DNA of 64,000 nucleotides, from positions 54,087 through 118,086 of the forward strand of contig JAFRRD010000039.1 of assembly GCA_017428265.1 (NCBI GenBank), read 5' to 3'. The translations under genes and the position numbers were made by a program. The notes beneath the pieces are model-generated. The model was not told the origin of the DNA, ran no database searches, and worked only from the letters and a program-made list of their open reading frames with translations. Positions 1 through 64,000 of the stretch are shown here, in pieces (the first letter of the stretch is position 1; the number at the start of each line of letters is the position of its first letter). The DNA comes from Lachnospiraceae bacterium. GTDB lineage: Bacteria; Bacillota; Clostridia; Lachnospirales; Lachnospiraceae.

Positions 1-152
1 AGCACCCCGTACACATGGTCCGGTCCCAGCGCTTCGCATAAAAGCGCCGCCGTCACCGACGAATCCGTTCCGCCGGAGATCCCGACAACTGCAGGCGGGT
101 TCCCCTGCGCCCCGAAATAGTCCCTGATCCAGGCGATGATCTCGTCTTTCAT
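1..152 (-). CDS. nadE: NH3-dependent NAD+ synthetase, 5' part only
   Basis: Only the first 50 codons lie in the window; the gene runs off the left edge. The N-terminus carries the ATP-pyrophosphatase P-loop SGGTDSS (about residues 28-34), followed by a helix ending CEALGPDHVYGV, as in NAD synthetases of Clostridia. The family amidates deamido-NAD with ammonia and ATP in the last step of NAD synthesis. The ATG at 150-152 is preceded by GGAGG five bases upstream, which fixes the start. Other N-type ATP pyrophosphatases share the P-loop, but the flanking residues fit NadE best. Whether a glutaminase domain is present cannot be judged. Confidence 0.85.
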   Translation of the reverse strand, partial: MKDEIIAWIRDYFGAQGNPPAVVGISGGTDSSVTAALLCEALGPDHVYGV

Positions 153-211
153 AGCAGCCTCCACAGTTTTATTTGTTCACGCGCGCTTTCGGCGCCGAAG
201 GTGTCCGTAAT

Positions 212-217
212 ATTATA
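212..217 (-). promoter_or_regulatory. Probable -10 box of the nadE promoter
   Basis: A perfect TATAAT reads leftward about 60 bases before the nadE start. No convincing -35 box is visible at 16-18 bases, so this rests on the -10 alone. Confidence 0.4.
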
Positions 218-254
218 CTACATTATCAAGGAAAATGCTCGGTTTTTTTCTGCT

Positions 255-725
255 TTATCTCTTCAATGAATCATTCTCTTTTTCCCGCAAATCATATCTC
301 GCCTGCAGCCAGCCCCATAGAAAAACGATAAGAAACAGACTCAATCCAGCCATATATTTTTCCCATGTGTTTCCCAATGTATGCCCTAATCTTTTTGCTC
401 TTTGATCCATATAGATGTTGCAGACGATTGTATAAACTATGAACATACAAATGACAGCATTATATAGTTTCTCTTTTACGGACAATGGCTTCCGTGGCAA
501 CTTATCTATCTCATCCTTATCATTTTGATACTTATTCCGATAAAAAAAGTATATGATAACTCCAATAACATTCACAAATAAGATGTCAAAGCATATACCA
601 AAAGTATTGTTTAGCGTTGGGCTTTCTTCTATCTGCTCTCGGCAAACATATCCCCACACGCTGCAGAGAATCACGGAAACAAAAGAAATAAAGCAAACAG
701 CTTTAAAAATACGTGTTCCACGCAT
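255..725 (-). CDS. Small membrane protein of unknown function
   Basis: 156 residues with four hydrophobic segments (about residues 8-26, 43-62, 87-105 and 126-144) separated by charged loops, so an integral membrane protein with a short polar tail. I recognise no family. AAGG lies eight bases before the ATG. It is the last of three small minus-strand genes (255-1832) whose base composition is visibly AT-richer than the flanking transporter genes, which suggests a separate origin. A role as partner or immunity protein for the upstream genes is possible but nothing in the sequence shows it. Confidence 0.55.
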   Translation of the reverse strand: MRGTRIFKAVCFISFVSVILCSVWGYVCREQIEESPTLNNTFGICFDILFVNVIGVIIYFFYRNKYQNDKDEIDKLPRKPLSVKEKLYNAVICMFIVYTIVCNIYMDQRAKRLGHTLGNTWEKYMAGLSLFLIVFLWGWLQARYDLREKENDSLKR

Positions 726-751
726 ATTTTTACCTTCTTATTGATTTGGAC

Positions 752-1237
752 TCATTCTATCTCTTCAATTTCGCAGATCCGCCGCTCCCCGTAAAAAGGG
801 TCCTCAAGATATTTGATCCTTAAGTTTTGTCCCTCATGGATACTGCCGCCGTCACATTGGAAAACGCAATAACCGTAATTTTCATCTCCGCAAAAAACAA
901 ATTCTACGTCTCCTACGAAAAATGAGTCCGAACTGTGTCCCCAGATTGCCTTGGACGGACTCGCTTGATAATCTCTCACCTGTCCTTCAATTGCCCCGTA
1001 CTGCCCTGTCTCCATCTGCTTCTTTGCCCAAGCGTAAGAACGGAGAGGGACAATAAGCAGTGAATACAGGGCCGTCAGAAACACCGCTGACAGTGCAAGG
1101 GACAAAGTCAATCTCTTCCAGCCTTTCTCCTCTTTCCACGCTTTCCACGCAAACCAAATAAACAGGCCGAATACAAGAAGGATGAACAACTTGCCGAGGT
1201 CCATAAGATGAAACTGATACGAAAATTCATAAAGCAT
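752..1237 (-). CDS. Membrane-anchored protein with a beta-rich C-terminal domain, unknown
   Basis: About 161 residues from the ATG at 1235-1237, chosen because GGAGG lies upstream of it (13 bases, rather long); an in-frame ATG at 1276 lacks a ribosome site. Two hydrophobic segments follow the start (LFILLVFGLFIWFAW and LALSAVFLTALYSLLIV), then a soluble region of about 100 residues with short alternating hydrophobic strands and pairs of Cys, ending in an acidic tail. It resembles membrane proteins that carry an OB-like domain, but I cannot name the family. It lies 26 bases before the next small membrane gene and is probably co-transcribed with it. Confidence 0.5.
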   Translation of the reverse strand: MLYEFSYQFHLMDLGKLFILLVFGLFIWFAWKAWKEEKGWKRLTLSLALSAVFLTALYSLLIVPLRSYAWAKKQMETGQYGAIEGQVRDYQASPSKAIWGHSSDSFFVGDVEFVFCGDENYGYCVFQCDGGSIHEGQNLRIKYLEDPFYGERRICEIEEIE

Positions 1238-1331
1238 TCTGCAGCTGTGACCTCCTACTCTATTTGCTGCCTTCATTCATCGGTTTAATACTCATGGCTT
1301 GATCGTTCTTCCTATCAGCAGTTCCCGGCTC

Positions 1332-1832
1332 TCAAAACCCCACCCTGTATACATACACATATGCAAATGGAGCGAACGTCGGCCTCCATCTTTGCGTCAG
1401 TTTCTCAGCAGTTTCAATGTCAGGACAGAGGCCATTATCGTTCAGATACTGCTTCATGTCTTCTCTATTCTTTTCGAGTCCCAAAGGGAAATCACCGTCT
1501 GTTTCAATATCGATCCCAAGAAATTCGATTGCTTTTTCATAGGCATCCTCCAGGGGCGAATAATCACAGACGATGACCTCGCATTCGATTCCGTATTCCT
1601 GCATTTCCCGGCATAAATCGCATAGTTTTTGGAATTTTTCGGCGCTTACCGGCTGAATCTCAGCCAATTCGATCGAATCGAACCAGTATTGCAATACCTG
1701 CTTGAATTCTTTTCTGCGTCTGCGTCTGAATTCCCGCTTATCACCTCTGAACTGGTCAAAATAAGCATCTTGAATAAAGCTTCGCCCTATTCCCTTGTAA
1801 TCATGATAGTTCTCAACCAGTCTGTAAAACAT
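1332..1832 (-). CDS. Soluble hypothetical protein
   Basis: 166 residues, no signal peptide or membrane segment. A basic stretch near residues 31-42 (EFRRRRRKEF) is followed by an acidic helical part and an aromatic C-terminus. GGAGG seven bases before the ATG supports the start. No family recognised. The size, acidity and position at the head of a small AT-rich gene group would suit an immunity-type or accessory protein, but no toxin gene is adjacent, so this is only a thought. Confidence 0.5.
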   Translation of the reverse strand: MFYRLVENYHDYKGIGRSFIQDAYFDQFRGDKREFRRRRRKEFKQVLQYWFDSIELAEIQPVSAEKFQKLCDLCREMQEYGIECEVIVCDYSPLEDAYEKAIEFLGIDIETDGDFPLGLEKNREDMKQYLNDNGLCPDIETAEKLTQRWRPTFAPFAYVYVYRVGF

Positions 1833-1875
1833 AGCTATTCCTCCAAATCCCAGTCAGAAGCATCTTCGCTGATTA

Positions 1876-4433
<2,558 letters not shown>

Positions 4434-4437
<4 letters not shown>

Positions 4438-6740
4438 ATGTCGTCACCTCCCCGCAAAGTTTCCCGGACGCTCCGGCCGAAGAGCTTTTTCACCTGCTTG
4501 TAGCCCACGCGCGCGGCCATCAGGGCCATGCCGAGGAAGATCAGCAGGTACTGCCACCAGTAGAGGTAGGGAAATGCCGCGTTGAAAGCCGGCGTGCGGT
4601 ACAGCACGAAGGCGAGCAGCATTACGAAGATGACCGAGGGGATGAGCGATAAAAACAGCCGCGCAAACAGGCCCGAGACGACGATCTTCACCGGGATGCC
4701 CATCGAACGCAGGATCGCGAGGTCGTGGCGGAAGGCGCCGACGGCCTTGCCCGAGCAGAGGTTGATGAAGAAGGCGAGGAAGATGACCGTCAGGACCCAC
4801 ATCACCAGGAGCATGATGCCCTGCGCCGAGCTGAGCACGGTCTCATAGACCTCGGGGGAATATTTTGCGGTCGAAAGCGCGGAGACGTAGCCGTCCGCGC
4901 GCAGCTTTTCGGCCGCGGCCTGCGCTTTTGCCTCCCCTGTGTAGAACAGCGACGCCTGCGGATACATTGCCGCGAGCTGCTGCTCCGCCGCGAGGCGCAG
5001 AACGTCGGCGTTCACCGCAAGGAACGCACGTTCGTGGGCGTAGGCTGCGCTATGCTCGCCCATCCCTTCCGGCGCCTTGCGGAGGTAAATGTCTCCCTCA
5101 AAGGAATCGCCGGCACGGAAGGCCTGCTGCCTGCCGCCGATAAACTCGCTGAGAAAGCTGTTGTTGATGCGGAAATAGGCGCTCAGTGAGACCTGGGCGA
5201 CGGGCACGCTCCCCGCTTCCGTGCGGGCATCGAGCGCCTCGTTCCAGGCCTTGCTGCTCACGTAGACGCTGTTTTTCGGCATTTCGAAACTCGGCAGGAC
5301 AGTATCCAGGGTCTGGAAGCTGTTCATTCTGCCGTTCTTCATGAAGCCCAGCGTCACCGACACTTCGGCGTCGTCAAGCAGCATCGCTGCCATCGCGCAG
5401 GCAAAGCCGTCCTCCGTCAGAAGGATCTTCGCGCACTGATTGTTGTCGAGGAAATACTGGACGCCGACGACGTCGAATTCCAGGCCGCACCAGGCGATGC
5501 GGCGGACGAAATTATCTCCGCTGCCGAAGACCGGCTTCCACGAGACCGGCAGATACAGTAGGGCTTCGTTCTCCTCGCGGGGCTCGCGGCCGTAGATCTT
5601 TTCTTTGAAATGCTTCCCGTAAACGGGCTGCAGGCTGTAGTATTCGTCCCTTTCGGACAGATAGGTGTTGGTTTCAAAATCGCCCCGGAAGGCGTCGAGC
5701 AGATAGTCGTAATGCAGGGTGCGGACCGCACCGGTATCGTCTGCGAGGCGGTCCACCTCCTTATCAGAAAGCGGCGTGCCGTCGCTCTTCGTGACCACGA
5801 GGCGCCCTTCAGTCGGGGCGAACATCGTCGGCGTGCCCAGAAGCTCCGGGATCTTCCCGCAGCGGCCCGTGATGGCGAGGAGTCCGAGCGAGCCGAGCAG
5901 CATCAGCAGGCAGAGGAAAATACTGAGTTTCGGCGTCGCGCTGAACATCGCGCGGCCGAGGGCCAGGCCGTTGCGGATGGTGTGGGACTTCGCGGCCTTC
6001 GGGGCCCGAGCGGGTTCTGCGGCCTCATCGGACGGCGCCGCCGGTACCGCAGCTTCTGCCGGAGCGATCCGCGTATCCGAGACCACGGCGCCGTCAAAGA
6101 TGCGGACCTCTCGCGTCGCGTAGCCCGCCACCTCGTCGATGTTGTGCGTGACCACGATGAGGAGGCGCTCCTTCGAGACCTCCTTCAGAAGCGCCATGAT
6201 CTCCTTCGCGCTCTCGGAATCGAGGTTGCCGGTCGGCTCATCCGCCAGGATGACCGGGCTGTCCTTCGCGAGCGCGCGGGCGATGACCGTCCGCTGCTTC
6301 TGGCCGCCGGAAAGCTTGCTGCCGCGCTGGCGGAGCTTGTCGCCGAGCCCGACGCGGTTCAGGAGTTCGACCGCCCTCGCGCGCCGTTTGACCGGGTCTT
6401 CGATCGACAGCAGCGCGAGTTCCACGTTCTGGAGCACGGTAAAGGAATCCAGGATGTTGTAATCCTGGAAAATGAACGAGATGTATTCCTCGCGGTAGCG
6501 TTCGCGCTCCGGCTCCAGGAAATGCGAGGTCGGCCGGCCCTCGATGAGCAGTTCGCCCTCCTCGTAGGAGTCCATCCCGCTGATGACGTTCAGCAGGGTG
6601 GATTTGCCCGAACCGGACTCGCCGGTGACCGCAACGAACTCACCCTTGTCAAAGGCCAGGTCGACGCCGCGGATGCCGACGGCTACGTTCCCCTCGGAAA
6701 CATAGATCTTGCCGATGTTTTTCAGTTCAAGAAAAGGCAT
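4434..6740 (-). CDS. ABC transporter, fused ATPase and FtsX-type permease (subunit 1)
   Basis: 768 residues with the same architecture as the following gene: Walker A GESGSGKS (40-47), signature LSGGQKQ, Walker B VILADEP and D-loop in the first 220 residues, an Ala/Pro-rich linker, a membrane segment near residue 260, a long external domain and three terminal membrane segments. Both nucleotide sites look intact in the two subunits, so a heterodimer would have two competent sites. The start overlaps the stop of the aldehyde dehydrogenase (TAATG), and the stop overlaps the next start, so the three genes are one unit. Cargo cannot be read from the sequence. Confidence 0.85.
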
Positions 6741-8146
6741 TATTTTTCCACCTTTTTCAGAAAATCAAGTTTCTTCTGCGTGTAAGGATGCTCGCGGAGG
6801 GACAGATTGAAATGCGTGCCGCCCCAGAGCACCGTGCTGGGGTGCGTGAACTCCCTGAAGCCCCAGATGCCGTGGTAGGCGCCCATGCCGGAGTGGCCGG
6901 TCCCATTGAAAGGAACACCTTTCACCATCAGGTGCAGGCAGACCTCGTTGACGCAGCCGCCGCCGTACTGCAGGCTCTGCATGACGCGCCGCGCCCAGGC
7001 CTTGTCCTTCGTGAAGACATAGAGGGCGAGGCCGTGCTCGCGGGAGGAAACGGTCTGCAGAAGCTGCTCTTCCTTCTCCGCGGCATAGGGCACGATCGGC
7101 AGCAGCGGGCAGAACAGCTCGTGATTCACGATTTCTTCGTCAGTCCCGACCGAGTAAATGACCGTCGGGGCATAGCGGAGCGTCTCTTCATTTCCTTTGC
7201 CGCCGCAGACGATGCGGTCACGGTATGTTTCCGCCTCCGCCGCGCATTTTTCATAAGCCGCCCGGCTGATGAGGCGCGGGTATTCGGGGTTATTTTCCGG
7301 CGCTTCGCCGAGCTGCTTTCTGATCGCTTTTGCGAGCGCCTGCACGAACTTTTCGGCAACGCTCTCTTCCACCGCGACCTGGTTGATGTTGATGCAGACC
7401 TGGCCGGCGTTCAGGATCTTCATAAAGGCGATCTTGCGCGCCGCGTCCTTCAGATCCGCGTCTTTTCGCACGATGCACCAGTTGCCGGTCTCGCCGCCGA
7501 GTTCCAGTCCCACGGGCGTCAGGTTCTTCGCCGCCTCGGCCATGATATGCTTCGCGACGCGCGGCGATCCGGTATAGAAGATCTTGTCAAAGCGCTCCTC
7601 GAGGAGCATATCCGCCGCCTCGTGGCCGCCCTTCACCACCGTGACGTACTCGGATGGGAAGGTATCCGCAACGAGCTCCGCGACCGCCTGCGCACACGCC
7701 GGCGCCTTGGCACTGACCTTCAGCACCGCCGTGTTGCCGCCTGCGATCGCCGCAGCGAGAACGCCGAGCGACAGAAGCACCGGGAAGTTGAAGGGGCTGA
7801 TGATGAGGCAGGTCCCGTAAGGCATCTTGTAAACCTTCGTGATCAGGCTCGGAAAGCAGGAAAAACCGCTGAAATGCGTCTCCGGCCGGGCCCATTTTTT
7901 CAGGCCCTTTGCCGTCTCGCCGATCTCCGTAAGGAGCGGCCCGATATCCGTCAGGTACGCTTCCTGCGGCGCGCGGCAAAGGTCCTTCCCAAGGGCAAGG
8001 ATCAGCGCCGCCTCGTGCTTTTTCACCGCCTCGTACAGCTTTTTCAGCATCTCCAGGCGGAAAGATACGTCCAGCGTCTGCCCTCCGGCGAAGTATTCTT
8101 TCTGCGCCGCAACGAGGCGGCCGAGCGATTCTTTCGTATATTCCAT
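6740..8146 (-). CDS. NAD(P)-dependent aldehyde dehydrogenase
   Basis: 468 residues, the length of class-3-type aldehyde dehydrogenases, which oxidise aldehydes to acids. The catalytic Cys is at 251 (NAGQVC), the general-base Glu at 215 (LELGG) and the cofactor-binding loop near FYTGS (190-194). There is no signal peptide. Following the ELGG motif this protein has ETGN, where many relatives have K-S/N-P, so the active-site rim is somewhat divergent. It is coupled to the downstream ABC genes by a one-base overlap and lies 62 bases after a hotdog thioesterase, so it may handle a fatty or aromatic aldehyde; substrate not determined. Confidence 0.85.
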   Translation of the reverse strand: MEYTKESLGRLVAAQKEYFAGGQTLDVSFRLEMLKKLYEAVKKHEAALILALGKDLCRAPQEAYLTDIGPLLTEIGETAKGLKKWARPETHFSGFSCFPSLITKVYKMPYGTCLIISPFNFPVLLSLGVLAAAIAGGNTAVLKVSAKAPACAQAVAELVADTFPSEYVTVVKGGHEAADMLLEERFDKIFYTGSPRVAKHIMAEAAKNLTPVGLELGGETGNWCIVRKDADLKDAARKIAFMKILNAGQVCININQVAVEESVAEKFVQALAKAIRKQLGEAPENNPEYPRLISRAAYEKCAAEAETYRDRIVCGGKGNEETLRYAPTVIYSVGTDEEIVNHELFCPLLPIVPYAAEKEEQLLQTVSSREHGLALYVFTKDKAWARRVMQSLQYGGGCVNEVCLHLMVKGVPFNGTGHSGMGAYHGIWGFREFTHPSTVLWGGTHFNLSLREHPYTQKKLDFLKKVEK

Positions 8147-8208
8147 AAACTGTCCTTTATTGCGGCTGACGGCTCCGTCCCGCGCCGGGTTTTGTCCCAG
8201 CGTGACGC

Positions 8209-8634
8209 TTATTGCTGTCCGCCCTTCGTATTGAACATGTCGAACTGGCCGGTCAGCAGATGGTTGCCCAGATCGTCCCAGACATCCGCCTGCACGATGT
8301 TGATAAAGCGCCCGGCCTTGATCACCCGGCCCTCCGCGCGGAGCATTTTCGCCTCGGGATTCGCATAGAGAAAATGGATGCTGCTCCCTTCCGTCACAAT
8401 GTGCGCGTGCGGCCGGACGGAGTCCGCCGCAAGTCCCGCCGCCACGTCAGCAGCAGCAAAAACGATCCCGCCGTGCGGCAGGCCCCAGATATTCTTATGC
8501 TCCGGCTTCAGCTCCACCTCCATCACGGAATGCCCTTCCTCGAGGCTGACGGCACGGATGTTGTTGGTCTGATTGAAGGGATCGGTCGTGTTGATCTCTT
8601 CGATAATGCTGTCCAGATATTCTTTCGTTACCAT
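8209..8634 (-). CDS. Hotdog-fold thioesterase, PaaI/YdiI type
   Basis: 141 residues, one hotdog domain. The segment NIWGLPHGGIVFAAADVAAG holds the helix-start motif HGG with the Asp in the central helix, as in PaaI-type acyl-CoA thioesterases. These hydrolyse acyl-CoA or aryl-CoA to free acids in the cytoplasm. GGAG precedes the ATG at 8632-8634. Its place between bioY and an aldehyde dehydrogenase suggests general acyl clearance; no phenylacetate genes are present, so the paaI symbol is not applied. Confidence 0.8.
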   Translation of the reverse strand: MVTKEYLDSIIEEINTTDPFNQTNNIRAVSLEEGHSVMEVELKPEHKNIWGLPHGGIVFAAADVAAGLAADSVRPHAHIVTEGSSIHFLYANPEAKMLRAEGRVIKAGRFINIVQADVWDDLGNHLLTGQFDMFNTKGGQQ

Positions 8635-8646
8635 CCTGAACTCCTT

Positions 8647-9204
8647 TTACCGCTGCCTCTCGGCGCGTTCGACGGCTTTCCGGACGATCGGGGCAAGCAG
8701 GGCTGCCACCGCCGTTTTGGCCGCGTCGCCGGGCAGGAAGGGGATCACGCAGAGTGCGAGCGCTTCCCAAACCGTGCGCTTCATCACATGGCAGAACCAC
8801 GCCGTCCCGAGCGCATAAAGGACCGCCGTCCCGATCACCGCCGCGAGGAACATCAACGCAAAACGCTTCCAGCCGCTCTTCTTTTTGCCCCAGAGCGTAT
8901 ACAGTCCGCCCGTGATGAAGGCCATGGGCAGGTAGCCGACAAGGTAGCCGCCGGTCGGTCCGACGAGTTTCTGCAGGCCGCCCGTAAAGCCGGAAAAGAC
9001 CGGCACACCGACGGCGCCGAGGAGCAGATAAATGCCGACGGCTGCGGCGCCCCATTTCCCGCCCAGGAAAAAGGCGGCAAAAAGCACCGCGAAGGTCGCA
9101 AGGGAAAGCGGGACCGGCCCGATCGGGATCGAAAACGGCGCCATCACGCAGAGGATGGCGGCGCACAGCGCGCAGCTGACCAATGTTTTCGTCGTTGTCT
9201 TCAT
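8647..9204 (-). CDS. bioY: BioY biotin transporter substrate-binding subunit
   Basis: 185 residues from the ATG at 9202-9204, which has GAAAGGAG upstream; an upstream in-frame start is rejected for lack of a ribosome site. Six hydrophobic segments and the motifs PIGPVPLSLATFAV and TGGYLVGYLP are diagnostic of BioY, the S-component of ECF-type biotin uptake. The ECF ATPases and T-component are not in the window, so it must use shared ones. I looked for a BirA-type palindrome (TTGTTAAC and its inverse) upstream and did not see one. Confidence 0.9.
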   Translation of the reverse strand: MKTTTKTLVSCALCAAILCVMAPFSIPIGPVPLSLATFAVLFAAFFLGGKWGAAAVGIYLLLGAVGVPVFSGFTGGLQKLVGPTGGYLVGYLPMAFITGGLYTLWGKKKSGWKRFALMFLAAVIGTAVLYALGTAWFCHVMKRTVWEALALCVIPFLPGDAAKTAVAALLAPIVRKAVERAERQR

Positions 9205-9242
9205 CTTCGGAACTCCTTTCAGCAGTCCGCCGTATTTGTATA

Positions 9243-9271
9243 AGTATAATCCTCCCGGCAGGAAAAAGCAA
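9243..9271 (-). promoter_or_regulatory. Probable promoter of the bioY operon
   Basis: Reading leftward: TTGCTT, 17-base spacer, TATACT, ending about 38 bases before the bioY start. It partly overlaps the terminator of the preceding gene, so transcription of the two units is insulated here. Confidence 0.55.
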
Positions 9272-9298
9272 GGCGCCGCAGCCATAAGCCGCGGCGCC
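9263..9298 (-). terminator. Terminator after the ExbB/D-like operon
   Basis: GGCGCCGC at one side and GCGGCGCC at the other (9272-9298 on the plus strand) form a GC stem; on the minus strand it is followed by TTGCTTTTT. It lies 30 bases past the stop of the third gene of the cluster. Confidence 0.6.
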
Positions 9299-9328
9299 CG
9301 CCGTTTTCTCTCCCCTGTTCCGGGTGTC

Positions 9329-9901
9329 TTACTGTCTCTTCTCCGTATAGGTGATGGCGAGTTCCTTCAGGACGTCCTTCACCTTCTCGTAGGTCTCGTT
9401 GTCGGCGTAATCGTCGATGAGAAGGACCGTGTTGCCGTCCTTGAACTCCGACACAAGCAAAGCCTGCACCGCCGCATCGTCCTTGCAGAGCGTATCATTC
9501 ACATATATCTCCGTCTTGTTTACACGCAGCACGATGTCCTCGGCGTAGGTCTCCGCCGTGCTCTCGACGAGGCTCTCCTGCGTGCTTTCCGCAGGCGGCG
9601 CCACGGTCGACGCATCGCCCTCTCCGACGCCGGTCCCGCCGCCCCCGAAGCCGAGGCCGGCGAGCAGGCTCGCCAGGATCACCAGGATGGATGCGCCGCC
9701 GGTGGTCTTGAAGGTCCGGTTCATGGGCTTTTTCGCCTTGGATTCCTTCTTCACGAAGGCTTTGGTCCCGGCCCAGCCCACGGTTCCGACGCCGAGCATG
9801 CCGGCGCCGATCGCGAACAGCGTCGGGTTGCGGTTTTCAAACGATTTCTCCAGCACGGCCTCCGCGCTCAGGATCAGCATGGGATTAATAAACATCAACA
9901 T
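9329..9901 (-). CDS. Membrane protein with an ExbD-like C-terminal domain
   Basis: 190 residues. Two hydrophobic segments (about 28-48 and 70-90), a low-complexity Gly/Ser/Glu linker, then about 75 residues (115-190) with the strand-helix pattern of the extracytoplasmic ExbD/TolR domain: a 'vNgt' strand pair, a helix, a VLLIDDYADNETY strand and loop, and a closing helix. GGAGG six bases before the ATG sits inside the upstream ExbD-like gene, which this gene overlaps by 17 bases. I read it as a third component of the ExbB/ExbD-like set, carrying the outer domain that the second gene lacks. No named family; the domain call is by pattern only. Confidence 0.55.
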   Translation of the reverse strand: MLMFINPMLILSAEAVLEKSFENRNPTLFAIGAGMLGVGTVGWAGTKAFVKKESKAKKPMNRTFKTTGGASILVILASLLAGLGFGGGGTGVGEGDASTVAPPAESTQESLVESTAETYAEDIVLRVNKTEIYVNDTLCKDDAAVQALLVSEFKDGNTVLLIDDYADNETYEKVKDVLKELAITYTEKRQ

Positions 9902-10490
9902 ATTTTGCCTCCAATCCGGCGATGATGCGGTCCAGGGTCTCCCGGTCCCGTTTCAGGATCCGGTCCGGTCCCACGGACAGCACGATGATCACCCGTTCCG
10001 ATTTGTCTCCCCCGGTCCGGGTATTGGTCTCAATGTACTGCGCCAGCCAGTATTCCAGCCGGGCAAAAGTTGCTTCGGCATTGTCATTGCCGAAATCCGC
10101 TGCCGGAAACTCCGCGTCCGGCGCGGCGGCCGTCAGTTTCCGGTGCGTGGTATCGTTTTCGTCATAGATGCAGCTGATGGAAATGATCTTCACCCGCCGC
10201 CCGATGACGCTGCCTTCCAGTTCATCAATGCGCTGCTCATAAGCGTCTTTCAGCGCTTCCTGGTCGAAGATCTGCGCCGCCAGTGACTCGATCGTTTCAT
10301 CCTTCGCCGCCGCCTCGCTCTCCAGGATCTTCACCTCGCGGCGCGCCTCCCGGGCCTCCGATTCGGCCTCCGCGGTCACCTTTTTCGTGCTCAGCGCGTT
10401 GCTGATGATCACGATGAACAGGATGATGAAGATGACGTCCAGAAGCGGCGTCAGTTCGATCGGCGCGGAGGAGGGCTTTTTTCGCTTCAT
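9885..10490 (-). CDS. ExbD/TolR-like protein with coiled coil
   Basis: 201 residues. The N-terminus PIELTPLLDVIFIILFIVII is the ExbD/TolR/MotB-type single membrane helix with its conserved Asp (LLDV, residue 18). It is followed by a long charged coiled coil (about 38-92, rich in E, A, K) and an unfamiliar outer domain. ExbD-type proteins pair with ExbB-type channels to convert proton flow into movement. GGAGG five bases before the ATG. The gene sits 10 bases after the ExbB-like gene. The coiled coil in place of the usual compact outer domain is unusual; it recalls MotB or ZorB organisation without being clearly either. Confidence 0.7.
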   Translation of the reverse strand: MKRKKPSSAPIELTPLLDVIFIILFIVIISNALSTKKVTAEAESEAREARREVKILESEAAAKDETIESLAAQIFDQEALKDAYEQRIDELEGSVIGRRVKIISISCIYDENDTTHRKLTAAAPDAEFPAADFGNDNAEATFARLEYWLAQYIETNTRTGGDKSERVIIVLSVGPDRILKRDRETLDRIIAGLEAKYVDVY

Positions 10491-10500
10491 GCCGGCCTCC

Positions 10501-11028
10501 TTACTTCGCCTCTTTCATGATGTTCTCAAGGTTCAGGCGTTCGATCGCAGCATCCACGGTGTCAAATCTCGCGTCGATGTCATTGACAAGTTTCCCGGGC
10601 ACGATGGCGTCCACCGCCTTCAGCACGATGGCTGCGACAAGTCCCCACAGCGTCGTGCGAAGGGCTTCGGTCAGACCGGCCACCAGGCTGTCGATATCCG
10701 TCAGGTCGCTGGAAATGAGTCCCAGCACCGTCCCCAGGATCCCGAGCAGCGGGAAGAGTCCGATGAGCTGCGCCCCGACCGCGTATATCGGATACAGTTT
10801 ATTGTAGGCCTCGCGGTTCTCCTCGAGGCGCCTCCGGTCATAGCTGGCCTTCACGGCCGCCGTGGTATCGATGTTGCCCTTTTTATCGAGTTTCTCTTCG
10901 TAGATGCTCTGTTTCACTTCGATCCGTCCGAAGGCGTCGAGGATCTTTCTGAAGCGCATGCTGCACCAGATGAGCAGCGCCAGAACGGCTGCGCCGAGAA
11001 GATAGATCACCACACTGATAAAATCCAT
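10501..11028 (-). CDS. MotA/TolQ/ExbB-family proton channel protein
   Basis: 175 residues. A membrane segment at 5-22, a charged cytoplasmic region (about 25-80), then two closing membrane segments including GLFPLLGILGTVLGLI (about 89-104), the hallmark of the MotA/TolQ/ExbB channel family, and LWGLVAAIVLKAVDAIVPG. The family forms the stator ring around ExbD-type subunits. GGAGG six bases before the ATG. It is first of a three-gene set. There is no outer membrane, flagellar gene or TonB protein nearby, so the use of the motor is open; the Zorya partner genes zorC/zorD are not present either. Confidence 0.75.
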   Translation of the reverse strand: MDFISVVIYLLGAAVLALLIWCSMRFRKILDAFGRIEVKQSIYEEKLDKKGNIDTTAAVKASYDRRRLEENREAYNKLYPIYAVGAQLIGLFPLLGILGTVLGLISSDLTDIDSLVAGLTEALRTTLWGLVAAIVLKAVDAIVPGKLVNDIDARFDTVDAAIERLNLENIMKEAK

Positions 11029-11096
11029 CCTGCACCTCCTGCGGTATCATTGTCCTGCTGTCCCGCCCTTATCGATTCGGGATCAGGAACGTTCTC

Positions 11097-11708
11097 TTAT
11101 TTCTTCAGTCCCTGCTTCAGCCTTTCCCGGCGAAGCTTCATATAGAACAGGCCGTACATCGTGACGTTGCCGATGACCAGCAGGGTGCAGACCACGATGA
11201 TGATATTGGCTGCCTTCATGGGAATACTGTCCCACAGCAGCAGGGTAAAGGTCGCAGCATAGAGGATCACCGTCGTGATCTTGCCGTACCAGTGCGCCGG
11301 GTTGACGAAATGCGAACGGTTGATCGCCCGGATGCCCCAGAAGGACATCAGGAAAGCGCCGACCGCAAAGACGCCCACGAGCATCCACATGAGCGGAAAG
11401 CGCAAGGCCAGAAGGATCATCAGGATGCCTTCCGTGAACTTGTCCGCGATCGGGTCCAGCATCTTGCCGAGGTTCGAGACCTGGTTGAAATGCCGGGCCA
11501 CATACCCGTCGGCGACGTCGGTGATCCCGGAAATGACCAGGAGCACCGCCACGAGAACATAGTCTTTCTTTGCCAGGTACACCCACATGATCACGGGGAT
11601 GAGCAGCAGGCGGAAGAAGCTCATGATGTTCGGGACCGTCCAGATGCGGTCCACGGGGATGTCCCCTGTATCCTGCTTTGCCGTCTGCGTTTCGGTTCTG
11701 TCGTTCAT
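11097..11708 (-). CDS. pgsA: CDP-alcohol phosphatidyltransferase, PgsA-like
   Basis: 203 residues with about six membrane segments. The full catalytic signature is present from residue 64: DG-x2-AR, then G eight residues on, and D at +4 and +8 (DGYVAR ... GKMLDPIAD). These residues bind the divalent metal and CDP-diacylglycerol. The most likely product is phosphatidylglycerol phosphate; cardiolipin-synthase or other head-group relatives cannot be excluded. A 20-residue polar N-terminal extension precedes the first helix. GAGG lies ten bases before the ATG. Confidence 0.8.
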   Translation of the reverse strand: MNDRTETQTAKQDTGDIPVDRIWTVPNIMSFFRLLLIPVIMWVYLAKKDYVLVAVLLVISGITDVADGYVARHFNQVSNLGKMLDPIADKFTEGILMILLALRFPLMWMLVGVFAVGAFLMSFWGIRAINRSHFVNPAHWYGKITTVILYAATFTLLLWDSIPMKAANIIIVVCTLLVIGNVTMYGLFYMKLRRERLKQGLKK

Positions 11709-11742
11709 GCCAAAAATGCCTCAAAAACCAATACTGCATAGT

Positions 11743-11771
11743 ATTATAAAAGCAAAAGCGCGGAAAGGCAA
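11743..11771 (-). promoter_or_regulatory. Promoter of the phosphatidyltransferase gene
   Basis: Reading leftward: TTGCCT, 17-base spacer, perfect TATAAT, about 35 bases before the start codon. The -35 lies in an imperfect inverted repeat (GCGGAAAGGCAA / TTTGCCTTCCCGC, 11759-11793) that could act as terminator or operator. Confidence 0.6.
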
Positions 11772-11855
11772 GCCTTTTGCTTTGCCTTCCCGCACTTTAA
11801 ACAGGCTGCGAACCCCGACTGTACGTCCGGGCTGCATCCTTTTTCTCCGATCCTC

Positions 11856-11893
11856 TTGACAGCCTGTATACTTCGCGTTACGATGTATATCGT
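11856..11893 (+). promoter_or_regulatory. padR promoter with overlapping operator
   Basis: TTGACA at 11856-11861, a 17-base spacer and TACGAT at 11879-11884 form a strong sigma-A-type promoter. The dyad ACGATGTATATCGT (11880-11893) overlaps the -10 box, where a bound PadR dimer would block transcription. This fits the usual negative autoregulation of padR operons; binding itself is inferred. Confidence 0.65.
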
Positions 11894-11908
11894 GAAAGGA
11901 GGCATGCC

Positions 11909-12229
11909 ATGGATGTTCAGATGAAACGCGGTCTGCTGGACGTGTGCGTGCTGGCTGCGATCAAGGACGAAGACTCCTACGGCTACAAGATCATCAAGGA
12001 TCTGAAGCCATGCATCGAGCTTTCCGAGTCCACGCTCTATACCATCTTAAAGCGGCTGGAAGCAGCGGAGATGCTGACGGTCCGCAGCGCAGAGCACGAC
12101 GGAAGGCTCCGGAAATACTATCACATCACGCGCGCGGGACTGCGCCGGATCGAAGAATTCCGTGAGGATTGGCAGGAGATCGTAACGATCTATCAGTTTG
12201 TCACGAAAGGGGGAAACCGTTATGAATAG
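11909..12229 (+). CDS. PadR-family transcriptional regulator
   Basis: 106 residues, a PadR-s1-type winged helix: KRGLLDVCVLAAI at the start of helix 1, SYGYKIIKDL, the recognition-helix region SESTLYTILKRLEA and the wing DGRLRKYYHIT. These proteins are small dimeric repressors. The gene opens a three-gene operon with a DUF1700 membrane protein and a DUF4097 protein, each overlapping the previous one (8 and 4 bases). AAAGGAGG precedes the ATG. In other Firmicutes this trio responds to envelope stress or drugs; the signal here is unknown. Confidence 0.9.
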   Translation: MDVQMKRGLLDVCVLAAIKDEDSYGYKIIKDLKPCIELSESTLYTILKRLEAAEMLTVRSAEHDGRLRKYYHITRAGLRRIEEFREDWQEIVTIYQFVTKGGNRYE

Positions 12230-12824
12230 ACAGGAGTTTCTGGGTCGGCTGGACAGCGGCCTTGCCGGCCTGCCGCAGGAAGATATCGCGGAGCGGCTGG
12301 CTTTCTACAATGAAATGATCAATGACCGGATGGAAGACGGCCTCACGGAGGAGGAAGCTGTCGCGGCGATCGGCCCTGTGGAGGAGATCGTTTCGCAGAT
12401 CATCGCGGAAACGCCGCTGCCGAAACTTGTCAGGGAAAGGATACGGCCGAAGCGGCAGCTGCAGGTCTGGGAGATCGTCCTGCTCATCCTCGGTGCGCCG
12501 CTGTGGATCCCGCTTCTCATTGCCTTCTTCGCCGTGGTGCTGTCGCTGTACATCATCATCTGGGCTGTGATCTTCTCGCTTTGGGTCGTGTTCGCCGCGA
12601 TCGCCGTTTCGTCCCTCGCCTGCCTCGGCACTTCCGTCTGGCTCATTTTCCGGGGCGGCCTGATCCCGGCATCCGGAGCGTTCGGTGCGTGTCTGGTGCT
12701 CGCAGGCCTTGCGGTCTTTCTCTTCTTCGCCTGCACGGCCCTGACGAAAGGCGCTGCAATCCTCACGAAAAAGATCGCGCTCGGTGTGAAATCCCTGTTC
12801 ATCAGAAAGGAGAAGCTGTCATGA
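12222..12824 (+). CDS. DUF1700-family membrane protein
   Basis: 200 residues from the ATG at 12222, preceded by GAAAGGGGG; it overlaps the padR stop by 8 bases. The N-terminal 70 residues (RQEFLGRLDSGLAGLPQEDI ... LTEEEAVAAIGPVEEI) are the helical domain typical of DUF1700/HAAS proteins. Three or four hydrophobic helices follow (about 85-180). Members are usually co-transcribed with a PadR regulator and are thought to be partners in envelope sensing. It is linked to the next gene by an ATGA overlap. Confidence 0.85.
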   Translation: MNRQEFLGRLDSGLAGLPQEDIAERLAFYNEMINDRMEDGLTEEEAVAAIGPVEEIVSQIIAETPLPKLVRERIRPKRQLQVWEIVLLILGAPLWIPLLIAFFAVVLSLYIIIWAVIFSLWVVFAAIAVSSLACLGTSVWLIFRGGLIPASGAFGACLVLAGLAVFLFFACTALTKGAAILTKKIALGVKSLFIRKEKLS

Positions 12825-13795
12825 AGAAATCCGGTAAATGGTTGATTGCGGCAGCGGCCTTCATCGCTGTCGGCACTCTGCTCCTTGTTTTCGCTTTCGG
12901 CATGAGCCGCCGGAACGATTCCGTCTTCGATGCGATGGAATACGAGCCCCGGACGGTCACGATCGAAGAAGACTTCCGCGGCATCATGATCCGTACACAT
13001 ACGGAGGACATCAGCCTCCTGCCCTCGAACGACGGAAAATGCAAAGTCGTGTTTTACGAGCCGGAAAAAGCGGAATTCGGCGCCGCCGTCTCGGACGGGA
13101 TCCTTAGCGTAGAGTCGGAGCCCGATAACGGCAAATGGTACGAGCATTTTTCTTTCTTCTCCTCGACCGGACAGCGAAAGATCGCGGTCTATCTGCCCGG
13201 GAAAGACTATGCGAAACTCTCCGTTCAGGGAAGCACCGGTGACATCCGTATTCCGATGGGCTTTTCCTTTGAAAGCATTGAGATCGGTGTCAGCACGGGG
13301 GACGTGGACTGCGCAGCCGCCTGCTCAGGCACGGTCTTTGTTAAGGCCTCGACCGGCGACATCCGTCTGTCACAGCTGAATGCTGCCCAGATCGACCTGT
13401 CCGTTTCGACCGGTGCCGTGAAGCTGGATTCCGTCTCCTGCACGGGGAGCCTCGGGATCAGCGTGAGCACCGGAAAGACCGCGCTCACGAATGTTTCCTG
13501 CGGAGTCTTCACGTCGGAGGGCAGCACCGGCGACGTCAGCCTGACCAACGTGACCGCGGATAAGCTGCTTTCCGTCACGCGCAGCACAGGCGACGTCAAG
13601 CTTCACCGCTGCGATGCCGCCTCGCTGGACCTTCACACCACGACCGGCAGCGTGAACTGTTCTCTCCTTTCTCCAAAGACCTTTAATGCAAGGACCGGTA
13701 CCGGGCACGTAAGTGTTCCCGAAAACTTCGGCGCCGACGGCAAATGCGAAGTCTCGACGACCACCGGGGATATCAAAATCGAGATCGCCGAATAA
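12821..13795 (+). CDS. DUF4097-type beta-helix protein with STGD repeats
   Basis: 324 residues. A membrane anchor at 7-27 precedes an extracytoplasmic domain with at least nine repeats of about 20 residues, each containing STGD/STGx/TTGx (for example GSTGDIRI, VSTGDVDC, ASTGDIRL, RSTGDVKL). This regular ladder predicts a right-handed beta-helix as in the DUF4097 family. The start is the ATG overlapping the previous stop, with AGAAAGGAG upstream. The first anchored part (about 40-130) differs in composition and may be the family's N-terminal cap. Function is unknown; envelope adhesion or sensing is usually suggested. Confidence 0.85.
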   Translation: MKKSGKWLIAAAAFIAVGTLLLVFAFGMSRRNDSVFDAMEYEPRTVTIEEDFRGIMIRTHTEDISLLPSNDGKCKVVFYEPEKAEFGAAVSDGILSVESEPDNGKWYEHFSFFSSTGQRKIAVYLPGKDYAKLSVQGSTGDIRIPMGFSFESIEIGVSTGDVDCAAACSGTVFVKASTGDIRLSQLNAAQIDLSVSTGAVKLDSVSCTGSLGISVSTGKTALTNVSCGVFTSEGSTGDVSLTNVTADKLLSVTRSTGDVKLHRCDAASLDLHTTTGSVNCSLLSPKTFNARTGTGHVSVPENFGADGKCEVSTTTGDIKIEIAE

Positions 13796-13817
13796 TAAAC
13801 GTGATCTTCACAAAACG

Positions 13818-13864
13818 ACCTCATCCGTCAGCCTTCGGCTGACACTTTCCCCAAAGGGGAAGGC
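13818..13864. repeat. Interspersed palindromic repeat (double hairpin)
   Basis: Two adjacent dyads: GTCAGCCTTCGGCTGAC (13827-13843) and CTTTCCCCAAAGGGGAAGG (13845-13863). This composite is a type of short intergenic repeat common in gut Clostridia genomes, a statement from general knowledge. It lies between convergent genes and may add to transcription termination. Confidence 0.6.
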
Positions 13865-13869
13865 AAGAA

Positions 13870-13904
13870 AAAGCCTGCGCGGCCGCTTGGACCGTGCAGG
13901 CTTT
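13870..13904. terminator. Bidirectional terminator between convergent genes
   Basis: AAAGCCTGC and GCAGGCTTT pair around a 17-base loop, followed by T-rich sequence on the plus strand and preceded by GAAAA for the minus strand. It serves the DUF4097 gene and the GGGtGRT gene. Confidence 0.65.
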
Positions 13905-13927
13905 CTTCATGCATTTTCTACATTAAA

Positions 13928-14932
13928 TTATTTGTTCCTCATCGCTTCTTCGACGGAAACGGCCACCGCGACGGTCGCGCCGACCATCGGGTTGTTGCCC
14001 ATGCCGATCAGGCCCATCATTTCAACGTGCGCCGGAACGGAGGAAGAACCCGCGAACTGCGCGTCGCTGTGCATGCGGCCCATGGTATCGGTCATGCCGT
14101 AGGAGGCAGGGCCGGCAGCCATGTTGTCCGGATGAAGGGTACGGCCGGTGCCGCCGCCGGAAGCCACGGAGAAGTACTTCTTGCCGCGCTCGACGCATTC
14201 CTTCTTGTAGGTGCCGGCGACCGGGTGCTGGAAGCGGGTCGGGTTGGTGGAGTTGCCGGTGATGGACACGTCCACGCCTTCCTTCCACATGATGGCCACG
14301 CCCTCGGTTACGTCGTTCGCGCCGTAGCAGTTGACCTTCGCGCGCAGGCCGTTCGAATAGCTCTTGCGGAAGATCTCCTTCACTTCGCCGGTGTAGTAAT
14401 CCATCTCGGTCTCCACGTAGGTGAAGCCGTTGATGCGGGAAATGATCTGGGCGGCGTCCTTGCCGAGGCCGTTCAGGATGACGCGGAGCGGTTTCCTGCG
14501 GACCTTGTTGGCCTTCTCGGCGATGCCGATGGCGCCCTCCGCGGCCGCGAAGGATTCATGGCCGGCCAGGAAGCAGAAGCACTCGGTCTCTTCTTCCAGA
14601 AGCATCTTGCCGAGGTTGCCGTGGCCGAGACCGACCTTTCTCTGGTCGGCGACGGAGCCGGGGATGCAGAAAGCCTGAAGGCCTTCGCCGATGGCGGCAG
14701 CCGCGTCAGCCGCGCGCGTGCAGCCCTTCTTGATGGCGATGGCCGCGCCGAGCGTGTAGGCCCAGCAGGCATTTTCGAAGCAGATGGGCTGGATCGCGCG
14801 GACCTGCGCATACACATCCAGACCGTAGTCTTCGGTCAGCTTCTTCGCATCGTCAAGCGTGCCCAGTTCATATTTGTCCAGAACCTTCTGGATCTGGGGA
14901 ATACGGCGTTCGTAGGATTCAAATGTTGCCAT
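13928..14932 (-). CDS. GGGtGRT protein
   Basis: 334 residues, no membrane segments. It carries the motif SGGGTGRT (around residue 260) that gives this poorly characterised family its name, along with conserved Gly-rich stretches (GLGHGNLGKM, ITGNSTNPTRFQH, GLIGMGNNPMVGA). The gene lies 3 bases after a NifU-like scaffold gene, the usual arrangement, so a shared role in an iron-sulfur or metallocofactor process is likely. Function has not been established to my knowledge. Here the pair is the tail of a glycolytic operon. It is followed by a bidirectional terminator. Confidence 0.8.
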   Translation of the reverse strand: MATFESYERRIPQIQKVLDKYELGTLDDAKKLTEDYGLDVYAQVRAIQPICFENACWAYTLGAAIAIKKGCTRAADAAAAIGEGLQAFCIPGSVADQRKVGLGHGNLGKMLLEEETECFCFLAGHESFAAAEGAIGIAEKANKVRRKPLRVILNGLGKDAAQIISRINGFTYVETEMDYYTGEVKEIFRKSYSNGLRAKVNCYGANDVTEGVAIMWKEGVDVSITGNSTNPTRFQHPVAGTYKKECVERGKKYFSVASGGGTGRTLHPDNMAAGPASYGMTDTMGRMHSDAQFAGSSSVPAHVEMMGLIGMGNNPMVGATVAVAVSVEEAMRNK

Positions 14933-14935
14933 GGC

Positions 14936-15628
14936 TTACTCCTTTCTCGGATCGATGATCCGGACGGCGTCGGCCACCCGGCCGTACTGGCCGCTGGCCT
15001 TTTCCCAGGCGGTATTCGCGTCGTCGCCCTTCTTGATGAAGTCTGCCATCTTGCCGAAGTTCACGAACTTGTAGCCGATGATCATGCCTTCTTCATCGAG
15101 AGCGATGCCGGTAACATACCCTTCCGTCATCTCCAGATAACGGGGGCCCTTCTCCAGGGTGCTGTACATGGTGCCGATCTGCGAACGCAGGCCCTTGCCG
15201 AGGTCTTCGAGGCCGGCGCCGATCGCAAGGCCGTCTTCCGAGAAGGCGCTCTGGCTGCGGCCGTAAACGATCTGCAGGAAGAGTTCGCGCATCGCGGTGT
15301 TGATGGCGTCGCACACGAGGTCGGTGTTCAGTGCTTCCAGGATGGTCCTCCCGGGCAGGATCTCCGCGGCCATGGCGGCCGAATGGGTCATGCCGGAGCA
15401 GCCGAGCGTTTCCACAAGGGCTTCCTGGATGATGCCGTTCTTAACGTTGAGGGTCAGCTTGCAGGCGCCCTGCTGCGGCGCGCACCAGCCGATGCCGTGG
15501 GTGAAGCCGTTGATGTCGCCGACTTCTTTTGCCTTGACCCACTTGGCTTCTTCGGGGATAGGCGCCGCGCCGTGACGGGCGCCCTGTGCCACCGGGCACA
15601 TAAGCTGCACTTCTTTGGTGTAGACCAT
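14936..15628 (-). CDS. NifU-like iron-sulfur scaffold protein
   Basis: 230 residues. The middle section has NifU/IscU-like features: GWCAPQQGACKL and ETLGCSGMTHSAAMAAEIL, giving Cys ligands near 49, 56 and 76. The C-terminal third is not found in classical IscU/SufU and ends in an acidic-basic tail. IscU-type scaffolds assemble Fe-S clusters before transfer. AAGGAG precedes the ATG. It is coupled to the GGGtGRT gene and lies 33 bases after gpmI. It is longer than housekeeping SufU and probably specialised; no cysteine desulfurase is adjacent. Confidence 0.75.
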   Translation of the reverse strand: MVYTKEVQLMCPVAQGARHGAAPIPEEAKWVKAKEVGDINGFTHGIGWCAPQQGACKLTLNVKNGIIQEALVETLGCSGMTHSAAMAAEILPGRTILEALNTDLVCDAINTAMRELFLQIVYGRSQSAFSEDGLAIGAGLEDLGKGLRSQIGTMYSTLEKGPRYLEMTEGYVTGIALDEEGMIIGYKFVNFGKMADFIKKGDDANTAWEKASGQYGRVADAVRIIDPRKE

Positions 15629-15661
15629 ATTTTTTCTCCTTATTGGTTTATAAACTGTCTT

Positions 15662-17200
15662 TCAGGATCTCACGAGCAGGGAATGCCCGGTCATTTCTTT
15701 CGGCTGAGGGATGCCCATGAGTTCGAGCAGCGTCGGCGCGATATCGCAGAGCCTGCCGCCTTCCATGAGGCTGAGTCCCTCGTCCGCACCGATCAGGATG
15801 AAAGGCACGGGGTTCGTGGTATGGGCCGTCATCGGGGCGTTGGCCTCGTCGTCCCACATCTTCTCGCAGTTGCCGTGGTCGGCGCAGAGGAACATCTGGC
15901 CGCCGACTTTCAGCAGGGAATCGACTGCACGTCCGACGCAGGTATCGACGGCCTCCACAGCCGCGACAGCCGCCTCATAGACGCCGGTATGCCCCACCAT
16001 GTCGGGGTTCGCGAAGTTGATGACGATGAGATCGTATTTGCCGCTCTCGATGGCTTCGCAGAGCTTGTCGCAGACGGTGTAGGCGCTCATCTCGGGCTGC
16101 AGGTCGTAGGTCGCGACCTTCGGCGACGGCACGAGGATGCGGTCCTCTCCTTCGTAGGGCGTCTCGACGCCGCTGTTGAAGAAGAAGGTGACGTGCGCGT
16201 ACTTTTCGGTCTCCGCGATCCGGAGCTGCTTCAGCCCCAGGGACGAGACGTACTGGCCCAGCGTGTTGAAATAGCTTTCCTTGCCGTAGGCGACGAGGTG
16301 GTTCGGGATCGTCGGATCGTAGTCGGTGAAGAAAACGTAGGTCAAATCCTCGAGCTGCTTTCTCTCAAAGCCGGTAAAGTCCGGATCCAGGAAGGCGCGC
16401 GAGATCTCGCGGGCGCGGTCCGGCCGGAAGTTGAAGAAAATGACGGCGTCGCCGCTCTGTACGCGGCGGACGGGCTCTCCGCCCTCGTAGAGGACGATAG
16501 GCACGACGAACTCGTCGGTCACGCCTTCGTCATAGGAGGCCTGCAGGGCCGCATCGGGGTCTTCGGCCGGAACGCCGGCGCCCAGGGTCAGAGCCCGGTA
16601 GGCCTTCTCCAGACGCTCCCAGCGGTTGTCGCGGTCCATCGCGTAGTAGCGGCCAGAGATCGTGCCGATCTTCCCGATGCCCAGTTCCGCCATCTTCGCT
16701 TCCAGGGCCTGCACGTAGGACAGGCCGGAGGTCGGCGGCGTATCGCGGCCGTCGAGGAAGGCGTGGACGATGACGTCCTTCACGCCCTGTCGCTTTGCCA
16801 TTTCCAGCAGCGCGTAGATATGCGTGATGTGGCTGTGCACGCCGCCGTCCGAGACGAGGCCGAAGAGGTGCAGCGCGGAGCCTTCGCCGGCCGCCTTCTT
16901 CATCGCCGTCAGCAGGGCTTCATTTTCAAAGAAGCCGCCGTCTTCGATATCCTTCGTGATGCGGGTCAGATCCTGGTAAATGATCCTGCCGGCGCCCATG
17001 TTCATGTGACCGACTTCCGAATTGCCCATCTGGCCGTCCGGAAGACCCACATGCAGGCCGCTCGCCTGTCCCTGCACGAAGGGATAGTCTTTCATGAGAC
17101 GGTCCAGGACCGGTGTCTTCGCCGCCTTCACGGCATTGCCCTTAACCTCCTCGGTCAGGCCGAGGCCGTCCATGATCATCAGCATCGTGGGTCGTTTCAT
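15662..17200 (-). CDS. gpmI: 2,3-bisphosphoglycerate-independent phosphoglycerate mutase
   Basis: 512 residues, the standard length. The alkaline-phosphatase-like active site is present: MDGLGL with the first metal Asp (about residue 10), the phospho-serine in [17 protein letters not shown] (Ser about 61), HAFLDGRD and the C-terminal [12 protein letters not shown]. The enzyme interconverts 3- and 2-phosphoglycerate and needs manganese in Firmicutes. Its start overlaps the tpiA stop by 4 bases. Together with pgk and tpiA it forms the lower glycolysis block. Confidence 0.95.
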
Positions 17201-17943
17201 TCCGGAAGCACCACCTTTGCAAAGTCGGGTTTCAGGGACGCGCCGCCCACCAGGCCGCCGTCGATGTCGGGCTGCTCGAAGAGGTCTTTCGCATTCGCAG
17301 GGGCCACGCTGCCGCCGTAGAGGATGCGGATGGCGCCCGCGGTCTTGCGGTCGTAGAGTTCGGCGATCAGTTTGCGGATCGCGCCGCAGACCTCCTGCGC
17401 CTGCTCCGTGGTCGCCACCTTGCCGGTACCGATCGCCCAGATGGGTTCGTAGGCGATGACGGTGTTCTTCACGGCTTCCTTCGGGATGCCGAGGTAGGCG
17501 ATGCGGATCTGCTGGCGGATGTGGTCCACGGTGATGCCCTGTTCGCGCTGCGTCAGGGTCTCGCCGCAGCAGATGATCGGGATGAGGCCGTGTTCAACGG
17601 CCTTCAGGGCCTTTTTGTTCACGCCTTCGTTGGTCTCGGCGAACATCTCGCGGCGTTCGCTGTGGCCGAGGACGACGTACTTCGCGCCGGCGTCGGTCAG
17701 CATCGCGGGAGAGATCTCGCCGGTGAAGGCGCCCTTTTCCTCAAAATGCATGTTCTGGGCGCCGATCTTGATGCGGCTTCCCTTCGCCGCTTCCACGGCG
17801 GGGATGAGGTCCACGGCGGGAACGCAGAGGACCACGTCGCATTTGGCTTCTTTTACAAGCGGGGCCAGTTCCTTGATGAACGCCCGCGTTTCGGAGGGCG
17901 TTTTATTCATCTTCCAGTTTCCGGCCACCAGTCTTTTTCTCAT
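17197..17943 (-). CDS. tpiA: Triosephosphate isomerase
   Basis: 248 residues. GNWKMNKT at the N-terminus holds the catalytic Asn and Lys; the electrophile His is in LGHSERR, the catalytic Glu in [11 protein letters not shown] and the phosphate loop in YGGSVAP. It interconverts dihydroxyacetone phosphate and glyceraldehyde 3-phosphate. AAGGA precedes the ATG. The gene lies 27 bases after pgk and overlaps gpmI by 4 bases, so the three are co-translated. Confidence 0.97.
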
Positions 17944-17970
17944 GGTAAATCCTTCTTTCCTTGAACTGTC

Positions 17971-19188
17971 TTATTTGTCGTCTGCTGCCGCAACACCGGG
18001 CAGTTCCTTGCCTTCCAGGAATTCCAGGGAGGCGCCGCCGCCGGTGGACATGTGGCTCATCTTGTCGGCAAAGCCCATCTGGTTCACGGCTGCTGCGGAG
18101 TCGCCGCCGCCGATGACCGTCACGGCATCCGCATCGGCCATCGCCTGCGCGATTGCCTTGGTGCCTTCGGCCAGGACCGGGTTCTCGAACACGCCCATCG
18201 GGCCGTTCCAGACGACGGTCTTCGCCTTCGCGATCTCTTTGGCATAAAGCTTCACGGTCTTCGGGCCGATGTCCAGGCCCATCTTAGTCTTCGGCATGCG
18301 CTTCGTCGAGACCGCATTCACTTCGATGGGAGCATCGATCGGATCCGGGAACTTCTTCGCGACCTTGGCATCGATCGGGAGCAGGAGCTTCTTGCCGAGT
18401 TTCTCGGCCTTCTTCAGCATCTCGGCGCAGTATTCGATCTTCTCTTCGTCAACGAGGGAGGTGCCGACCTCATAGCCCTGCGCCTTCAGGAAGGTGTAGG
18501 CCATGCCGCCGCCGATGATCAGCGTGTCGCATTTCTCCAGCAGGTTGTTGATGACGTTCAGCTTGTCCGCAATCTTCGCGCCACCCAGGATGGCCACGAA
18601 AGGTCTGGTCGGATCGTCCACGGCGTTGCCGAGGAAGTTGATCTCTTTTTCCATCAGGTAGCCGACCGCGCAGTCGCCGCCCTTTTCACGGATGAACTTC
18701 GTCACGCCGGCCACGGAAGCGTGGGCACGGTGTGCGGAACCGAAAGCATCGCAGACGTAGTTGTCCGCCAGGTCAGCCAGTTCCTTGCTGAAGGCTTCAC
18801 CGTTCTTGGTCTCTTCGGAACCGCGGAAACGGGTGTTCTGCAGCAGCACGATGTCGCCCCTCTTCATAGCCTTCACAGCCTTCGTCGCGGCCTTGCCGGT
18901 CACGTTGTCATCATCCACAAAGACAACAGGCCTGCCGAGCAGTTCTTCCAAGCGCTTTGCCACCGGACGCAGGGATTCGCCCTCGTTGGGGCCGTTTTTC
19001 ACTTTGCCGAGGTGGGAGCAAAGGATCACCTTGCCGCCGTCAGCCAGTTTTTTGATGGTCGGCAGCGCCGCACGGATACGGGTGTCGTCGGTGATCACGC
19101 CGCCCTTGAGCGGTACATTGAAGTCGCAGCGAACCAGGATGCGTTTGCCCTTGATCTGGATGTCGTCTACATTCTTTTTGTTCAGCAT
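17971..19188 (-). CDS. pgk: Phosphoglycerate kinase
   Basis: 405 residues from the ATG at 19186-19188, which has AGGAGG upstream; an in-frame ATG seven codons earlier lies before the ribosome site and is rejected. Motifs: [11 protein letters not shown] (substrate Arg/Asp), [17 protein letters not shown], the nucleotide loop [10 protein letters not shown] and the C-terminal GGGDSAAA. It makes ATP from 1,3-bisphosphoglycerate. It is the first gene of the operon pgk-tpiA-gpmI-nifU-like-GGGtGRT. The usual gap neighbour is missing; gap lies 3 kb upstream on its own promoter. Confidence 0.97.
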
Positions 19189-19290
19189 TTTTATCCTCCT
19201 CATGATCATTGAGAATTAACGTTTTTGATACGTTTTCGGCCCTTTTTCGGCCGAAACGGCTGATTTTAGATCAATTTCAGCCGTTTTTTT

Positions 19291-19319
19291 ACTATACTGC
19301 TTTCCCGCGCGGAAATCAA
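19291..19319 (-). promoter_or_regulatory. pgk operon promoter
   Basis: Reading leftward: TTGATT, 17-base spacer, TATAGT. The 95-base leader between it and pgk holds an inverted repeat AAACGGCTGA / TCAGCCGTTT (19254-19263 with 19277-19286). Confidence 0.65.
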
Positions 19320-19396
19320 GCCGAAAAGCGTGAAATCTTGTTAAAAAATTCTCAAACTGAGGCTTCTTCCGCCGTGCAGATAATATGTCATTCCAC

Positions 19397-19426
19397 TTGA
19401 CAAGCATCCCTGCGCTTGCGAAAATA
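19397..19426 (+). promoter_or_regulatory. Possible glycerate kinase promoter
   Basis: A perfect TTGACA (19397-19402) is followed 18 bases on by AAAATA, a weak -10; TAAGTATAAG just downstream offers other options. It reads away from the pgk promoter, so the 277-base gap serves both genes. Confidence 0.4.
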
Positions 19427-19465
19427 AGTATAAGAAGAAAGTATGCGGGAAAGAGGAAGAAACCG

Positions 19466-20698
19466 ATGAACCAGCTTTTGCGTTCCCACGCTGATCTAAT
19501 CATTAAGGAAGCCATTGCCGCCGTCCAGCCTGACGCTGCCGTCAGACGCGCGCTGGAAGGGAAAGAATTCCCCGGCCGGGTGCTGCTGGTCGCCGCCGGC
19601 AAGGCTGCCTGGCAGATGGCGAAAGCCGCTTCCGACTTTCTCGGCAGCCGGATCGAAAAGGGCGTGGTCGTGACCAAATACGACCACGTCATGGGTCCGA
19701 TCGCCAATTTCGACTGCTATGAAGCCGGCCATCCGGTACCGGATGAGAATTCCTTCAAAGGCACGCAGGCGGCTCTTGACCTCGTCGACGGACTGACGGA
19801 CAAGGATACGGTCCTGTTCCTTTTGTCCGGCGGCGGCAGCGCGCTCTTTGAAAAGCCGCTGGTTCCGGCCGAAGAACTGCAGGACATCACCGGCCAGCTT
19901 CTCGCCTGCGGTGCCGACATCGTCGAGATCAATACGATCCGCAAGCGCCTTTCCGGCGTCAAAGGCGGGCGTTTTGCCCTCTTCTGCGCACCGGCGAAGG
20001 TGGAAGCCGTCGTCCTGTCCGATATTCTGAGCGATCCGCTCGACATGATTGCCTCCGGCCCGGCCTGCCCCGACAGCACCACGTGCGCGGATGCCGTGCG
20101 CATCGCGGAAAAATACGGCCTGAAGATGTCTGCGGCAGCGGCCGAATTACTGCGGCAGGAAACGCCCAAACAGCTGGATAACGTGTCCACGCAGATCAAC
20201 GGAAGCGTGCGCGAGCTGTGCTCCGCAGCCGCAAAGGTCTGCACGTCGCTCGGCTATGAGCCGGTCCTTCTAACCGACCAGCTCTGCTGCCAGGCGAAGG
20301 AAGCCGGAAGCTTCATGGCGTCGATCCTGAAGACGCACGCGGCCGACGGAAAGCCCATGGCCTTCATCGCGGGCGGCGAAACGGTGGTCAAGCTGACCGG
20401 CCACGGCAAGGGCGGACGGAACCAGGAACTGGCTCTCGCGGCGGCAGCCGGGATCGCCGGCATGAAGAATGCCTGCGTCTTCTCCGTGGGCAGCGACGGG
20501 ACCGACGGTCCGACCGATGCGGCCGGCGGCTGCTGCGACGGCGACAGCTGCGAAGAATTGAAGCAGCAGGGACTTACCGTCGATGCCGTCCTGCAGGACA
20601 ACGATGCCTACCACGCCCTGCAGAAGATCGGCGGCCTGATCATGACCGGCCCGACCGGCACCAATGTCAACGACGTGGCGGTCGCACTGATCCGCTGA
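19466..20698 (+). CDS. Glycerate 2-kinase (MOFRL family)
   Basis: 410 residues from the ATG at 19466, preceded by AAGAGGAAG. The DUF4147 part includes VAAGKAAWQMA, LLSGGGSALF and SGPACPDSTT; the C-terminal MOFRL domain includes GGRNQELALAAA and SVGSDGTDGPTDAAGG. These type-II kinases convert glycerate to 2-phosphoglycerate, which enters glycolysis just after GpmI, so the location beside pgk-tpiA-gpmI makes metabolic sense. It ends at a strong bidirectional terminator shared with the convergent sugar kinase. Confidence 0.9.
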   Translation: MNQLLRSHADLIIKEAIAAVQPDAAVRRALEGKEFPGRVLLVAAGKAAWQMAKAASDFLGSRIEKGVVVTKYDHVMGPIANFDCYEAGHPVPDENSFKGTQAALDLVDGLTDKDTVLFLLSGGGSALFEKPLVPAEELQDITGQLLACGADIVEINTIRKRLSGVKGGRFALFCAPAKVEAVVLSDILSDPLDMIASGPACPDSTTCADAVRIAEKYGLKMSAAAAELLRQETPKQLDNVSTQINGSVRELCSAAAKVCTSLGYEPVLLTDQLCCQAKEAGSFMASILKTHAADGKPMAFIAGGETVVKLTGHGKGGRNQELALAAAAGIAGMKNACVFSVGSDGTDGPTDAAGGCCDGDSCEELKQQGLTVDAVLQDNDAYHALQKIGGLIMTGPTGTNVNDVAVALIR

Positions 20699-20714
20699 CG
20701 GCTGTACGAAACAT

Positions 20715-20757
20715 AAAAACAGCGACGGACCCGTTTCACAGGTCCGTCGCTGTTTTT
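20715..20757. terminator. Strong bidirectional terminator
   Basis: A perfect 17-bp stem (AAAAACAGCGACGGACC paired with its inverse) and a 9-base loop, with T-runs in both directions. It separates convergent glycerate kinase and PfkB kinase. Confidence 0.9.
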
Positions 20758-20775
20758 TTATGTGCTGTCTGCCGT

Positions 20776-21747
20776 TTATCGGTTTTCCCGCAGCAGTTTT
20801 TCGATTCTCTCCGCATCCGGAAGGGACGGGATCACGCCCTTTTTCGTCGTGACCAGGTAGGCGGCTCCGTTGGCCGTTCGCAGCATTTCGTGCAGCTGCG
20901 CCTCATCAAGGTCCAGGCCGTGTTCCAGAACATAGTGCAGCACCAGCGCACAGAAGGTATCGCCTGCGCCGCTGGTCTCGATCACGCCGCCCAGATGAAA
21001 CGAGTCCTCAAACACGCGGTGTTTCCCGCAGAAAGCCATGCTGCCGTCCGCCCCCATCGTCAGGTCCAGCAGCCGGATGTCCGGATACGCCGCGAGCAGT
21101 TTTTCGGCTCCGGCCGGATAATCCTCCGTCCCCGTGAGAAAACTCACTTCGTTGTCCGAGATCTTGACGATATCCGCCTGTCCGAGGCCCCAGAGGATCC
21201 GCTTTTTCGCTTCTTCCTCGCTGTCCCAGAGAGAAAGGCGCAGGTTCGGATCGAAGGAAATGACGGTCCCCGCTTCGCGGGCCAGTGCGACCGCTTTTTC
21301 CGTAGCGCTCCGGCAGGGCTCATCAGTCAGGGACAGCGTCCCGAAATGGAAGATCCTTGTGTTCCGGATCCGCTCTTCGTCCACTTCCTCCGGGCGCAGC
21401 ATCAGGTCCGCGCCGGGTTTCCGGTAGAAGCTGAACTCCCGGTCGCCGCCCGGCAGCGTATGCACAAAGGCAAGCGTCGTCGGGATCCGTTCATCGCGCC
21501 GCAGGCCTGCCGTATCCACGCCGAGGCCCTGCAGGGTCCGCTCCAGCTGGTCGCCGAAAGCATCCCGGCCAACCTTGCCGAGGAAGGCGCAGCGCCGCCC
21601 CAGTTTGCCGAGCATGGCCAGGACATTGGCCGGCGCACCGCCCGGATTTGCTTCGAACAGGGGATTTCCCTGCGGGCCGGTCCCGCTCTGCACCAGGTCG
21701 ATCAGCAGTTCACCGACGGCCGTCACATCCGTTTTCTTTGCTTCCAT
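20776..21747 (-). CDS. PfkB-family sugar kinase, fructokinase-like
   Basis: 323 residues with the two PfkB signatures: GGAPANVLAMLGKLG near residue 31 and ETSGAGDTFCALVLHYVLEHG near 245-265, containing the catalytic Asp and anion hole GAGD. Residues such as FEANPGGAPAN and FSFYRKPGADLML match fructokinases, so ATP-dependent phosphorylation of fructose is most likely; other keto sugars remain possible. There is no sugar transporter or regulator beside it. It ends 11 bases after... the phosphodiesterase gene's stop is 11 bases upstream of its start, so those two are probably co-transcribed. Confidence 0.85.
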   Translation of the reverse strand: MEAKKTDVTAVGELLIDLVQSGTGPQGNPLFEANPGGAPANVLAMLGKLGRRCAFLGKVGRDAFGDQLERTLQGLGVDTAGLRRDERIPTTLAFVHTLPGGDREFSFYRKPGADLMLRPEEVDEERIRNTRIFHFGTLSLTDEPCRSATEKAVALAREAGTVISFDPNLRLSLWDSEEEAKKRILWGLGQADIVKISDNEVSFLTGTEDYPAGAEKLLAAYPDIRLLDLTMGADGSMAFCGKHRVFEDSFHLGGVIETSGAGDTFCALVLHYVLEHGLDLDEAQLHEMLRTANGAAYLVTTKKGVIPSLPDAERIEKLLRENR

Positions 21748-21758
21748 TCTTACACCTC

Positions 21759-22226
21759 TCAGAGCTCCGCGATCCGCGGAAACAGTTTCCCGTCTTTGAT
21801 CTCAATGATGCCGCAGCTCGCGCCGTAGCCTCTCGCGCTGCCCGGATTCATCAGCAGAAGGTCTCCTCTCTGCTCCAGATACGCTTCGTGCGTATGCCCG
21901 AACAGAACCGCCTGCGCCTGATTTTTCTTCGCTTCTGTCACAAGGCTCAGGAAATCCCTGTCCCATTTGACGCCGTAGCGGTGTCCGTGCGTGAGAAAGA
22001 AGCGGACGCCGCCGACCGTACAGCAAAGGTCCGCCGGCAGTTCCGAATAAATGTCGCAGTTGCCCCGCACCGCCTCGATCGGGAGGTTGGGATATTCCCT
22101 CCGCAGCGAAGCAAGATCCCCTTCCCCGTCCCCGAGGAAGAAGACGAAGTCCGGCGCCTCCTGCCTGACCGCTTCCTTCAGTTTGTACGCATATCCGTGC
22201 GAATCCGAGAATACACAGATCTTCAT
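21759..22226 (-). CDS. YfcE/MJ0936-type metallophosphodiesterase
   Basis: 155 residues, a compact calcineurin-like fold with all metal motifs: FSDSHG (D-x-H), FFLGDGEGD, RGNCD (GN-C/H-D), THGHRYG and GHTH. The family hydrolyses phosphodiesters with bound manganese; natural substrates are mostly unknown. GGAGG precedes the ATG at 22224-22226. The gene starts just after the gap terminator and is probably transcribed with the PfkB kinase 11 bases downstream. Confidence 0.9.
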   Translation of the reverse strand: MKICVFSDSHGYAYKLKEAVRQEAPDFVFFLGDGEGDLASLRREYPNLPIEAVRGNCDIYSELPADLCCTVGGVRFFLTHGHRYGVKWDRDFLSLVTEAKKNQAQAVLFGHTHEAYLEQRGDLLLMNPGSARGYGASCGIIEIKDGKLFPRIAEL

Positions 22227-22240
22227 GACTGCCTCCTTTA

Positions 22241-22272
22241 AAAAAGCAGGTATCCGAAGATACCCGCTTTTT
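22241..22272 (-). terminator. Terminator of gap
   Basis: AAAAAGC-A-GGTATC pairs with GATACC-C-GCTTTTT around CGAA, with one mismatch; on the minus strand the stem ends in a T-run. It lies 33 bases past the gap stop. Confidence 0.75.
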
Positions 22273-22304
22273 ATTTGCCCTTTCGGGGCGGTACAGATCC
22301 TTTA

Positions 22305-23312
22305 TCAGGCCTGGACCTCGGCGATGTGGGCAAGGAGCCGCATCATGTTGCAGGTGAAGCCGTACTCATTGTCGTACCAGGCGATCAGCTTCATGAAGTG
22401 GCCGTTCAGGGCGATGCCGGCCTGCGCATCGAAGACGCTGGCATTGGTCTCGCCGATGACGTCGGAGGAGACGATGGGCAGTTCTTCATAACGCATGACA
22501 CCCTTCAGCTCGCCTTCGCAGGCAGCCTTGACGGCGGCGCAGACTTCGTCATAGGTGGTCTCTTTGGCCAGGCTGACGGTCAGGTCGACGACGGATCCGT
22601 CGGGAGCCGGGATACGCATGGACATACCGGTCAGTTTGCCCTTCAGTTCGGGAATGACCTTGCCCACAGCCTTGGCGGCGCCGGTGGTGGAGGGGATGAT
22701 GTTGTCATAGGTGCTGCGGCCAAGGCGCCAGTTCTTCTTGGAGTAGTCGTCCACGATGTTCTGGGTGGCGGTGGCGGCGTGCACGGTGGTCATCAGGCCT
22801 TCCACGATGCCGAAGTTGTCCTGCAGGACCTTGGCCAGAGGGGCCAGGCAGTTGGTGGTGCAGGAAGCGGCGGAAGCGGTCTTAAGAGCCGGATCGAATT
22901 TCTTGTGGTTGACGCCGTAGACGAACATGGGGGTGTCATCCTTGGCAGGCGCGCTCATCAGCACGAACTTGGCGCCGGCATCCAGGTGAGGCTGTACGCT
23001 CTCCTTGGTCAGGAACTTGCCGGTGCATTCCACGATGTATTCGGCGCCCAGCTTGCCCCAGCCCAGGTTGGCAGGGTTGCGGTCGTTCAGCAGCGGGATA
23101 GCCTTGCCGTTGATGATGAGGTGGTTCTCGTCATATTCCACGGTGCCTTCCCATTTGCCGTGCACGGTGTCGTGCGCGAAGACGTAAGCGAGCTGCTCAG
23201 GGGTCTTGTCGGGGGCGTTGATCGCCACGATGTCCATATCTCCCCGGCGGATCGCCACGCGGGCTGCCAGACGGCCGATGCGGCCGAAACCGCTGATACC
23301 AATTTTAATCAT
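22305..23312 (-). CDS. gap: Glyceraldehyde-3-phosphate dehydrogenase
   Basis: 335 residues. GISGFGRIGRLAARVA forms the dinucleotide site, ASAASCTTNCLAPLAKVL holds the catalytic Cys151 and the C-terminus has the usual WYDNEYGF. It oxidises glyceraldehyde 3-phosphate to 1,3-bisphosphoglycerate. At the end of the second beta strand, where NAD-specific enzymes normally have IND, this protein has INAPDK: the Asp that contacts the adenosine ribose is replaced by Ala. Cofactor preference may therefore be relaxed. Single-gene unit with its own promoter and terminator; codon use is visibly biased, as for a highly expressed gene. Confidence 0.96.
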   Translation of the reverse strand: MIKIGISGFGRIGRLAARVAIRRGDMDIVAINAPDKTPEQLAYVFAHDTVHGKWEGTVEYDENHLIINGKAIPLLNDRNPANLGWGKLGAEYIVECTGKFLTKESVQPHLDAGAKFVLMSAPAKDDTPMFVYGVNHKKFDPALKTASAASCTTNCLAPLAKVLQDNFGIVEGLMTTVHAATATQNIVDDYSKKNWRLGRSTYDNIIPSTTGAAKAVGKVIPELKGKLTGMSMRIPAPDGSVVDLTVSLAKETTYDEVCAAVKAACEGELKGVMRYEELPIVSSDVIGETNASVFDAQAGIALNGHFMKLIAWYDNEYGFTCNMMRLLAHIAEVQA

Positions 23313-23350
23313 AGTAATACCTCTCTTTTTTATTTAGGTTTACAGGGGCT

Positions 23351-23379
23351 ATTGTAAGAGTTTGTGAAATTTTTTTCAA
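23351..23379 (-). promoter_or_regulatory. gap promoter
   Basis: Reading leftward: TTGAAA, exactly 17 bases, TACAAT, with an A/T-rich stretch upstream; AGAGAGG lies before the ATG. Confidence 0.75.
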
Positions 23380-23450
23380 GCGATTTCTTTGAAAATATTA
23401 CGTTTTTTTAGGTTTCAGTTTTTCGAAATCGGCTTTTCCCGGAGTGTTTC

Positions 23451-24680
23451 TTAATCCAGCTCGCGGTGTCCCTCCCGCACGAACTGAGCGCAGATCTTGG
23501 TGAGTCCTTTTGCCACGTTCGTGAAAGCGTTCCGGAGGCGCGTCCCCTTATCCTGCGGGTCACCGTCCTTGACCGGCTCTCCGCAAATGTAGGCCTTGTC
23601 GGCGATCGTACGCGGATACTTCATATAGCAGTAGGGCGCATTGCTGTTCCCATCCGTGAACAGTTTATAGGTTTCCAGATGGTTCTCAAAATATCTTTGA
23701 AGATGCCTGACCGTCATCTCGCAGGTCCCCAGAAGGTTCTGCACCGCCGTCAGCGCTGACGTCTTCTTTCTTGCTTCCGTAAGAACTTCGTTCTGGATCC
23801 TCTTGCATTCCTTGATCGCCAGTTCACATTGGCCCTTATAGTCGCTGTTGCTTTTCATCTGGGCGATCTCGATCGTATAATCATCAATGATCTCCGTCTT
23901 GGCATCCATCTCCGGGCTCACGGAAAAGACCCCGTCCGAAGTGAAGCGGAAGCCGCGCCGGACAAACCACTGGCTCTCAGCGCTGTCCAGGTACGTCTCT
24001 CTCCTCTTTTTCCGATAACCGTCCCGCAGTGACGATTTGGATAATTTCCCGACATTTTCCTGATAATACTTTTCCGCCTTCGGCGCTTTCGAGTGCCTGT
24101 CCGAGCCGATCCACTGGGAGACCCATGCATCCGCATTATACATGATGGCATCGATGTCTTCGTATAATTGCTTGTCAAATCCGCATTCCTTGAAATTATC
24201 GACGATCATATCCAGTGCATTGGCATTCTCAAACGGAAGCCAGGGCAGAAGCCCGCGCAGTTCGATCATGACCTTCAGGAGCTCGCCGATGTCTTTATAG
24301 TACTTTTTGCAGGTCAGAAACGCCTGCTTTGTCCCTTTCCCGTCGCCGAGGACTCCCGAGAGAGTATTGAAAAAGTCGTCTGAAGGGATATCCCCGTTCA
24401 GATCGTCGTTCTTCATGTAGAAGGTGCTGATCCACCCTCCCGGTCCCAGATCGTTCATCAGGATCGTTTTCCGCAGATCATCCGTCTTTTTATAGTCATT
24501 ATTGGTCTGCATGGCGATCACTTGCGAAATAAAACCGTTGATGCGCTCGCTCACGCCGTTCAGCTCATTGATAATGTTGCCTTCATCGATAAACTGCCAC
24601 ATCTCGAGTTCGCTGAAGACCTGCTTCATGTTGTCTATGGCTTCCTGATCATAATCGCTGAAATCTATTGCTTCACCCAT
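23451..24680 (-). CDS. Hypothetical helical protein in the SPFH/TPM cluster
   Basis: 409 residues, soluble, no signal peptide. Predicted largely helical, with acidic N-terminus (SDYDQEAIDNMKQVFSELEMW), charged central part and a Cys pair in the last third (CELAIKECKR). No family recognised. It is the last gene of a run that begins with the zinc-ribbon, TPM and SPFH genes and lies 38 bases after another unrecognised gene, so I infer a role with that membrane-associated system. AT content is slightly above the neighbours. Confidence 0.6.
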   Translation of the reverse strand: MGEAIDFSDYDQEAIDNMKQVFSELEMWQFIDEGNIINELNGVSERINGFISQVIAMQTNNDYKKTDDLRKTILMNDLGPGGWISTFYMKNDDLNGDIPSDDFFNTLSGVLGDGKGTKQAFLTCKKYYKDIGELLKVMIELRGLLPWLPFENANALDMIVDNFKECGFDKQLYEDIDAIMYNADAWVSQWIGSDRHSKAPKAEKYYQENVGKLSKSSLRDGYRKKRRETYLDSAESQWFVRRGFRFTSDGVFSVSPEMDAKTEIIDDYTIEIAQMKSNSDYKGQCELAIKECKRIQNEVLTEARKKTSALTAVQNLLGTCEMTVRHLQRYFENHLETYKLFTDGNSNAPYCYMKYPRTIADKAYICGEPVKDGDPQDKGTRLRNAFTNVAKGLTKICAQFVREGHRELD

Positions 24681-24718
24681 ATTTGCGCCTCCGCTCGGTG
24701 TTTTATTCGCGATCCGGA

Positions 24719-26005
24719 TCAGAACCGGATCTCATAATCGCGCACGTACCATCTGCCGCCGTTGGTCCGGATCAGATTCCGTCTCACAGGGCTGCCCAGC
24801 TGCTTGCCGTTTTTGTCGAATGAGACGGTCTGGACGGAAGCATATTCCACCTTTTCGCCGTATCTCGCTTCGATCGCTTTCTGATCCTCCGCGGAAAGGA
24901 AGAAGGAATCCAGACCGCTCTCGTCGCTGTAGCCCTTGACCACCGTGATCTTGGTGGATTCCGGAACGACTTCCGCATGGACATATTCCCCGTGCAGCCG
25001 TTCCTGATGCAGATCCCAGTGATACAGCATCAGCGATTCCTGGATCGGGTTCTGCCGTCTTTCCGGCTGGATGCAGTCGACGTAGAGGTCGTAGTTCTTT
25101 TCCTTGATGGCCTGACGGAAGATCTCGACGAGCCGCTCGGGCGTCACGTCCTCCGGTACCGATTTGACGGTGTACCAGGCTTCCTTGATGGCGGCGACTT
25201 CATCTTCGCCTTCGAAATAGCCGCTGTTCTCGCGTTCCTTGTCATAAAAGCCGAGCACGTGGCCGGGCACGTAGAGCGCGATCGGCTCGACGACGGCAGC
25301 ATAGACCGGCGGTCCGATCTTCTTCTCGCCGGGTTCCGGCTGTTCCATGGTCACGCCGGTGATCTCGGCCAGGACCGTCCATTTGTCCACTTCCATCATC
25401 GTGGAATCGACCAGTCTGCGATACCGCTTCACGGCTTCGTACGGGCCGAGCCATCTGCGGCCGTTGATCTTCACGAAATACATGCCGCTTGAGCGCTTGC
25501 CGCACCAGATATATTCGCCGGTGACGCCCATGAACTGGTTCATCGGATAGCGGACTTCGTCCAGAATGACGTACTTCCCGACATAATTTTCCTGCGGCTC
25601 TTCCAGCACATCGGGAGCCGGATAGAGCTTCCCGAGCAGTTTGTCCTGATACTGCTCCCGCAGCGCGTTCCAGGCTTTCTCGCTCTTTTCGCAGTACATC
25701 TCCCGAAGCTTCTGCTCATTGACCAGATATTGCGTCATGTCGCTCGTAACATCAGTGAAATTGCCCGTCGAACCGATGATGCAGTTCCGGGCCCGCTCGA
25801 ACATGTCTTTCACTCTCGGGTCGTTCGGGGCAAATTCGCTCAGGATCTTGATGCGGGCAAGCGCGTCCTCCTTCGAGCGGAAAATGCCGGTGGCGCCCTG
25901 CGCGCGCTTTACCTCGGCTTCGAATTCCTTGAGATACATCTCCGCCTGCTGGATGCGCATGGTGAGGTTGGAGTCGTTGACGTTGAATAAGGTTTTGTCG
26001 ATCAT
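24719..26005 (-). CDS. Hypothetical multidomain protein in the SPFH/TPM cluster
   Basis: 428 residues, no membrane segment. Residues 10-90 look helical; about 140-260 are beta-rich with Trp and Tyr (GEYIWCGKRSSGMYFVKING) resembling an SH3- or OB-like barrel; about 285-410 show a helix-then-sheet pattern ending in RNLIRTNGGRWYVRDYEIRF, as in NTF2-like domains. These domain guesses are by eye. GGAAA precedes the ATG weakly. It lies between the SPFH gene and the other unrecognised gene, separated from the SPFH gene by a terminator and a tandem repeat. Confidence 0.6.
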   Translation of the reverse strand: MIDKTLFNVNDSNLTMRIQQAEMYLKEFEAEVKRAQGATGIFRSKEDALARIKILSEFAPNDPRVKDMFERARNCIIGSTGNFTDVTSDMTQYLVNEQKLREMYCEKSEKAWNALREQYQDKLLGKLYPAPDVLEEPQENYVGKYVILDEVRYPMNQFMGVTGEYIWCGKRSSGMYFVKINGRRWLGPYEAVKRYRRLVDSTMMEVDKWTVLAEITGVTMEQPEPGEKKIGPPVYAAVVEPIALYVPGHVLGFYDKERENSGYFEGEDEVAAIKEAWYTVKSVPEDVTPERLVEIFRQAIKEKNYDLYVDCIQPERRQNPIQESLMLYHWDLHQERLHGEYVHAEVVPESTKITVVKGYSDESGLDSFFLSAEDQKAIEARYGEKVEYASVQTVSFDKNGKQLGSPVRRNLIRTNGGRWYVRDYEIRF

Positions 26006-26042
26006 TATGGTTTTCCTTTCAGAGGAAATGAGAAAGATCCTT

Positions 26043-26142
26043 CGCTTCGCTCAGGATGACACTGTGGGGCGCTTCGCTCAGGATGACACTGTGGGGCGCT
26101 TCGCTCAGGATGACACTGTGGGGCGCTTCGCTCAGGATGACA
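26043..26142. repeat. 27-bp tandem repeat, nearly four copies
   Basis: Unit CGCTTCGCTCAGGATGACAC-TGTGGGG at 26043-26069, 26070-26096 and 26097-26123, identical; a fourth, shortened copy runs to about 26142. Each unit contains CGCTCAGGATGACA, also found singly at 52711-52728 and, with variation, at about 26208-26220, so a local expansion of a dispersed element is likely. No spacers, so not a CRISPR array. Confidence 0.85.
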
Positions 26143-26227
26143 GTACATGGAACAAATGAACCGCTCTGTCATTCTGAGGAGCAAAGCGACGAAGAATCTT
26201 CAAATCACTCAGGATGACAGCGTCTTG

Positions 26228-26255
26228 AAAAAGGAGCCCGCTTTGCGCGGGCTCC
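26228..26255 (-). terminator. Terminator of the SPFH gene
   Basis: GGAGCCCGC and GCGGGCTCC pair around five bases; on the minus strand the stem is followed by TTTTT. It lies 19 bases past the SPFH stop. Confidence 0.8.
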
Positions 26256-26273
26256 CGGTTGTTTCAGCCTTTA

Positions 26274-27548
26274 TCAGGGCTTCGGCGTTCCGCAGGAAGA
26301 GCAGAAGTTGCCGTCATTTTCCTTGCCGCACTTGGGGCAGGCCCAGGTCGCCGCAGGGGCAGGCTTCGGGGTGCCGCAGGCAGGGCAGAAGTTGCCTTCA
26401 TTCACTCTGCCGCACTTAGGGCAGGTCCAGGTTTCCGCAGGAGCGGGCTTCGGGGTGCCGCAGGCAGGGCAGAAGTTGCCTTCGTTGACCTTGCCGCACT
26501 TAGGGCAGGTCCAGCCGTTGGCCGGTGCCGCAGCCGTCTGCTGCGCGCCCATGGCGTACATGTTCGCGATGCTGTTGCCGGCGGTGTTCATGGTCATGCC
26601 GACACCCATCAGGCCGGCCATCGCGCCGTTCTCATTGGCGGCGGCGGTGTTGATGGCGGTGCCCACCTGGCCGGTCATGTAGCCGGCGCCGATGCTCGGA
26701 TTGGACAGTGTCGCAGCCGTCTGAAGGGTCTTGATGCGTTCCTGATCGTCTTCAGGCAGGGTCACGGTGGAAATGGCCACGCTGACGACTTCGATGCCGC
26801 GCAGTTCGCCCCACTTCTTGGACAGCTGAGCGTGCATGGCATCGGTCAGCTCTTCGTTGTGGGTAACGATCTGATTCGGGCGGATCTCCAGATCGGACAG
26901 CTTGCCGAATGCGGGCTGCAGGGCAGACAGGAACTCAGCCTTCAGCTGAGGATCCAGCTGTTCGCGGCGGTATTCCTGCGCGACGTTGCCGACGACCTTG
27001 GTGTAGAACAGCATGGGATCGGACAGCCTGTAGGAATAGATGCCGGCGCAGCGGACGGAGACGTCGATGTCAATATTGGCCCGCTTGTCGACCACGCGGA
27101 ACGGGACCGGGTTGGCGGTGCCGAACTTGTTGTCGATGATCTCTTTGGTGTTGAAGTAGTAGACGCGCTGATCCTTGCCGGTGCTGCCGCCATAGGTGAA
27201 ACGGCGGCCGACAGCCTTGAAGGTCTCCAGCAGGCTCTGGCCGAACTTGCCGGTGAAGATGGAAGGTTCGGTGGAAGAATCCCAGGTGAATTCGCCGGGC
27301 TCCGCGCAGAACTCCACGACCTTACCCTGTTCCACGATCATCATGCACTGGCCATCGGCAACAACGATGCCGGAGCCGTTGGAGATGATATTATCCGAAC
27401 CCTTGGTGTTGGAGGAACGGCTGCCGACACGCTTCTGGCCCTTGACCATCAGAGTGTCCTTGTCCAGCGCTTCACAGTAGAAAAATTCCTTCCACTGATC
27501 GGCAAGGACGCCGCCGATCGAACCCAATGCTGCAGAAATAAGACCCAT
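26274..27548 (-). CDS. SPFH-domain protein with three C-terminal zinc-ribbon pairs (YdjI-like)
   Basis: 424 residues. Residues 1-290 form an SPFH/band-7-like domain of the 'virion core protein' type found in Bacillus YdjI: KEFFYCEALDKDTLMVKGQKR, VVADGQCMMIVEQGKVVEFCAEPGE and YRLSDPMLFYTKVVGN. An Ala/Gly/Met-rich linker leads to three near-identical zinc ribbons (CPKCG-x5-FCPACGTPKP, about 348-424). SPFH proteins form membrane-associated scaffolds. In Bacillus, YdjI recruits the PspA homologue to the membrane. GGAG precedes the ATG. The triple repeat at DNA level points to recent duplication. Confidence 0.8.
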   Translation of the reverse strand: MGLISAALGSIGGVLADQWKEFFYCEALDKDTLMVKGQKRVGSRSSNTKGSDNIISNGSGIVVADGQCMMIVEQGKVVEFCAEPGEFTWDSSTEPSIFTGKFGQSLLETFKAVGRRFTYGGSTGKDQRVYYFNTKEIIDNKFGTANPVPFRVVDKRANIDIDVSVRCAGIYSYRLSDPMLFYTKVVGNVAQEYRREQLDPQLKAEFLSALQPAFGKLSDLEIRPNQIVTHNEELTDAMHAQLSKKWGELRGIEVVSVAISTVTLPEDDQERIKTLQTAATLSNPSIGAGYMTGQVGTAINTAAANENGAMAGLMGVGMTMNTAGNSIANMYAMGAQQTAAAPANGWTCPKCGKVNEGNFCPACGTPKPAPAETWTCPKCGRVNEGNFCPACGTPKPAPAATWACPKCGKENDGNFCSSCGTPKP

Positions 27549-27632
27549 AATTTAGCTCCTTTCAATTCTGTTTTCTTGTAAATCATAGATAAAAAATGGC
27601 TTTTTCTTGCTTAACCATGCTCTAACAGGGGT

Positions 27633-27641
27633 ATTATACCA
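27633..27641 (-). promoter_or_regulatory. Extended -10 promoter of the SPFH gene
   Basis: Leftward TGGTATAAT is an extended -10 box; the -35 region is weak and overlaps a small dyad AATCC-GAAA-GGATT that could be an operator. Confidence 0.55.
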
Positions 27642-27693
27642 AATCCTTTCGGATTTGTCCTCTTTTTTTGTGAATATTTTTTGAAATCTGCAT

Positions 27694-28482
27694 TCACCTG
27701 CCGGGCTGCTGGCGGTTCTGATTCCGGGGCATCCGTGTGACCGTGGTGCCGAGGTAGATCTCATTGTAGCGGCGCAGCTCGTAGCTGTTCCGCACGGTAT
27801 AGGTCCGCGCAGCCGTCGCCTTCTGCACCGGCCGCATCCGCCGTTTCATGCTGCTGGTGATCGCCCAGGCGACCAGCAAGGCAAGCCCGAAGGTCCAGAG
27901 ATAGTTGGAGGATTCCGCCGCCGTCTGTCCTTTGTCGAAGCCGCCCTGTTCTTCATGCGTCTGCACAAGTTCCAGGTAGCGGCGCGCCGCTTCGTCATAG
28001 TCTCCGCCCTCCAGATAGGGCTGCAGAGTCTCCGTCACGAATGAGGCGTCCTCCTCGTTGTAACTCTCCGCTTCGCGGCCTGCGGCATAAAACGCGTACT
28101 GCCGGTTCCCGCTTTCCTTGCAGAAGACAAAGATCATGCCGGTCCGGTCATCGCCGCGGCCAAAGCCGTTCGCCTCATAGAAAGCTTTCGCAAATACGTT
28201 GATCGAGTCGTAGACCTGATCACCGAGCGAGCTGTCCTGCAGAACGTAGACCGAAAGCAGAACGGCGTCGGTCTCGTATTTTCCGGCAAGCTCGGCCGCA
28301 GTCTTCGTAAATTCTGACTCGGCGGCCGCCGACCAGACGTTGGCCCGGTCGATGATCCGCACGGTCTGATTGCCGGCGGGGGCAGGCGCACCCAGTGCTG
28401 CGGCGCTGCGGCCCGGGAAGAGCAAAAGCAAGGCAAGGAGGATCAGGACGGAAAAACGTTTCATCATTTTCATCATCTCCAC
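27694..28482 (-). CDS. TPM-domain membrane protein (YdjH/YgcG-like)
   Basis: 262 residues. A signal-like hydrophobic segment (10-28) precedes a TPM domain (about 43-185): VRIIDRANVWSAAAESEFTK, the strand DAVLLSVYVLQD, and GRGDDRTGMIFVFCKESGN. After a linker comes a second membrane helix (YLWTFGLALLVAWAI, about 202-216) and a strongly basic tail (RRMRPVQK ... RMPRNQNRQQPGR) likely facing the cytoplasm. TPM proteins act in assembly or repair at membranes. The stop of the zinc-ribbon gene is 3 bases upstream, so the two are coupled. Confidence 0.8.
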   Translation of the reverse strand: MEMMKMMKRFSVLILLALLLLFPGRSAAALGAPAPAGNQTVRIIDRANVWSAAAESEFTKTAAELAGKYETDAVLLSVYVLQDSSLGDQVYDSINVFAKAFYEANGFGRGDDRTGMIFVFCKESGNRQYAFYAAGREAESYNEEDASFVTETLQPYLEGGDYDEAARRYLELVQTHEEQGGFDKGQTAAESSNYLWTFGLALLVAWAITSSMKRRMRPVQKATAARTYTVRNSYELRRYNEIYLGTTVTRMPRNQNRQQPGR

Positions 28483-28485
28483 CTC

Positions 28486-29580
28486 CTACATGAAGTTCGC
28501 GAGCGCGAACAGGCCGGAAATGACAGCGAAGATCCCGAGGAACCACGCCCAGTATTTGGCTTTCGAGACCGGCAGGTTGCCGGTCATCTTTCCGGTCTGG
28601 CCGTTGACCGCGAAGCGGTAGGTCTCGCCCTGGTAGCTCGCCGTGATGAGATAGACGGGGAGAAGGACGTATTTCACCGAGGTATCCGTCAGGCGCATGT
28701 TCCGGTGCACCGGGACCGCCGTGGCAAAGCTGCGCAGGGAACTGCGGAAGGCTTCCGCCAGGGTATTATGCACGCGCAGGTCGATGCGCGGAAGGCAGGC
28801 CTCGGCATCATCGTCGAAGCGGTCTGCAAAAAAGCCCGAAAGGTAACCGGGGGCGTATTCCTTCAGTTCGGCGAAATCGTAGGGTTCGATGGAGTCCATC
28901 AGGGCGTCATCCATGCGCCGCGATCCGTCCGCCGGGACCTTTGCAAAGCCCATCCCGCCTTCGCAGTTCACCAGGTAGCGGGAGGTCTCCGTATAGTAGA
29001 ACTGATTGTCCGCCCAGGTCCTGACGCGCGTCGCATCGAAGGTCATCGAGCCGTCCGCGCGGCAGTTGTAGAGCCAGAAGGGCACATACACGCCCTTCAC
29101 CTCTTCGATCTTGTGGGTGTCCAGGAAGTTGTTCGGCAGAAGGCGCTTGCCGGCGCAGTACTGCTTCACGATCGCCTTCAGTTTTTTCTTGTCCACGCGG
29201 AAGGGGATCACCCCGTTCGGCTTCAGCAGGCCGGACAGATTCTCTTCCATGACCATGACGTTGCCGCAGTAAGGGCAGTGCGTGGCCGCCGTGACCGCAT
29301 CGGTCACGACCTCGGCGCCGCAGGATTTACAGACGTAGGACACCATCCCGTCGAGATGCTCCTCCGGGACGTTTGCCGCGTAGTCGCCCCAGTCAAAGGG
29401 CTGCTCGGCGTTCACGTCCGCATCCTTCACCTCATCGAAAGTGAAGGTGCAGTCGCAGTATTCGCAGGAAAAGCGGCTCAGCTCCGCGCTGTATTTCAGC
29501 GGGGAGCCGCAGTTCGGGCATTTAAAGGAAACCGTTTCGCTCAATTCCAGTACCTCAATATGTTTTTGTATCCAGTGCAT
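28486..29580 (-). CDS. Zinc-ribbon membrane protein (YdjG-like)
   Basis: 364 residues. Two zinc ribbons: CPNC-x16-CEYC (about 20-41) and CKSC-x14-CPYC (about 82-102). A conserved beta-rich middle (VYVPFWLYNCRADGSMTF) follows, and a C-terminal membrane helix. Order and content match Bacillus YdjG, which acts with YdjH and YdjI. Start uncertain: the ATG at 29580 overlaps the permease gene by 26 bases and has GAGG directly against it; a TTG at 29544 with GAGG eight bases upstream would give MSETVSFKCPNC, a typical beginning for this family. Confidence 0.75.
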   Translation of the reverse strand: MHWIQKHIEVLELSETVSFKCPNCGSPLKYSAELSRFSCEYCDCTFTFDEVKDADVNAEQPFDWGDYAANVPEEHLDGMVSYVCKSCGAEVVTDAVTAATHCPYCGNVMVMEENLSGLLKPNGVIPFRVDKKKLKAIVKQYCAGKRLLPNNFLDTHKIEEVKGVYVPFWLYNCRADGSMTFDATRVRTWADNQFYYTETSRYLVNCEGGMGFAKVPADGSRRMDDALMDSIEPYDFAELKEYAPGYLSGFFADRFDDDAEACLPRIDLRVHNTLAEAFRSSLRSFATAVPVHRNMRLTDTSVKYVLLPVYLITASYQGETYRFAVNGQTGKMTGNLPVSKAKYWAWFLGIFAVISGLFALANFM

Positions 29581-30682
29581 CCCTCAAGCCGTTGCTTAAG
29601 AGATGGAAGGCGATCATCATCAGGGAAATAATCAGGGCCGGGAAGAGGGTCTGGGTCGGATAAAGCCCCAGCACGCCCTGTGCCTCCGCGAGCAGGTTGC
29701 CGAGAGACGGCTCCGGCGCGGCGATCCCGAGGCCGATGTAGCTCAGGAAGGCCTCGGTAAAAATCACGCCCGGCACGGCCATCACCGCCCGGTTGATGAT
29801 CGGACCGGCGGCGTTCGGCAGGATGTGCCGGCTCATGATCCGGACATCGGAAGCACCCATCGTCTGCGCCGCAAGCACGTATTCCCGCCCCTTGAAGCGC
29901 AGGAACTGCGCCCGCACGAGCTGTGCGGTACCGACCCAGTTCCGGCAGGCAAGGGCGAGGATCATCGTCCCGACACCGCTGCCCATGAGCATGATCATCA
30001 GCGTGCAGATGACCACGTTGGGAATGGCGCGCACGACCTCGCAGATCCGCATCAGGATCAGGTCCGTTTTCCCGCCGTACCAGCCGCAGACTGCGCCCCA
30101 GACCGTGCCGATCATAAGGTCCAGCAGGACCGCGGCGAAGGCAATGAGCAGGGAGACCCGCGTCCCGCGCCAGGTCCGGGTCCAGATGTCGCGCCCGAGC
30201 GCGTCCGTCCCGAACCAGAAGTTCACGTCCTCTCCGGCGCCTTTGTACAGGTAGTAATCGACCTCGACGTCAGCAACCGGAATGCCGCGGACGGTCCTTT
30301 CATTGAAGGTCCGGATCACGCAGCCTTCGGGATATTTTGCCGTATCCGACAGCGATGACAGCTGCCGCTCCTTCAGGGTCGCGTGGCCGTTGAACAGCGG
30401 GATCCAGGTCAGACCACGGATGCGCGGCGGCATATTGACATAATCTTCTGCCAGCAGCTGCCGGCGGTAGCTGTATTCGTTGAAGTCCGGTGCGAAAACC
30501 GCCATCAGAACAAGGACGGCAAGGATCGCGACCGCAGCCACGGCTGCCGCATCTTTTCTGAGCTGCCGCAGGGCATCGCCGGCATAACTCGCCGCCTTGC
30601 CCGGCAGAGGCCCGCCGGCGGCAGGCTCCGGACGGTTCGCAAAGACGAACAGATTTTTCTTTGTCTTTTTCTGCTCTGTCAT
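29555..30682 (-). CDS. Peptide/nickel-type ABC transporter permease (OppC-like)
   Basis: 375 residues. A polar 50-residue N-terminus, first membrane helix near 52-70, an external loop of about 120 residues, then five membrane helices with the permease signature (GASDVRIMSRHILPNAAGPI, about 275-295) that docks on the ATPase. This is the DppC/OppC arrangement: extended loop after helix 1. It partners the OppB-like gene it overlaps by 4 bases. ATPase subunits are not beside it; the next gene downstream is the unrelated zinc-ribbon protein. Confidence 0.9.
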   Translation of the reverse strand: MTEQKKTKKNLFVFANRPEPAAGGPLPGKAASYAGDALRQLRKDAAAVAAVAILAVLVLMAVFAPDFNEYSYRRQLLAEDYVNMPPRIRGLTWIPLFNGHATLKERQLSSLSDTAKYPEGCVIRTFNERTVRGIPVADVEVDYYLYKGAGEDVNFWFGTDALGRDIWTRTWRGTRVSLLIAFAAVLLDLMIGTVWGAVCGWYGGKTDLILMRICEVVRAIPNVVICTLMIMLMGSGVGTMILALACRNWVGTAQLVRAQFLRFKGREYVLAAQTMGASDVRIMSRHILPNAAGPIINRAVMAVPGVIFTEAFLSYIGLGIAAPEPSLGNLLAEAQGVLGLYPTQTLFPALIISLMMIAFHLLSNGLRDALDTKTY

Positions 30683-31635
30683 GCCGCGCCCCCTTTCCGC
30701 CCGGCCAGACGGATCCGGGGATCGATCAGGCCGTAGGCGATGTCCATAAGGAGCACGGTCACCAGATTGATCACGGAATAAAAGACGAGGACCGCCATGA
30801 CCAGCCAGAGGTCGCGGGACGAGATGGCCTGCGTCATGATGCCGCCGACGCCGGGGACCGCAAAGATCTTCTCGACCACGAGCGATCCGCCGAGAACCCC
30901 CGTGATCAGCGGAACGATCACGTTGACGAGCGGGACCATGGAATTGCGCATCGCGTGCCGCGTGAGGCTCTGCGAGGGCGTTAAGCCCTTCGCTTTCGCG
31001 AGCAGCATATAGTCGGTGTTCAGATTTTCAAGGAGTTCCCCGCGAAGGTACCTGCAGATCGTGGCGATGGGCCAGAAGGAAAGCGCGAGGACCGGCAGGA
31101 TCAGCGAGCGCAGCCGTTCCGCCGCCGTTCCCGCCGAATTGTAAATGATATCGAGCCCGCCCCTGTAGCCCAGCCCATACTGCAGGGCGGAGGCAAACAC
31201 GAAGGACGGCACAGAGATGCAGACCACGGTCAGGATCCCGATCAGGCGGTCGGGGATCTTTCCGGCCGTCCGCGCCGAGAGAGCCCCCGCCAGGATCCCG
31301 AAGGGGATCGCAGCGGCAATAGAAAGAAGATTCAGCACGAGCGTTACCGGAATGCGGCCTGCCAGCACCTTCCAGACCGGCACGTTCGGTTCTATTTTCA
31401 GGGATACGCCCCAGTAACCGTCCGCGATGATATCGCGCCAGAAATAATAATACTGGACAGGGATGGATTCGTTCAGGTGATGCTTTTCTTCGAGCAGTGC
31501 TTCCAGCTCCGGTGAGCTTTCCGGGTCATCAAAAGGGGACCCGGGCATCAGCCGGATCACGAAAAAACACAGGGTCATGATCACGAACAGGGTCAGGACC
31601 ATCAGGCCCAGACGCTTCAGTACGTATCGTGACAC
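30679..31635 (-). CDS. Peptide/nickel-type ABC transporter permease (OppB-like)
   Basis: 318 residues, six membrane helices; starts MSRYVLKRLGLMVLTLFVIM, as OppB/DppB proteins do. The EAA-type loop KGLTPSQSLTRHAMRNSMVP (about 235-255) matches the docking segment. It forms the pore with OppC. AAAGGGGGG lies before the ATG at 31633-31635. The gene follows the lipoprotein gene by 28 bases. Substrate class (oligopeptide, dipeptide or nickel) cannot be told from permeases alone. Confidence 0.9.
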   Translation of the reverse strand: MSRYVLKRLGLMVLTLFVIMTLCFFVIRLMPGSPFDDPESSPELEALLEEKHHLNESIPVQYYYFWRDIIADGYWGVSLKIEPNVPVWKVLAGRIPVTLVLNLLSIAAAIPFGILAGALSARTAGKIPDRLIGILTVVCISVPSFVFASALQYGLGYRGGLDIIYNSAGTAAERLRSLILPVLALSFWPIATICRYLRGELLENLNTDYMLLAKAKGLTPSQSLTRHAMRNSMVPLVNVIVPLITGVLGGSLVVEKIFAVPGVGGIMTQAISSRDLWLVMAVLVFYSVINLVTVLLMDIAYGLIDPRIRLAGRKGGAA

Positions 31636-31663
31636 GATGATCCCCCCTTTCGGATTCTTCTTT

Positions 31664-33568
31664 CTATTTTCTCAGCTCCGTGTCGATATCACAGAGCCAG
31701 TAGCGGACATTGGCCGGATCGTTGAAATCATAGGTGACCCACTCATGCAGCAGCGACTGCGTGGTCCGCTCAAACAGCGGAATGACGATGCGCTCCTCAA
31801 GCGCTGCCTTTTCCATGGCTGCTGCCGCCGCGACGTTCTTCGCCATGTCGGTCTTGTAGGAGGCATCGCTCTCCTGCAGCCAGATCGTCTTTTCGACCGT
31901 CTCGCAGTGGTAGGCCGCGTTGCATTTGCTCCAGTAGGAGCTCGAGAACACGTCGAACTGGTTCATGGGGCTCGCGTCGGTGACCAGCCGGCTCCAGTTG
32001 GAAAGCCCGAGCTCGAAGGCGTTCTCGTCCGTGCGCCAGGCCTTCATTTTGGACAGGCGGTTCGCGCTCGGGATCTCTTCGATTTTCAGTACCAGCCGGC
32101 CTTCGAAGATCCGGTCGAATTCCTCCTGCAGGAACTGCGCACAGATGCGCATCTCGTCGTTGTCGGAGGAAATAGTCAGGGTCAGTTCCAGCTTATCCAG
32201 CCCCTCCTCCGCCATGGCCTTGTCAAAATACTGCTTCGCCAGGGCGGGATCAAAGGATTTTTCGATATCCTCCACATAGGCCTTCGCCTCGTCGGTGTCA
32301 CGGAAGCGGACCGGGCTGTATTCGCCGCAGTAGGAGGTGTAGGGAACGATGAAATTTGCGGGTTCACCGCCCTCGCGCCTTGCCAGGGTCACGCGGTCCA
32401 CCGCATACCACAGTGCGTTCTTAAAATCCATATTGGCGAGGATCGGCTTCGTCATCTTCGAGGCGTCGAGTGCCTTTGCCGTATACGTCTTCTTGCCGTC
32501 CTTTTCTGTGAAAACGTCCGCATTGTTCGGGTCGTCCGGGCGGTGTTCCACGCGCACCGGCTCGCTCTTTTTGTCAGACGCAGCGTTATAATGTGCCGTG
32601 TTGTCGTTGATCTCGATCATCAGAATGTAGCGCGACGGTGTGGAGAAATAGTCGGGGCTGTCCATGTACTGCTCGCCGACCTGGGCAGTGATCATGACCG
32701 CATCCAGCTCGCCCCGCTCAAACATCTCCACGCGGGTCTGGACATTCTGCACATACACGAGCTCGGCGCCGTCCAGCAGGATCTCGTCCGCAAAGACGTA
32801 ATTCGGGTTCTTTTCCATCACGATGCGGGACTCCTTCACCCACTTCGTGACCGTGAAGGGGCCGCAGTATTTCGCCTTGTCCGCAGCGCTGCCGTAGGTG
32901 CTCGAGGCCCCATCGGCGCTCATGCAGGACGCGTAGAGCTCGGGATCCACCGGCACGGTGCCGTATTCGCCGAAGGCCTTCATCACAAGGTCAGCCGTCA
33001 CCGGCGCCTCGGTCGTGATCTCAAGGATATTGCCTTCCAGCGTTCTGATCCCGACGTCTTCCCACTTCACATCCCCGCCGGTATAGTAGGTCCGGGCATT
33101 TTTGATGCTGATGTAAAGGTTCATGTTGTCGCCGGAACGGTGCTTCATCTTCGGATCGAGGCAGATCTTCATCGACGCCTCGAAGGAAGCCGCCGTGATG
33201 GGTGTGCCGTCGCTGAAGCAGGCATTATCCCGCAGTCTGATCTGCCACACACAGCCGTCCGCATCCTTTTGCTCCGGCTCCGCAGCCGCAAGCTCCGGCC
33301 GCATATAGCGCGTGTCGGTCGTGCCCTCGATCTTCGTCCAGGAGCGATAAAGCCGCGCCTGGCACCAGGTATTGAATGCATCCTCCGACGAATTGGCCTC
33401 GTAGGGATCGAAGGTGCGGCAGTTCTCCGAAGAGACCCGGATGATCTTCGGTTCCGCCTTCGGTTCCTCACTCGTCTCCGTCGAGGTTACGGCCGGCTTC
33501 TTCCCACAGGCCGCAAGCAAAATGATCATTGCCGCCGCAAGCAAAACACTGTATATCCGTTTCCGCAT
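31664..33568 (-). CDS. Peptide-type ABC transporter substrate-binding lipoprotein
   Basis: 634 residues. Signal peptide RKRIYSVLLAAAMIILLAAC with lipobox LAAC, so lipid-anchored outside. The mature part is a family-5 solute-binding protein: RLRDNACFSDGTPITAASFEASM, the hinge strand and KNALWYAVDRVTLARREGG. It is longer than usual OppA. Two adjacent ATGs at 33569-33571 and 33566-33568; the second has better spacing (6) from GGAGG. Gene order lipoprotein-OppB-OppC is normal, but no oppD or oppF follows. Confidence 0.88.
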   Translation of the reverse strand: MRKRIYSVLLAAAMIILLAACGKKPAVTSTETSEEPKAEPKIIRVSSENCRTFDPYEANSSEDAFNTWCQARLYRSWTKIEGTTDTRYMRPELAAAEPEQKDADGCVWQIRLRDNACFSDGTPITAASFEASMKICLDPKMKHRSGDNMNLYISIKNARTYYTGGDVKWEDVGIRTLEGNILEITTEAPVTADLVMKAFGEYGTVPVDPELYASCMSADGASSTYGSAADKAKYCGPFTVTKWVKESRIVMEKNPNYVFADEILLDGAELVYVQNVQTRVEMFERGELDAVMITAQVGEQYMDSPDYFSTPSRYILMIEINDNTAHYNAASDKKSEPVRVEHRPDDPNNADVFTEKDGKKTYTAKALDASKMTKPILANMDFKNALWYAVDRVTLARREGGEPANFIVPYTSYCGEYSPVRFRDTDEAKAYVEDIEKSFDPALAKQYFDKAMAEEGLDKLELTLTISSDNDEMRICAQFLQEEFDRIFEGRLVLKIEEIPSANRLSKMKAWRTDENAFELGLSNWSRLVTDASPMNQFDVFSSSYWSKCNAAYHCETVEKTIWLQESDASYKTDMAKNVAAAAAMEKAALEERIVIPLFERTTQSLLHEWVTYDFNDPANVRYWLCDIDTELRK

Positions 33569-33676
33569 CATCTTCCTCCTTTCCGGAGCCGGAACACCGG
33601 CGCCTGGCACATCATACTTCATTGTTCTTTGTATCATATTTCCCTCGTAAAAACAATAAAACAATCATAAAATGGC

Positions 33677-33739
33677 TTGTCAGGGGGACGGTTCTGCTGA
33701 CACACCAAAAACGTGTCGGCAGAACCGTCCCCCTGACAA
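33677..33739. repeat. Long palindromic intergenic repeat (REP-like)
   Basis: Arms of 27 bases (33677-33703 and 33713-33739) with one mismatch around a 9-base loop, core CAGGGGGACGGTTCTGCTGA. The GGGGGACGGTTCT core is known to me as a frequent dispersed intergenic element in Clostridia. It also sits between the oligopeptide lipoprotein start and the nitroreductase stop; neither strand shows a T-run, so it is not a plain terminator. Confidence 0.75.
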
Positions 33740-33751
33740 AAGACTTGCCTT

Positions 33752-34264
33752 TCAGATAAAAGTAACCGTTTCGGCAAGGGGTTTCCGGCTGCTGTGATTC
33801 GGGAGCGGCCCCACACCTTCCTCTGCATAACCGAGGTCCAGCAGCATCAGGATCTCTTCCTTCTCCGGCAGTCCCAGTTCGGCTTTTAACAGCTCCGGAT
33901 CGAAACGGTTGACCCAGCAGCTGTCCACGCCTTCATCTGCCGCCGCCAGGATCAAATGGGTTGCCACGATCGTCGCATCCTCGATCCCCGAATCGCGCTG
34001 TCCGCCCGGATAGGTATAAACATTTTCCCTGTCAAAAGCAACCGCCAGAACCGTCGGCGCACCGTAACGGCAAATGGTCAGCTTATCCACTTTAGCCAGT
34101 GCATCCTCGGATTCCAGTACATAAATGTGCTGCTCCTGAAGATTTCTGGCTGTCGGCGCCAGACGCCCCGCTTCCAGGATGGCGTTGATTTTCTCTCGTT
34201 CAACCTTTCTGCTGCTGTACTTTTTGCAGGCATAGCGATTCCTGACCACATCCTTGAATTCCAT
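33752..34264 (-). CDS. Nitroreductase-family flavoprotein
   Basis: 170 residues from the ATG at 34262-34264, preceded by GGAGGAAG. MEFKDVVRNRYACKKYSSRKV is the classic FMN-binding N-terminus of short nitroreductases, followed by APTARNLQ and LAAADEGVDSCWVNRF. Members use NAD(P)H and FMN to reduce nitro groups, quinones or other electron-poor substrates. It lies 16 bases after fthC and is last of the lysR-fthC-nitroreductase unit. A role in redox balance of the adjacent catabolic cluster is conceivable but not shown. Confidence 0.85.
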   Translation of the reverse strand: MEFKDVVRNRYACKKYSSRKVEREKINAILEAGRLAPTARNLQEQHIYVLESEDALAKVDKLTICRYGAPTVLAVAFDRENVYTYPGGQRDSGIEDATIVATHLILAAADEGVDSCWVNRFDPELLKAELGLPEKEEILMLLDLGYAEEGVGPLPNHSSRKPLAETVTFI

Positions 34265-34280
34265 TTGTCTTCCTCCGTTT

Positions 34281-34862
34281 CTATAATATCGTTCCCGAAT
34301 AGATCGCTTTGTCTGTATAGACGGCTTCCATCGGATAATCCCACTCGCGCAGCGGAATGAAATCCGCCTTCTGCACCTCAAATGCTGCCGCTGCCACATG
34401 TGCATTCCTGCACTTCGGAAGGAAACGGTCATAGTAACCGGCCCCCATGCCGATCCGGCTGCCGTTTTCGTCAAAGGCTGTGCACGGGCAGATCACAAGG
34501 TCTATGCTTTCCGGGGCAATTTGTTCTGAAGCTTCAGGCAGCGGCTCCGGTATCCCAAACGCCCCTTTTTTCCAGGCTCCGGGGAGCATGGCGATCATCT
34601 CTGTCCTGCTGATGCAAAGCGGGTATACAAAACGTTTTCCGGCCGAAGCCGGATGAGAAAGGAGCGCATCCAGGGAGAGTTCACCCCTGATATGATTGTA
34701 GATCATAACCGTCCCGGCCTGCTGAAAGATCCTGCTTTCCGCAATCCGTTCTGCTGCCGCAGCCGAACCCGCTTCCCGCTCAGCATCTGTTAACGCATCT
34801 CTGGCCGAAATGCCCCGCCCGCGCAGGACAGCACTCGTTACATCTGAAGAAAGCTCACTCAT
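34281..34862 (-). CDS. fthC: 5-formyltetrahydrofolate cyclo-ligase
   Basis: 193 residues. The Mg-ATP/folate motif GMGAGYYDRFL (about 143-153), PCTAFDENGSRIG and the end WDYPMEAVYTDKAIY mark this family, which turns 5-formyl-THF into 5,10-methenyl-THF with ATP. Its first codons overlap the lysR stop by 8 bases, so it is translated with the regulator. Combined with fhs, fchA and folD within 5 kb it completes a set for oxidising and rescuing one-carbon folates. Confidence 0.85.
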   Translation of the reverse strand: MSELSSDVTSAVLRGRGISARDALTDAEREAGSAAAAERIAESRIFQQAGTVMIYNHIRGELSLDALLSHPASAGKRFVYPLCISRTEMIAMLPGAWKKGAFGIPEPLPEASEQIAPESIDLVICPCTAFDENGSRIGMGAGYYDRFLPKCRNAHVAAAAFEVQKADFIPLREWDYPMEAVYTDKAIYSGTIL

Positions 34863-35757
34863 TACTGAAACCTGTTTTCAAGGCGAAATAGTGCTTCACG
34901 TGTTTCGCAAACAGCTGTGCTGCATGTGACTGATAATTATTCTTTACCCACCCCAAAAGAACTCTCCAGGGAAATGCATCTTCAAGCGGAATGATTTTCA
35001 GCCCCGGGCACAGAATATGCTCTGCATAAGGTCTGGGCATGATATACACGCCGGTCCCGTTAAGCGTGCTCTTAACCAAAGAACTGATATTGGTGCTGGA
35101 AAAGCCAACTTTGGGCACATACCCCGCCTGTTTGCATTTTTCCATGATCTGCTGATACATCAGAGACGCCGAAGTATACAGATTATATGACTCCTCCTGC
35201 AGATCTTTAAAGCTTAGTTTTTCTCTTTCGGCCAGGCTGTTTTTATCTGACACACAGACAACAATCGTGTCCTCCAGAAGAGGTATCGTCTCAACCACAT
35301 CACTCTTCTCCAGAGAGATATAGATATTGATATCCGTCTCATGATTCTCCAGCATTTTCTGCAAAGCCAGCGACCCCATTTCCTCAACGCGGATTTCAAT
35401 GTCCGGATACCGCTGGCAGAACTGATTGATGATCTCTCTTCCATACAGTTCATTGACCATCGGTCCCATTCCGATAGCCAGTCTTCCTTTAACCGCCATT
35501 TTTACAGCGTCAATGGCATCAGGAATCGCATCAAACTGCTGCAGAATCGTCGTTGCTCTGGCATACAGAACCTCTCCGCAATCTGTCAGATAAACACCAT
35601 CCGGCTGTGTATCAAATAACTGGGCCCCCAGTTCATCTTCCATCTTCCGGATGGCTTTACTGATTGCGGGCTGTGAAACAAATAAATGTGCTGCTGCTTT
35701 AGTATAACGTCTGTCATCTGCGACCTGAACGAAATAGCGAAGATCTCTCAGTTCCAT
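34855..35757 (-). CDS. LysR-family transcriptional regulator
   Basis: 300 residues from the ATG at 35755-35757 with CAGGAGG seven bases upstream. MELRDLRYFVQVADDRRYTKAAAHLFVSQPAISKAIRKME is the LysR helix-turn-helix; the rest is a periplasmic-binding-like effector domain. It lies between folD and fthC on the same strand. A dyad CTATAAC-N7-GTTATAG sits 31 bases before its start, and the same 7-base half-site appears near the fhs/Ldh2 and TRAP promoters, so it is the natural candidate regulator for the whole catabolic region. Effector unknown. Confidence 0.88.
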   Translation of the reverse strand: MELRDLRYFVQVADDRRYTKAAAHLFVSQPAISKAIRKMEDELGAQLFDTQPDGVYLTDCGEVLYARATTILQQFDAIPDAIDAVKMAVKGRLAIGMGPMVNELYGREIINQFCQRYPDIEIRVEEMGSLALQKMLENHETDINIYISLEKSDVVETIPLLEDTIVVCVSDKNSLAEREKLSFKDLQEESYNLYTSASLMYQQIMEKCKQAGYVPKVGFSSTNISSLVKSTLNGTGVYIMPRPYAEHILCPGLKIIPLEDAFPWRVLLGWVKNNYQSHAAQLFAKHVKHYFALKTGFSNE

Positions 35758-35787
35758 ATTATCCTCCTGTTCCGGCATCAAGTTTAC

Positions 35788-35808
35788 CTATAACTGACTA
35801 TGTTATAG
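35788..35808 (-). promoter_or_regulatory. Likely LysR autoregulatory site
   Basis: Perfect inverted repeat CTATAAC-TGACTAT-GTTATAG. Its inner ATAAC-N7-GTTAT fits the LysR-type pattern of short dyads. Placement 31 bases before the lysR start suggests autoregulation; binding is inferred. Confidence 0.6.
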
Positions 35809-35907
35809 CACAATAAACAACTATTGTCACGATAACCAGGTATTATTATTGCCTGAGAGCGCTATGAAACTGTTAATTTTTTCGCTGTTTTCAAATCATC
35901 TTGGCTT

Positions 35908-36762
35908 TCACTGAAGTGTCCTGGCCGCTGCCTCAACAACATGTGAAACCAATACACTCGTTGTCACGGCACCGACACCGCCGGGAACAGGTGTGATTGC
36001 CTTTACGACAGGCTCTGCCTCATCAAAGTGGACATCGCCGCAGAGTTTTTGTTTCGCTTCATTCCAGCCGATCCCGACGTCGATCACGGTCTGGCCTTCG
36101 TGCAGGTATTCAGCACCGACGCTTTCCATCTGCCCGGAGGCGGCAATCACAATATCGGCTTCGCGGGTAAAGGAAGGAACATCCTCGGTCCGGGTATGAC
36201 AGACAGTTACTGTTGCATTCGCGTGCATGAGCAGCATCGCGACAGGCCGGCCGATCACCAGACTGCGTCCGATCACCACTGCACGCTTGCCCGAAACAGA
36301 GATATTATAGTATTTCAATATCTCCATCGCCGCCTGCGCAGTGCAGGGCGGAAAGCCCACAGCCGCATTCGTGAATACGCCGGCAAGCGAGCCGTCCGTG
36401 CAGCCGTCAACGTCTTTTTCCGGCGCCAGCATCTTCCGGGCTTTCTCCCCATCAAGCTGCTTCGGCAGGGGCCGGAACATAAGAATTCCATGAACGGAAG
36501 AATCCCGGTTCAGGGCTTCCAGTGTCCCAAAGAACTCTTCACTTCCAACATCCGCCGGCAGTACGACATTTTTCACGGCAACGCCGACTTGTTCGCAGCG
36601 TTTCATCGCACCGCGCTCGTAGCTAAGGTCATCGTCCCTCGCACCGACGCGCAGAATAGCCAGCGCAGGAACGATTCCTTTTTTCCTTAACGCTGCGGCT
36701 GCCGCAGCTGTCTTTTCATTCAACGCTGCCGCTGCCGGAGCCCCCTTCAACAATTCAGTCAT
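35908..36762 (-). CDS. folD: Bifunctional 5,10-methylene-THF dehydrogenase/cyclohydrolase
   Basis: 284 residues. Signature regions: SYERGAMKRCEQVG (substrate Lys is replaced locally, see below), FRPLPKQLD, and the dinucleotide site VVIGRSLVIGRPVAMLL, closing with ITPVPGGVGAVTTSVL. The enzyme oxidises methylene-THF to methenyl-THF and hydrolyses that to 10-formyl-THF. Canonical FolD has S-x-x-Y-V-x-x-K; here the stretch reads SYERGAMK, which keeps Tyr and Lys with shifted context. It overlaps the fchA stop by one base, so the two are coupled. Confidence 0.88.
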   Translation of the reverse strand: MTELLKGAPAAAALNEKTAAAAAALRKKGIVPALAILRVGARDDDLSYERGAMKRCEQVGVAVKNVVLPADVGSEEFFGTLEALNRDSSVHGILMFRPLPKQLDGEKARKMLAPEKDVDGCTDGSLAGVFTNAAVGFPPCTAQAAMEILKYYNISVSGKRAVVIGRSLVIGRPVAMLLMHANATVTVCHTRTEDVPSFTREADIVIAASGQMESVGAEYLHEGQTVIDVGIGWNEAKQKLCGDVHFDEAEPVVKAITPVPGGVGAVTTSVLVSHVVEAAARTLQ

Positions 36763-37379
36763 CAGCTGATCCTTTCTGTCACACTGTTGTATATTTCTGA
36801 AGCAATCGGAGCATAATGCTTCAGCAATTCAGCGACTCTTGTATTAAGCATTTCAGCATATTCTCTGTCCTGCATCGGTTTTGTATTGACTCTGACATTG
36901 ACTGCTGCGCCGTTCATTGCACTCATACAGAAAGCAGCACCGCAGGCCGCATCGGAAATCACGATGACACTGCCTTTTTCCGCAAATTCCTTCAGCAAAT
37001 CTATAGCTGCTCCGCAAAGCTCCAGGATCTCCATAGGGACAGCAGCTGCCTGCTGAAGGCACTCTTCCATGATGGTTTCACGCTCTGGTGCGTCTTTCGG
37101 GATAGCATAGGCGCGGGAAAGCGGCTCGAACGCCTCTGCGTCCTTTTCAATACAAACAAGGAGCTTTCGGCGCAGGTCCTGGGCCTTTGCCATCAGGTCT
37201 TTTATCTCCTCTTCCACATCCGCATAGCGTTTCTTGCCGACCGTATACTCGCCAACCATGTCACCGAGCGCGATGCCCTCCGCTCCAACAAGAGCGCTTG
37301 CTCCGCCACCCCCGGGAGCGGGGGCTTTGGACGCTGTCAATTCCGTAAACTTTTCAATTGTTGTATGCAGCAGTTCCAT
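36762..37379 (-). CDS. fchA: FchA-type methenyl-THF cyclohydrolase / formimino-THF cyclodeaminase
   Basis: 205 residues, helical. APAPGGGGASALVGAEGIALGDMV near residue 19 and KDAEAFEPLSRAY are typical of the FTCD C-terminal-domain family. Stand-alone members in acetogens and purine-fermenting clostridia act as methenyl-THF cyclohydrolase or cyclodeaminase. It lies 9 bases after fhs and one base overlaps folD. With a full-length FolD alongside, the cyclohydrolase activity could be duplicated, or this protein handles formimino-THF; no hutH/glutamate formimidoyltransferase genes are present. Confidence 0.85.
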   Translation of the reverse strand: MELLHTTIEKFTELTASKAPAPGGGGASALVGAEGIALGDMVGEYTVGKKRYADVEEEIKDLMAKAQDLRRKLLVCIEKDAEAFEPLSRAYAIPKDAPERETIMEECLQQAAAVPMEILELCGAAIDLLKEFAEKGSVIVISDAACGAAFCMSAMNGAAVNVRVNTKPMQDREYAEMLNTRVAELLKHYAPIASEIYNSVTERIS

Positions 37380-37388
37380 TTTTCATCC

Positions 37389-39065
37389 TCAGAACAGTCC
37401 GGAAATGACGCCGTTTTCGTCGACGTCGATCTTCTCGGCGGCCGGGACCTTCGGGAGCCCCGGCATGGTCATGATCTCACCGGTCAGGGCCACGATGAAG
37501 CCGGCGCCGCCGCAGACCTTGAGGTTGCGGACCGTGACGCGGAAGTTCTTCGGCGCGCCCAGTTTGGCCGGATCGTCCGAGAAGCTGTATTGGGTCTTGG
37601 CCATGCAGATGGGCAGGCCGCCGCAGCCCATGGCTTCAATCTCTTTTTCCTGCTTGACGGCCGCGCCGACCAGATCCACGCCGTCAGCGTGATAGATCTT
37701 GGTAGCAATGGCATTCAGCTTGTCGCGGATGGGCAGATCCAGTTCGTAGGAGGTGGTGAAATGGCTCGGCTGTTCGCAGAGGCGGACGACTTCTTCCGCC
37801 AGCGCCTTTCCGCCCTTGCCGCCCTTCGCCCAGACCTCGGAGAGAGCGACGTTAACGCCCAGCTCTTTGCATTTTGCTTCAACAAGATCCAGTTCGGCTT
37901 TCGTATCGGTCGGGAAGGCGTTGATTGCAACGACGCAAGGCAGGCCGTAGACATTTTTGATGTTGCCGACATGCTGCAGGAGGTTCGGCAGGCCCTTTTC
38001 GAGCGCTTCCAGGTTCTCCATGTTCAGCTCGGCTTTCGGCACGCCGCCGTGGTATTTCAGGGCGCGGACCGTCGCCACAACGACCACTGCAGAAGGCTTA
38101 AGGCCGGCAAGACGGCACTTGATATCAAAGAATTTCTCGGCGCCCAGGTCGGCGGCGAAGCCGGCCTCCGTGACGGCGTAATCGGCCAGTTTCATGGCCA
38201 TGCGGGTCGCGGTCACGGAGTTGCAGCCGTGGGCGATATTGGCAAAGGGGCCGCCGTGGATGAAGGCGGGTGTACCTTCGAGGGTCTGCACCAGATTGGG
38301 CTTGAGCGCGTCTTTCAGCAGCGCTGCCATGGCGCCCTCGGCCTTAAGGTCGTGGGCCGTGACCGGCTTGCCCTGGTAGGTATAGCCGACGATGATGCTG
38401 CCGAGCCGTTTTTTCAGATCCGGGATATCACTCGCTAAGCACAGGACCGCCATGACCTCGCTGGCCACGGTGATGTCAAAACCGTCTTCACGCGGAACGC
38501 CCTGCATCCGGCCGCCGAGACCGTCAACGATCTGACGCAGCTGCCGGTCATTCATATCGACCGCGCGCTTCCAGGTGATGCGCTTCGGATCGATACCGAG
38601 CTCATTTCCTTGTTGGATGTGGTTGTCCAGCATCGCGGCGAGCAGGTTGTTCGCGGCGCCGATCGCATGGAAGTCACCGGTAAAATGGAGGTTGATGTCC
38701 TCCATCGGCACGACCTGGGCATAGCCGCCGCCGGCCGCACCGCCCTTGATCCCGAACACCGGGCCGAGCGACGGTTCACGCAGCGCCACGATGGCGTTCT
38801 TCCCGATCTTCCGCAGGCCATCGGTCAGGCCGACACTGGTCGTGGTCTTGCCTTCGCCGGCAGGGGTGGGGGTGATCGCAGTGACCAGGATCAGCTTGCC
38901 GTCCGGCTTGTCCGCGAGGTCCTTCAGCAGGCGGTAATCGACCTTTGCCTTGTAATTTCCGTACTGTTCCAGGTACTTTTCATCAACGCCGGCAATCGCG
39001 GCGATCTCGGTGATTTTCTTCTTTTCGCAGGCCTGTGCGATCTCGATATCGGATTTGAGTCCCAT
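37389..39065 (-). CDS. fhs: Formate-tetrahydrofolate ligase
   Basis: 558 residues, full length. ATP loop [17 protein letters not shown] (about 64-80), [22 protein letters not shown] and the conserved end region [18 protein letters not shown]. It couples formate, THF and ATP to 10-formyl-THF and in reverse makes ATP while releasing formate. AAGGAG precedes the ATG. First gene of fhs-fchA-folD. Composition is GC-rich, as in the core genome, unlike the more AT-rich neighbours from 39.3 kb on. Its promoter shares an element with the TRAP operon. Confidence 0.96.
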
Positions 39066-39162
39066 TGCATTTCTCCTTTTTACGCTCGTATTCTTCTTGC
39101 GAATCAGTCAGCTTCTTCTGTCTTCTTCCCTATTTCCAACAGCTTCTGTTTTGCTTAATTTG

Positions 39163-39229
39163 AGCATAGCATCTCAATAACTGTTTGGGAAATACCGTTT
39201 TTTACTACACTTATTCCTGTCAGTTATAG
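39163..39229 (-). promoter_or_regulatory. fhs promoter with shared operator; also upstream of Ldh2-type gene
   Basis: On the plus strand: AGCATA (39163-39168, inverse of TATGCT as -10 for fhs), 21 bases, AAATACCGTTTT (39190-39201), then GTTATAG (39223-39229). The -35 is poor (TCCCAA at 16-base spacing), as expected for an activator-dependent promoter. The 12-bp element and the 21-base spacing recur at the TRAP operon promoter. The 300-base gap also must hold the promoter of the plus-strand dehydrogenase gene. Confidence 0.65.
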
Positions 39230-39365
39230 TATGGAAGTCTTAATTCGGTAATCCTTAATTCTCTAACATCTCTTTATAACCTCTGTTTATACTCACTGAA
39301 CTTTTATATATTTGACATTTTTTATCTGTTTCATATGATTTGATATAGTAGGAGGGCTGTGACCG

Positions 39366-40397
39366 ATGAAGACGATACCCGCTGAAAAACTGAAAGAATA
39401 CTGTTTCCGCATTCTTAAAGCTGAAGGTGTAGAAGACTCTTGTGCACGGGACGTGTCCGATATGATGTTGGACGCTGACTTAACAGGAGTCTCCACTCAC
39501 GGTGTCAGCCGATTATCCATTTATGTTGAACGGGTGCGTGCAGGTGTCGTTTCCCGCGAGAGAAATGTCCGGATCACACAGGAAAGTGCCGCAACCCTTG
39601 TCATCGATGCCGGAAACACTTTCGGCGCAGCCGGAGCAAAATTTGCCATGGAAGCCTGCATACGAAAAGCCAAAGAATCCGGATGCTGTTTTGCGACTGT
39701 ACACAATTCCAATCACTTTGGAACTGCAGCTTTCTACTCAAAAATGGCCGCCAAAGAAGATATGATCGGCTTCATATGTACGAACGTAACCGGGAAAATT
39801 GCTCCTTATGGAAGCAAAACCGCTTATTTGGGAACTAACCCATTCTCCATTGCCGCCCCCTCTGAAGGTGATCCTTTCCTGCTTGATATGACCCCGACGG
39901 TAGTTGCCCTTGGTAAACTAATCACGGCGCAAAAACTCGGACAATCCATTCCCCTTGGCTGGGCGCTTGATGAAGAGGGGAATCCTACCACTGATCCTGC
40001 TGCAGGCCGACGCGGCTCTCTTGTTCCTATTGGCGGCGCAAAAGGCAGCGGCATTGCCATGGCTATTGATATTCTGGCCGGGATCATGAGCGGAGCCGGC
40101 TACGGGCGCTATCTCCACGACCTTTATTCCATGGATGCACCACAGGGATTAGGACATTTCCTTGGCGTCATCGATATTTCCCGCTTTATTGATCTGACAG
40201 TCTTTAAACAAATGGTCAGTCAATATATGCATGAAATCCGAAATCTCGACAAAGCAAACGGATTTAACGAAATACGGATCCCCGGAGAGCGCGGCTTTGC
40301 AGAACTCCAGAAAAATCTCAAGGAAGGAATCACGATTCCCGAGCCGGTTTACGAAGAGCTTGCGGAGCTTGGCAGGCAGAACGGCTTAAGCCTTTAA
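39366..40397 (+). CDS. Ldh2-family (malate/L-lactate dehydrogenase-like) oxidoreductase
   Basis: 343 residues. The family features are present: STHGVSRLSIYVERV (catalytic His), VDAGNTFGAAGAKFAMEACI, VHNSNHFGTAAFYSKMA, GTNPFSIAAPS and GGAKGSGIAMAIDILAGIMSGAGYG. Ldh2 enzymes use NAD(P) with a non-Rossmann fold to oxidise 2-hydroxyacids or reduce 2-ketoacids; relatives act on malate, sulfolactate, ureidoglycolate or diketogulonate. GGAGGG lies eight bases before the ATG. Divergent from fhs and convergent with the TRAP operon, and probably part of the same pathway. Confidence 0.88.
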   Translation: MKTIPAEKLKEYCFRILKAEGVEDSCARDVSDMMLDADLTGVSTHGVSRLSIYVERVRAGVVSRERNVRITQESAATLVIDAGNTFGAAGAKFAMEACIRKAKESGCCFATVHNSNHFGTAAFYSKMAAKEDMIGFICTNVTGKIAPYGSKTAYLGTNPFSIAAPSEGDPFLLDMTPTVVALGKLITAQKLGQSIPLGWALDEEGNPTTDPAAGRRGSLVPIGGAKGSGIAMAIDILAGIMSGAGYGRYLHDLYSMDAPQGLGHFLGVIDISRFIDLTVFKQMVSQYMHEIRNLDKANGFNEIRIPGERGFAELQKNLKEGITIPEPVYEELAELGRQNGLSL

Positions 40398-40407
40398 ATC
40401 TATAGCA

Positions 40408-40443
40408 AAATAGGCCATCCGGGCAGTCCCGGATGGCCTATTT
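40408..40443. terminator. Bidirectional terminator
   Basis: Perfect 16-bp stem starting AAATAGGCCATCCGGG with a CAGT loop and short A/T flanks, between the convergent Ldh2-type and aldo/keto reductase genes. Confidence 0.85.
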
Positions 40444-40456
40444 GTTTCCTTTTGTT

Positions 40457-41425
40457 TCAGCGGTTATACTGATAACGCGTATCGGAAATCTGTTTCCAGA
40501 CTTCGTCGCAGCGTGCAAGAGTCTCCTCGGAGAGCGGCTTTCCTTCCAGTGCGCGAAGATTGCTCTCCAGATGCTGCATGGAAGTCGACCCAATCAGTAC
40601 AGAATCGACAAAGTCATGCTGTGCGCACCACTTGATGGATAAGTCCGCAAGTGTTATCCCCGCATCTTCTGCAATCGGTCGAAGCAGTTCTACACCGCGA
40701 AAACTGTCTTCATTCCAGTATCGGTCCTGATACTGTTTGTTGCCGTCAAAACGCCCGGCAACGATCTTGTCAAAGGAATGCTTTCCCGTCAGCAGTCCGC
40801 CCGCAAGCGGGTTAAAGACAGTCATTCCTATTTTGTGCGCCCTTAGGCAGGGTACGAGTTCCGGCTCTGCACTGCGGCAAAGAAGATTATAAACATTCTC
40901 GCTGAGAACAGGGCGGGGCACATGCCTCATGACAGCGCATGCATCTATATCCGCAAGCTGCCACGAAGCAAAATTGCTGACCCCCCAATAGCGGATCTTC
41001 CCGCTGCGAATCAGATCTCCGAGTGTATCAACAGTCTCTTCAATCGGCGTATCCGGGTCCGGAATATGCAGATAGTAAACGTCAATATAGTCTGTTTTCA
41101 GCCGTCTCAGACTGCCCTCAATTTCCCGCATGATAGCCCGACGGTTCAGTCCTTCCGAATTCAGCCGTTCGGGATGACGCGTCAGACGAACTTTGGTAGC
41201 AAGAACAACATCATCGCGCCGTCCCTGAAGCGCTTCACCGAGAACCGATTCCGAATGACCGTCCTGATAGACATTTGCGGTATCAATGAAGTTGACTCCG
41301 CTGTCAAGTGCAAAATGAGTCATACGGATGGCATCGTCCTTTGGGATTCTTCCCCCGAACTCCATAGTGCCAAGACTTAATCTGGAAACAGTTATTCCTG
41401 TTGCAGTTAAGCGCTTATACTCCAT
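40457..41425 (-). CDS. Aldo/keto reductase
   Basis: 322 residues, an (alpha/beta)8 enzyme. GVNFIDTANVYQDGHSE contains catalytic Asp and Tyr (about 48-58), LATKVRL the catalytic Lys, YYLHIPDPDTP the active-site His, and ILMG-type C-terminus here reads VLIGSTSMQHLESNLRA for NADPH binding. It reduces or oxidises a carbonyl or hydroxyl group. Last gene of the nine-gene TRAP operon, 56 bases after the PanB-family gene; GGAGG before the ATG. Substrate probably an aldehyde or keto intermediate of that pathway. Confidence 0.87.
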   Translation of the reverse strand: MEYKRLTATGITVSRLSLGTMEFGGRIPKDDAIRMTHFALDSGVNFIDTANVYQDGHSESVLGEALQGRRDDVVLATKVRLTRHPERLNSEGLNRRAIMREIEGSLRRLKTDYIDVYYLHIPDPDTPIEETVDTLGDLIRSGKIRYWGVSNFASWQLADIDACAVMRHVPRPVLSENVYNLLCRSAEPELVPCLRAHKIGMTVFNPLAGGLLTGKHSFDKIVAGRFDGNKQYQDRYWNEDSFRGVELLRPIAEDAGITLADLSIKWCAQHDFVDSVLIGSTSMQHLESNLRALEGKPLSEETLARCDEVWKQISDTRYQYNR

Positions 41426-41481
41426 TCTGCCCTCCTGTTCTGGCGGTTACATGACTTTCACAGACAGATTAATTAACAGAC

Positions 41482-42354
41482 TCAGTCTCTTTCAGCCAGC
41501 ATCTTCAGAAGCTTTTCTTCCTCACCTTCGAGCATCTTATAGCAATGCTCAGGAGCCGGATACGCACCGTTATGGCACTCTTCAACAAATGCGCTGGCGC
41601 CTTTGAGGATCTCTTCGCGAATGTTCGCATATTTCTTGGCGAACTTCGGGTTCCTGGTATAAAAACCAAGCAGGTCATACCAGTTGATCATCGGGCTGTC
41701 GCTGTAAGGGCCGCAGCCGGAACCAAGGATCGGCACGCTGCTGCGCTCATAAATAATCTTGGCTACTTCGGTCGGAACAGCTTCCACCACGATGGCAATA
41801 CAACCGGCGTCTTCCAATGCTTTCACCACATCGATCAGCTTCAAAGCGGCTTCGGCATTGCGTCCCTGTGTTTTATAACCGCCGAGCATGACTGCGCTCT
41901 GGGGCGTAAGCCCCGTGTGTCCGATAACAGGGATGCTTGCTGCTGTACAGGCCTTGATAGCGGGAATCACTTCAAAGCCGCCTTCCATTTTGACGCAGTC
42001 CATATCCGCTTCAATCATATAGCGGGCAGCGTTCTTCACTGCCTCATCTGTTGAAGTCTGATAAGTCATGTACGGCATGTCGCCCATGATAAAGCAGTGC
42101 GGGGCCCCGCGGCGAACGGCCTTGGCGTGCTCAACCATGACATCCAGGGTCGCCTTTGTCGTGCTGTTATAGCCCAGCATGACCGATGCAATAGAGTCGC
42201 CCATATTGATAATCTCAATACCGGCTTCGTCTGCCAATACGGCCATCGGATAATCATAGAGGGCTGTGCGGGAGAGTTTTTCCCCTTTTGCTTTCTTTTC
42301 ATAGATCGTTGCAAGCGTAACTTTCTTGCGTTCTTCTTGAATCAAATACGACAT
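41482..42354 (-). CDS. Ketopantoate hydroxymethyltransferase (PanB) family protein
   Basis: 290 residues. Metal and catalytic residues of PanB are in place: GDS (Asp53), GDMPYMTY (Asp92), K-x-E-GG (122-126), GHTGLTPQSAVMLGGYKTQG (145-164) and catalytic Glu191 in VVEAVP. The biosynthetic enzyme adds a hydroxymethyl group from methylene-THF to ketoisovalerate. Some lining residues differ (GSGCGPYSDS for the usual GAG-x-x-x-DG; NPKFAKKY retained). No panC, panD or panE is near, and it sits in an import/catabolic operon, so reversal or a different 2-keto acid is plausible. The panB symbol is withheld for this reason. Confidence 0.85.
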   Translation of the reverse strand: MSYLIQEERKKVTLATIYEKKAKGEKLSRTALYDYPMAVLADEAGIEIINMGDSIASVMLGYNSTTKATLDVMVEHAKAVRRGAPHCFIMGDMPYMTYQTSTDEAVKNAARYMIEADMDCVKMEGGFEVIPAIKACTAASIPVIGHTGLTPQSAVMLGGYKTQGRNAEAALKLIDVVKALEDAGCIAIVVEAVPTEVAKIIYERSSVPILGSGCGPYSDSPMINWYDLLGFYTRNPKFAKKYANIREEILKGASAFVEECHNGAYPAPEHCYKMLEGEEEKLLKMLAERD

Positions 42355-42385
42355 GTTGATCCTCCTTAGTTTATATTCTTATGGA

Positions 42386-43342
42386 TTATTTGCTCAGGTG
42401 ATAGTATTCAACGATCTTATCGACCAGGAAATTGCCGATTGCGTCATATGCTTCATACGCACTGCCGCCGAGATGCGGGGTAATGATAAATCCCTTCTGA
42501 CCAAACAGCGGACTGGACAAAATCGCATCATCCGATGAGAAACCTTTTGTACCCAGCTCATCAGCAAGAACATCAAATCCCAGACCTGCGATCTTGCCGG
42601 ACTGAAGTGCTTTCAGTGCGGCTTCTTCATTGATAATGCCGCCGCGGGCACAGTTGATGACAATCGCACCGTCTTTCATTTCTTCAAACTGTTTTTCCCC
42701 GATCATTCCCTTCGTCTCAGGTGTCATCGGCGTATGGACAGTGAGATAATCACTGCGGCGCACCAGTTCATCCAGATCCTCAAGCAGTTCCACGCCGCGC
42801 GATAAGGCATCCTCTTTGTCAATATACGGGTCGTAGACAATAACCGTCATGCCGAACGCCTGCGCCAGTTCACCGACACGTTTTCCAATATGGCCGAAAC
42901 CAACGATGCCAAGCGTGTGGCCTTTCAGCTCATGACCGGTGTATTTGTATTTGTTCCAAACGCCCTGTTTCTGAACCTCTTCGTTTGCTTCAACGGTCAT
43001 GCGCGACAGATCAAGCATCTTGGAGATCGTCAGCTCTGCCACTGCGTTGGCATTCTTGCCCGGCGCATTCTGAACCGTAATGCCGCGCTCCCTGGCATAC
43101 TGCATGTCAATATGGTTTGTACCGGCTGAATTGACACAGAGCAGCTTCATTTTCTCCGGCATTGCGTCAATCATTTCCCTGTCCATTTTCGGATCAACGC
43201 GCATGAGCAGAACATCGTAATCCGGAAGCAGAGCTTTGAGCTCTTCGCGGGACGGAAGAATTTTCGTATCGACCTCGACGCCATATTCCTTCAGTCTGGC
43301 TGTGATTACGGGAGAAACACGGTCAATGATGAGTACTTTCAT
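42386..43342 (-). CDS. D-isomer-specific 2-hydroxyacid dehydrogenase
   Basis: 318 residues from the ATG at 43340-43342; a TTG four codons earlier is possible. NAD site GIVGFGHIGKRVGELA (about 149-164), catalytic Arg in NCARGGIINEEA, Glu about 30 residues on, and His in ITPHLGGSAYEA. The family interconverts 2-hydroxy and 2-keto acids, as in phosphoglycerate or hydroxypyruvate reduction. It lies 34 bases after the RraA-like gene and 31 before the PanB-family gene, so it may form or use the 2-keto acid acted on by those enzymes. Confidence 0.9.
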   Translation of the reverse strand: MKVLIIDRVSPVITARLKEYGVEVDTKILPSREELKALLPDYDVLLMRVDPKMDREMIDAMPEKMKLLCVNSAGTNHIDMQYARERGITVQNAPGKNANAVAELTISKMLDLSRMTVEANEEVQKQGVWNKYKYTGHELKGHTLGIVGFGHIGKRVGELAQAFGMTVIVYDPYIDKEDALSRGVELLEDLDELVRRSDYLTVHTPMTPETKGMIGEKQFEEMKDGAIVINCARGGIINEEAALKALQSGKIAGLGFDVLADELGTKGFSSDDAILSSPLFGQKGFIITPHLGGSAYEAYDAIGNFLVDKIVEYYHLSK

Positions 43343-43376
43343 AAACTGTAACAACCTTTCTTTTTTAATGATCGGA

Positions 43377-44147
43377 TCACCACTGCGATGCAGGCAGAAT
43401 CTTCAGTACATCGGCAATGCTGCCGCCGGCATGGAATGCTTCCATAACACGTTTTTCTTTTTCTGCCGCAGCCTTAACCCGCTCCAAAACTTCTTCGATC
43501 CTGTCGTTCGGGATGAAGCAAATACCGTTGTCATCCGCAATGCACAAATCGCCAGGACAGACCTGTATGCCGTCAATCAGGACAGGACAGTTGATCTCTG
43601 CTGCCAGAATGCGGAATTTGCCGGTAATCGGTGTGACATGACGTGACCAAGCCGGGTACCCCAGTTCCCGCATTTCCTCGACATCGCGAACACCGCCGTC
43701 ACAGATAGTGCCGGCTATGCCGCTTTTGACGGCAACATTTGACGACATGCCTCCCTGGCAGGAAACCTCCCGTCCGTCCGCATCATACACAACGATATCG
43801 CCCGGCTGGGCTACCGCATACGCATCACGGTCAGCCATATGACCTTTGTTCTTTTCTACAAATCCCTGTGTCGGCGTTTTGCGTTCGAACAAATAGCGCA
43901 GTGTCACCACCGGACCAATAATCGTTTTGCCCGGGATAACAGGCCTTAAAACACTTGCTGAAACAGCGCCGATAATGCCCATACTGTCCAGAATATCCGA
44001 TACTGTAGGCGTCAGTCCGCCAGCGTGCCGGTAGAATTCGTCAATGATTTCCTTGGACGGGCGGGGGATTTCCGTGCAGATAATTTTGTCCTCGTCAATC
44101 AGGCCAAACAGCCTGTCGCGATATTTTTCAAGGTTTTTTTCGTACAT
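43377..44147 (-). CDS. RraA/HMG-aldolase family protein
   Basis: 256 residues. The family core includes LTPTVSDILDSMG (about 46-58), the metal/substrate stretch GTICDGGVRDVEEMRELGYPAWSRHVTP and NGICFIPND. RraA-fold proteins of this length act as 4-hydroxy-4-methyl-2-oxoglutarate aldolases and oxaloacetate decarboxylases, giving pyruvate, or related retro-aldol enzymes. The conserved Arg-Asp (GGVRD) for metal and pyruvate-enolate binding is present. In this operon it would be a second carbon-carbon cleaving enzyme beside the PanB-family protein. Confidence 0.85.
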   Translation of the reverse strand: MYEKNLEKYRDRLFGLIDEDKIICTEIPRPSKEIIDEFYRHAGGLTPTVSDILDSMGIIGAVSASVLRPVIPGKTIIGPVVTLRYLFERKTPTQGFVEKNKGHMADRDAYAVAQPGDIVVYDADGREVSCQGGMSSNVAVKSGIAGTICDGGVRDVEEMRELGYPAWSRHVTPITGKFRILAAEINCPVLIDGIQVCPGDLCIADDNGICFIPNDRIEEVLERVKAAAEKEKRVMEAFHAGGSIADVLKILPASQW

Positions 44148-44196
44148 GCTTGTGCCTCCGATGTATAATATCTGGAATGTGTTTCGTTATCTCGGA

Positions 44197-44559
44197 TCAT
44201 GAAGTCAGGTGAATCGCAAAACCGCCGAACTCCTGCGTCAGATAGACAAAGTTGATTCTTCCGTTTTCATCCCGCCGGATCGTCTCCTCTCGGAACGTGA
44301 TTCCTTTTGCCGCAAGATCCGCCATTGAAGCTTCAACGTCATCCGTCTGCAAGGCAATATGCCCGTTTTTCCCTCGTCTCGAGTGTTTCTGTACTTCGAA
44401 GATATCGCCTGCAAAAACTTTATCCGGAGTATCCTTTTGAGGCACTAAATCGAAATAAAACGTGAGTTGATTCAACAGCTCATTTGCCTGTTCCGCATCT
44501 TGATTGTTGATACCGATATGCTTGATTCGGTAGTTGAATTCTTTCTTTTCATTGCTCAT
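44197..44559 (-). CDS. VOC (glyoxalase-fold) protein
   Basis: 120 residues from the ATG at 44557-44559 with AGGAG nine bases upstream. One vicinal-oxygen-chelate domain: RIKHIGINNQDAEQANELL with metal His, GHIALQTDDVEASMADLAAKG with second His, and a Glu-containing final strand. VOC proteins bind a divalent metal and catalyse isomerisation, lyase or dioxygenase steps. Similar proteins sit in sugar-acid operons of Clostridia, often named after KDPG aldolase without proof. Possible isomerase or epimerase step here. Confidence 0.75.
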   Translation of the reverse strand: MSNEKKEFNYRIKHIGINNQDAEQANELLNQLTFYFDLVPQKDTPDKVFAGDIFEVQKHSRRGKNGHIALQTDDVEASMADLAAKGITFREETIRRDENGRINFVYLTQEFGGFAIHLTS

Positions 44560-44575
44560 TTGTCGGACTCCTCTC

Positions 44576-45736
44576 TTATGGTTGACTGTCAATTGACTCG
44601 TTAAACAGTGCTGAACTTTCCCATGCGTCAGAAAAAGCTGAATAATAAGCAGGAATGTTCAGTTGTTCCAACTGTGGATTCATTTCAATCGTCATTGCAT
44701 TGACACGCGCCGCGATAAGCGCATCAAAATATGTATTGCGCATTCCGGCAGCTGCAGCGGAAACATCCAGTTCCTTTCGCATGATGATGTGGAAGCCGTA
44801 GACGCTTTCCGTGATCAGACTGAACTCGCCGGGTTTCAGCTGCTCTGCGGCAGTCTCAAACTCCTTGATCATTGCGCCTGGCATATAGGTATACCCGTTC
44901 GGATAATTCTGACGGCCTATATCTTCGCTGTACTCGTCCGCCAGTTCCTGAAACAGTTCCTGCGGCCGTTCACTGTCACAAAGGCGATGATAAATGTCTT
45001 CAATCAGTGCTATTTTTGCATCGATAATGTCCTGCGAATAACGTTCCTTTGTCGTCATATCCATGGTCAGGAGCAATATCTGATCTGCTGTAACGGCCCC
45101 CTGCGCTTCGGCATATGCAGCAACATCTTCATCCGAAGCATACAGGCGGCTTCCCTCCGTCAGATAGAGGTCATAAAGATCGCTGTACAGACGCCCTGTG
45201 GCATTGATGCGTTCATAGATCTCGGGCCGAAGGCCCAGCAGTGCGATCTGCCGCAGGTATTCTTCTTCACTGCCCAGCTTTGCAATATAGGCATCCTTCT
45301 GTTCCTGGAGCGCCGCTTTATCGGCCTCACTTAACGAGACAGCATATTCTTTGGCCATGCTTTCAATGACCGCAAAGTAACGGACTGAATTGAGCGCGTC
45401 AATTTTGACATAGTCAAGAACGCTTGTGCCCTGACTGATCTCGTAATCCCAGTCCAGATCCATACCGTTTTGCTTCAGATAGCTTTCAATACGCCGCGTA
45501 CTGTGGCAAAGCCAGTACAGATAAAGATCATACGAGATCTCGTTGCCGTCAGCTAATACTGCCGCAGTATCCGGAGCGATTCCTGTTTTTTCATAAACCA
45601 GGCCTTCTTTGACATGTCCTGGCGCAAAGGGATCCTTCTGGCAGGCGGAAAGCAGCAACCCCGCCGCTAACACGATGACTGCACCGCATTTCAAAGCTGT
45701 TCGTTTTAATACGCCATGTTGTTTCAGTATAACCAT
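44576..45736 (-). CDS. PpiC/SurA-type peptidyl-prolyl isomerase lipoprotein
   Basis: 386 residues. Signal peptide with lipobox LLSAC (residues about 28-32), then a helical chaperone part and a parvulin-like segment near 240-330 ([14 protein letters not shown] ... [52 protein letters not shown]), ending in another helical part. This is the PrsA/SurA plan: extracytoplasmic folding factors. It overlaps the ilvD-like gene by 13 bases. Why a foldase lies in a catabolic operon is unclear; it might serve the TAXI binding protein. Confidence 0.8.
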
Positions 45737-47370
45737 GTGACGCCCTGATCTGCGCGCGAAACCATCCTTCGATAGGTGTCAAGAATGCCTTTGGCAGGAT
45801 GTTCGACCGGCTTGAATACAGCAGCCCGCCGTGCCAGTTCCGCCTCATCAACTTCAAGCTGGATCGAATGGTTCTCGCAGTCAATCGAGATCATATCTCC
45901 GTCCTCAACGAGGCCGATCAGCCCTCCGTCATAGGCTTCCGGAGAGATATGTCCGATGCAAGGACCGCGGGATGAGCCGGAAAAACGGCCATCCGAGATC
46001 AGTGCGACAGAACTGCTGAGCCCCATACCGACCAGCATCGCTGCAGGGATTGACATTTCCCGCATACCGGGACCTCCGCGCGGCCCTTCATATCTGACAA
46101 CGATCACGTCGCCGGGTTTGACCTTGTTTCCGATCAGTTTGTCGATGACCTCTTCCTCGGAATTGAACACCACCGCAGGTCCCCTGTGTTTTAGCATCTT
46201 GGGATCGCACGCACTGGTCTTGATGATGCAGCCGTTTTTCGCAAGGTTGCCATAAAGCACGCGGAAGCAGCCGTTAGGATAATACGCATTTTCTATGCTG
46301 TGAATAACCTCCGGATTGGTAACGGGCGGAGCCGCATCCAGGATCTCACGCAGTGTGCCGCCCATCGCATGAGGTACGTCCAGATCGATCATGGAACGGA
46401 TGCTGTTCAGGCTTGCGCGTACGCCGCCGGCCCGGTAATAATCATCCATATGGTATTGAGAAGCCGGTTTGAGTTTAACGACTACAGGGATAGATTCCTG
46501 TACCCGGTCAAAGTCTTTCAGGGTGAAATCAATATCTAACGCCTTGGCAATGGCGACGCAGTGCAGCGCACAGTTAGTGGAGCCTCCGGTGGCGGAAATA
46601 TGCTTGATACCGTTTTCGAATGCCTCGAGCGTGGCAAATTGACGGAATGTTTTGCCTTCCTTGGTCAGCTGAACAATACGCTCTCCGACTGTACGTGCCT
46701 GCCGGTATTTTTCGCCGATACAGTACGGCATGATCGTGCAGTCAAACGGTGCAACGCCCATAACCTCGGCAAAAATACCCATGGCAATTGCTGTGCCGTT
46801 GATGGAGCAGGTGCCGCAGGAATAGCAAATGTTCTCCTGATAGCGCTGGAATGTTGCGTAATCTATCTTCCCGCTGGTATACGATCCGATAGATTCCTTA
46901 AGGTCCGACGTAACGAAAGTCCGCTCAGGAGCCTGATAAGGAAGCATTGAGCCGCCCATAAGGAACAGTGTGGGAATATCGAGCCTTGCTGCCGCCATCA
47001 GCATGCCCGGCACGATCTTATCGCATGAGCACATGAAGACAAGTCCGTCAAACCGGTGAGCTCTGACCATCGCCTCTGCCGAAGCTGCAATCAGATCCCG
47101 CTGGGGCAGGATGCACTGCATTTCACGTGTTTGAGCCATACCGTCGCAAGGAGCCTGAAGATCAAATTCCGCAGGGACTCCGCCGCCGGCCCAGACGCCC
47201 TCTTTCACATACTGTGCCAGCTCGCGCAGCGGTTTGTGACCGGGATTAACTTCGCTCCAGGAATTTACAATACCGATGATGGGCTTCTGCAGATCCTCAC
47301 GCCTGAAGCCCGAAGCATGCATCAGACCGTTGTAATATGCGTCCTGAGGACGCGGTGCTTCGATCGCCAT
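45724..47370 (-). CDS. IlvD/Edd-family dehydratase
   Basis: 548 residues. Fe-S and substrate motifs: [13 protein letters not shown] (36-48), [14 protein letters not shown] (114-127), [13 protein letters not shown] (182-194) and the C-terminal [13 protein letters not shown]. The family dehydrates 2,3-dihydroxy acids to 2-keto acids; members make branched amino acids or break down sugar acids. The region around residue 72-80 ([11 protein letters not shown]) departs from the DDGIAMGH of biosynthetic IlvD, which argues for another substrate. No ilvB, ilvC or ilvE is near. Second enzyme position behind the TRAP permease fits first attack on an imported acid. Confidence 0.88.
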
Positions 47371-47393
47371 TAGTTATCTCCTTTTTTTCGATC

Positions 47394-49346
47394 TTACAGT
47401 TCTTCCTCATCAACCTTGAGAAACTCGACATCTTTAATACTGACCGCCTCGCCGGCCTGAACAATCTCGCCCTCTTTAGGTTTGAACACGAATTTTTGCA
47501 GCAGGAAGCAGACGACGGCGATTCCGATACCAATCAGGTCCGTTGTCAGACCAGAACTGATCATCAGAAGCGATGCCGCCAGCAGCAGCGCTGCCACCAG
47601 CGGATTGGCCTTATGAATGAACCAGCGTGTAACAGCATAGGCAAAGATGATCGTGCCGACAAACGCCGTGATTGCGGAACGAATGATCAGGCCAACACTT
47701 CCGATCATCAGCAGAGAATTGCTGTAGACGAACATATAAGGAACCACAAATGCTGCCAGGCCGAGTGTAAAGGCGCGCCATCCTGTTTTGCTCGCACTGG
47801 CTCCGGTCAGACCGGATGCCGCATACGCCGCAATAGCGACTGGCGGTGTAATGGAGGACAGGCAGGCGAAATAGAACACGAACAGGTGAGCTGCAAGCGG
47901 TTCGACGCCCAGCTTGATCAGGGCCGGTGCGACAACGGAGGAGCAGATGATATAACTTGCCGTCGTCGGCAGCCCCATGCCCATAATGACCGTGACGATC
48001 ATAGAGAAGAAAAGCGCCAGCAGCAGATGGCCGCCTGACAATGACACGACAACAGTCGCGATCTTACTGCCGAGGCCGGTCAGGGAAAGAACGCCGACGA
48101 TCAGACCTGCACAGCCGCAGGCAAGGATGACACCGCAGGAATCCTTCATGCCCTTTGCCAGCATGGCGATCACATCGCCGATCGTGTATCGCGTGGTCTT
48201 GCGGAGCATAGCGATAATAAAGCTGACACAAATCGTAACAAGCGCGGCTTTAAGCGGTGAATAGTCGGTGAAGATCAGCATGTAAAGCAAGAGCAGCAGA
48301 GGAATGGCCAGATGACCAACTTCCTGCAGAACCGCTTTCATTTTAGGAAGATCCTCTTTCTTAACGCCGGTCAGCCCTGTCTTCTGTGCCTCGACATCAA
48401 CCATGACATAGACTGATGTAAAGTAAAGGACTGCAGGGATAATTGCCGATCGGGCAACAACGGAATAATTCACAGCCAGCGTCTCAGCCATGATAAAGGC
48501 GGCTGCCCCCATGACCGGCGGCATGATCTGACCGCCTGTAGACGCCACGGCTTCAACTGCACCGGCAAATTCAGGCTTATACCCAATACGCCGCATCAGC
48601 GGAATAGTAAACGCGCCTGTCGTCACTACGTTTCCTGCTGCCGTGCCGTTGATCATTCCCATGCCGGCGCTGGCAAAAACAGCTGCCTTAGCAGGACCGC
48701 CGCGAGATCTTCCGAACGCCGAGATAGCCGCCTCGATAAAAAGCCGGCCGCCTCCGGTGCCTTCCAGCACCGCGCCGAAAATGACGAACAGAATAACGTA
48801 TGTTGCCGAAACCCCAAGAGAAATCCCGAATACACTGTTTACACCGTATTCAAAGGAAAGCAGACGTTTCCAGGTATAGCCGCGATGCCCAAGGATCCCC
48901 GGCAGATGCTTTCCGAACTTGGCATACAGCATAAAAATGATTGCCAGAATCGGCATCGTCGCGCCATTTGCCCGCCGTGTAGCCTCCAACAGGACTACAA
49001 TGCCGACACCGCAGACAATCAGATCCATCGTCGTCGGACCAAGGTCAATACGCGGTGCAAGCTCCGTATAATCGATAACGATATACGCCATGGTGCCAAT
49101 GCTGCACAAGATCAGCAAATAATCGAATACTTTGGAGAGTACGCCTTCTTTCTTGGTGAAGGGCCTGCTCATGATGAGAATCACTGTTCCAAACATCAGA
49201 TGTATCGCCCTGTAGGGCCACATACTCATGGGATGAAGTCCCAGAACCCAAAGATGAAAAAGGGCACCAATCAGAGCTATCCAGGTAATTACTTGCTGGC
49301 GGCGCGGTTTTTCCAAAATGTTTTTAATCGAGAAGAATTTCTTCAT
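47394..49346 (-). CDS. TAXI-type TRAP transporter, fused 4TM/12TM permease
   Basis: 650 residues, about 16-18 membrane helices: a small-subunit part (about 1-190) fused to the large DctM-like part with GMGMINGTAAGNVVTTGAFTIP and GMGLPTTASYIICSSVVAPAL. Such fused permeases pair with TAXI binding proteins and use the sodium or proton gradient to import organic acids. It follows the TAXI gene by 166 bases, with a stem-loop between. Substrate unknown; from the enzymes downstream, a hydroxylated carboxylic acid. Confidence 0.92.
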   Translation of the reverse strand: MKKFFSIKNILEKPRRQQVITWIALIGALFHLWVLGLHPMSMWPYRAIHLMFGTVILIMSRPFTKKEGVLSKVFDYLLILCSIGTMAYIVIDYTELAPRIDLGPTTMDLIVCGVGIVVLLEATRRANGATMPILAIIFMLYAKFGKHLPGILGHRGYTWKRLLSFEYGVNSVFGISLGVSATYVILFVIFGAVLEGTGGGRLFIEAAISAFGRSRGGPAKAAVFASAGMGMINGTAAGNVVTTGAFTIPLMRRIGYKPEFAGAVEAVASTGGQIMPPVMGAAAFIMAETLAVNYSVVARSAIIPAVLYFTSVYVMVDVEAQKTGLTGVKKEDLPKMKAVLQEVGHLAIPLLLLLYMLIFTDYSPLKAALVTICVSFIIAMLRKTTRYTIGDVIAMLAKGMKDSCGVILACGCAGLIVGVLSLTGLGSKIATVVVSLSGGHLLLALFFSMIVTVIMGMGLPTTASYIICSSVVAPALIKLGVEPLAAHLFVFYFACLSSITPPVAIAAYAASGLTGASASKTGWRAFTLGLAAFVVPYMFVYSNSLLMIGSVGLIIRSAITAFVGTIIFAYAVTRWFIHKANPLVAALLLAASLLMISSGLTTDLIGIGIAVVCFLLQKFVFKPKEGEIVQAGEAVSIKDVEFLKVDEEEL

Positions 49347-49401
49347 AACCTGTTATTCCTCATACATTGGTCTTAGGTTAATCATTTCCGGATACTGCAA
49401 C

Positions 49402-49440
49402 GGGTGGCTTAACAAACGGCGAAACGATGTTAAGCCACCC
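49402..49440 (-). promoter_or_regulatory. Intercistronic stem-loop between TAXI and permease genes
   Basis: GGGTGGCTTAAC and GTTAAGCCACCC form a perfect 12-bp stem with a 15-base loop. There is no T-run, so I read it as an mRNA-stabilising or partial-termination element that raises binding-protein yield over the permease. Confidence 0.65.
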
Positions 49441-49512
49441 ATTGTTCATGAATAACTATGCTTTATCGGAGACCGGTAAAGATTATGTCATCCGCCAAAG
49501 ATTTAAGGGTTA

Positions 49513-50571
49513 TTATTTCTGATATTCAGGACCGAAAGCACTCTCAGGCAGTTCAAGACCGATTTCCTGATAGTAGCGGATCGCACCAACATGCAGCGGT
49601 GTTGCAAGATCAAGAACGTTCTTGGGATCCAGCCACTTGAACGAAGCAGCGCCCTGAGCCAGTTCATCCTTGTGCTCATACGTGGTTTTGCAGATCTCAT
49701 AAACCAGATCCGCATCGGTATCTACGCTGGTCACAAATTTGTACCAAGTGAAGATGGTATCATAGTCTTCGTCCATGCCGGCATAAGTGCCCTTCGGAAT
49801 GGTACCGACGGCATAGTAAGGATATACATCAACAACCTTCTGTGCCTGTTCTTTTGTGATCGGGACCCAGCGGACCGCGTGAGTGCTGGCATATTCAGCA
49901 AATGCAGCAGCAGGGAAACCGCCAAGATCCATGCAGACCTCAATCAGGCCATCGCCCATTGCTGTAAAAGCATCGCTCCAGCCCATATCCTGGCGGGCTT
50001 TATACTCAACACCAAGAATCGGGTAGATCTCATTGGCCGCAAGCACACCGCCGCCGGTAGTCGTACCGTTGGAAATGATCTTGCCGGTCAGGTCTGTGAT
50101 GTTATAGACAGGGGTCTTTTCATCGACAATGATCTGCACAGCACCGGGATTCTGCGCAAGGATCGTGCGGACCTTGTCATACTTGGTTCCGTTTGCCCAG
50201 CCTTCGCCGCGGCGGCCGACATAGTCGATATTTTCGCCGCAGAAGCCGAACTCGATCTCGCCGTTATGTACCATGACGATGTTTGCCGACGAGCCGCCGG
50301 TAACTTCAGCACTCATTTCAAACTTATCCATATTGGCATTCAGGACGTTGGCGAGGGCTGTGCCGGAAACGTTGAAGTTGCCGCCGATTGACGCAGTGCC
50401 AAGGGAGCAGCGATAGGTCTCTGTACGGCCCTGTGCTTCGCTGGAAGCAGCAGGAGTGGAAGCGGCCTGGGTGGAAGCGGCCTGAGTGTTGCTCGGTGTG
50501 GTTTGGCTGCCACATGCGGCAAGGCCGAGTACCATGCACAGAGCGAGCGTGACTGCAAGAATTTTTTTCAT
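49513..50571 (-). CDS. TAXI-family TRAP substrate-binding lipoprotein
   Basis: 352 residues. Lipoprotein signal MKKILAVTLALCMVLGLAAC with Cys20, a Ser/Thr/Ala linker, then a TAXI domain: LGTASIGGNFNVSGTALANVLN, EVTGGSSANIVMVHNGEIEFGFCG and the Pro-Val-YNI segment. It captures the solute outside for the fused permease downstream. AGGAG lies before the ATG. First gene of the operon that runs to 40457, with all later gaps under 60 bases apart from the stem-loop gap. Confidence 0.92.
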   Translation of the reverse strand: MKKILAVTLALCMVLGLAACGSQTTPSNTQAASTQAASTPAASSEAQGRTETYRCSLGTASIGGNFNVSGTALANVLNANMDKFEMSAEVTGGSSANIVMVHNGEIEFGFCGENIDYVGRRGEGWANGTKYDKVRTILAQNPGAVQIIVDEKTPVYNITDLTGKIISNGTTTGGGVLAANEIYPILGVEYKARQDMGWSDAFTAMGDGLIEVCMDLGGFPAAAFAEYASTHAVRWVPITKEQAQKVVDVYPYYAVGTIPKGTYAGMDEDYDTIFTWYKFVTSVDTDADLVYEICKTTYEHKDELAQGAASFKWLDPKNVLDLATPLHVGAIRYYQEIGLELPESAFGPEYQK

Positions 50572-50676
50572 CGTTCGTTCTCCTTCTCTTTTAATTCAGT
50601 TGATCGTTCAATTGCATCTCTCTGCTAGACGCGACTTAATAAAACCAGAAAATCGCAGTTCTATTTGGTTGTTATT

Positions 50677-50732
50677 AATGTAGCATGATTGCAAAGTCTT
50701 GCAAAATACCGTTTTGTTATTCGCCTATAACC
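50677..50732 (-). promoter_or_regulatory. TRAP operon promoter with upstream activator site
   Basis: Reading leftward: TTGCAA (50699-50704), 16-base spacer, TACATT (50677-50682). Directly upstream on the plus strand lies AAATACCGTTTT (50704-50715), identical to the fhs element and also 21 bases from the -10 box, then CTATAAC (50725-50731), the lysR half-site. Position just above -35 suits LysR activation. Confidence 0.65.
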
Positions 50733-50774
50733 AAAAGTTTGCATATCTTTGCCTGACCAGATCAACTGCATAAA

Positions 50775-50800
50775 TAAAAAAAGGGCTGCCGCAGCAGCCT
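50775..50800 (-). terminator. Terminator of the following minus-strand membrane gene
   Basis: GGCTGC-CGCA-GCAGCC stem with a run of seven or more Ts on the minus strand, 27 bases past the stop of the gene at 50827. Confidence 0.75.
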
Positions 50801-50826
50801 CTTTTTCCTCCGCCCGATGCGGATGA

Positions 50827-51639
50827 TCAGTCGCCTCCGAGAGGCAGATCCTCGATTCCGTCCAGACCGTGATTGTGGGCGCAGGTCTTGCACAGACGGG
50901 TCTTGCCGGCCGCGATGGCTTCTTCGACCGTACCGACCTTCACGGTATCGCTGTTGTTTAAGTGCTGGCACCAGGTCTCGTCATCAATATAGATGTGATA
51001 GACCTTGCCGTACTGGGTCCAGGTGACCTTGCCGGAAATATTGGCTTCGGCAACCTGCTTCTCCTCTGCGGAGACGGGGTTGTAGTCGATGCTGGCGGCA
51101 CCGCCGATGAGCAGGGCTGCGCAGGCAGCGATCACGGCGATGGTCTGGGTCTTCTTGTCCAGGTTCTTATTGGTCAGCAGAAGGATGATCAGCGGAACGA
51201 AGGCAAAGATCGCGACGATCAGGCCCATGTTGTTCCACAGCCAGAATTTGGTCTTGTTCTTCTTGGAAGCGGGATCGATGTGGTTCGCCTTCTTCCAGAG
51301 CTGGGACCCGATGATCACGCAGATCAGATCAAGCACGATCAGGATGATCAGGAAGGTCAGGGTGTTCATGAAGGTGATGTTGATCTTGCCGAACAGCGTG
51401 AAGACGGCGACAAGTTCAAATGCGATGGCGGCGACCCAGAGGATCACGGCGCCGATGCGCAGCCCCTTGGCATTGCCCACGGGCTTCGCCGCTTCGGTTT
51501 TCTTCTTTCCGCTCACGGTCTCGGCAGCTTCTTCGACCTTCTTGGCCGCTTTCTTCGTCTCGTCGGCAGCCTTCGCTACGGTCTTCTTCGTCTCACCGGC
51601 AGCCTCGACGACTTTTTTCTTTTTCACTTCTTCAGCCAT
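50827..51639 (-). CDS. Four-helix membrane protein with Lys/Ala-rich N-terminus, unknown
   Basis: 270 residues from the ATG at 51637-51639 with AGGAG eight bases upstream. The first 50 residues are a Lys/Glu/Ala repeat (KKTVAKAADETKKAAKKVEEAAE) like LEA- or histone-like tails. Four membrane helices follow (about 60-185), then a small outer or cytoplasmic domain (about 195-270) containing WCQHLNNSD and RLCKTCAHNHG, which could bind a metal. The C-terminal domain recalls the small domain placed after membrane helices in other Clostridia proteins, but I cannot name a family. Confidence 0.6.
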   Translation of the reverse strand: MAEEVKKKKVVEAAGETKKTVAKAADETKKAAKKVEEAAETVSGKKKTEAAKPVGNAKGLRIGAVILWVAAIAFELVAVFTLFGKINITFMNTLTFLIILIVLDLICVIIGSQLWKKANHIDPASKKNKTKFWLWNNMGLIVAIFAFVPLIILLLTNKNLDKKTQTIAVIAACAALLIGGAASIDYNPVSAEEKQVAEANISGKVTWTQYGKVYHIYIDDETWCQHLNNSDTVKVGTVEEAIAAGKTRLCKTCAHNHGLDGIEDLPLGGD

Positions 51640-51742
51640 GTTCAATACTCCTGTTATTTAAACTTGGTGCGGGCCAAATATCCCATTTGAGGCGATTATA
51701 GAACAAGTCCTGTGAGAATTCAATGAATTTTTACGCAAGATG

Positions 51743-51772
51743 TTGACTTTTTTCATTCATCTGACGCATAAT
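51743..51772 (+). promoter_or_regulatory. Promoter of the DUF937-like gene
   Basis: TTGACT (51743-51748), 18 bases, CATAAT (51767-51772). AAGGAG follows 60 bases on, before the ATG. Confidence 0.6.
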
Positions 51773-51834
51773 ATTGTGGTAAGAAGAGGATCAGGCGGTC
51801 CCGCGCCTGTTTCCGCATAATAAGGAGATCGACT

Positions 51835-52623
51835 ATGGATTATTCTGCCCTGTTAAATGCCCTGCTGACCGAAGAAAACGTGAAAGAGATCAGCAAGGAA
51901 ACCAAGACCACTCCCGATGAAGTCAATCGCGTTGTTAAGGCCGCCATCCCGCTTTTCGAGGAAAACGGCGCACAGGCCGCTGAAACGAAGCTGACCCGGG
52001 CTGCCTCAAACGGCACGAACCGCAGCATTCTCGGCACCCTGCTCGGCGCCGGCGCCTCCGCCGCCATTTCCCAGAACAGCGGTGTCTCCAACAAGAAGAC
52101 CAGCTCCATCCTGAGCCTGATCGCCCCGCTGCTGCTCTCCTCCATGCTGGGTACCAGTTCCAACGCGAGTTCCAACAGCGGCCTGACGAGCCTTCTCGGC
52201 GGCCTGCTCGGCCTCGGCGGCACGCAGCAGACCCAGACCGTACAGACCCAGCAGAACAACACCGCCGGCACTCTCAGCCTTCTGTCCAGCCTGCTCGGTG
52301 CGGGCATGGCCTCGCAGCAGCAGACCGTGCAGCAGCCGCAGACCATCAGCCTCTTCGGCAATCAGCAGGTGCAGCAGCCTGTGCATCAGACCTACGCGAA
52401 CAATACCGCGGCCGGCGCCAGCCTGCTTTCCAGCCTGCTCGGCATGGGCAACCTGGGGCAGGCCCAGCAGACCGTACAGGTCCAGCCTCAGGTGCAGCAG
52501 CCGCAGACCATCAGCCTCTTCGGCAATCAGCAGCAGGCACAGCCTCAGGCGCAGGCTTCCCAGGGCGGCGGTCTGATGGATCTTCTGATGGGCCTCATCT
52601 CCACGGATACCTCGGGCAACTGA
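51835..52623 (+). CDS. DUF937-like protein with glutamine-rich repeats
   Basis: 262 residues. Residues 1-65 are helical (ALLTEENVKEISKETKTTPDEVNRVVKAAIPLF), the pattern of DUF937/YidB-type proteins. The rest alternates Leu/Gly/Ser-rich blocks (LLSSLLGAGM, LLSSLLGMGN) with Gln-rich stretches, including an exact 42-base duplication (52327-52368 and 52492-52533) encoding QQPQTISLFGNQQ. Low complexity suggests an assembly or surface-associated protein; function unknown. Own promoter and a very strong terminator. Confidence 0.65.
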   Translation: MDYSALLNALLTEENVKEISKETKTTPDEVNRVVKAAIPLFEENGAQAAETKLTRAASNGTNRSILGTLLGAGASAAISQNSGVSNKKTSSILSLIAPLLLSSMLGTSSNASSNSGLTSLLGGLLGLGGTQQTQTVQTQQNNTAGTLSLLSSLLGAGMASQQQTVQQPQTISLFGNQQVQQPVHQTYANNTAAGASLLSSLLGMGNLGQAQQTVQVQPQVQQPQTISLFGNQQQAQPQAQASQGGGLMDLLMGLISTDTSGN

Positions 52624-52647
52624 TCGCTCAGTTTGCTCAGGCAGATG

Positions 52648-52686
52648 AAAAGGCCGCGGCGCCCGTTTCGGGCGCCGCGGCCTTTT
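52648..52686. terminator. Very GC-rich terminator
   Basis: Perfect 18-bp stem (AAAAGGCCGCGGCGCCCG and inverse) around TTT, ending in TTTT; follows the DUF937-like gene by 25 bases. Confidence 0.9.
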
Positions 52687-52690
52687 ATTG

Positions 52691-52730
52691 TGTCATCTTG
52701 AAGATCCTTCGCTCCGCTCAGGATGACACA
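52691..52730. repeat. Dispersed repeat related to the 26-kb tandem unit
   Basis: TGTCATC and GATGACA ends bracket CCTTCGCTCCGCTCAGG. It shares CGCTCAGGATGACAC with the tandem array at 26043-26142 and ends at the stop of the next minus-strand gene. Confidence 0.65.
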
Positions 52731-53336
52731 TCATTGCTTATTGTAATATTTGATCCCCGAGCAGATGTAGTACGTCCGGATGTATCCGTCATTCGACAGG
52801 ACCACGAACTCCTTCGTGGCTTCGACATAGAAGCACCTGTCGCCGCTGCCGTCGCTCTTGTATTTGGACAGGACCCCTTCGCTGCCGGCCGAATTGATGA
52901 TGTCGCTCGCCGCCTTCCGGTAGGCTTCCGCATTTTTGAAGCCCATCTCGATCCCGTGCTTTTCGTAGTGCTCGTCCAGCCGGTCCTTGTTGCGGAACTT
53001 GTACTCGACGGTCTGCTGCTTCGTCGTTGCGGCCGGATCGGCTTTTGTCTTTGTGGGAAGCTCGGCAGACGGCGTGAGGCTTGCATCGAACGTCCGGATC
53101 GGCCCCAGGGTGACCATCTCGCCCGACGATACGGTCTCCAGGGACGGCTGCGTCTGGGTCTGCGCTTCGGTCGTGATCTCGCCGCTCTGCGTCGCCTGCT
53201 GCTGCGTGCCGACATCGATCCCGAGCAGCTGTGACAGGGAAATTCTTCCTGTTGCCACCCCGACAATTACCGCAACAAGCAGTATCGCCAGAACAATTTT
53301 CTTCAGATCCCACTTAAATTTCTTTTTCTGTGCCAT
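52731..53336 (-). CDS. Membrane-anchored protein with a BECR/toxin-like C-terminal domain
   Basis: 201 residues. A basic start and one membrane helix (about 13-31) are followed by a Thr/Gln-rich linker, then 95 residues (about 108-201) with the layout of barnase/EndoU/ColicinE5-type (BECR) nuclease domains: HYEKHGIEMGFKNAEAYRKA, a GDRCFYVEATKEFVVLSNDG hairpin and IRTYYICSGIKYYN. The His of HYEKHG and the Arg of DGYIRTY are the expected catalytic positions. Assignment is by pattern. It overlaps the upstream DUF4406/CPCC gene by 23 bases. Confidence 0.6.
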   Translation of the reverse strand: MAQKKKFKWDLKKIVLAILLVAVIVGVATGRISLSQLLGIDVGTQQQATQSGEITTEAQTQTQPSLETVSSGEMVTLGPIRTFDASLTPSAELPTKTKADPAATTKQQTVEYKFRNKDRLDEHYEKHGIEMGFKNAEAYRKAASDIINSAGSEGVLSKYKSDGSGDRCFYVEATKEFVVLSNDGYIRTYYICSGIKYYNKQ

Positions 53337-53844
53337 GCTCCGCCTCGTACTTTCTCCTGGCCTCGCTCAGGCTCTCGTGGTTCGCGCCGCCCTCCATGTC
53401 CGGCCAGCGCTTCTGGGACGGATCATCCTCCCAGCCGCAGACCGGGCAGATCTCGTAGCTGCGCGGCTCGGTGAAATAGTACCTGCCGCAGACCGGGCAG
53501 CGCTGCGCCGCCGGCTGTTCCAGATAATCGATCGTCTTGCCGTGCGCGGCCGCATAGGCGATCTCCGAACGGGTGCTTGAACCGATATAGCCGCCTACGT
53601 TGATCACGTATATCCCGTCCGCCATGTCGATCTTCCGCTTGTGCATGTCGTCCAGCATGATCTTGGTCTCGGTGACCGTATCCTCATCCATGCCTTCCCA
53701 GACCTCTTCGTCGCCGGCGTGGCCGAAAAGCCCCACCGAGATGACAATATTGCCCCGGAGCGTCAGCCGCTTCTGGGCTTCGTAAAACGAACTCTTGAAC
53801 CGGGTGCTTCCGCAGAGCGTGATCACCGGATATTTTCCAACCAT
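53314..53844 (-). CDS. Deoxyribosyltransferase-like domain fused to CPCC zinc domain
   Basis: 176 residues from the ATG at 53842-53844, in front of which lies GGGGGAGG. Residues 1-105 (VITLCGSTRFKSSFYEAQKR, DMADGIYVINVGGYIGSSTRSEI) match nucleoside 2-deoxyribosyltransferase-like/DUF4406 proteins with GSTRF at the nucleotide site. Residues 110-165 form a cysteine-rich CPCC-type domain (RCPVCGRYYF, YEICPVCGWEDDP). Such fusions are uncommon. The gene overlaps the toxin-like gene downstream; a link in nucleotide or defence metabolism is possible. Confidence 0.75.
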   Translation of the reverse strand: MVGKYPVITLCGSTRFKSSFYEAQKRLTLRGNIVISVGLFGHAGDEEVWEGMDEDTVTETKIMLDDMHKRKIDMADGIYVINVGGYIGSSTRSEIAYAAAHGKTIDYLEQPAAQRCPVCGRYYFTEPRSYEICPVCGWEDDPSQKRWPDMEGGANHESLSEARRKYEAEHGTEKEI

Positions 53845-54021
53845 TTCCTCCCCCTTTCCGGGTCCGTACAGGGGCGCCCCGACGGCGCCTTGGTAAATCA
53901 ATCATAGCGCAGGCGCCGCCTTCTTTCAAGCGCTTTTTCCCCTTGGCAGGCACCGCGAAAAACGTTATAATAAGGTATTGAGCCGCAGGTGCAGACAGCA
54001 CCGCGCAGCCGGAGGAACCCC

Positions 54022-54969
54022 ATGAAGAAAAAGACGACCGGTTATCTCTTTATCCTGCTGACCACCCTCATTTTCAGCACCATGGAAGTGATGCTGCGCT
54101 ACACGCGCGGCCTCTTCGCTCCCATGCAGATCACCTACCTGCGCTTTCTCATCGGCGGCATCGCGCTGATTCCTTTCGCCGTTTCCGCACTGAAAAAGCA
54201 TGAGGCAAAGCTGCGCGGCCGCGACATCGCCTATTTTGCCCTGACCGGCTTCATGTGCGTGGCCTTCAGCATGGTCATGTACCAGATGGCGATCCTCTAC
54301 ACCTCCGCCTCCTTCGTTGCCGTGGCCTTCTCCGCCAATCCGGTCTTCGTCACGATCCTGGCCGCCCTCCTGCTGAAGGAAAGGATCCGGCCGTACCACA
54401 TTATCGCCCTCGTCATCGAAGTGATCGCGATCGTCGTGATCGTTTCGCCGTGGAAAAATGCCGTCGACCCGAAGGGCGTCATCCTCACCGTGGCCGCTTC
54501 GCTCGCCTTCGCCCTTTACATGGTACTCGGCAAAAAGAAAACGCCCGCCTTCGGCGGCATCGTCGTGACCTGCTGCAGCATGTTGATGGGCTCGCTGGAG
54601 CTGTTTTGCATCCTCCTGATCGGCCGTACCGCGGGCGGCGCCGCCTTCTTCGAAGGGCTCGGTCTGACCATCTTCGTCAATGTCCCGCTCCTGCCGGCTC
54701 TGCCGCAGGAAGCGATCCTTCCTTTCCTCTACATCTGCCTCATCAACTCCGCCGCCGGCTACGTCTGCCACATGCTTGCCCTGGAAAAGACCTCGGCGAG
54801 CGAGACCAACCTCGTCTATTTCCTGAAGCCGATGCTCTCCCCGATCATCGCCTTCCTCTTCCTGAAGGAAGTCATCACCGCCAACATGTGGCTCGGCATC
54901 GCCCTCTTCCTTGTCGGTTCCGCCGTCGCCGTCCTGCCCGGGATCCTGGCTGTGAGGAGATCCCGTTGA
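54022..54969 (+). CDS. DMT-superfamily (EamA) transporter
   Basis: 315 residues from the ATG at 54022 with GGAGG six bases upstream. Ten membrane helices in two EamA repeats, with FSTMEVMLRYTRG in helix 1 and KTSASETNLVYFLKPMLSPIIAFLFLKE near the end, typical of drug/metabolite transporters. Direction is usually export of amino acids or metabolites; solute unknown. It is followed 76 bases later by the alpha-oxoamine synthase gene. Confidence 0.88.
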   Translation: MKKKTTGYLFILLTTLIFSTMEVMLRYTRGLFAPMQITYLRFLIGGIALIPFAVSALKKHEAKLRGRDIAYFALTGFMCVAFSMVMYQMAILYTSASFVAVAFSANPVFVTILAALLLKERIRPYHIIALVIEVIAIVVIVSPWKNAVDPKGVILTVAASLAFALYMVLGKKKTPAFGGIVVTCCSMLMGSLELFCILLIGRTAGGAAFFEGLGLTIFVNVPLLPALPQEAILPFLYICLINSAAGYVCHMLALEKTSASETNLVYFLKPMLSPIIAFLFLKEVITANMWLGIALFLVGSAVAVLPGILAVRRSR

Positions 54970-55045
54970 CATTTTCGCTTTATCGCGCTAAACTGTCTGC
55001 ATTATACCCATCACATTTGCACCGATCTGCGGAAAGGAGCGTCCC

Positions 55046-56236
55046 ATGATCGATCTCTTTGAGAAAACAGAGAAACACAGCTTCGTCGACGACGTCCGCG
55101 AGCAGAATATCTATCCGTATTTCCACGCCCTCCAGTCCCGGCAGGACACCGTCGTGCAGATGGAAGGCAAACGCCGCATCATGCTCGGCTCCAACAACTA
55201 CCTCGGCCTCACCACGAACCCCGAGGTCATCGAAGCCGGCGTGGAAGCCTATAAAAATCTCGGCTCCGGCTGCAGCGGCTCGCGCTTCCTGAACGGCACG
55301 CTGGAGCTGCATCTCGAGCTGGAAGCGGAGCTTGCGAAGTTCCTCCGCAAGGACAGCGTCGTCACGTTCTCGACCGGCTTCCAGACCAACCTCGGCATCA
55401 TTTCCGCGATCGTCGGCCGCGGGGACTATGTGATCATGGACCGCGAGAACCACGCCAGCCTCTACGACGGCTGCAAACTCTCCTACGGCACCATGCTCCG
55501 CTACCGCCACGGCGATATGGCCGACCTGGAAAAATGCCTGCAGAAGGTCCCGGAGACCGCCGGCTGCCTGATCGTGACCGACGGCGTTTTCTCCATGGGC
55601 GGCGATATTGCGAAGCTTCCCGAGATCTGCGCTCTCGCGGAAAAATACGGCGCCCGCGTGATGGTGGACGACGCCCACGGGCTCGGCGTGATCGGCGAAG
55701 GCGGCCGCGGCACCGCGAGTTATTTCGGGCTTGAAGATAAGGTCGACATCTACATGGGCACCTTCTCCAAATCGCTTGCCTCGCTCGGCGGCTACATGGC
55801 CGCGAGCGCCCGGGTGGCCGACTATGTACGCCACTCCTCCCGGCCGTTCATCTTCTCCGCCTCCATCCCGCCGGCCAACTGCGCGGCGGCCCTGGCGGCC
55901 CTGCGCATCCTGGAAAGCCATCCCGAACTGGTCGAAACGCTCCAGGAGAACGCCCGCTATATGAGGAAATGCCTGGCCGAAAGGGGCATCAAGATGCGGC
56001 TCGGCGGCGGCGAGATGATCCCGATCGTCCCGATCTTCACCTATGAGCCGATCCCGACCCTGACCATCACCAAAGATCTTTACGACCACGGCGTGTTCGT
56101 GAACGCGTCGCTTCCGCCGGCTACGGCGCCGCACGAGGCCCTGCTTCGCTGCAGCCTGATGGCCAGCCACACGCACGAACTCATCGACGAAGCCGTGGGC
56201 ATCATTGCCGAAGTACTGGGGAGGTATGATCTGTGA
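55046..56236 (+). CDS. Alpha-oxoamine synthase (KBL/BioF/serine palmitoyltransferase family)
   Basis: 396 residues, PLP enzyme fold type I. Motifs: GSNNYLGLT, GSGCSGSRFLNGT, the PLP site VDDAHGLGVIGEGGRG, and the Schiff-base Lys in TFSKSLASLGGY (about 241). The family condenses an amino acid with an acyl-CoA with loss of CO2. The GSGCSGSRFLNGTLELHLELE segment fits KBL and serine palmitoyltransferase better than BioF. No threonine dehydrogenase or other bio gene is adjacent; instead an SDR overlaps its end, the combination used to make and reduce 3-keto-sphingoid bases. Confidence 0.82.
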   Translation: MIDLFEKTEKHSFVDDVREQNIYPYFHALQSRQDTVVQMEGKRRIMLGSNNYLGLTTNPEVIEAGVEAYKNLGSGCSGSRFLNGTLELHLELEAELAKFLRKDSVVTFSTGFQTNLGIISAIVGRGDYVIMDRENHASLYDGCKLSYGTMLRYRHGDMADLEKCLQKVPETAGCLIVTDGVFSMGGDIAKLPEICALAEKYGARVMVDDAHGLGVIGEGGRGTASYFGLEDKVDIYMGTFSKSLASLGGYMAASARVADYVRHSSRPFIFSASIPPANCAAALAALRILESHPELVETLQENARYMRKCLAERGIKMRLGGGEMIPIVPIFTYEPIPTLTITKDLYDHGVFVNASLPPATAPHEALLRCSLMASHTHELIDEAVGIIAEVLGRYDL

Positions 56237-57024
56237 ACAAAATCTGCATCGTGACCGGCGGCAGTTCCGGCATCGGCCTCGCAGCCACGAAGGCCATGCG
56301 GGACGCCGGCTATACCGTCTATGAATTTTCCCGCCGCGGGGAAGGCGCCGAAGGCGTCAGTCACATCGCCTGCGACGTCACCGACGAGGCCGCCGTCATC
56401 CGGGCAGTCGACAGCGTCATGCAGGCCGAGGGCCGCATCGACGTCCTCATCAACTGCGCGGGCTACGGCATTTCCGGCGCCGTCGAATTCACGCCCCTCG
56501 AGGACGCCAGGCAGCAGCTGAACGTCAATTTCTTCGGCATGGTCAATGTGAACAAGGCCGTGATCCCGGTCATGCGCCGCCAGGCTTCCGGCCGGATCGT
56601 CAACCTCTCCTCCGTGGCCGCGCCGATCCCGATCCCCTTCCAGACCTACTATTCCGCCTCGAAGGCCGCGATCAATTCCTACACCATGGCGACTGCCAAT
56701 GAGCTCCGCCCCTACGGCGTGACCATGTGCGCGGTCCAGCCCGGCGACATGGCGACAGGCTTTACCGCCGCCCGCAACAAGATCATCGCGGGCGACGACG
56801 TCTACGGCGGCCGCATCTCACGTTCCGTCGCCGGCATGGAAAAGGACGAGCAAAGCGGCAAGGGCCCCGAGGTCGCCGCGGAATTCATCCGCAGGGTCGC
56901 GACCCGCAGAAGCGTGAAGCCGCTCAACACCATCGGCTTTCAGTACAAGCTCTTCTGCTTCCTCGCGAAGATCCTTCCGGCAAAGACCCTCAACTGGCTC
57001 GTCGGCCTCATCTACGCGAAATAA
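56233..57024 (+). CDS. Short-chain dehydrogenase/reductase
   Basis: 263 residues starting with GTG at 56233, which overlaps the previous stop (GTGA). TGGSSGIGLA for NADP, NCAG, catalytic Ser near 142 and YYSASK (Tyr-x3-Lys). The C-terminus has a hydrophobic segment KLFCFLAKILPAKTLNWLVGLIYAK, which suggests membrane association, as in 3-ketodihydrosphingosine reductases. Coupled translation with the alpha-oxoamine synthase implies that it reduces that enzyme's keto product. Confidence 0.82.
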   Translation: MNKICIVTGGSSGIGLAATKAMRDAGYTVYEFSRRGEGAEGVSHIACDVTDEAAVIRAVDSVMQAEGRIDVLINCAGYGISGAVEFTPLEDARQQLNVNFFGMVNVNKAVIPVMRRQASGRIVNLSSVAAPIPIPFQTYYSASKAAINSYTMATANELRPYGVTMCAVQPGDMATGFTAARNKIIAGDDVYGGRISRSVAGMEKDEQSGKGPEVAAEFIRRVATRRSVKPLNTIGFQYKLFCFLAKILPAKTLNWLVGLIYAK

Positions 57025-57038
57025 GGCGGAAACAAAAA

Positions 57039-57070
57039 GAAATGCCGCTCCCGGCCGGGAGCGGCATTTC
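57039..57070. terminator. Bidirectional terminator
   Basis: Perfect palindrome GAAATGCCGCTCCCGG and inverse, 16 bp each side, with A-rich and T-rich flanks, between the convergent SDR and protease genes. Confidence 0.85.
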
Positions 57071-57088
57071 TGCGTTATTGTTTGGTAT

Positions 57089-59668
57089 TTACTTCGGCAC
57101 GACCGGCGTCCAGTATTCCTGCTGATAGATATCAGTCAGGACGTAAGCCACGCTGCACTTGGTCGAAGACGGGATAGCCAGGTCGACGATCTCGGTGTTC
57201 TCCGTCCATTCTACCACGTCACCGATCTTGTAGGTATCCTGATAGTTGCCGCTGTAGTCGTAGTAGTCCGCAATGAACTGCAGCTGCGCACCTTCGTTCA
57301 GGGCCGTCGTCTCTTCTTTGCCTGACTCTTCGCTTATTCCTCCGGCTTCCTTTGCCACAGCCTCGGTCTCGCCGTCCGTGTAAACGGTGCGGAAGCCGAC
57401 GATCTGCCAGCCGTCGCTGTCATTGTAGCTCAGTTTCAGTTCGACGCGCTGATTCAGCAGACCCAGGTTAAGATCGGTCAGCAGGGCCGGCACATAGCCG
57501 TAGTACGTGATCTTGCCGTTCTCGTTGTTGGAGTCGGTGTAGTAGTAGGCCATGGGCTGATACGTTCCCTTGTCAGCTTTCTTGTCGCCCATGTAGATCC
57601 AGCTGTTCTCCTCTTCCGCAAGAAGCTTGCCGTCTTCGGTCAGGTCGAAAATGCTGTCCAGGCCGAGGTCAATGTAACCGCCGTCGTCTTTCACGAAGAC
57701 GCTCATCCGGATATCCTGCACCAGGCTCCAGTTCGCCTGATCCATCGTGATGGCATAGCGGCCGTCTTCCTTCTTCCAGACCATCTGATCCGGGTCGAAG
57801 CGGTTGTCGTTCAGGTAGGCCGCCGTATCGTCAAGGTTCAGCGCGCGGCCGCCGCCGAGGGCGCTCGAGAGGAAGTCCATGGCGCCGCCGGACAGGCCGG
57901 AGACGTTGTAGGTGCTGCTGCCGCCCATGAGGCCGCCCAGGATGGACAGGATGTCGGAGCTGCTTGATGCCGTGGTACCGCCGGAAGAATATCCCGACAA
58001 CAGGCTCGACAGCGGGCTCGAGGAGCCGCCGGAAATGGCCTGGCCGCTGGTGCTCATGGCCGCGACCTGCTGGATGCAGTCACGGAAATCGGCGTCGATG
58101 CCCACCGCCTTGAAGGTCTTCACCGCGGTATCCACGGTGCGGACGTTCTTGTACGGGAAGTAAATGGACAGCCCGTAGGCGTTGGTCATGTCGCTCGAAG
58201 TGTTGTTGTATTTCACCGCCCCGCGGATAGCTTTCGCAAGAGCCGCTGCTTCGGTGGTGTTCATGCCGTTGCAAAGGTCAACCAGGTCGACCTGATCGAT
58301 GCGGGACGAAACGGCAAATTCACGGGCGCCGCTGCGGGCGTTCGAGACCTGCGCGTAGTTCTTGTTCTTGATCAGGTTCGAGGTCGAGGTCGCGAAATTC
58401 TTCAGGGCCGTCGGCACGGTGTTGGACAGTTCCGCCAGGTCGACCACGGACAGAGTCGCCTTCTGGCCGCGGCACTGCTGGCCGCAGACTGTGACAAAGT
58501 CGTCGACGATGGTCTTGCCGAGCTCGAGCGTGCTGACGGAGGTGTTCTGCGACAGCTGGTTCACCCACTTGGTGTAGTACCAACCGATGCCGGGTTCGGA
58601 TTCCTCGGAGGCGATCATGTAGTCGCCGAATTCCGCCATGGTGAGCGCCGTCTCGGTCGTTGCCATCAGGCAGGCGTCATAACCGATGAAATCGAACTTC
58701 ACGCCGCCGTCCGTGAAGGCCTTTTTCAGGCCTTCCAGGCTCATGGAGCCCTTCGGATACTTCTCGTCATAGCCGTAGCCGGTGACGGACCCGCCGCCGT
58801 GGTCCCAGAGGATGATGTCATAGCGGTTCGCCGGGTAGTACTTCGCGCAATACTGGATGAAGCTGCTCAGGGTCGACGGCTCCACCATGGAGCGTGCGCT
58901 CTCTTCCGCTAACTTCGTGAGGCTCCCGCTCGTCAGCTTCCAGATCTGGTTCTTCGTGGTGCTGATGTTGCTGATCTGCCACTTCTTGCAGCCGCCGGTG
59001 TAAATGATGATGTTTAGCTTGTCCGAGATCGAAGCCGACGCCATTTCCTGCAGGTCCTTCGTCGCCATGCTGTAGCTGGACTCCAGGTCGGTGCCGCACA
59101 TGTAGACCATCAGGGTGACGGTATCCTTGCCGTTCCCCTTGATCGTCGTGTACTTCGCACGTGAACCTTCCGCCACGTCAGTGTTCAGTTTCTTCTTGTT
59201 GGAAGAGCTGTTGGACGAGTATGCGGACGTGACCTCCGGCGAGACAGTGCCGGTGGTGCCGGTGTTCGTGGACGCGGTCGTGGAGCCCCAGCCGCTGAAG
59301 AGCGAGGAACCGCTTAAGTTGTAGTTGATGGTGTTGGTCGTCTGAGGCTGGGTCGCCTGTGTCGCCTGCGTCGGATCACTGCCGCCGAAAAGGTTGCTGA
59401 GTCCGCCGCCCTTAAGCAGGAAAAACAGCACGATGAGGATCAGGATACCGGTGCCGCCGCCGATTGCGCGGCTGGGCACGCCGCCGCCCGAGCTGCCCGA
59501 GCTGCCGCTGCTGCCCGAGGAGCCCGAAGGCCTCTTGTTATCGTGACGGATCTGGTTGCTGCCTGAGTTCTGGCCGACCGGCCCGGTCCCCAGACCGGAT
59601 CCTTTCTTGTGGACATCGCTGCCCGTACCGGATACATTTTTCTTCCGGCCCGAAGGTAAATCTGCCAT
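57089..59668 (-). CDS. Clostripain-family (C11) cysteine protease, membrane-anchored
   Basis: 859 residues from the ATG at 59666-59668, with AGGAGG five bases upstream. A cytoplasmic Gly/Ser-rich start, a membrane helix (about 72-86), a Thr-rich linker and the C11 catalytic domain (about 185-530) with His290 in LWDHGGG and Cys333 in GYDACLMAT. A Ser/Gly-rich spacer and a beta-rich C-terminal domain follow. C11 enzymes cleave after Arg or Lys and often need calcium and self-processing. No inhibitor gene nearby. Divergent from the galactanase gene. Confidence 0.88.
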   Translation of the reverse strand: MADLPSGRKKNVSGTGSDVHKKGSGLGTGPVGQNSGSNQIRHDNKRPSGSSGSSGSSGSSGGGVPSRAIGGGTGILILIVLFFLLKGGGLSNLFGGSDPTQATQATQPQTTNTINYNLSGSSLFSGWGSTTASTNTGTTGTVSPEVTSAYSSNSSSNKKKLNTDVAEGSRAKYTTIKGNGKDTVTLMVYMCGTDLESSYSMATKDLQEMASASISDKLNIIIYTGGCKKWQISNISTTKNQIWKLTSGSLTKLAEESARSMVEPSTLSSFIQYCAKYYPANRYDIILWDHGGGSVTGYGYDEKYPKGSMSLEGLKKAFTDGGVKFDFIGYDACLMATTETALTMAEFGDYMIASEESEPGIGWYYTKWVNQLSQNTSVSTLELGKTIVDDFVTVCGQQCRGQKATLSVVDLAELSNTVPTALKNFATSTSNLIKNKNYAQVSNARSGAREFAVSSRIDQVDLVDLCNGMNTTEAAALAKAIRGAVKYNNTSSDMTNAYGLSIYFPYKNVRTVDTAVKTFKAVGIDADFRDCIQQVAAMSTSGQAISGGSSSPLSSLLSGYSSGGTTASSSSDILSILGGLMGGSSTYNVSGLSGGAMDFLSSALGGGRALNLDDTAAYLNDNRFDPDQMVWKKEDGRYAITMDQANWSLVQDIRMSVFVKDDGGYIDLGLDSIFDLTEDGKLLAEEENSWIYMGDKKADKGTYQPMAYYYTDSNNENGKITYYGYVPALLTDLNLGLLNQRVELKLSYNDSDGWQIVGFRTVYTDGETEAVAKEAGGISEESGKEETTALNEGAQLQFIADYYDYSGNYQDTYKIGDVVEWTENTEIVDLAIPSSTKCSVAYVLTDIYQQEYWTPVVPK

Positions 59669-59731
59669 GGATGCCTCCTTTTTCATGTAAGAATCATTCG
59701 TAAATGGATGTTGTCAGTTTCAGCCGCTTAA

Positions 59732-59759
59732 ATCATATCACTTTTTCGGCAAAATGCAA
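59732..59759 (-). promoter_or_regulatory. Promoter of the C11 protease gene
   Basis: Reading leftward: TTGCAT, 16 bases, TATGAT, 64 bases before the ATG. Confidence 0.6.
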
Positions 59760-59827
59760 ACGATCACATAGAAGCTTCACAAATTTTACTTCCCCCTGCC
59801 TTCCTCCGTGATAATCTTTTTATTTTA

Positions 59828-59836
59828 TGCTATACT
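59828..59836 (+). promoter_or_regulatory. Extended -10 promoter of the galactanase gene
   Basis: TGCTATACT is an extended -10 box 43 bases before the ATG; -35 (GTGATA) is weak. Confidence 0.5.
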
Positions 59837-59878
59837 GTTATCGATTTAATCTGTCCGTTCCGGAAAATCGAGGTAAAA

Positions 59879-61945
59879 ATGATGTTTACGAAACCCCTGA
59901 TCCCGATCCTTATCCTGCTTCTTGCTCTCCTGCTCGCGGCTTGCGGCGCGGAACCGGCCAAGACCGAGCCGGCGCCGACCCAGGGCACGCCCGCCGTGCC
60001 GGGGCCTCCGGAAAGCACCGAAGCTGCGGTCCCGGCCATCGACGTTCCGGCCTTCACGGTCCCGGAAAAGATGGCCGGCGACACGCTCCCCGTGCGGAAG
60101 ATCGACGGCGTCACCGACGACTTCATCCTGGGCATGGACATTTCCTCCCTGCTTGCCGAAGAGGCGAGCGGGGTCAGATACTATGACTTCGACGGAAGGG
60201 AAGTTGACCTGCTGGAGCTTCTCGCGAAGGTCGGCGTGAACACCGTCCGCGTACGCGTCTGGAACGATCCCTTTGACAAGGACGGCAACGGCTACGGCGG
60301 CGGCAACTGCACCGTCGACACCGCGATCGAGATCGGAAAGCGCGCCACCGCCCACGGCATCGGGCTCATCGTCGATTTCCACTACTCCGATTTCTGGGCC
60401 GACCCGGGCAAACAGATGGAGCCGAAATCCTTTGCCGGCATGGACGTTGAGACCAAGGCACAGGCCGTCTATGATTATACCCGCGAATGTATGCGCAAGC
60501 TCCGCGAAGCCGGCGTGAAGGTCAGCATGGTCCAGCTCGGCAATGAAACGAACGGTGTCATGTGCGGCCTCAAGCGCTGGATGGACATCCAGGAACTCAT
60601 GGCTGCCGGCTCGAGAGCCGTCCGCGAGACCTATCCCGAATCCCTCGTGGCCGTGCATTTTGCCAATCCCGAGAACGCCGACCAGTACCTCAGCTACGCC
60701 AGCAAGCTCGCCTACTACAGCATCGACTACGACGTGTTCGCAAGTTCCTACTACCCCTACTGGCACGGCACGCTGGAGAACCTGGCGAACGTGCTCACAC
60801 AGGTCGCCGACACCTACGGCAAGAAGGTCATGGTCATGGAGACCAGCTACGCCTACACCCCCGAGGATACCGACTTTTCCGGCAACACCATCGGCGAAGG
60901 CAGCGCGGTCGTGAAGAACTACCCCTACAGCATTTACGGGCAGTCGAACTGCCTGCAGGACGTGATTGAAACGATCGCAAATAAGACGAAAAACGGCATC
61001 GGCGTGGTCTACTGGGAAGGCGCCTGGATCAGTGTGGGCACCGAAAGCTGGGAAAAGAACCACGAGATCTGGGAAAAATACGGCTCCGGCTGGGCCTCGA
61101 GCTATGCGGGAGCCTACGACCCAAACGACGCGGGGAAATATTACGGCGGCAGCGCGGTCGACAACCAGGCCTTCTTCGATCCCGAAGGAAAGCCGCTGGA
61201 GTCGCTGAAAGTCTGGAACCTCGTGCGCTACGGAAATGAAGCCCCGGTCGTTCCGGATGCCATCGCGGACACCGTTCTGATGCTCGACATCAACGGCGAA
61301 TACACGCTTCCGGAGACCGTGAACGCGGTCATGAGCGACGATTCCAAGCAGGAAGTCCCCGTTGTCTGGAACATCACCCCCGAGGAGCTCGAAAGTTACC
61401 GCGCCAAAGGCGCTGCCAAATACGACATCACCGGCACTGCGGCCGGCATGGAAGCCCATCTGCAGCTGTCCCTGGTCGAATACAACTACCTGACGGACTG
61501 GAGTTTCGAGGACGACGGCAAGGGCTGGATTGCGACCGATCTCGGCAAGACCGAGCAACTCTACGTGGAGGAAAAAGGCACCGACTCGATGACCGGCACA
61601 AAGCACTTCCACTTCTGGAGCGGCGGTCAGAACACCGTCAACTTTACCCTGGAGCAGAACCTTACGGACCTGCCCGCAGGCAATTACCGTTTCGAGATCT
61701 CCATCATGGGCGGCGACGCCGGCGAACACGAAGTCTATGCGTACGTGAAGGTAGACGGCGAAGAAGTCAACACTGCGCCGGCTAAGATCACGGTTTACAA
61801 CGAATGGCACACGGCCGTCATCGACAGGTTCGAGGTGAAAGAAGGGCAGGAAGTCACGGTTGGGATATATGTGAAGTGCAAAGGTGATGGTAATGGTGCA
61901 TGGGGGAAGATAGACGATGCAAAAGTGAACAGGGTGGGGGAATGA
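59879..61945 (+). CDS. GH53 endo-beta-1,4-galactanase lipoprotein with C-terminal binding domain
   Basis: 688 residues. Lipobox LAAC (Cys22), a Pro/Ala linker, then a GH53 catalytic domain (about 80-430): FILGMDISSL, RVRVWNDP, DFHYSDFWADPGKQ, acid/base Glu223 in QLGNETNG and nucleophile Glu321 in VMVMETSYAY. A bacterial Ig-like part (about 450-530) and a galactan-binding, CBM61-like beta domain (about 540-688) follow. The enzyme cuts type-I arabinogalactan of plant pectin at the cell surface. No other pectin gene or importer is in the window. Two start ATGs are adjacent; GAGG lies upstream. Confidence 0.93.
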   Translation: MMFTKPLIPILILLLALLLAACGAEPAKTEPAPTQGTPAVPGPPESTEAAVPAIDVPAFTVPEKMAGDTLPVRKIDGVTDDFILGMDISSLLAEEASGVRYYDFDGREVDLLELLAKVGVNTVRVRVWNDPFDKDGNGYGGGNCTVDTAIEIGKRATAHGIGLIVDFHYSDFWADPGKQMEPKSFAGMDVETKAQAVYDYTRECMRKLREAGVKVSMVQLGNETNGVMCGLKRWMDIQELMAAGSRAVRETYPESLVAVHFANPENADQYLSYASKLAYYSIDYDVFASSYYPYWHGTLENLANVLTQVADTYGKKVMVMETSYAYTPEDTDFSGNTIGEGSAVVKNYPYSIYGQSNCLQDVIETIANKTKNGIGVVYWEGAWISVGTESWEKNHEIWEKYGSGWASSYAGAYDPNDAGKYYGGSAVDNQAFFDPEGKPLESLKVWNLVRYGNEAPVVPDAIADTVLMLDINGEYTLPETVNAVMSDDSKQEVPVVWNITPEELESYRAKGAAKYDITGTAAGMEAHLQLSLVEYNYLTDWSFEDDGKGWIATDLGKTEQLYVEEKGTDSMTGTKHFHFWSGGQNTVNFTLEQNLTDLPAGNYRFEISIMGGDAGEHEVYAYVKVDGEEVNTAPAKITVYNEWHTAVIDRFEVKEGQEVTVGIYVKCKGDGNGAWGKIDDAKVNRVGE

Positions 61946-62333
61946 AGAAAGAGTCAATATCAACATATGATAATCATATGCACTAAAGGATTAACGAAAA
62001 CGTTGATATATTATGGTTTTAAATCATAAAGCCAGAAAAAGCCGAGGACTGACAGCGATTCAGTCCTCTGCTCTGTTATAATGTTATAGAATCAAACTGA
62101 TGGGAATTTCATTAAGTTTCGGGGTATGTCATAAGCCTTAACTTTAGAAAAAAGTTCGGCATACCCTCCTGCTGGCAGTCTTCTTCACTCTGTGGTGCGT
62201 GGAGAAGGGGATAGTGTAAAGCAAACCGCGCCGGGCCCTCTCCCCGGCGCGGCTTGCATCTCCCGCCTATCAATAGTATATTGAATTATACACCACCTTA
62301 TTTTCTGACTGACCGCACAAAGCGAGGTTTACC
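61946..62333 (+). other. Non-coding stretch with extended -10 box and several hairpins
   Basis: No gene. GAGGACTGA/TCAGTCCTC (62044-62068) is a probable end signal for the galactanase gene, though without a T-run. TGTTATAAT (62074-62082) is an extended -10 box. The transcript would hold a two-part hairpin (GGGTAT/ATACCC at 62122-62166, with inner GCC-AACTTT/AAAGTT-GGC), a second stem (CTTCTTCAC/GTGGAGAAG near 62177-62206) and a GC-rich stem (62221-62257), followed by the MATE gene. It may be a regulatory leader. Confidence 0.45.
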
Positions 62334-63800
62334 ATGTCTGATCCTACCCCTGCAAATTCCACCCCCAGGCAGCAAGCCTCGTCTTCACCGCCGGCCCCGC
62401 CTGCACCGAAGCCCCCTCAGCCGGACTCTCCTCCGCCTGCGAAGCCCAGCTCCTCCTCCCACCAGCAGGCTTCCGAGGCGCGGCGGCGCCTCCTGACCGA
62501 GACGCCGGTGCCGCAGCTGATCCTGAAGCTGGCAGTGCCGACCATCCTCAGCATGCTCGTCACGGCGCTGTACAACGCGGCGGATACGTTTTTCGTGGGG
62601 CGGATCTCCACGGAGGCGACGGCCGCGGTCGGGCTGTGCTTTTCGGCCATGGCGGTCATCCAGGCCTTCGGCTTTTTCTGCGGGCAGGGCTCGGGGAATT
62701 TCCTCTCGCGTATGCTCGGCGCCGGGCGCCAGAAGGAAGCGGAGGAAATGGCCGCGACCGGCCTGGCCCTCGCCTTCATCCTCGGCATCCTCACGGCCGC
62801 GCTCGTCAACATTTTTTCGGAACCGCTCGCCTATTTCCTCGGCGCTTCGGACTCGACCGTCGGCGACGCCACCACCTACCTCGGGATCATCGCGATCGGC
62901 GCGCCGTTCATGATGGCGCAGTTCGTGCTCAACAACCAGCTGCGCTACCAGGGCAGCGCGATGTATGCGATGGTCGGCCTGATGTGCGGCGCGGTGCTGA
63001 ACATCGGCCTCGACCCGCTGCTCATTTTCGTCTTTGACATGGGCGTGGCGGGCGCCGCGACCGCGACCGTCTGCGGCCAGATCATCAGCTTCGTCGTGCT
63101 CATGATCGGCTCAAGCCGCGGGGCAAATATCCGCCTGAAGCCGGCAAATGTGCGCCTGAACGGCTTCTATCTGGGGAACATCGTCAACGGCGGCATGCCG
63201 GCACTCTTCCGCCAGGGACTCGCCGCGGTGGCGACCGTGCTGCTGAACCGCGCCTGCCGCGTCTACGGCGACGCCGCGATCGCGGGCATGAGCGTGACCA
63301 CGCGCGTGATGATGTTCGTCTCAAGCGCCATGATCGGCTTCGGCCAGGGCTACCAGCCGGTCTGCGCCTTCAACTACGGCGCCGGCAAGAAGGACCGCGT
63401 GCGCGAAGGCTATTTCTTCTGCGTCAAATGGGGGACGGTCTTCCTGATCGCCATGGCGGCGTTCTGCCTCATTTTCGCGCCGCAGATCATCGGCTTTTTC
63501 CGCGATGACCCGGCCGTCATCGAAGTCGGCAAGACCGCGCTGCGCTGGCAGGCCGTCGCGCTGCCCGGCCTCGCGTCCATCGTCATCACCAACATGATGC
63601 TGCAGGCCATCGGCAAGGGCGTCAAGGCGTCCATCACCTCGTCCTCCCGCAGCGGCCTCTTCTTCATCCCGCTGATCCTCATCCTGCCCGAGCTTTTCGG
63701 CCTCTTCGGCGTGGAGATCACGCAGGCCGCGGCCGACGCCCTCTCCATCGCCGTCGCCATCCCCTTCGCCGCATCCGAACTAAGGAAAATGAAGGAATAA
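62334..63800 (+). CDS. MATE-family efflux transporter
   Basis: 488 residues, 12 membrane helices. Family features: PTILSMLVTALYNAADTFFVGRIS, GQGSGNFLSRMLGAG, and in the second half MIGFGQGYQPVCAFNYGAGKKDRVREGY. MATE pumps use sodium or proton gradients to expel cationic drugs or metabolites. An unusual Pro/Ser/Gln-rich N-terminal tail of about 48 residues precedes the conserved part; GAGG before the ATG at 62334 supports this start. Ends at a strong terminator next to an IS30-type element. Confidence 0.92.
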   Translation: MSDPTPANSTPRQQASSSPPAPPAPKPPQPDSPPPAKPSSSSHQQASEARRRLLTETPVPQLILKLAVPTILSMLVTALYNAADTFFVGRISTEATAAVGLCFSAMAVIQAFGFFCGQGSGNFLSRMLGAGRQKEAEEMAATGLALAFILGILTAALVNIFSEPLAYFLGASDSTVGDATTYLGIIAIGAPFMMAQFVLNNQLRYQGSAMYAMVGLMCGAVLNIGLDPLLIFVFDMGVAGAATATVCGQIISFVVLMIGSSRGANIRLKPANVRLNGFYLGNIVNGGMPALFRQGLAAVATVLLNRACRVYGDAAIAGMSVTTRVMMFVSSAMIGFGQGYQPVCAFNYGAGKKDRVREGYFFCVKWGTVFLIAMAAFCLIFAPQIIGFFRDDPAVIEVGKTALRWQAVALPGLASIVITNMMLQAIGKGVKASITSSSRSGLFFIPLILILPELFGLFGVEITQAAADALSIAVAIPFAASELRKMKE

Positions 63801-63821
63801 TCGAACATTTCTGCAAACAGC

Positions 63822-63855
63822 AAGGGCCGGCGCCATGAGGCGCCGGCCCTTTTTT
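63822..63855 (+). terminator. Terminator of the MATE gene
   Basis: AAGGGCCGGCGCC-ATGA-GGCGCCGGCCCTT, 13-bp perfect stem followed by TTTTTT. Confidence 0.92.
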
Positions 63856-63965
63856 GTCAATTGGTGAATTATACTATCAAGTGCAACAGATAAAAAAATG
63901 AAAAGTTCATACGAATCTCATGTAGAATGAAGCTACCACACACCAATCCACAAAGGAGAATTCGT

Positions 63966-64000
63966 ATGAACTACAAACATCTTAGCATAGAAGAACGAAG
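63966..64000 (+). CDS. IS30-type transposase, first codons only
   Basis: Eleven complete codons (MNYKHLSIEER) are visible. They match the beginning of IS30-family transposases, where an N-terminal helix-turn-helix starts Y-K-H-L-x-x-E-E-R. AAAGGAG lies before the ATG. The upstream 95 bases (from about 63870) are AT-rich and unlike the neighbouring gene, so the left end of the element probably falls there; the terminal inverted repeat cannot be confirmed without the right end. Confidence 0.65.
   Translation, partial: MNYKHLSIEER

Follow-up and report, generated by a model that had tools for sequence, protein, structure and literature searches.

A PanB-family protein in a putative catabolic island with a TRAP importer and a folate one-carbon module

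PanB is known as an enzyme of vitamin B5 biosynthesis. The PanB-family gene described here lies in a Lachnospiraceae bacterium, in one run of genes with a TRAP importer and beside a folate one-carbon module, which raises the question of what such an enzyme does in this setting. The answer that we favour, with a probability of roughly 0.6, is that the locus serves to import and degrade a small hydroxylated carboxylic acid, the PanB reaction running backwards and the folate enzymes yielding formate and ATP. Positions refer to the window, the whole 64,000-nucleotide stretch of DNA that was analysed.

Gene content and organization

The genes from the importer to an aldo/keto reductase point in one direction, on the reverse strand, and are separated by gaps of -17 to 166 bp. 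The run starts with a TAXI-family TRAP substrate-binding lipoprotein (49513..50571; NMT1_3, 203 bits; TIGR02122, 194.7 against a cut-off of 84) and a fused DctM permease (47394..49346; DctM, 284.7 bits; 73% identical to that of the G973 operon), the two components that define a TAXI-TRAP transporter. The IlvD/Edd-family dehydratase that follows (45724..47370) is an atypical IlvD, 72% identical to the copy in the G973 island and 59% to a paralogue at G000:C45; with two proteins of the IlvD type that scores higher, it shares 41% identity. It is not assigned as dihydroxy-acid dehydratase proper, as its TIGR00110 score of 581.5 bits misses the threshold of 618. A lipoprotein carrying a PPIC rotamase domain (44576..45736; Rotamase, 40.9 bits) overlaps both the IlvD gene and that of a weakly matched VOC-like protein (44197..44592; Glyoxalase_4, 25.1 bits, cut-off 27). 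Then come an RraA-like aldolase family protein (43377..44147; RraA-like, 110 bits; 88% identical to that of the G973 operon), a D-2-hydroxyacid dehydrogenase, 2HADH (42386..43354; 2-Hacid_dh_C, 188 bits; 67% identical to the D5 and G973 copies), the PanB-family hydroxymethyltransferase (41482..42354; Pantoate_transf, PF02548, 291.7 bits) and the aldo/keto reductase, AKR (40457..41425; Aldo_ket_red, 257 bits). The 2HADH is PGDH-like, its score of 302 lying below the PGDH cut-off of 454.

The AKR gene converges on that of an Ldh2-family 2-hydroxyacid dehydrogenase on the forward strand (39366..40397; Ldh_2, 380 bits), homologues of which lie within the PanB operons of G973 (60% identity) and G1046 (37%). 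Between the two genes is a 16-pair hairpin (40408..40443), probably a terminator; the region overall has no excess of terminator-like sites (21, against 19.8 in shuffles). The reverse strand then carries the complete folate module leading to formate, composed of formate-tetrahydrofolate ligase, Fhs (37389..39065; NF010030, 935.7, cut-off 652), methenyl-THF cyclohydrolase, FchA (36762..37379; FTCD_C, 199.5 bits), and methylene-THF dehydrogenase, FolD (35908..36762; THF_DHG_CYH_C, 183.6 bits). It is followed on the same strand by a LysR-family regulator (34855..35781; LysR_substrate, 124 bits), 42-44% identical to the LysR proteins of the D5 and Yanshouia loci, by 5-formyl-THF cyclo-ligase, fthC (34281..34862; 5-FTHF_cyc-lig, 114 bits), and by a nitroreductase (33752..34474; Nitroreductase, 89.9 bits). 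The nitroreductase match starts at residue 77, and the real start is probably an inner Met near 34264. The earlier note had placed all the genes that it named correctly; it overlooked the PPIC lipoprotein, and its VOC protein rests on a match below the cut-off.

In 4-kb bins, the GC content is 0.505-0.548 between 32 and 52 kb, and 0.559-0.618 in 10 of the 11 bins outside (0.529 in the first). With a base composition below that of nearly all other bins, the region looks like an acquired island.

The PanB lineage and the absence of panC

The window PanB is the sole PanB match in its genome and, a point against the favoured reading, still exceeds the NCBI panB cut-off (TIGR00222; 253.1 against 208). 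It falls into a clade of nine rows that is separated from the canonical PanB clade with a support of 100/100. A lack of panC had been claimed before, and indeed no match was found in the window's own genome, in any of the 13 genus genomes tested (own genome included; genus set of 16), or in those of L038, L039 and G973. Altogether, seven of the eight genomes carrying the PanB clade have no panC match, although one of the seven, G015, is only 67% complete; the exception is G1046, with one match. The panC family, PF02569, was matched in 9 of 14 control genomes, and some organisms (archaea) make pantothenate without a PF02569 enzyme. Without panC, the window PanB cannot serve the known pantothenate route. 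The earlier note had named the lack of a second, biosynthetic panB, together with complementation of a pantothenate need, among the results that would refute its proposal; the genome does have a single PanB match, but one without a known route to pantothenate.

The PanB active site

In E. coli PanB numbering, the catalytic and metal residues D45, S46, D84, K112, E114 and E181 are conserved in all nine clade rows. The window protein thus belongs to the same family (PF02548, TIGR00222) as the biosynthetic enzyme and shares its catalytic residues. The surroundings of the site differ. V214 is replaced by Asn in 9/9 rows and I202 by Ser or Thr in 8/9, so that the hydrophobic residues expected there of a biosynthetic PanB are missing; L137T occurs in 9/9 rows and L42N in 8/9. 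Position 214 is Val or Ile in all 34 other PanB rows counted. A TALYDYP-like start together with Asn at 214 is a signature of the clade, by which such genes can be told from ordinary panB.

In the part of PMC7610986 available, substitutions I202A and I212A are described as letting E. coli PanB accept a wider range of keto acids, and V214G as suiting D-erythrose plus 2-oxoisovalerate. Because positions 202 and 214 have turned polar, a hydroxylated 4-hydroxy-2-oxo acid is favoured over ketopantoate as the substrate of the clade enzymes, and pantoate, which the earlier note had suggested beside branched sugar acids, is left unsupported. The V214G result, however, bears on the aldehyde partner. 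N214 may thus point towards the aldehyde that leaves and not towards C3; this would suit a leaving group larger than CH2OH and counts against the favoured reading.

Neighbourhood of PanB in other genomes

Genes within 8 kb of PanB were counted in the nine clade rows and in 12 canonical rows; contig ends shorten this span in 10 of the 21 rows, and the rows are related to each other. 2HADH lies near PanB in 8/9 clade rows, the remaining row having Ldh2, and RraA in 6/9. A TRAP permease is found in 6/9, with TctA in two further rows, and Fhs and FolD are each found in 4/9. The canonical rows have neither Fhs nor TRAP (0/12 each), and panC is present in 11/12 of them as against 0/9 in the clade. 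Fisher tests of clade against canonical rows, which ignore kinship between rows, give p values of 3e-5 for panC, 4e-5 for 2HADH and 0.02 for Fhs.

A search for PanB beside TRAP genes, as proposed earlier, thus yielded operons with importer, 2HADH, PanB, Fhs, FchA and FolD, two of which end in a formate/nitrite channel. In Ruminococcaceae bacterium D5 (L038) the order is LysR-TAXI-DctM-2HADH-PanB-Fhs-FchA-FolD-formate channel, and in G973 (L054) RraA-TAXI-DctM-IlvD-2HADH-PanB-Fhs-Ldh2-FchA-FolD-formate channel. Neither IlvD nor RraA was detected within the 20.9-kb D5 locus, so that these enzymes, previously regarded as parts of the pathway, are inessential to the operon; an IlvD of the same subfamily is present elsewhere in the D5 genome. 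L055 has an MR/MLE dehydratase relative. The three congener operons L021-L023 have a DctPQM importer and no Fhs within 8 kb, and a single Fhs was found in each of their genomes. In Yanshouia hominis BX1, the flank with PanB and the flank with Fhs-FchA-FolD-FocA correspond to the D5 junction at a single point, to within two bases, and a recombinase gene adjoins the Fhs flank; the linkage appears to have been split by a mobile element.

In all four genomes with Fhs-linked PanB, the linked Fhs is a second full copy. The other Fhs of the window's own genome (G000:C34) is 96.6% identical to that of the window, and the island Fhs proteins do not form one clade, from which it follows that the folate module was not transferred in one piece. 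A PanB in G1046 has higher panB scores (391 and 340 bits; window PanB, 285 and 253), stands next to panE and also adjoins Fhs-FolD and DctPQM, so PanB-Fhs adjacency is possible with an ordinary panB. The operons and the loss of panC support the core of the earlier idea of a catabolic PanB coupled to folate; the PanB-Fhs link itself holds in only 4/9 clade members, plus the one split case, and this counts against the favoured reading.

Proposed pathway and alternatives

In the proposed pathway, the TAXI-TRAP importer would bring a polyhydroxy acid into the cell. A 4-hydroxy-2-oxo acid would be formed from it by dehydration, through the IlvD-family enzyme (window, G973) or the MR/MLE relative (L055), and alternatively or additionally by oxidation of the 2-hydroxyl by 2HADH and Ldh2. 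The PanB-family enzyme, acting as a retro-hydroxymethyltransferase, would pass the terminal CH2OH to tetrahydrofolate, giving methylene-THF and a keto acid of reduced length, for example pyruvate or hydroxypyruvate. FolD and FchA would oxidize methylene-THF to 10-formyl-THF with gain of NAD(P)H, Fhs in reverse would yield formate and ATP, and formate would leave through an FNT-family channel such as those in the two related operons. RraA may split a related 4-hydroxy-2-oxo acid, and AKR and 2HADH may absorb reducing equivalents. Candidate substrates of PanB are 4-hydroxy-2-oxobutanoate, 2-keto-tetronate derived from threonate or erythronate, and the compound formed when a hydroxymethyl-branched acid, for instance apionate, is dehydrated. 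The TAXI proteins of the window and D5 are only 27% identical (69% between window and G973), so the substrates may differ. Against the pathway also speaks that, according to PMC7073904, formaldehyde-fed growth of E. coli is unchanged by a panB deletion, so that ordinary PanB is no strong C1 donor there in vivo. All steps are reversible and gene content alone cannot fix the direction; it is from the gene context that we infer catabolism.

The opposite direction, in which formate is taken up by the FNT channel and turned into methylene-THF by Fhs, FchA and FolD, and PanB hydroxymethylates a 2-keto acid, imported or internal, that 2HADH reduces to pantoate or another hydroxymethyl acid, is permitted by this reversibility and finds a parallel in the G1046 panB-panE arrangement. 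It is nevertheless unlikely, for it would cost ATP for each C1 unit, leaves the importer, Ldh2 and RraA without a role, and would operate in carriers that, with one exception, have no detectable panC. Catabolism of pantoate itself, with (R)-pantoate oxidized by 2HADH to ketopantoate and cleaved by PanB to 2-ketoisovalerate and methylene-THF for conversion to formate and ATP, would account for the D5 operon, from importer to formate channel, in whose locus IlvD and RraA went undetected, and a reversed PanB reaction is proposed in the accessible part of PMC7073904. The greater polarity brought by V214N, L137T, I202S/T and L42N (8-9 of 9 rows) speaks against pantoate, and the IlvD, RraA and Ldh2 of the window and G973 go unexplained, making this route rather improbable.

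PanB could also act without folate, as a class II aldolase that sets free formaldehyde from a small acid or a larger aldehyde from a longer hydroxy-keto acid, the folate genes being formaldehyde scavengers or chance neighbours. In the portion of PMC7610986 available, E. coli PanB is a metal-dependent aldolase that needs no cofactor, acts on many keto acids and tolerates aldosugars, notably as V214G with D-erythrose. Asn at 214 throughout the clade and the limited Fhs linkage agree with such a role. Against it stand Fhs directly after PanB in D5 and G973 and the extra Fhs copy in every Fhs-linked genome; we regard the aldolase explanation as rather improbable as well.

Relation to known systems

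Set against PanB of pantothenate biosynthesis, the favoured catabolic enzyme is distinguished by its separate clade, polar site and mostly panC-less genomes, and by operons holding importer, dehydrogenase and folate genes. To our knowledge, the nearest precedent for catabolism by retro-PanB is the synthetic HOB pathway, and literature searches found no natural one. In engineered E. coli (Bouzon 2017), as far as the available part of the review PMC6966089 describes it, PanB moves C1 of 4-hydroxy-2-oxobutyrate to tetrahydrofolate and leaves pyruvate, as proposed here. That pathway starts from homoserine, whereas here a natural operon would link an importer and a dehydratase or dehydrogenase to the production of formate and ATP. 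It is conceivable, at somewhat less than even odds, that the polar-site lineage is its natural counterpart, a folate-dependent lyase of 4-hydroxy-2-oxo acids in anaerobic gut bacteria, with formate paying ATP. Under such a reading, and held just as tentatively, the PanB core would have recombined with varied importers (TAXI, DctPQM, Tct) and unrelated dehydratases (IlvD-type, MR/MLE-type).

Two further systems invite comparison. Four-carbon acid sugars such as threonate and erythronate are degraded via DUF1537 kinases, by phosphorylation and decarboxylation. Threonate-type substrates are plausible for the island as well, which would instead cleave the C-C bond by PanB. The congener operon encodes a remote relative of L-threonate dehydrogenase (184 bits against a cut-off of 350), and no DUF1537 kinase was found among the island proteins scanned. 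Purine and amino-acid fermenters use Fhs-FchA-FolD modules to convert methylene-THF to formate with ATP, the same C1 chemistry as in the island. Their C1 donor is serine, glycine or formiminoglycine, whereas in the island PanB would provide the C1 unit by cleaving a hydroxy-keto acid.

Relatives of the island in two named strains, Ruminococcaceae bacterium D5 and Yanshouia hominis BX1, make the prediction testable. If it is true, a PanB clade of energy metabolism would give carbon a new natural route into the folate one-carbon pool, would account for 'panB' annotations in panC-less genomes, and would provide the synthetic HOB and formaldehyde pathways, which use E. coli PanB, with enzymes from nature.

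Organization of the island

The island (about 33752-50732) would, with a probability of roughly 0.6, encode a catabolic route in which the PanB-family enzyme acts as a retro-hydroxymethyltransferase, the C1 unit of an imported hydroxylated acid passing through methylene-THF to formate. All the genes named in the earlier note were found in the window by gene calling and profile searches. Its operon list was incomplete, having overlooked a PPIC-rotamase lipoprotein gene (44576-45736, minus strand) that lies between the IlvD and VOC genes and overlaps both. The minus-strand row consists of TAXI (49513-50571), a fused DctM, the IlvD-family dehydratase, the lipoprotein, a weak VOC match, RraA, a D-2-hydroxyacid dehydrogenase (2HADH), PanB and an aldo/keto reductase. 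The intergenic gaps from TAXI to the reductase are -17 to 166 bp, and the row ends at a 16-pair hairpin (40408-40443). Ldh2 is on the plus strand, divergent from Fhs-FchA-FolD-LysR-fthC-nitroreductase. The GC content is 0.505-0.548 over 32-52 kb; ten of the eleven other 4-kb bins have 0.559-0.618 and the first bin has 0.529. Rfam gave no match at gathering scores. The 39 other tallied loci yielded no homologue of the lipoprotein at up to 8 kb from PanB.

The PanB clade and its distribution

A tree of 45 PanB proteins places nine rows in one group (support 100/100): the window, L021, L022 and L023 (congener MAGs), L038 (Ruminococcaceae bacterium D5), L039 (Yanshouia hominis), L054, L055 and L081. 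This clade is nested in a 26-row group (99/98), separate from a 15-row group (98/93) that combines twelve loci of the order with the E. coli, M. tuberculosis and N. meningitidis PanB proteins. The tree leaves out L036 (partial), L037 (weak) and L040-L042 (the same places as L021-L023), and L043 and L044 contribute to the tree and to no tally. Of 25 other phylum-sample matches, 20 were retrieved at first and G1184 later as a twenty-first; G1184 is in neither tree nor tallies.

PanB of the window type occurs in 4 of the 16 genus genomes. At E <= 1e-90 the order sample yielded 1 of 392, the window's own genome alone, and at E <= 1e-80 the family sample yielded 2 of 397, both from the window's genus. 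The family of D5 yielded 3 of 297 (D5, Yanshouia and G973) and the phylum sample 23 of 398; the window and one copy in genome G1046 (66%) aside, all phylum matches are 45-54% identical, and that in G1184 is an ordinary panBCD locus. A scan of a genome collection returned seven loci: L038, L039, L040-L042 from the congener MAGs, of which two have goat in the title and one is RUG14193, and two from distant Phycisphaeraceae. Three pattern matches in a viral collection included no relative, and a plasmid tblastn search gave 646 records, all below 60% identity, the best 25 of the 646 being annotated panB.

The own genome (2.16 Mb, 95% complete) contains one PanB match and no match to panC, which was found in none of the 13 tested genus genomes (own included; the genus set is 16) and is present in two family members used as positives. 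Because panC was not found, participation of the window PanB in pantothenate biosynthesis by the known route was rejected; that it is a pantothenate gene is unlikely.

Neighborhoods of the clade

Within 8 kb of PanB, the nine rows contain 2HADH in eight cases, RraA and a TRAP permease in six each, LysR in five, Fhs and FolD in four each, FchA and Ldh2 in three each, IlvD and a formate channel in two each, and panC in none. Canonical rows have panC in 11 of 12 and TRAP, Fhs and 2HADH in 0 of 12. Contig or locus ends shorten these neighborhoods in 5/9 clade and 5/12 canonical rows. Fisher tests between the two sets give 3e-5 for panC, 4e-5 for 2HADH and 0.02 for Fhs, values that are rough because the rows are related.

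The order in D5 is LysR-TAXI-DctM-2HADH-PanB-Fhs-FchA-FolD-FNT, FNT being a formate/nitrite channel. In L054 (G973) it is RraA-TAXI-DctM-IlvD-2HADH-PanB-Fhs-Ldh2-FchA-FolD-FNT, all on one strand. These two operons state the proposed route almost literally. L081 (G1046) has TctC, a 170-residue reading frame that is presumably TctB, TctA, PanB, Ldh2, RraA, Fhs and FolD; both it and L055 have a TctA permease in place of TRAP.

The congener operon of L021-L023 reads 2HADH-RraA-DctPQM-metallo-hydrolase-threonate-dehydrogenase-like protein-FMN reductase-PanB and may serve another, putative pathway using the same PanB. In L021 and L022 it adjoins an SDR gene and an isopropylmalate/homocitrate-synthase-like gene.

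The wider clade has 17 further rows, with TRAP nearby in eight, panC in one and Fhs in one. Many wider-clade PanBs (L082-L085, L091, L093-L096 and L099) have as neighbors GlcDEF-like oxidase subunits of the FAD and iron-sulphur kinds together with relatives of LarA-type racemases, and frequently DctPQM as well, names that come from representatives of the protein clusters. This suggests oxidation and epimerisation of 2-hydroxyacids. The proposition that every transporter-linked PanB is catabolic was considered. Some in the wider clade may be biosynthetic, since 10 of the 12 panC neighborhoods fetched have no PanB beside panC.

In Yanshouia the PanB-Fhs junction is split. The D5 sequence can be followed on one contig until 18 bases short of the panB end, and from that point through Fhs on a second (L039 10876 and L128 11302), a serine-recombinase gene adjoining the Fhs side. 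We infer that a mobile element at the panB 3' end split an older PanB-Fhs operon; it looks like an integrative element using that end as its attachment site. The TAXI-DctM pair is also missing between LysR and 2HADH.

History of the folate module

Two full Fhs genes are present in each of the own genome, D5, G973 and G1046, one of them beside PanB; Yanshouia also has two. Of 15 congeners, which include the PanB-carrying G003, G004 and G015, 14 have one Fhs match (partial in G014) and G007 has three partial ones. The own genome has a paralogous cluster, RraA-Fhs-FchA-FolD-fthC-FMN reductase (L125 7813-13026, contig C34). The window and C34 copies of Fhs are 96.6% identical, as against 81% for FolD, 76% for FchA and 61% for fthC. 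The Fhs sequences of the islands are not monophyletic, the island label requiring four changes on the tree and 262 of 500 shuffles being as low. The folate module therefore travelled in more than one piece. Transfer of one intact PanB-Fhs module was rejected, the island Fhs proteins being scattered on the tree. The GC3 of the window Fhs is 0.79 versus 0.47-0.60 for the other island genes. These identities and the GC3 value resemble the outcome of a gene conversion limited to Fhs.

Active site and candidate substrates

In E. coli numbering, D45, S46, D84, K112, E114 and E181 are preserved in all nine aligned clade rows. Asn takes the place of V214 in 9/9, a position with Val or Ile in each of the 34 other rows counted; Thr replaces L137 in 9/9, Ser or Thr replaces I202 in 8/9 and Asn replaces L42 in 8/9. 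L42 and L137 are putative active-site positions. The polar residues argue for a substrate that would be hydroxylated, possibly on the keto-acid side or in the leaving aldehyde. According to passages of PMC7610986, the I202A and I212A variants of the E. coli enzyme accept a broader range of keto acids.

The IlvD-family enzymes of the window and L054 belong to a subfamily whose members in the compared set share about 56-72% identity and are about 41% identical to the higher-scoring IlvD type. The island enzyme was rejected as the genome's sole IlvD-family member, a second of the same subfamily lying on contig C45 beside another 2HADH. D5 has no IlvD in the locus and two elsewhere, one of the window's subfamily. 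L055 has an MR/MLE protein between 2HADH and PanB, nearest to galactonate dehydratase and below cut-off; in the wider clade, a further relative of IlvD is present in L084 and L085 and one of galactarate/altronate dehydratase in L083. The congener operon encodes a distant L-threonate dehydrogenase relative (184 bits, cut-off 350). D-threonate dehydration gives 4-hydroxy-2-oxobutanoate in the part of PMC10079672 available, and a portion of a review (PMC6966089) describes engineered E. coli in which PanB passes C1 of this compound to THF. Because of these dehydratase links, the two reactions and the threonate-dehydrogenase relative, C4 or branched sugar acids rank above pantoate as candidate substrates.

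Catabolic and alternative functions

The catabolic route is weakened by the partial PanB-Fhs linkage (4/9), by the low identity (27%) between the window and D5 transporters, and by a second row in G1046, DctPQM-Fhs-FolD-PanB-PanE (L130 3759-11315). The PanB of that row, a later addition outside both tree and tally, has the high scores of an ordinary panB (391 and 340 bits), and G1046 has panC, in a panC-panD pair about 135 kb away. The row may represent either pantoate catabolism or formate-fed pantoate synthesis. As it pairs an ordinary-scoring panB with Fhs-FolD, neighborhood alone is no proof of catabolism. No catabolic PanB operon is among the literature matches listed, which for three of the queries were 20 of 204, 10 of 19 and 8 of 11, most subscription papers being outside the searches. 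Excerpts of the papers drawn on, which include PMC7770189, describe a PanB side activity and panB-folK clustering (PMC4814558), and a proposed reversal of the PanB reaction together with formaldehyde-fed growth unaffected by panB deletion (PMC7073904).

The enzyme might instead be a folate-free aldolase. This is improbable, yet the V214G variant of E. coli PanB, suited to 2-oxoisovalerate and D-erythrose in the relevant passage of PMC7610986, speaks for it. Since that passage concerns the aldehyde partner, the probability given to aldolase activity was raised slightly, and those of the formate-yielding catabolic route and of an HOB-like pathway were lowered slightly. A natural HOB-like pathway, in which the polar-site PanB lineage would be a folate-dependent lyase of 4-hydroxy-2-oxo acids, is a tentative proposal at slightly less than even odds.
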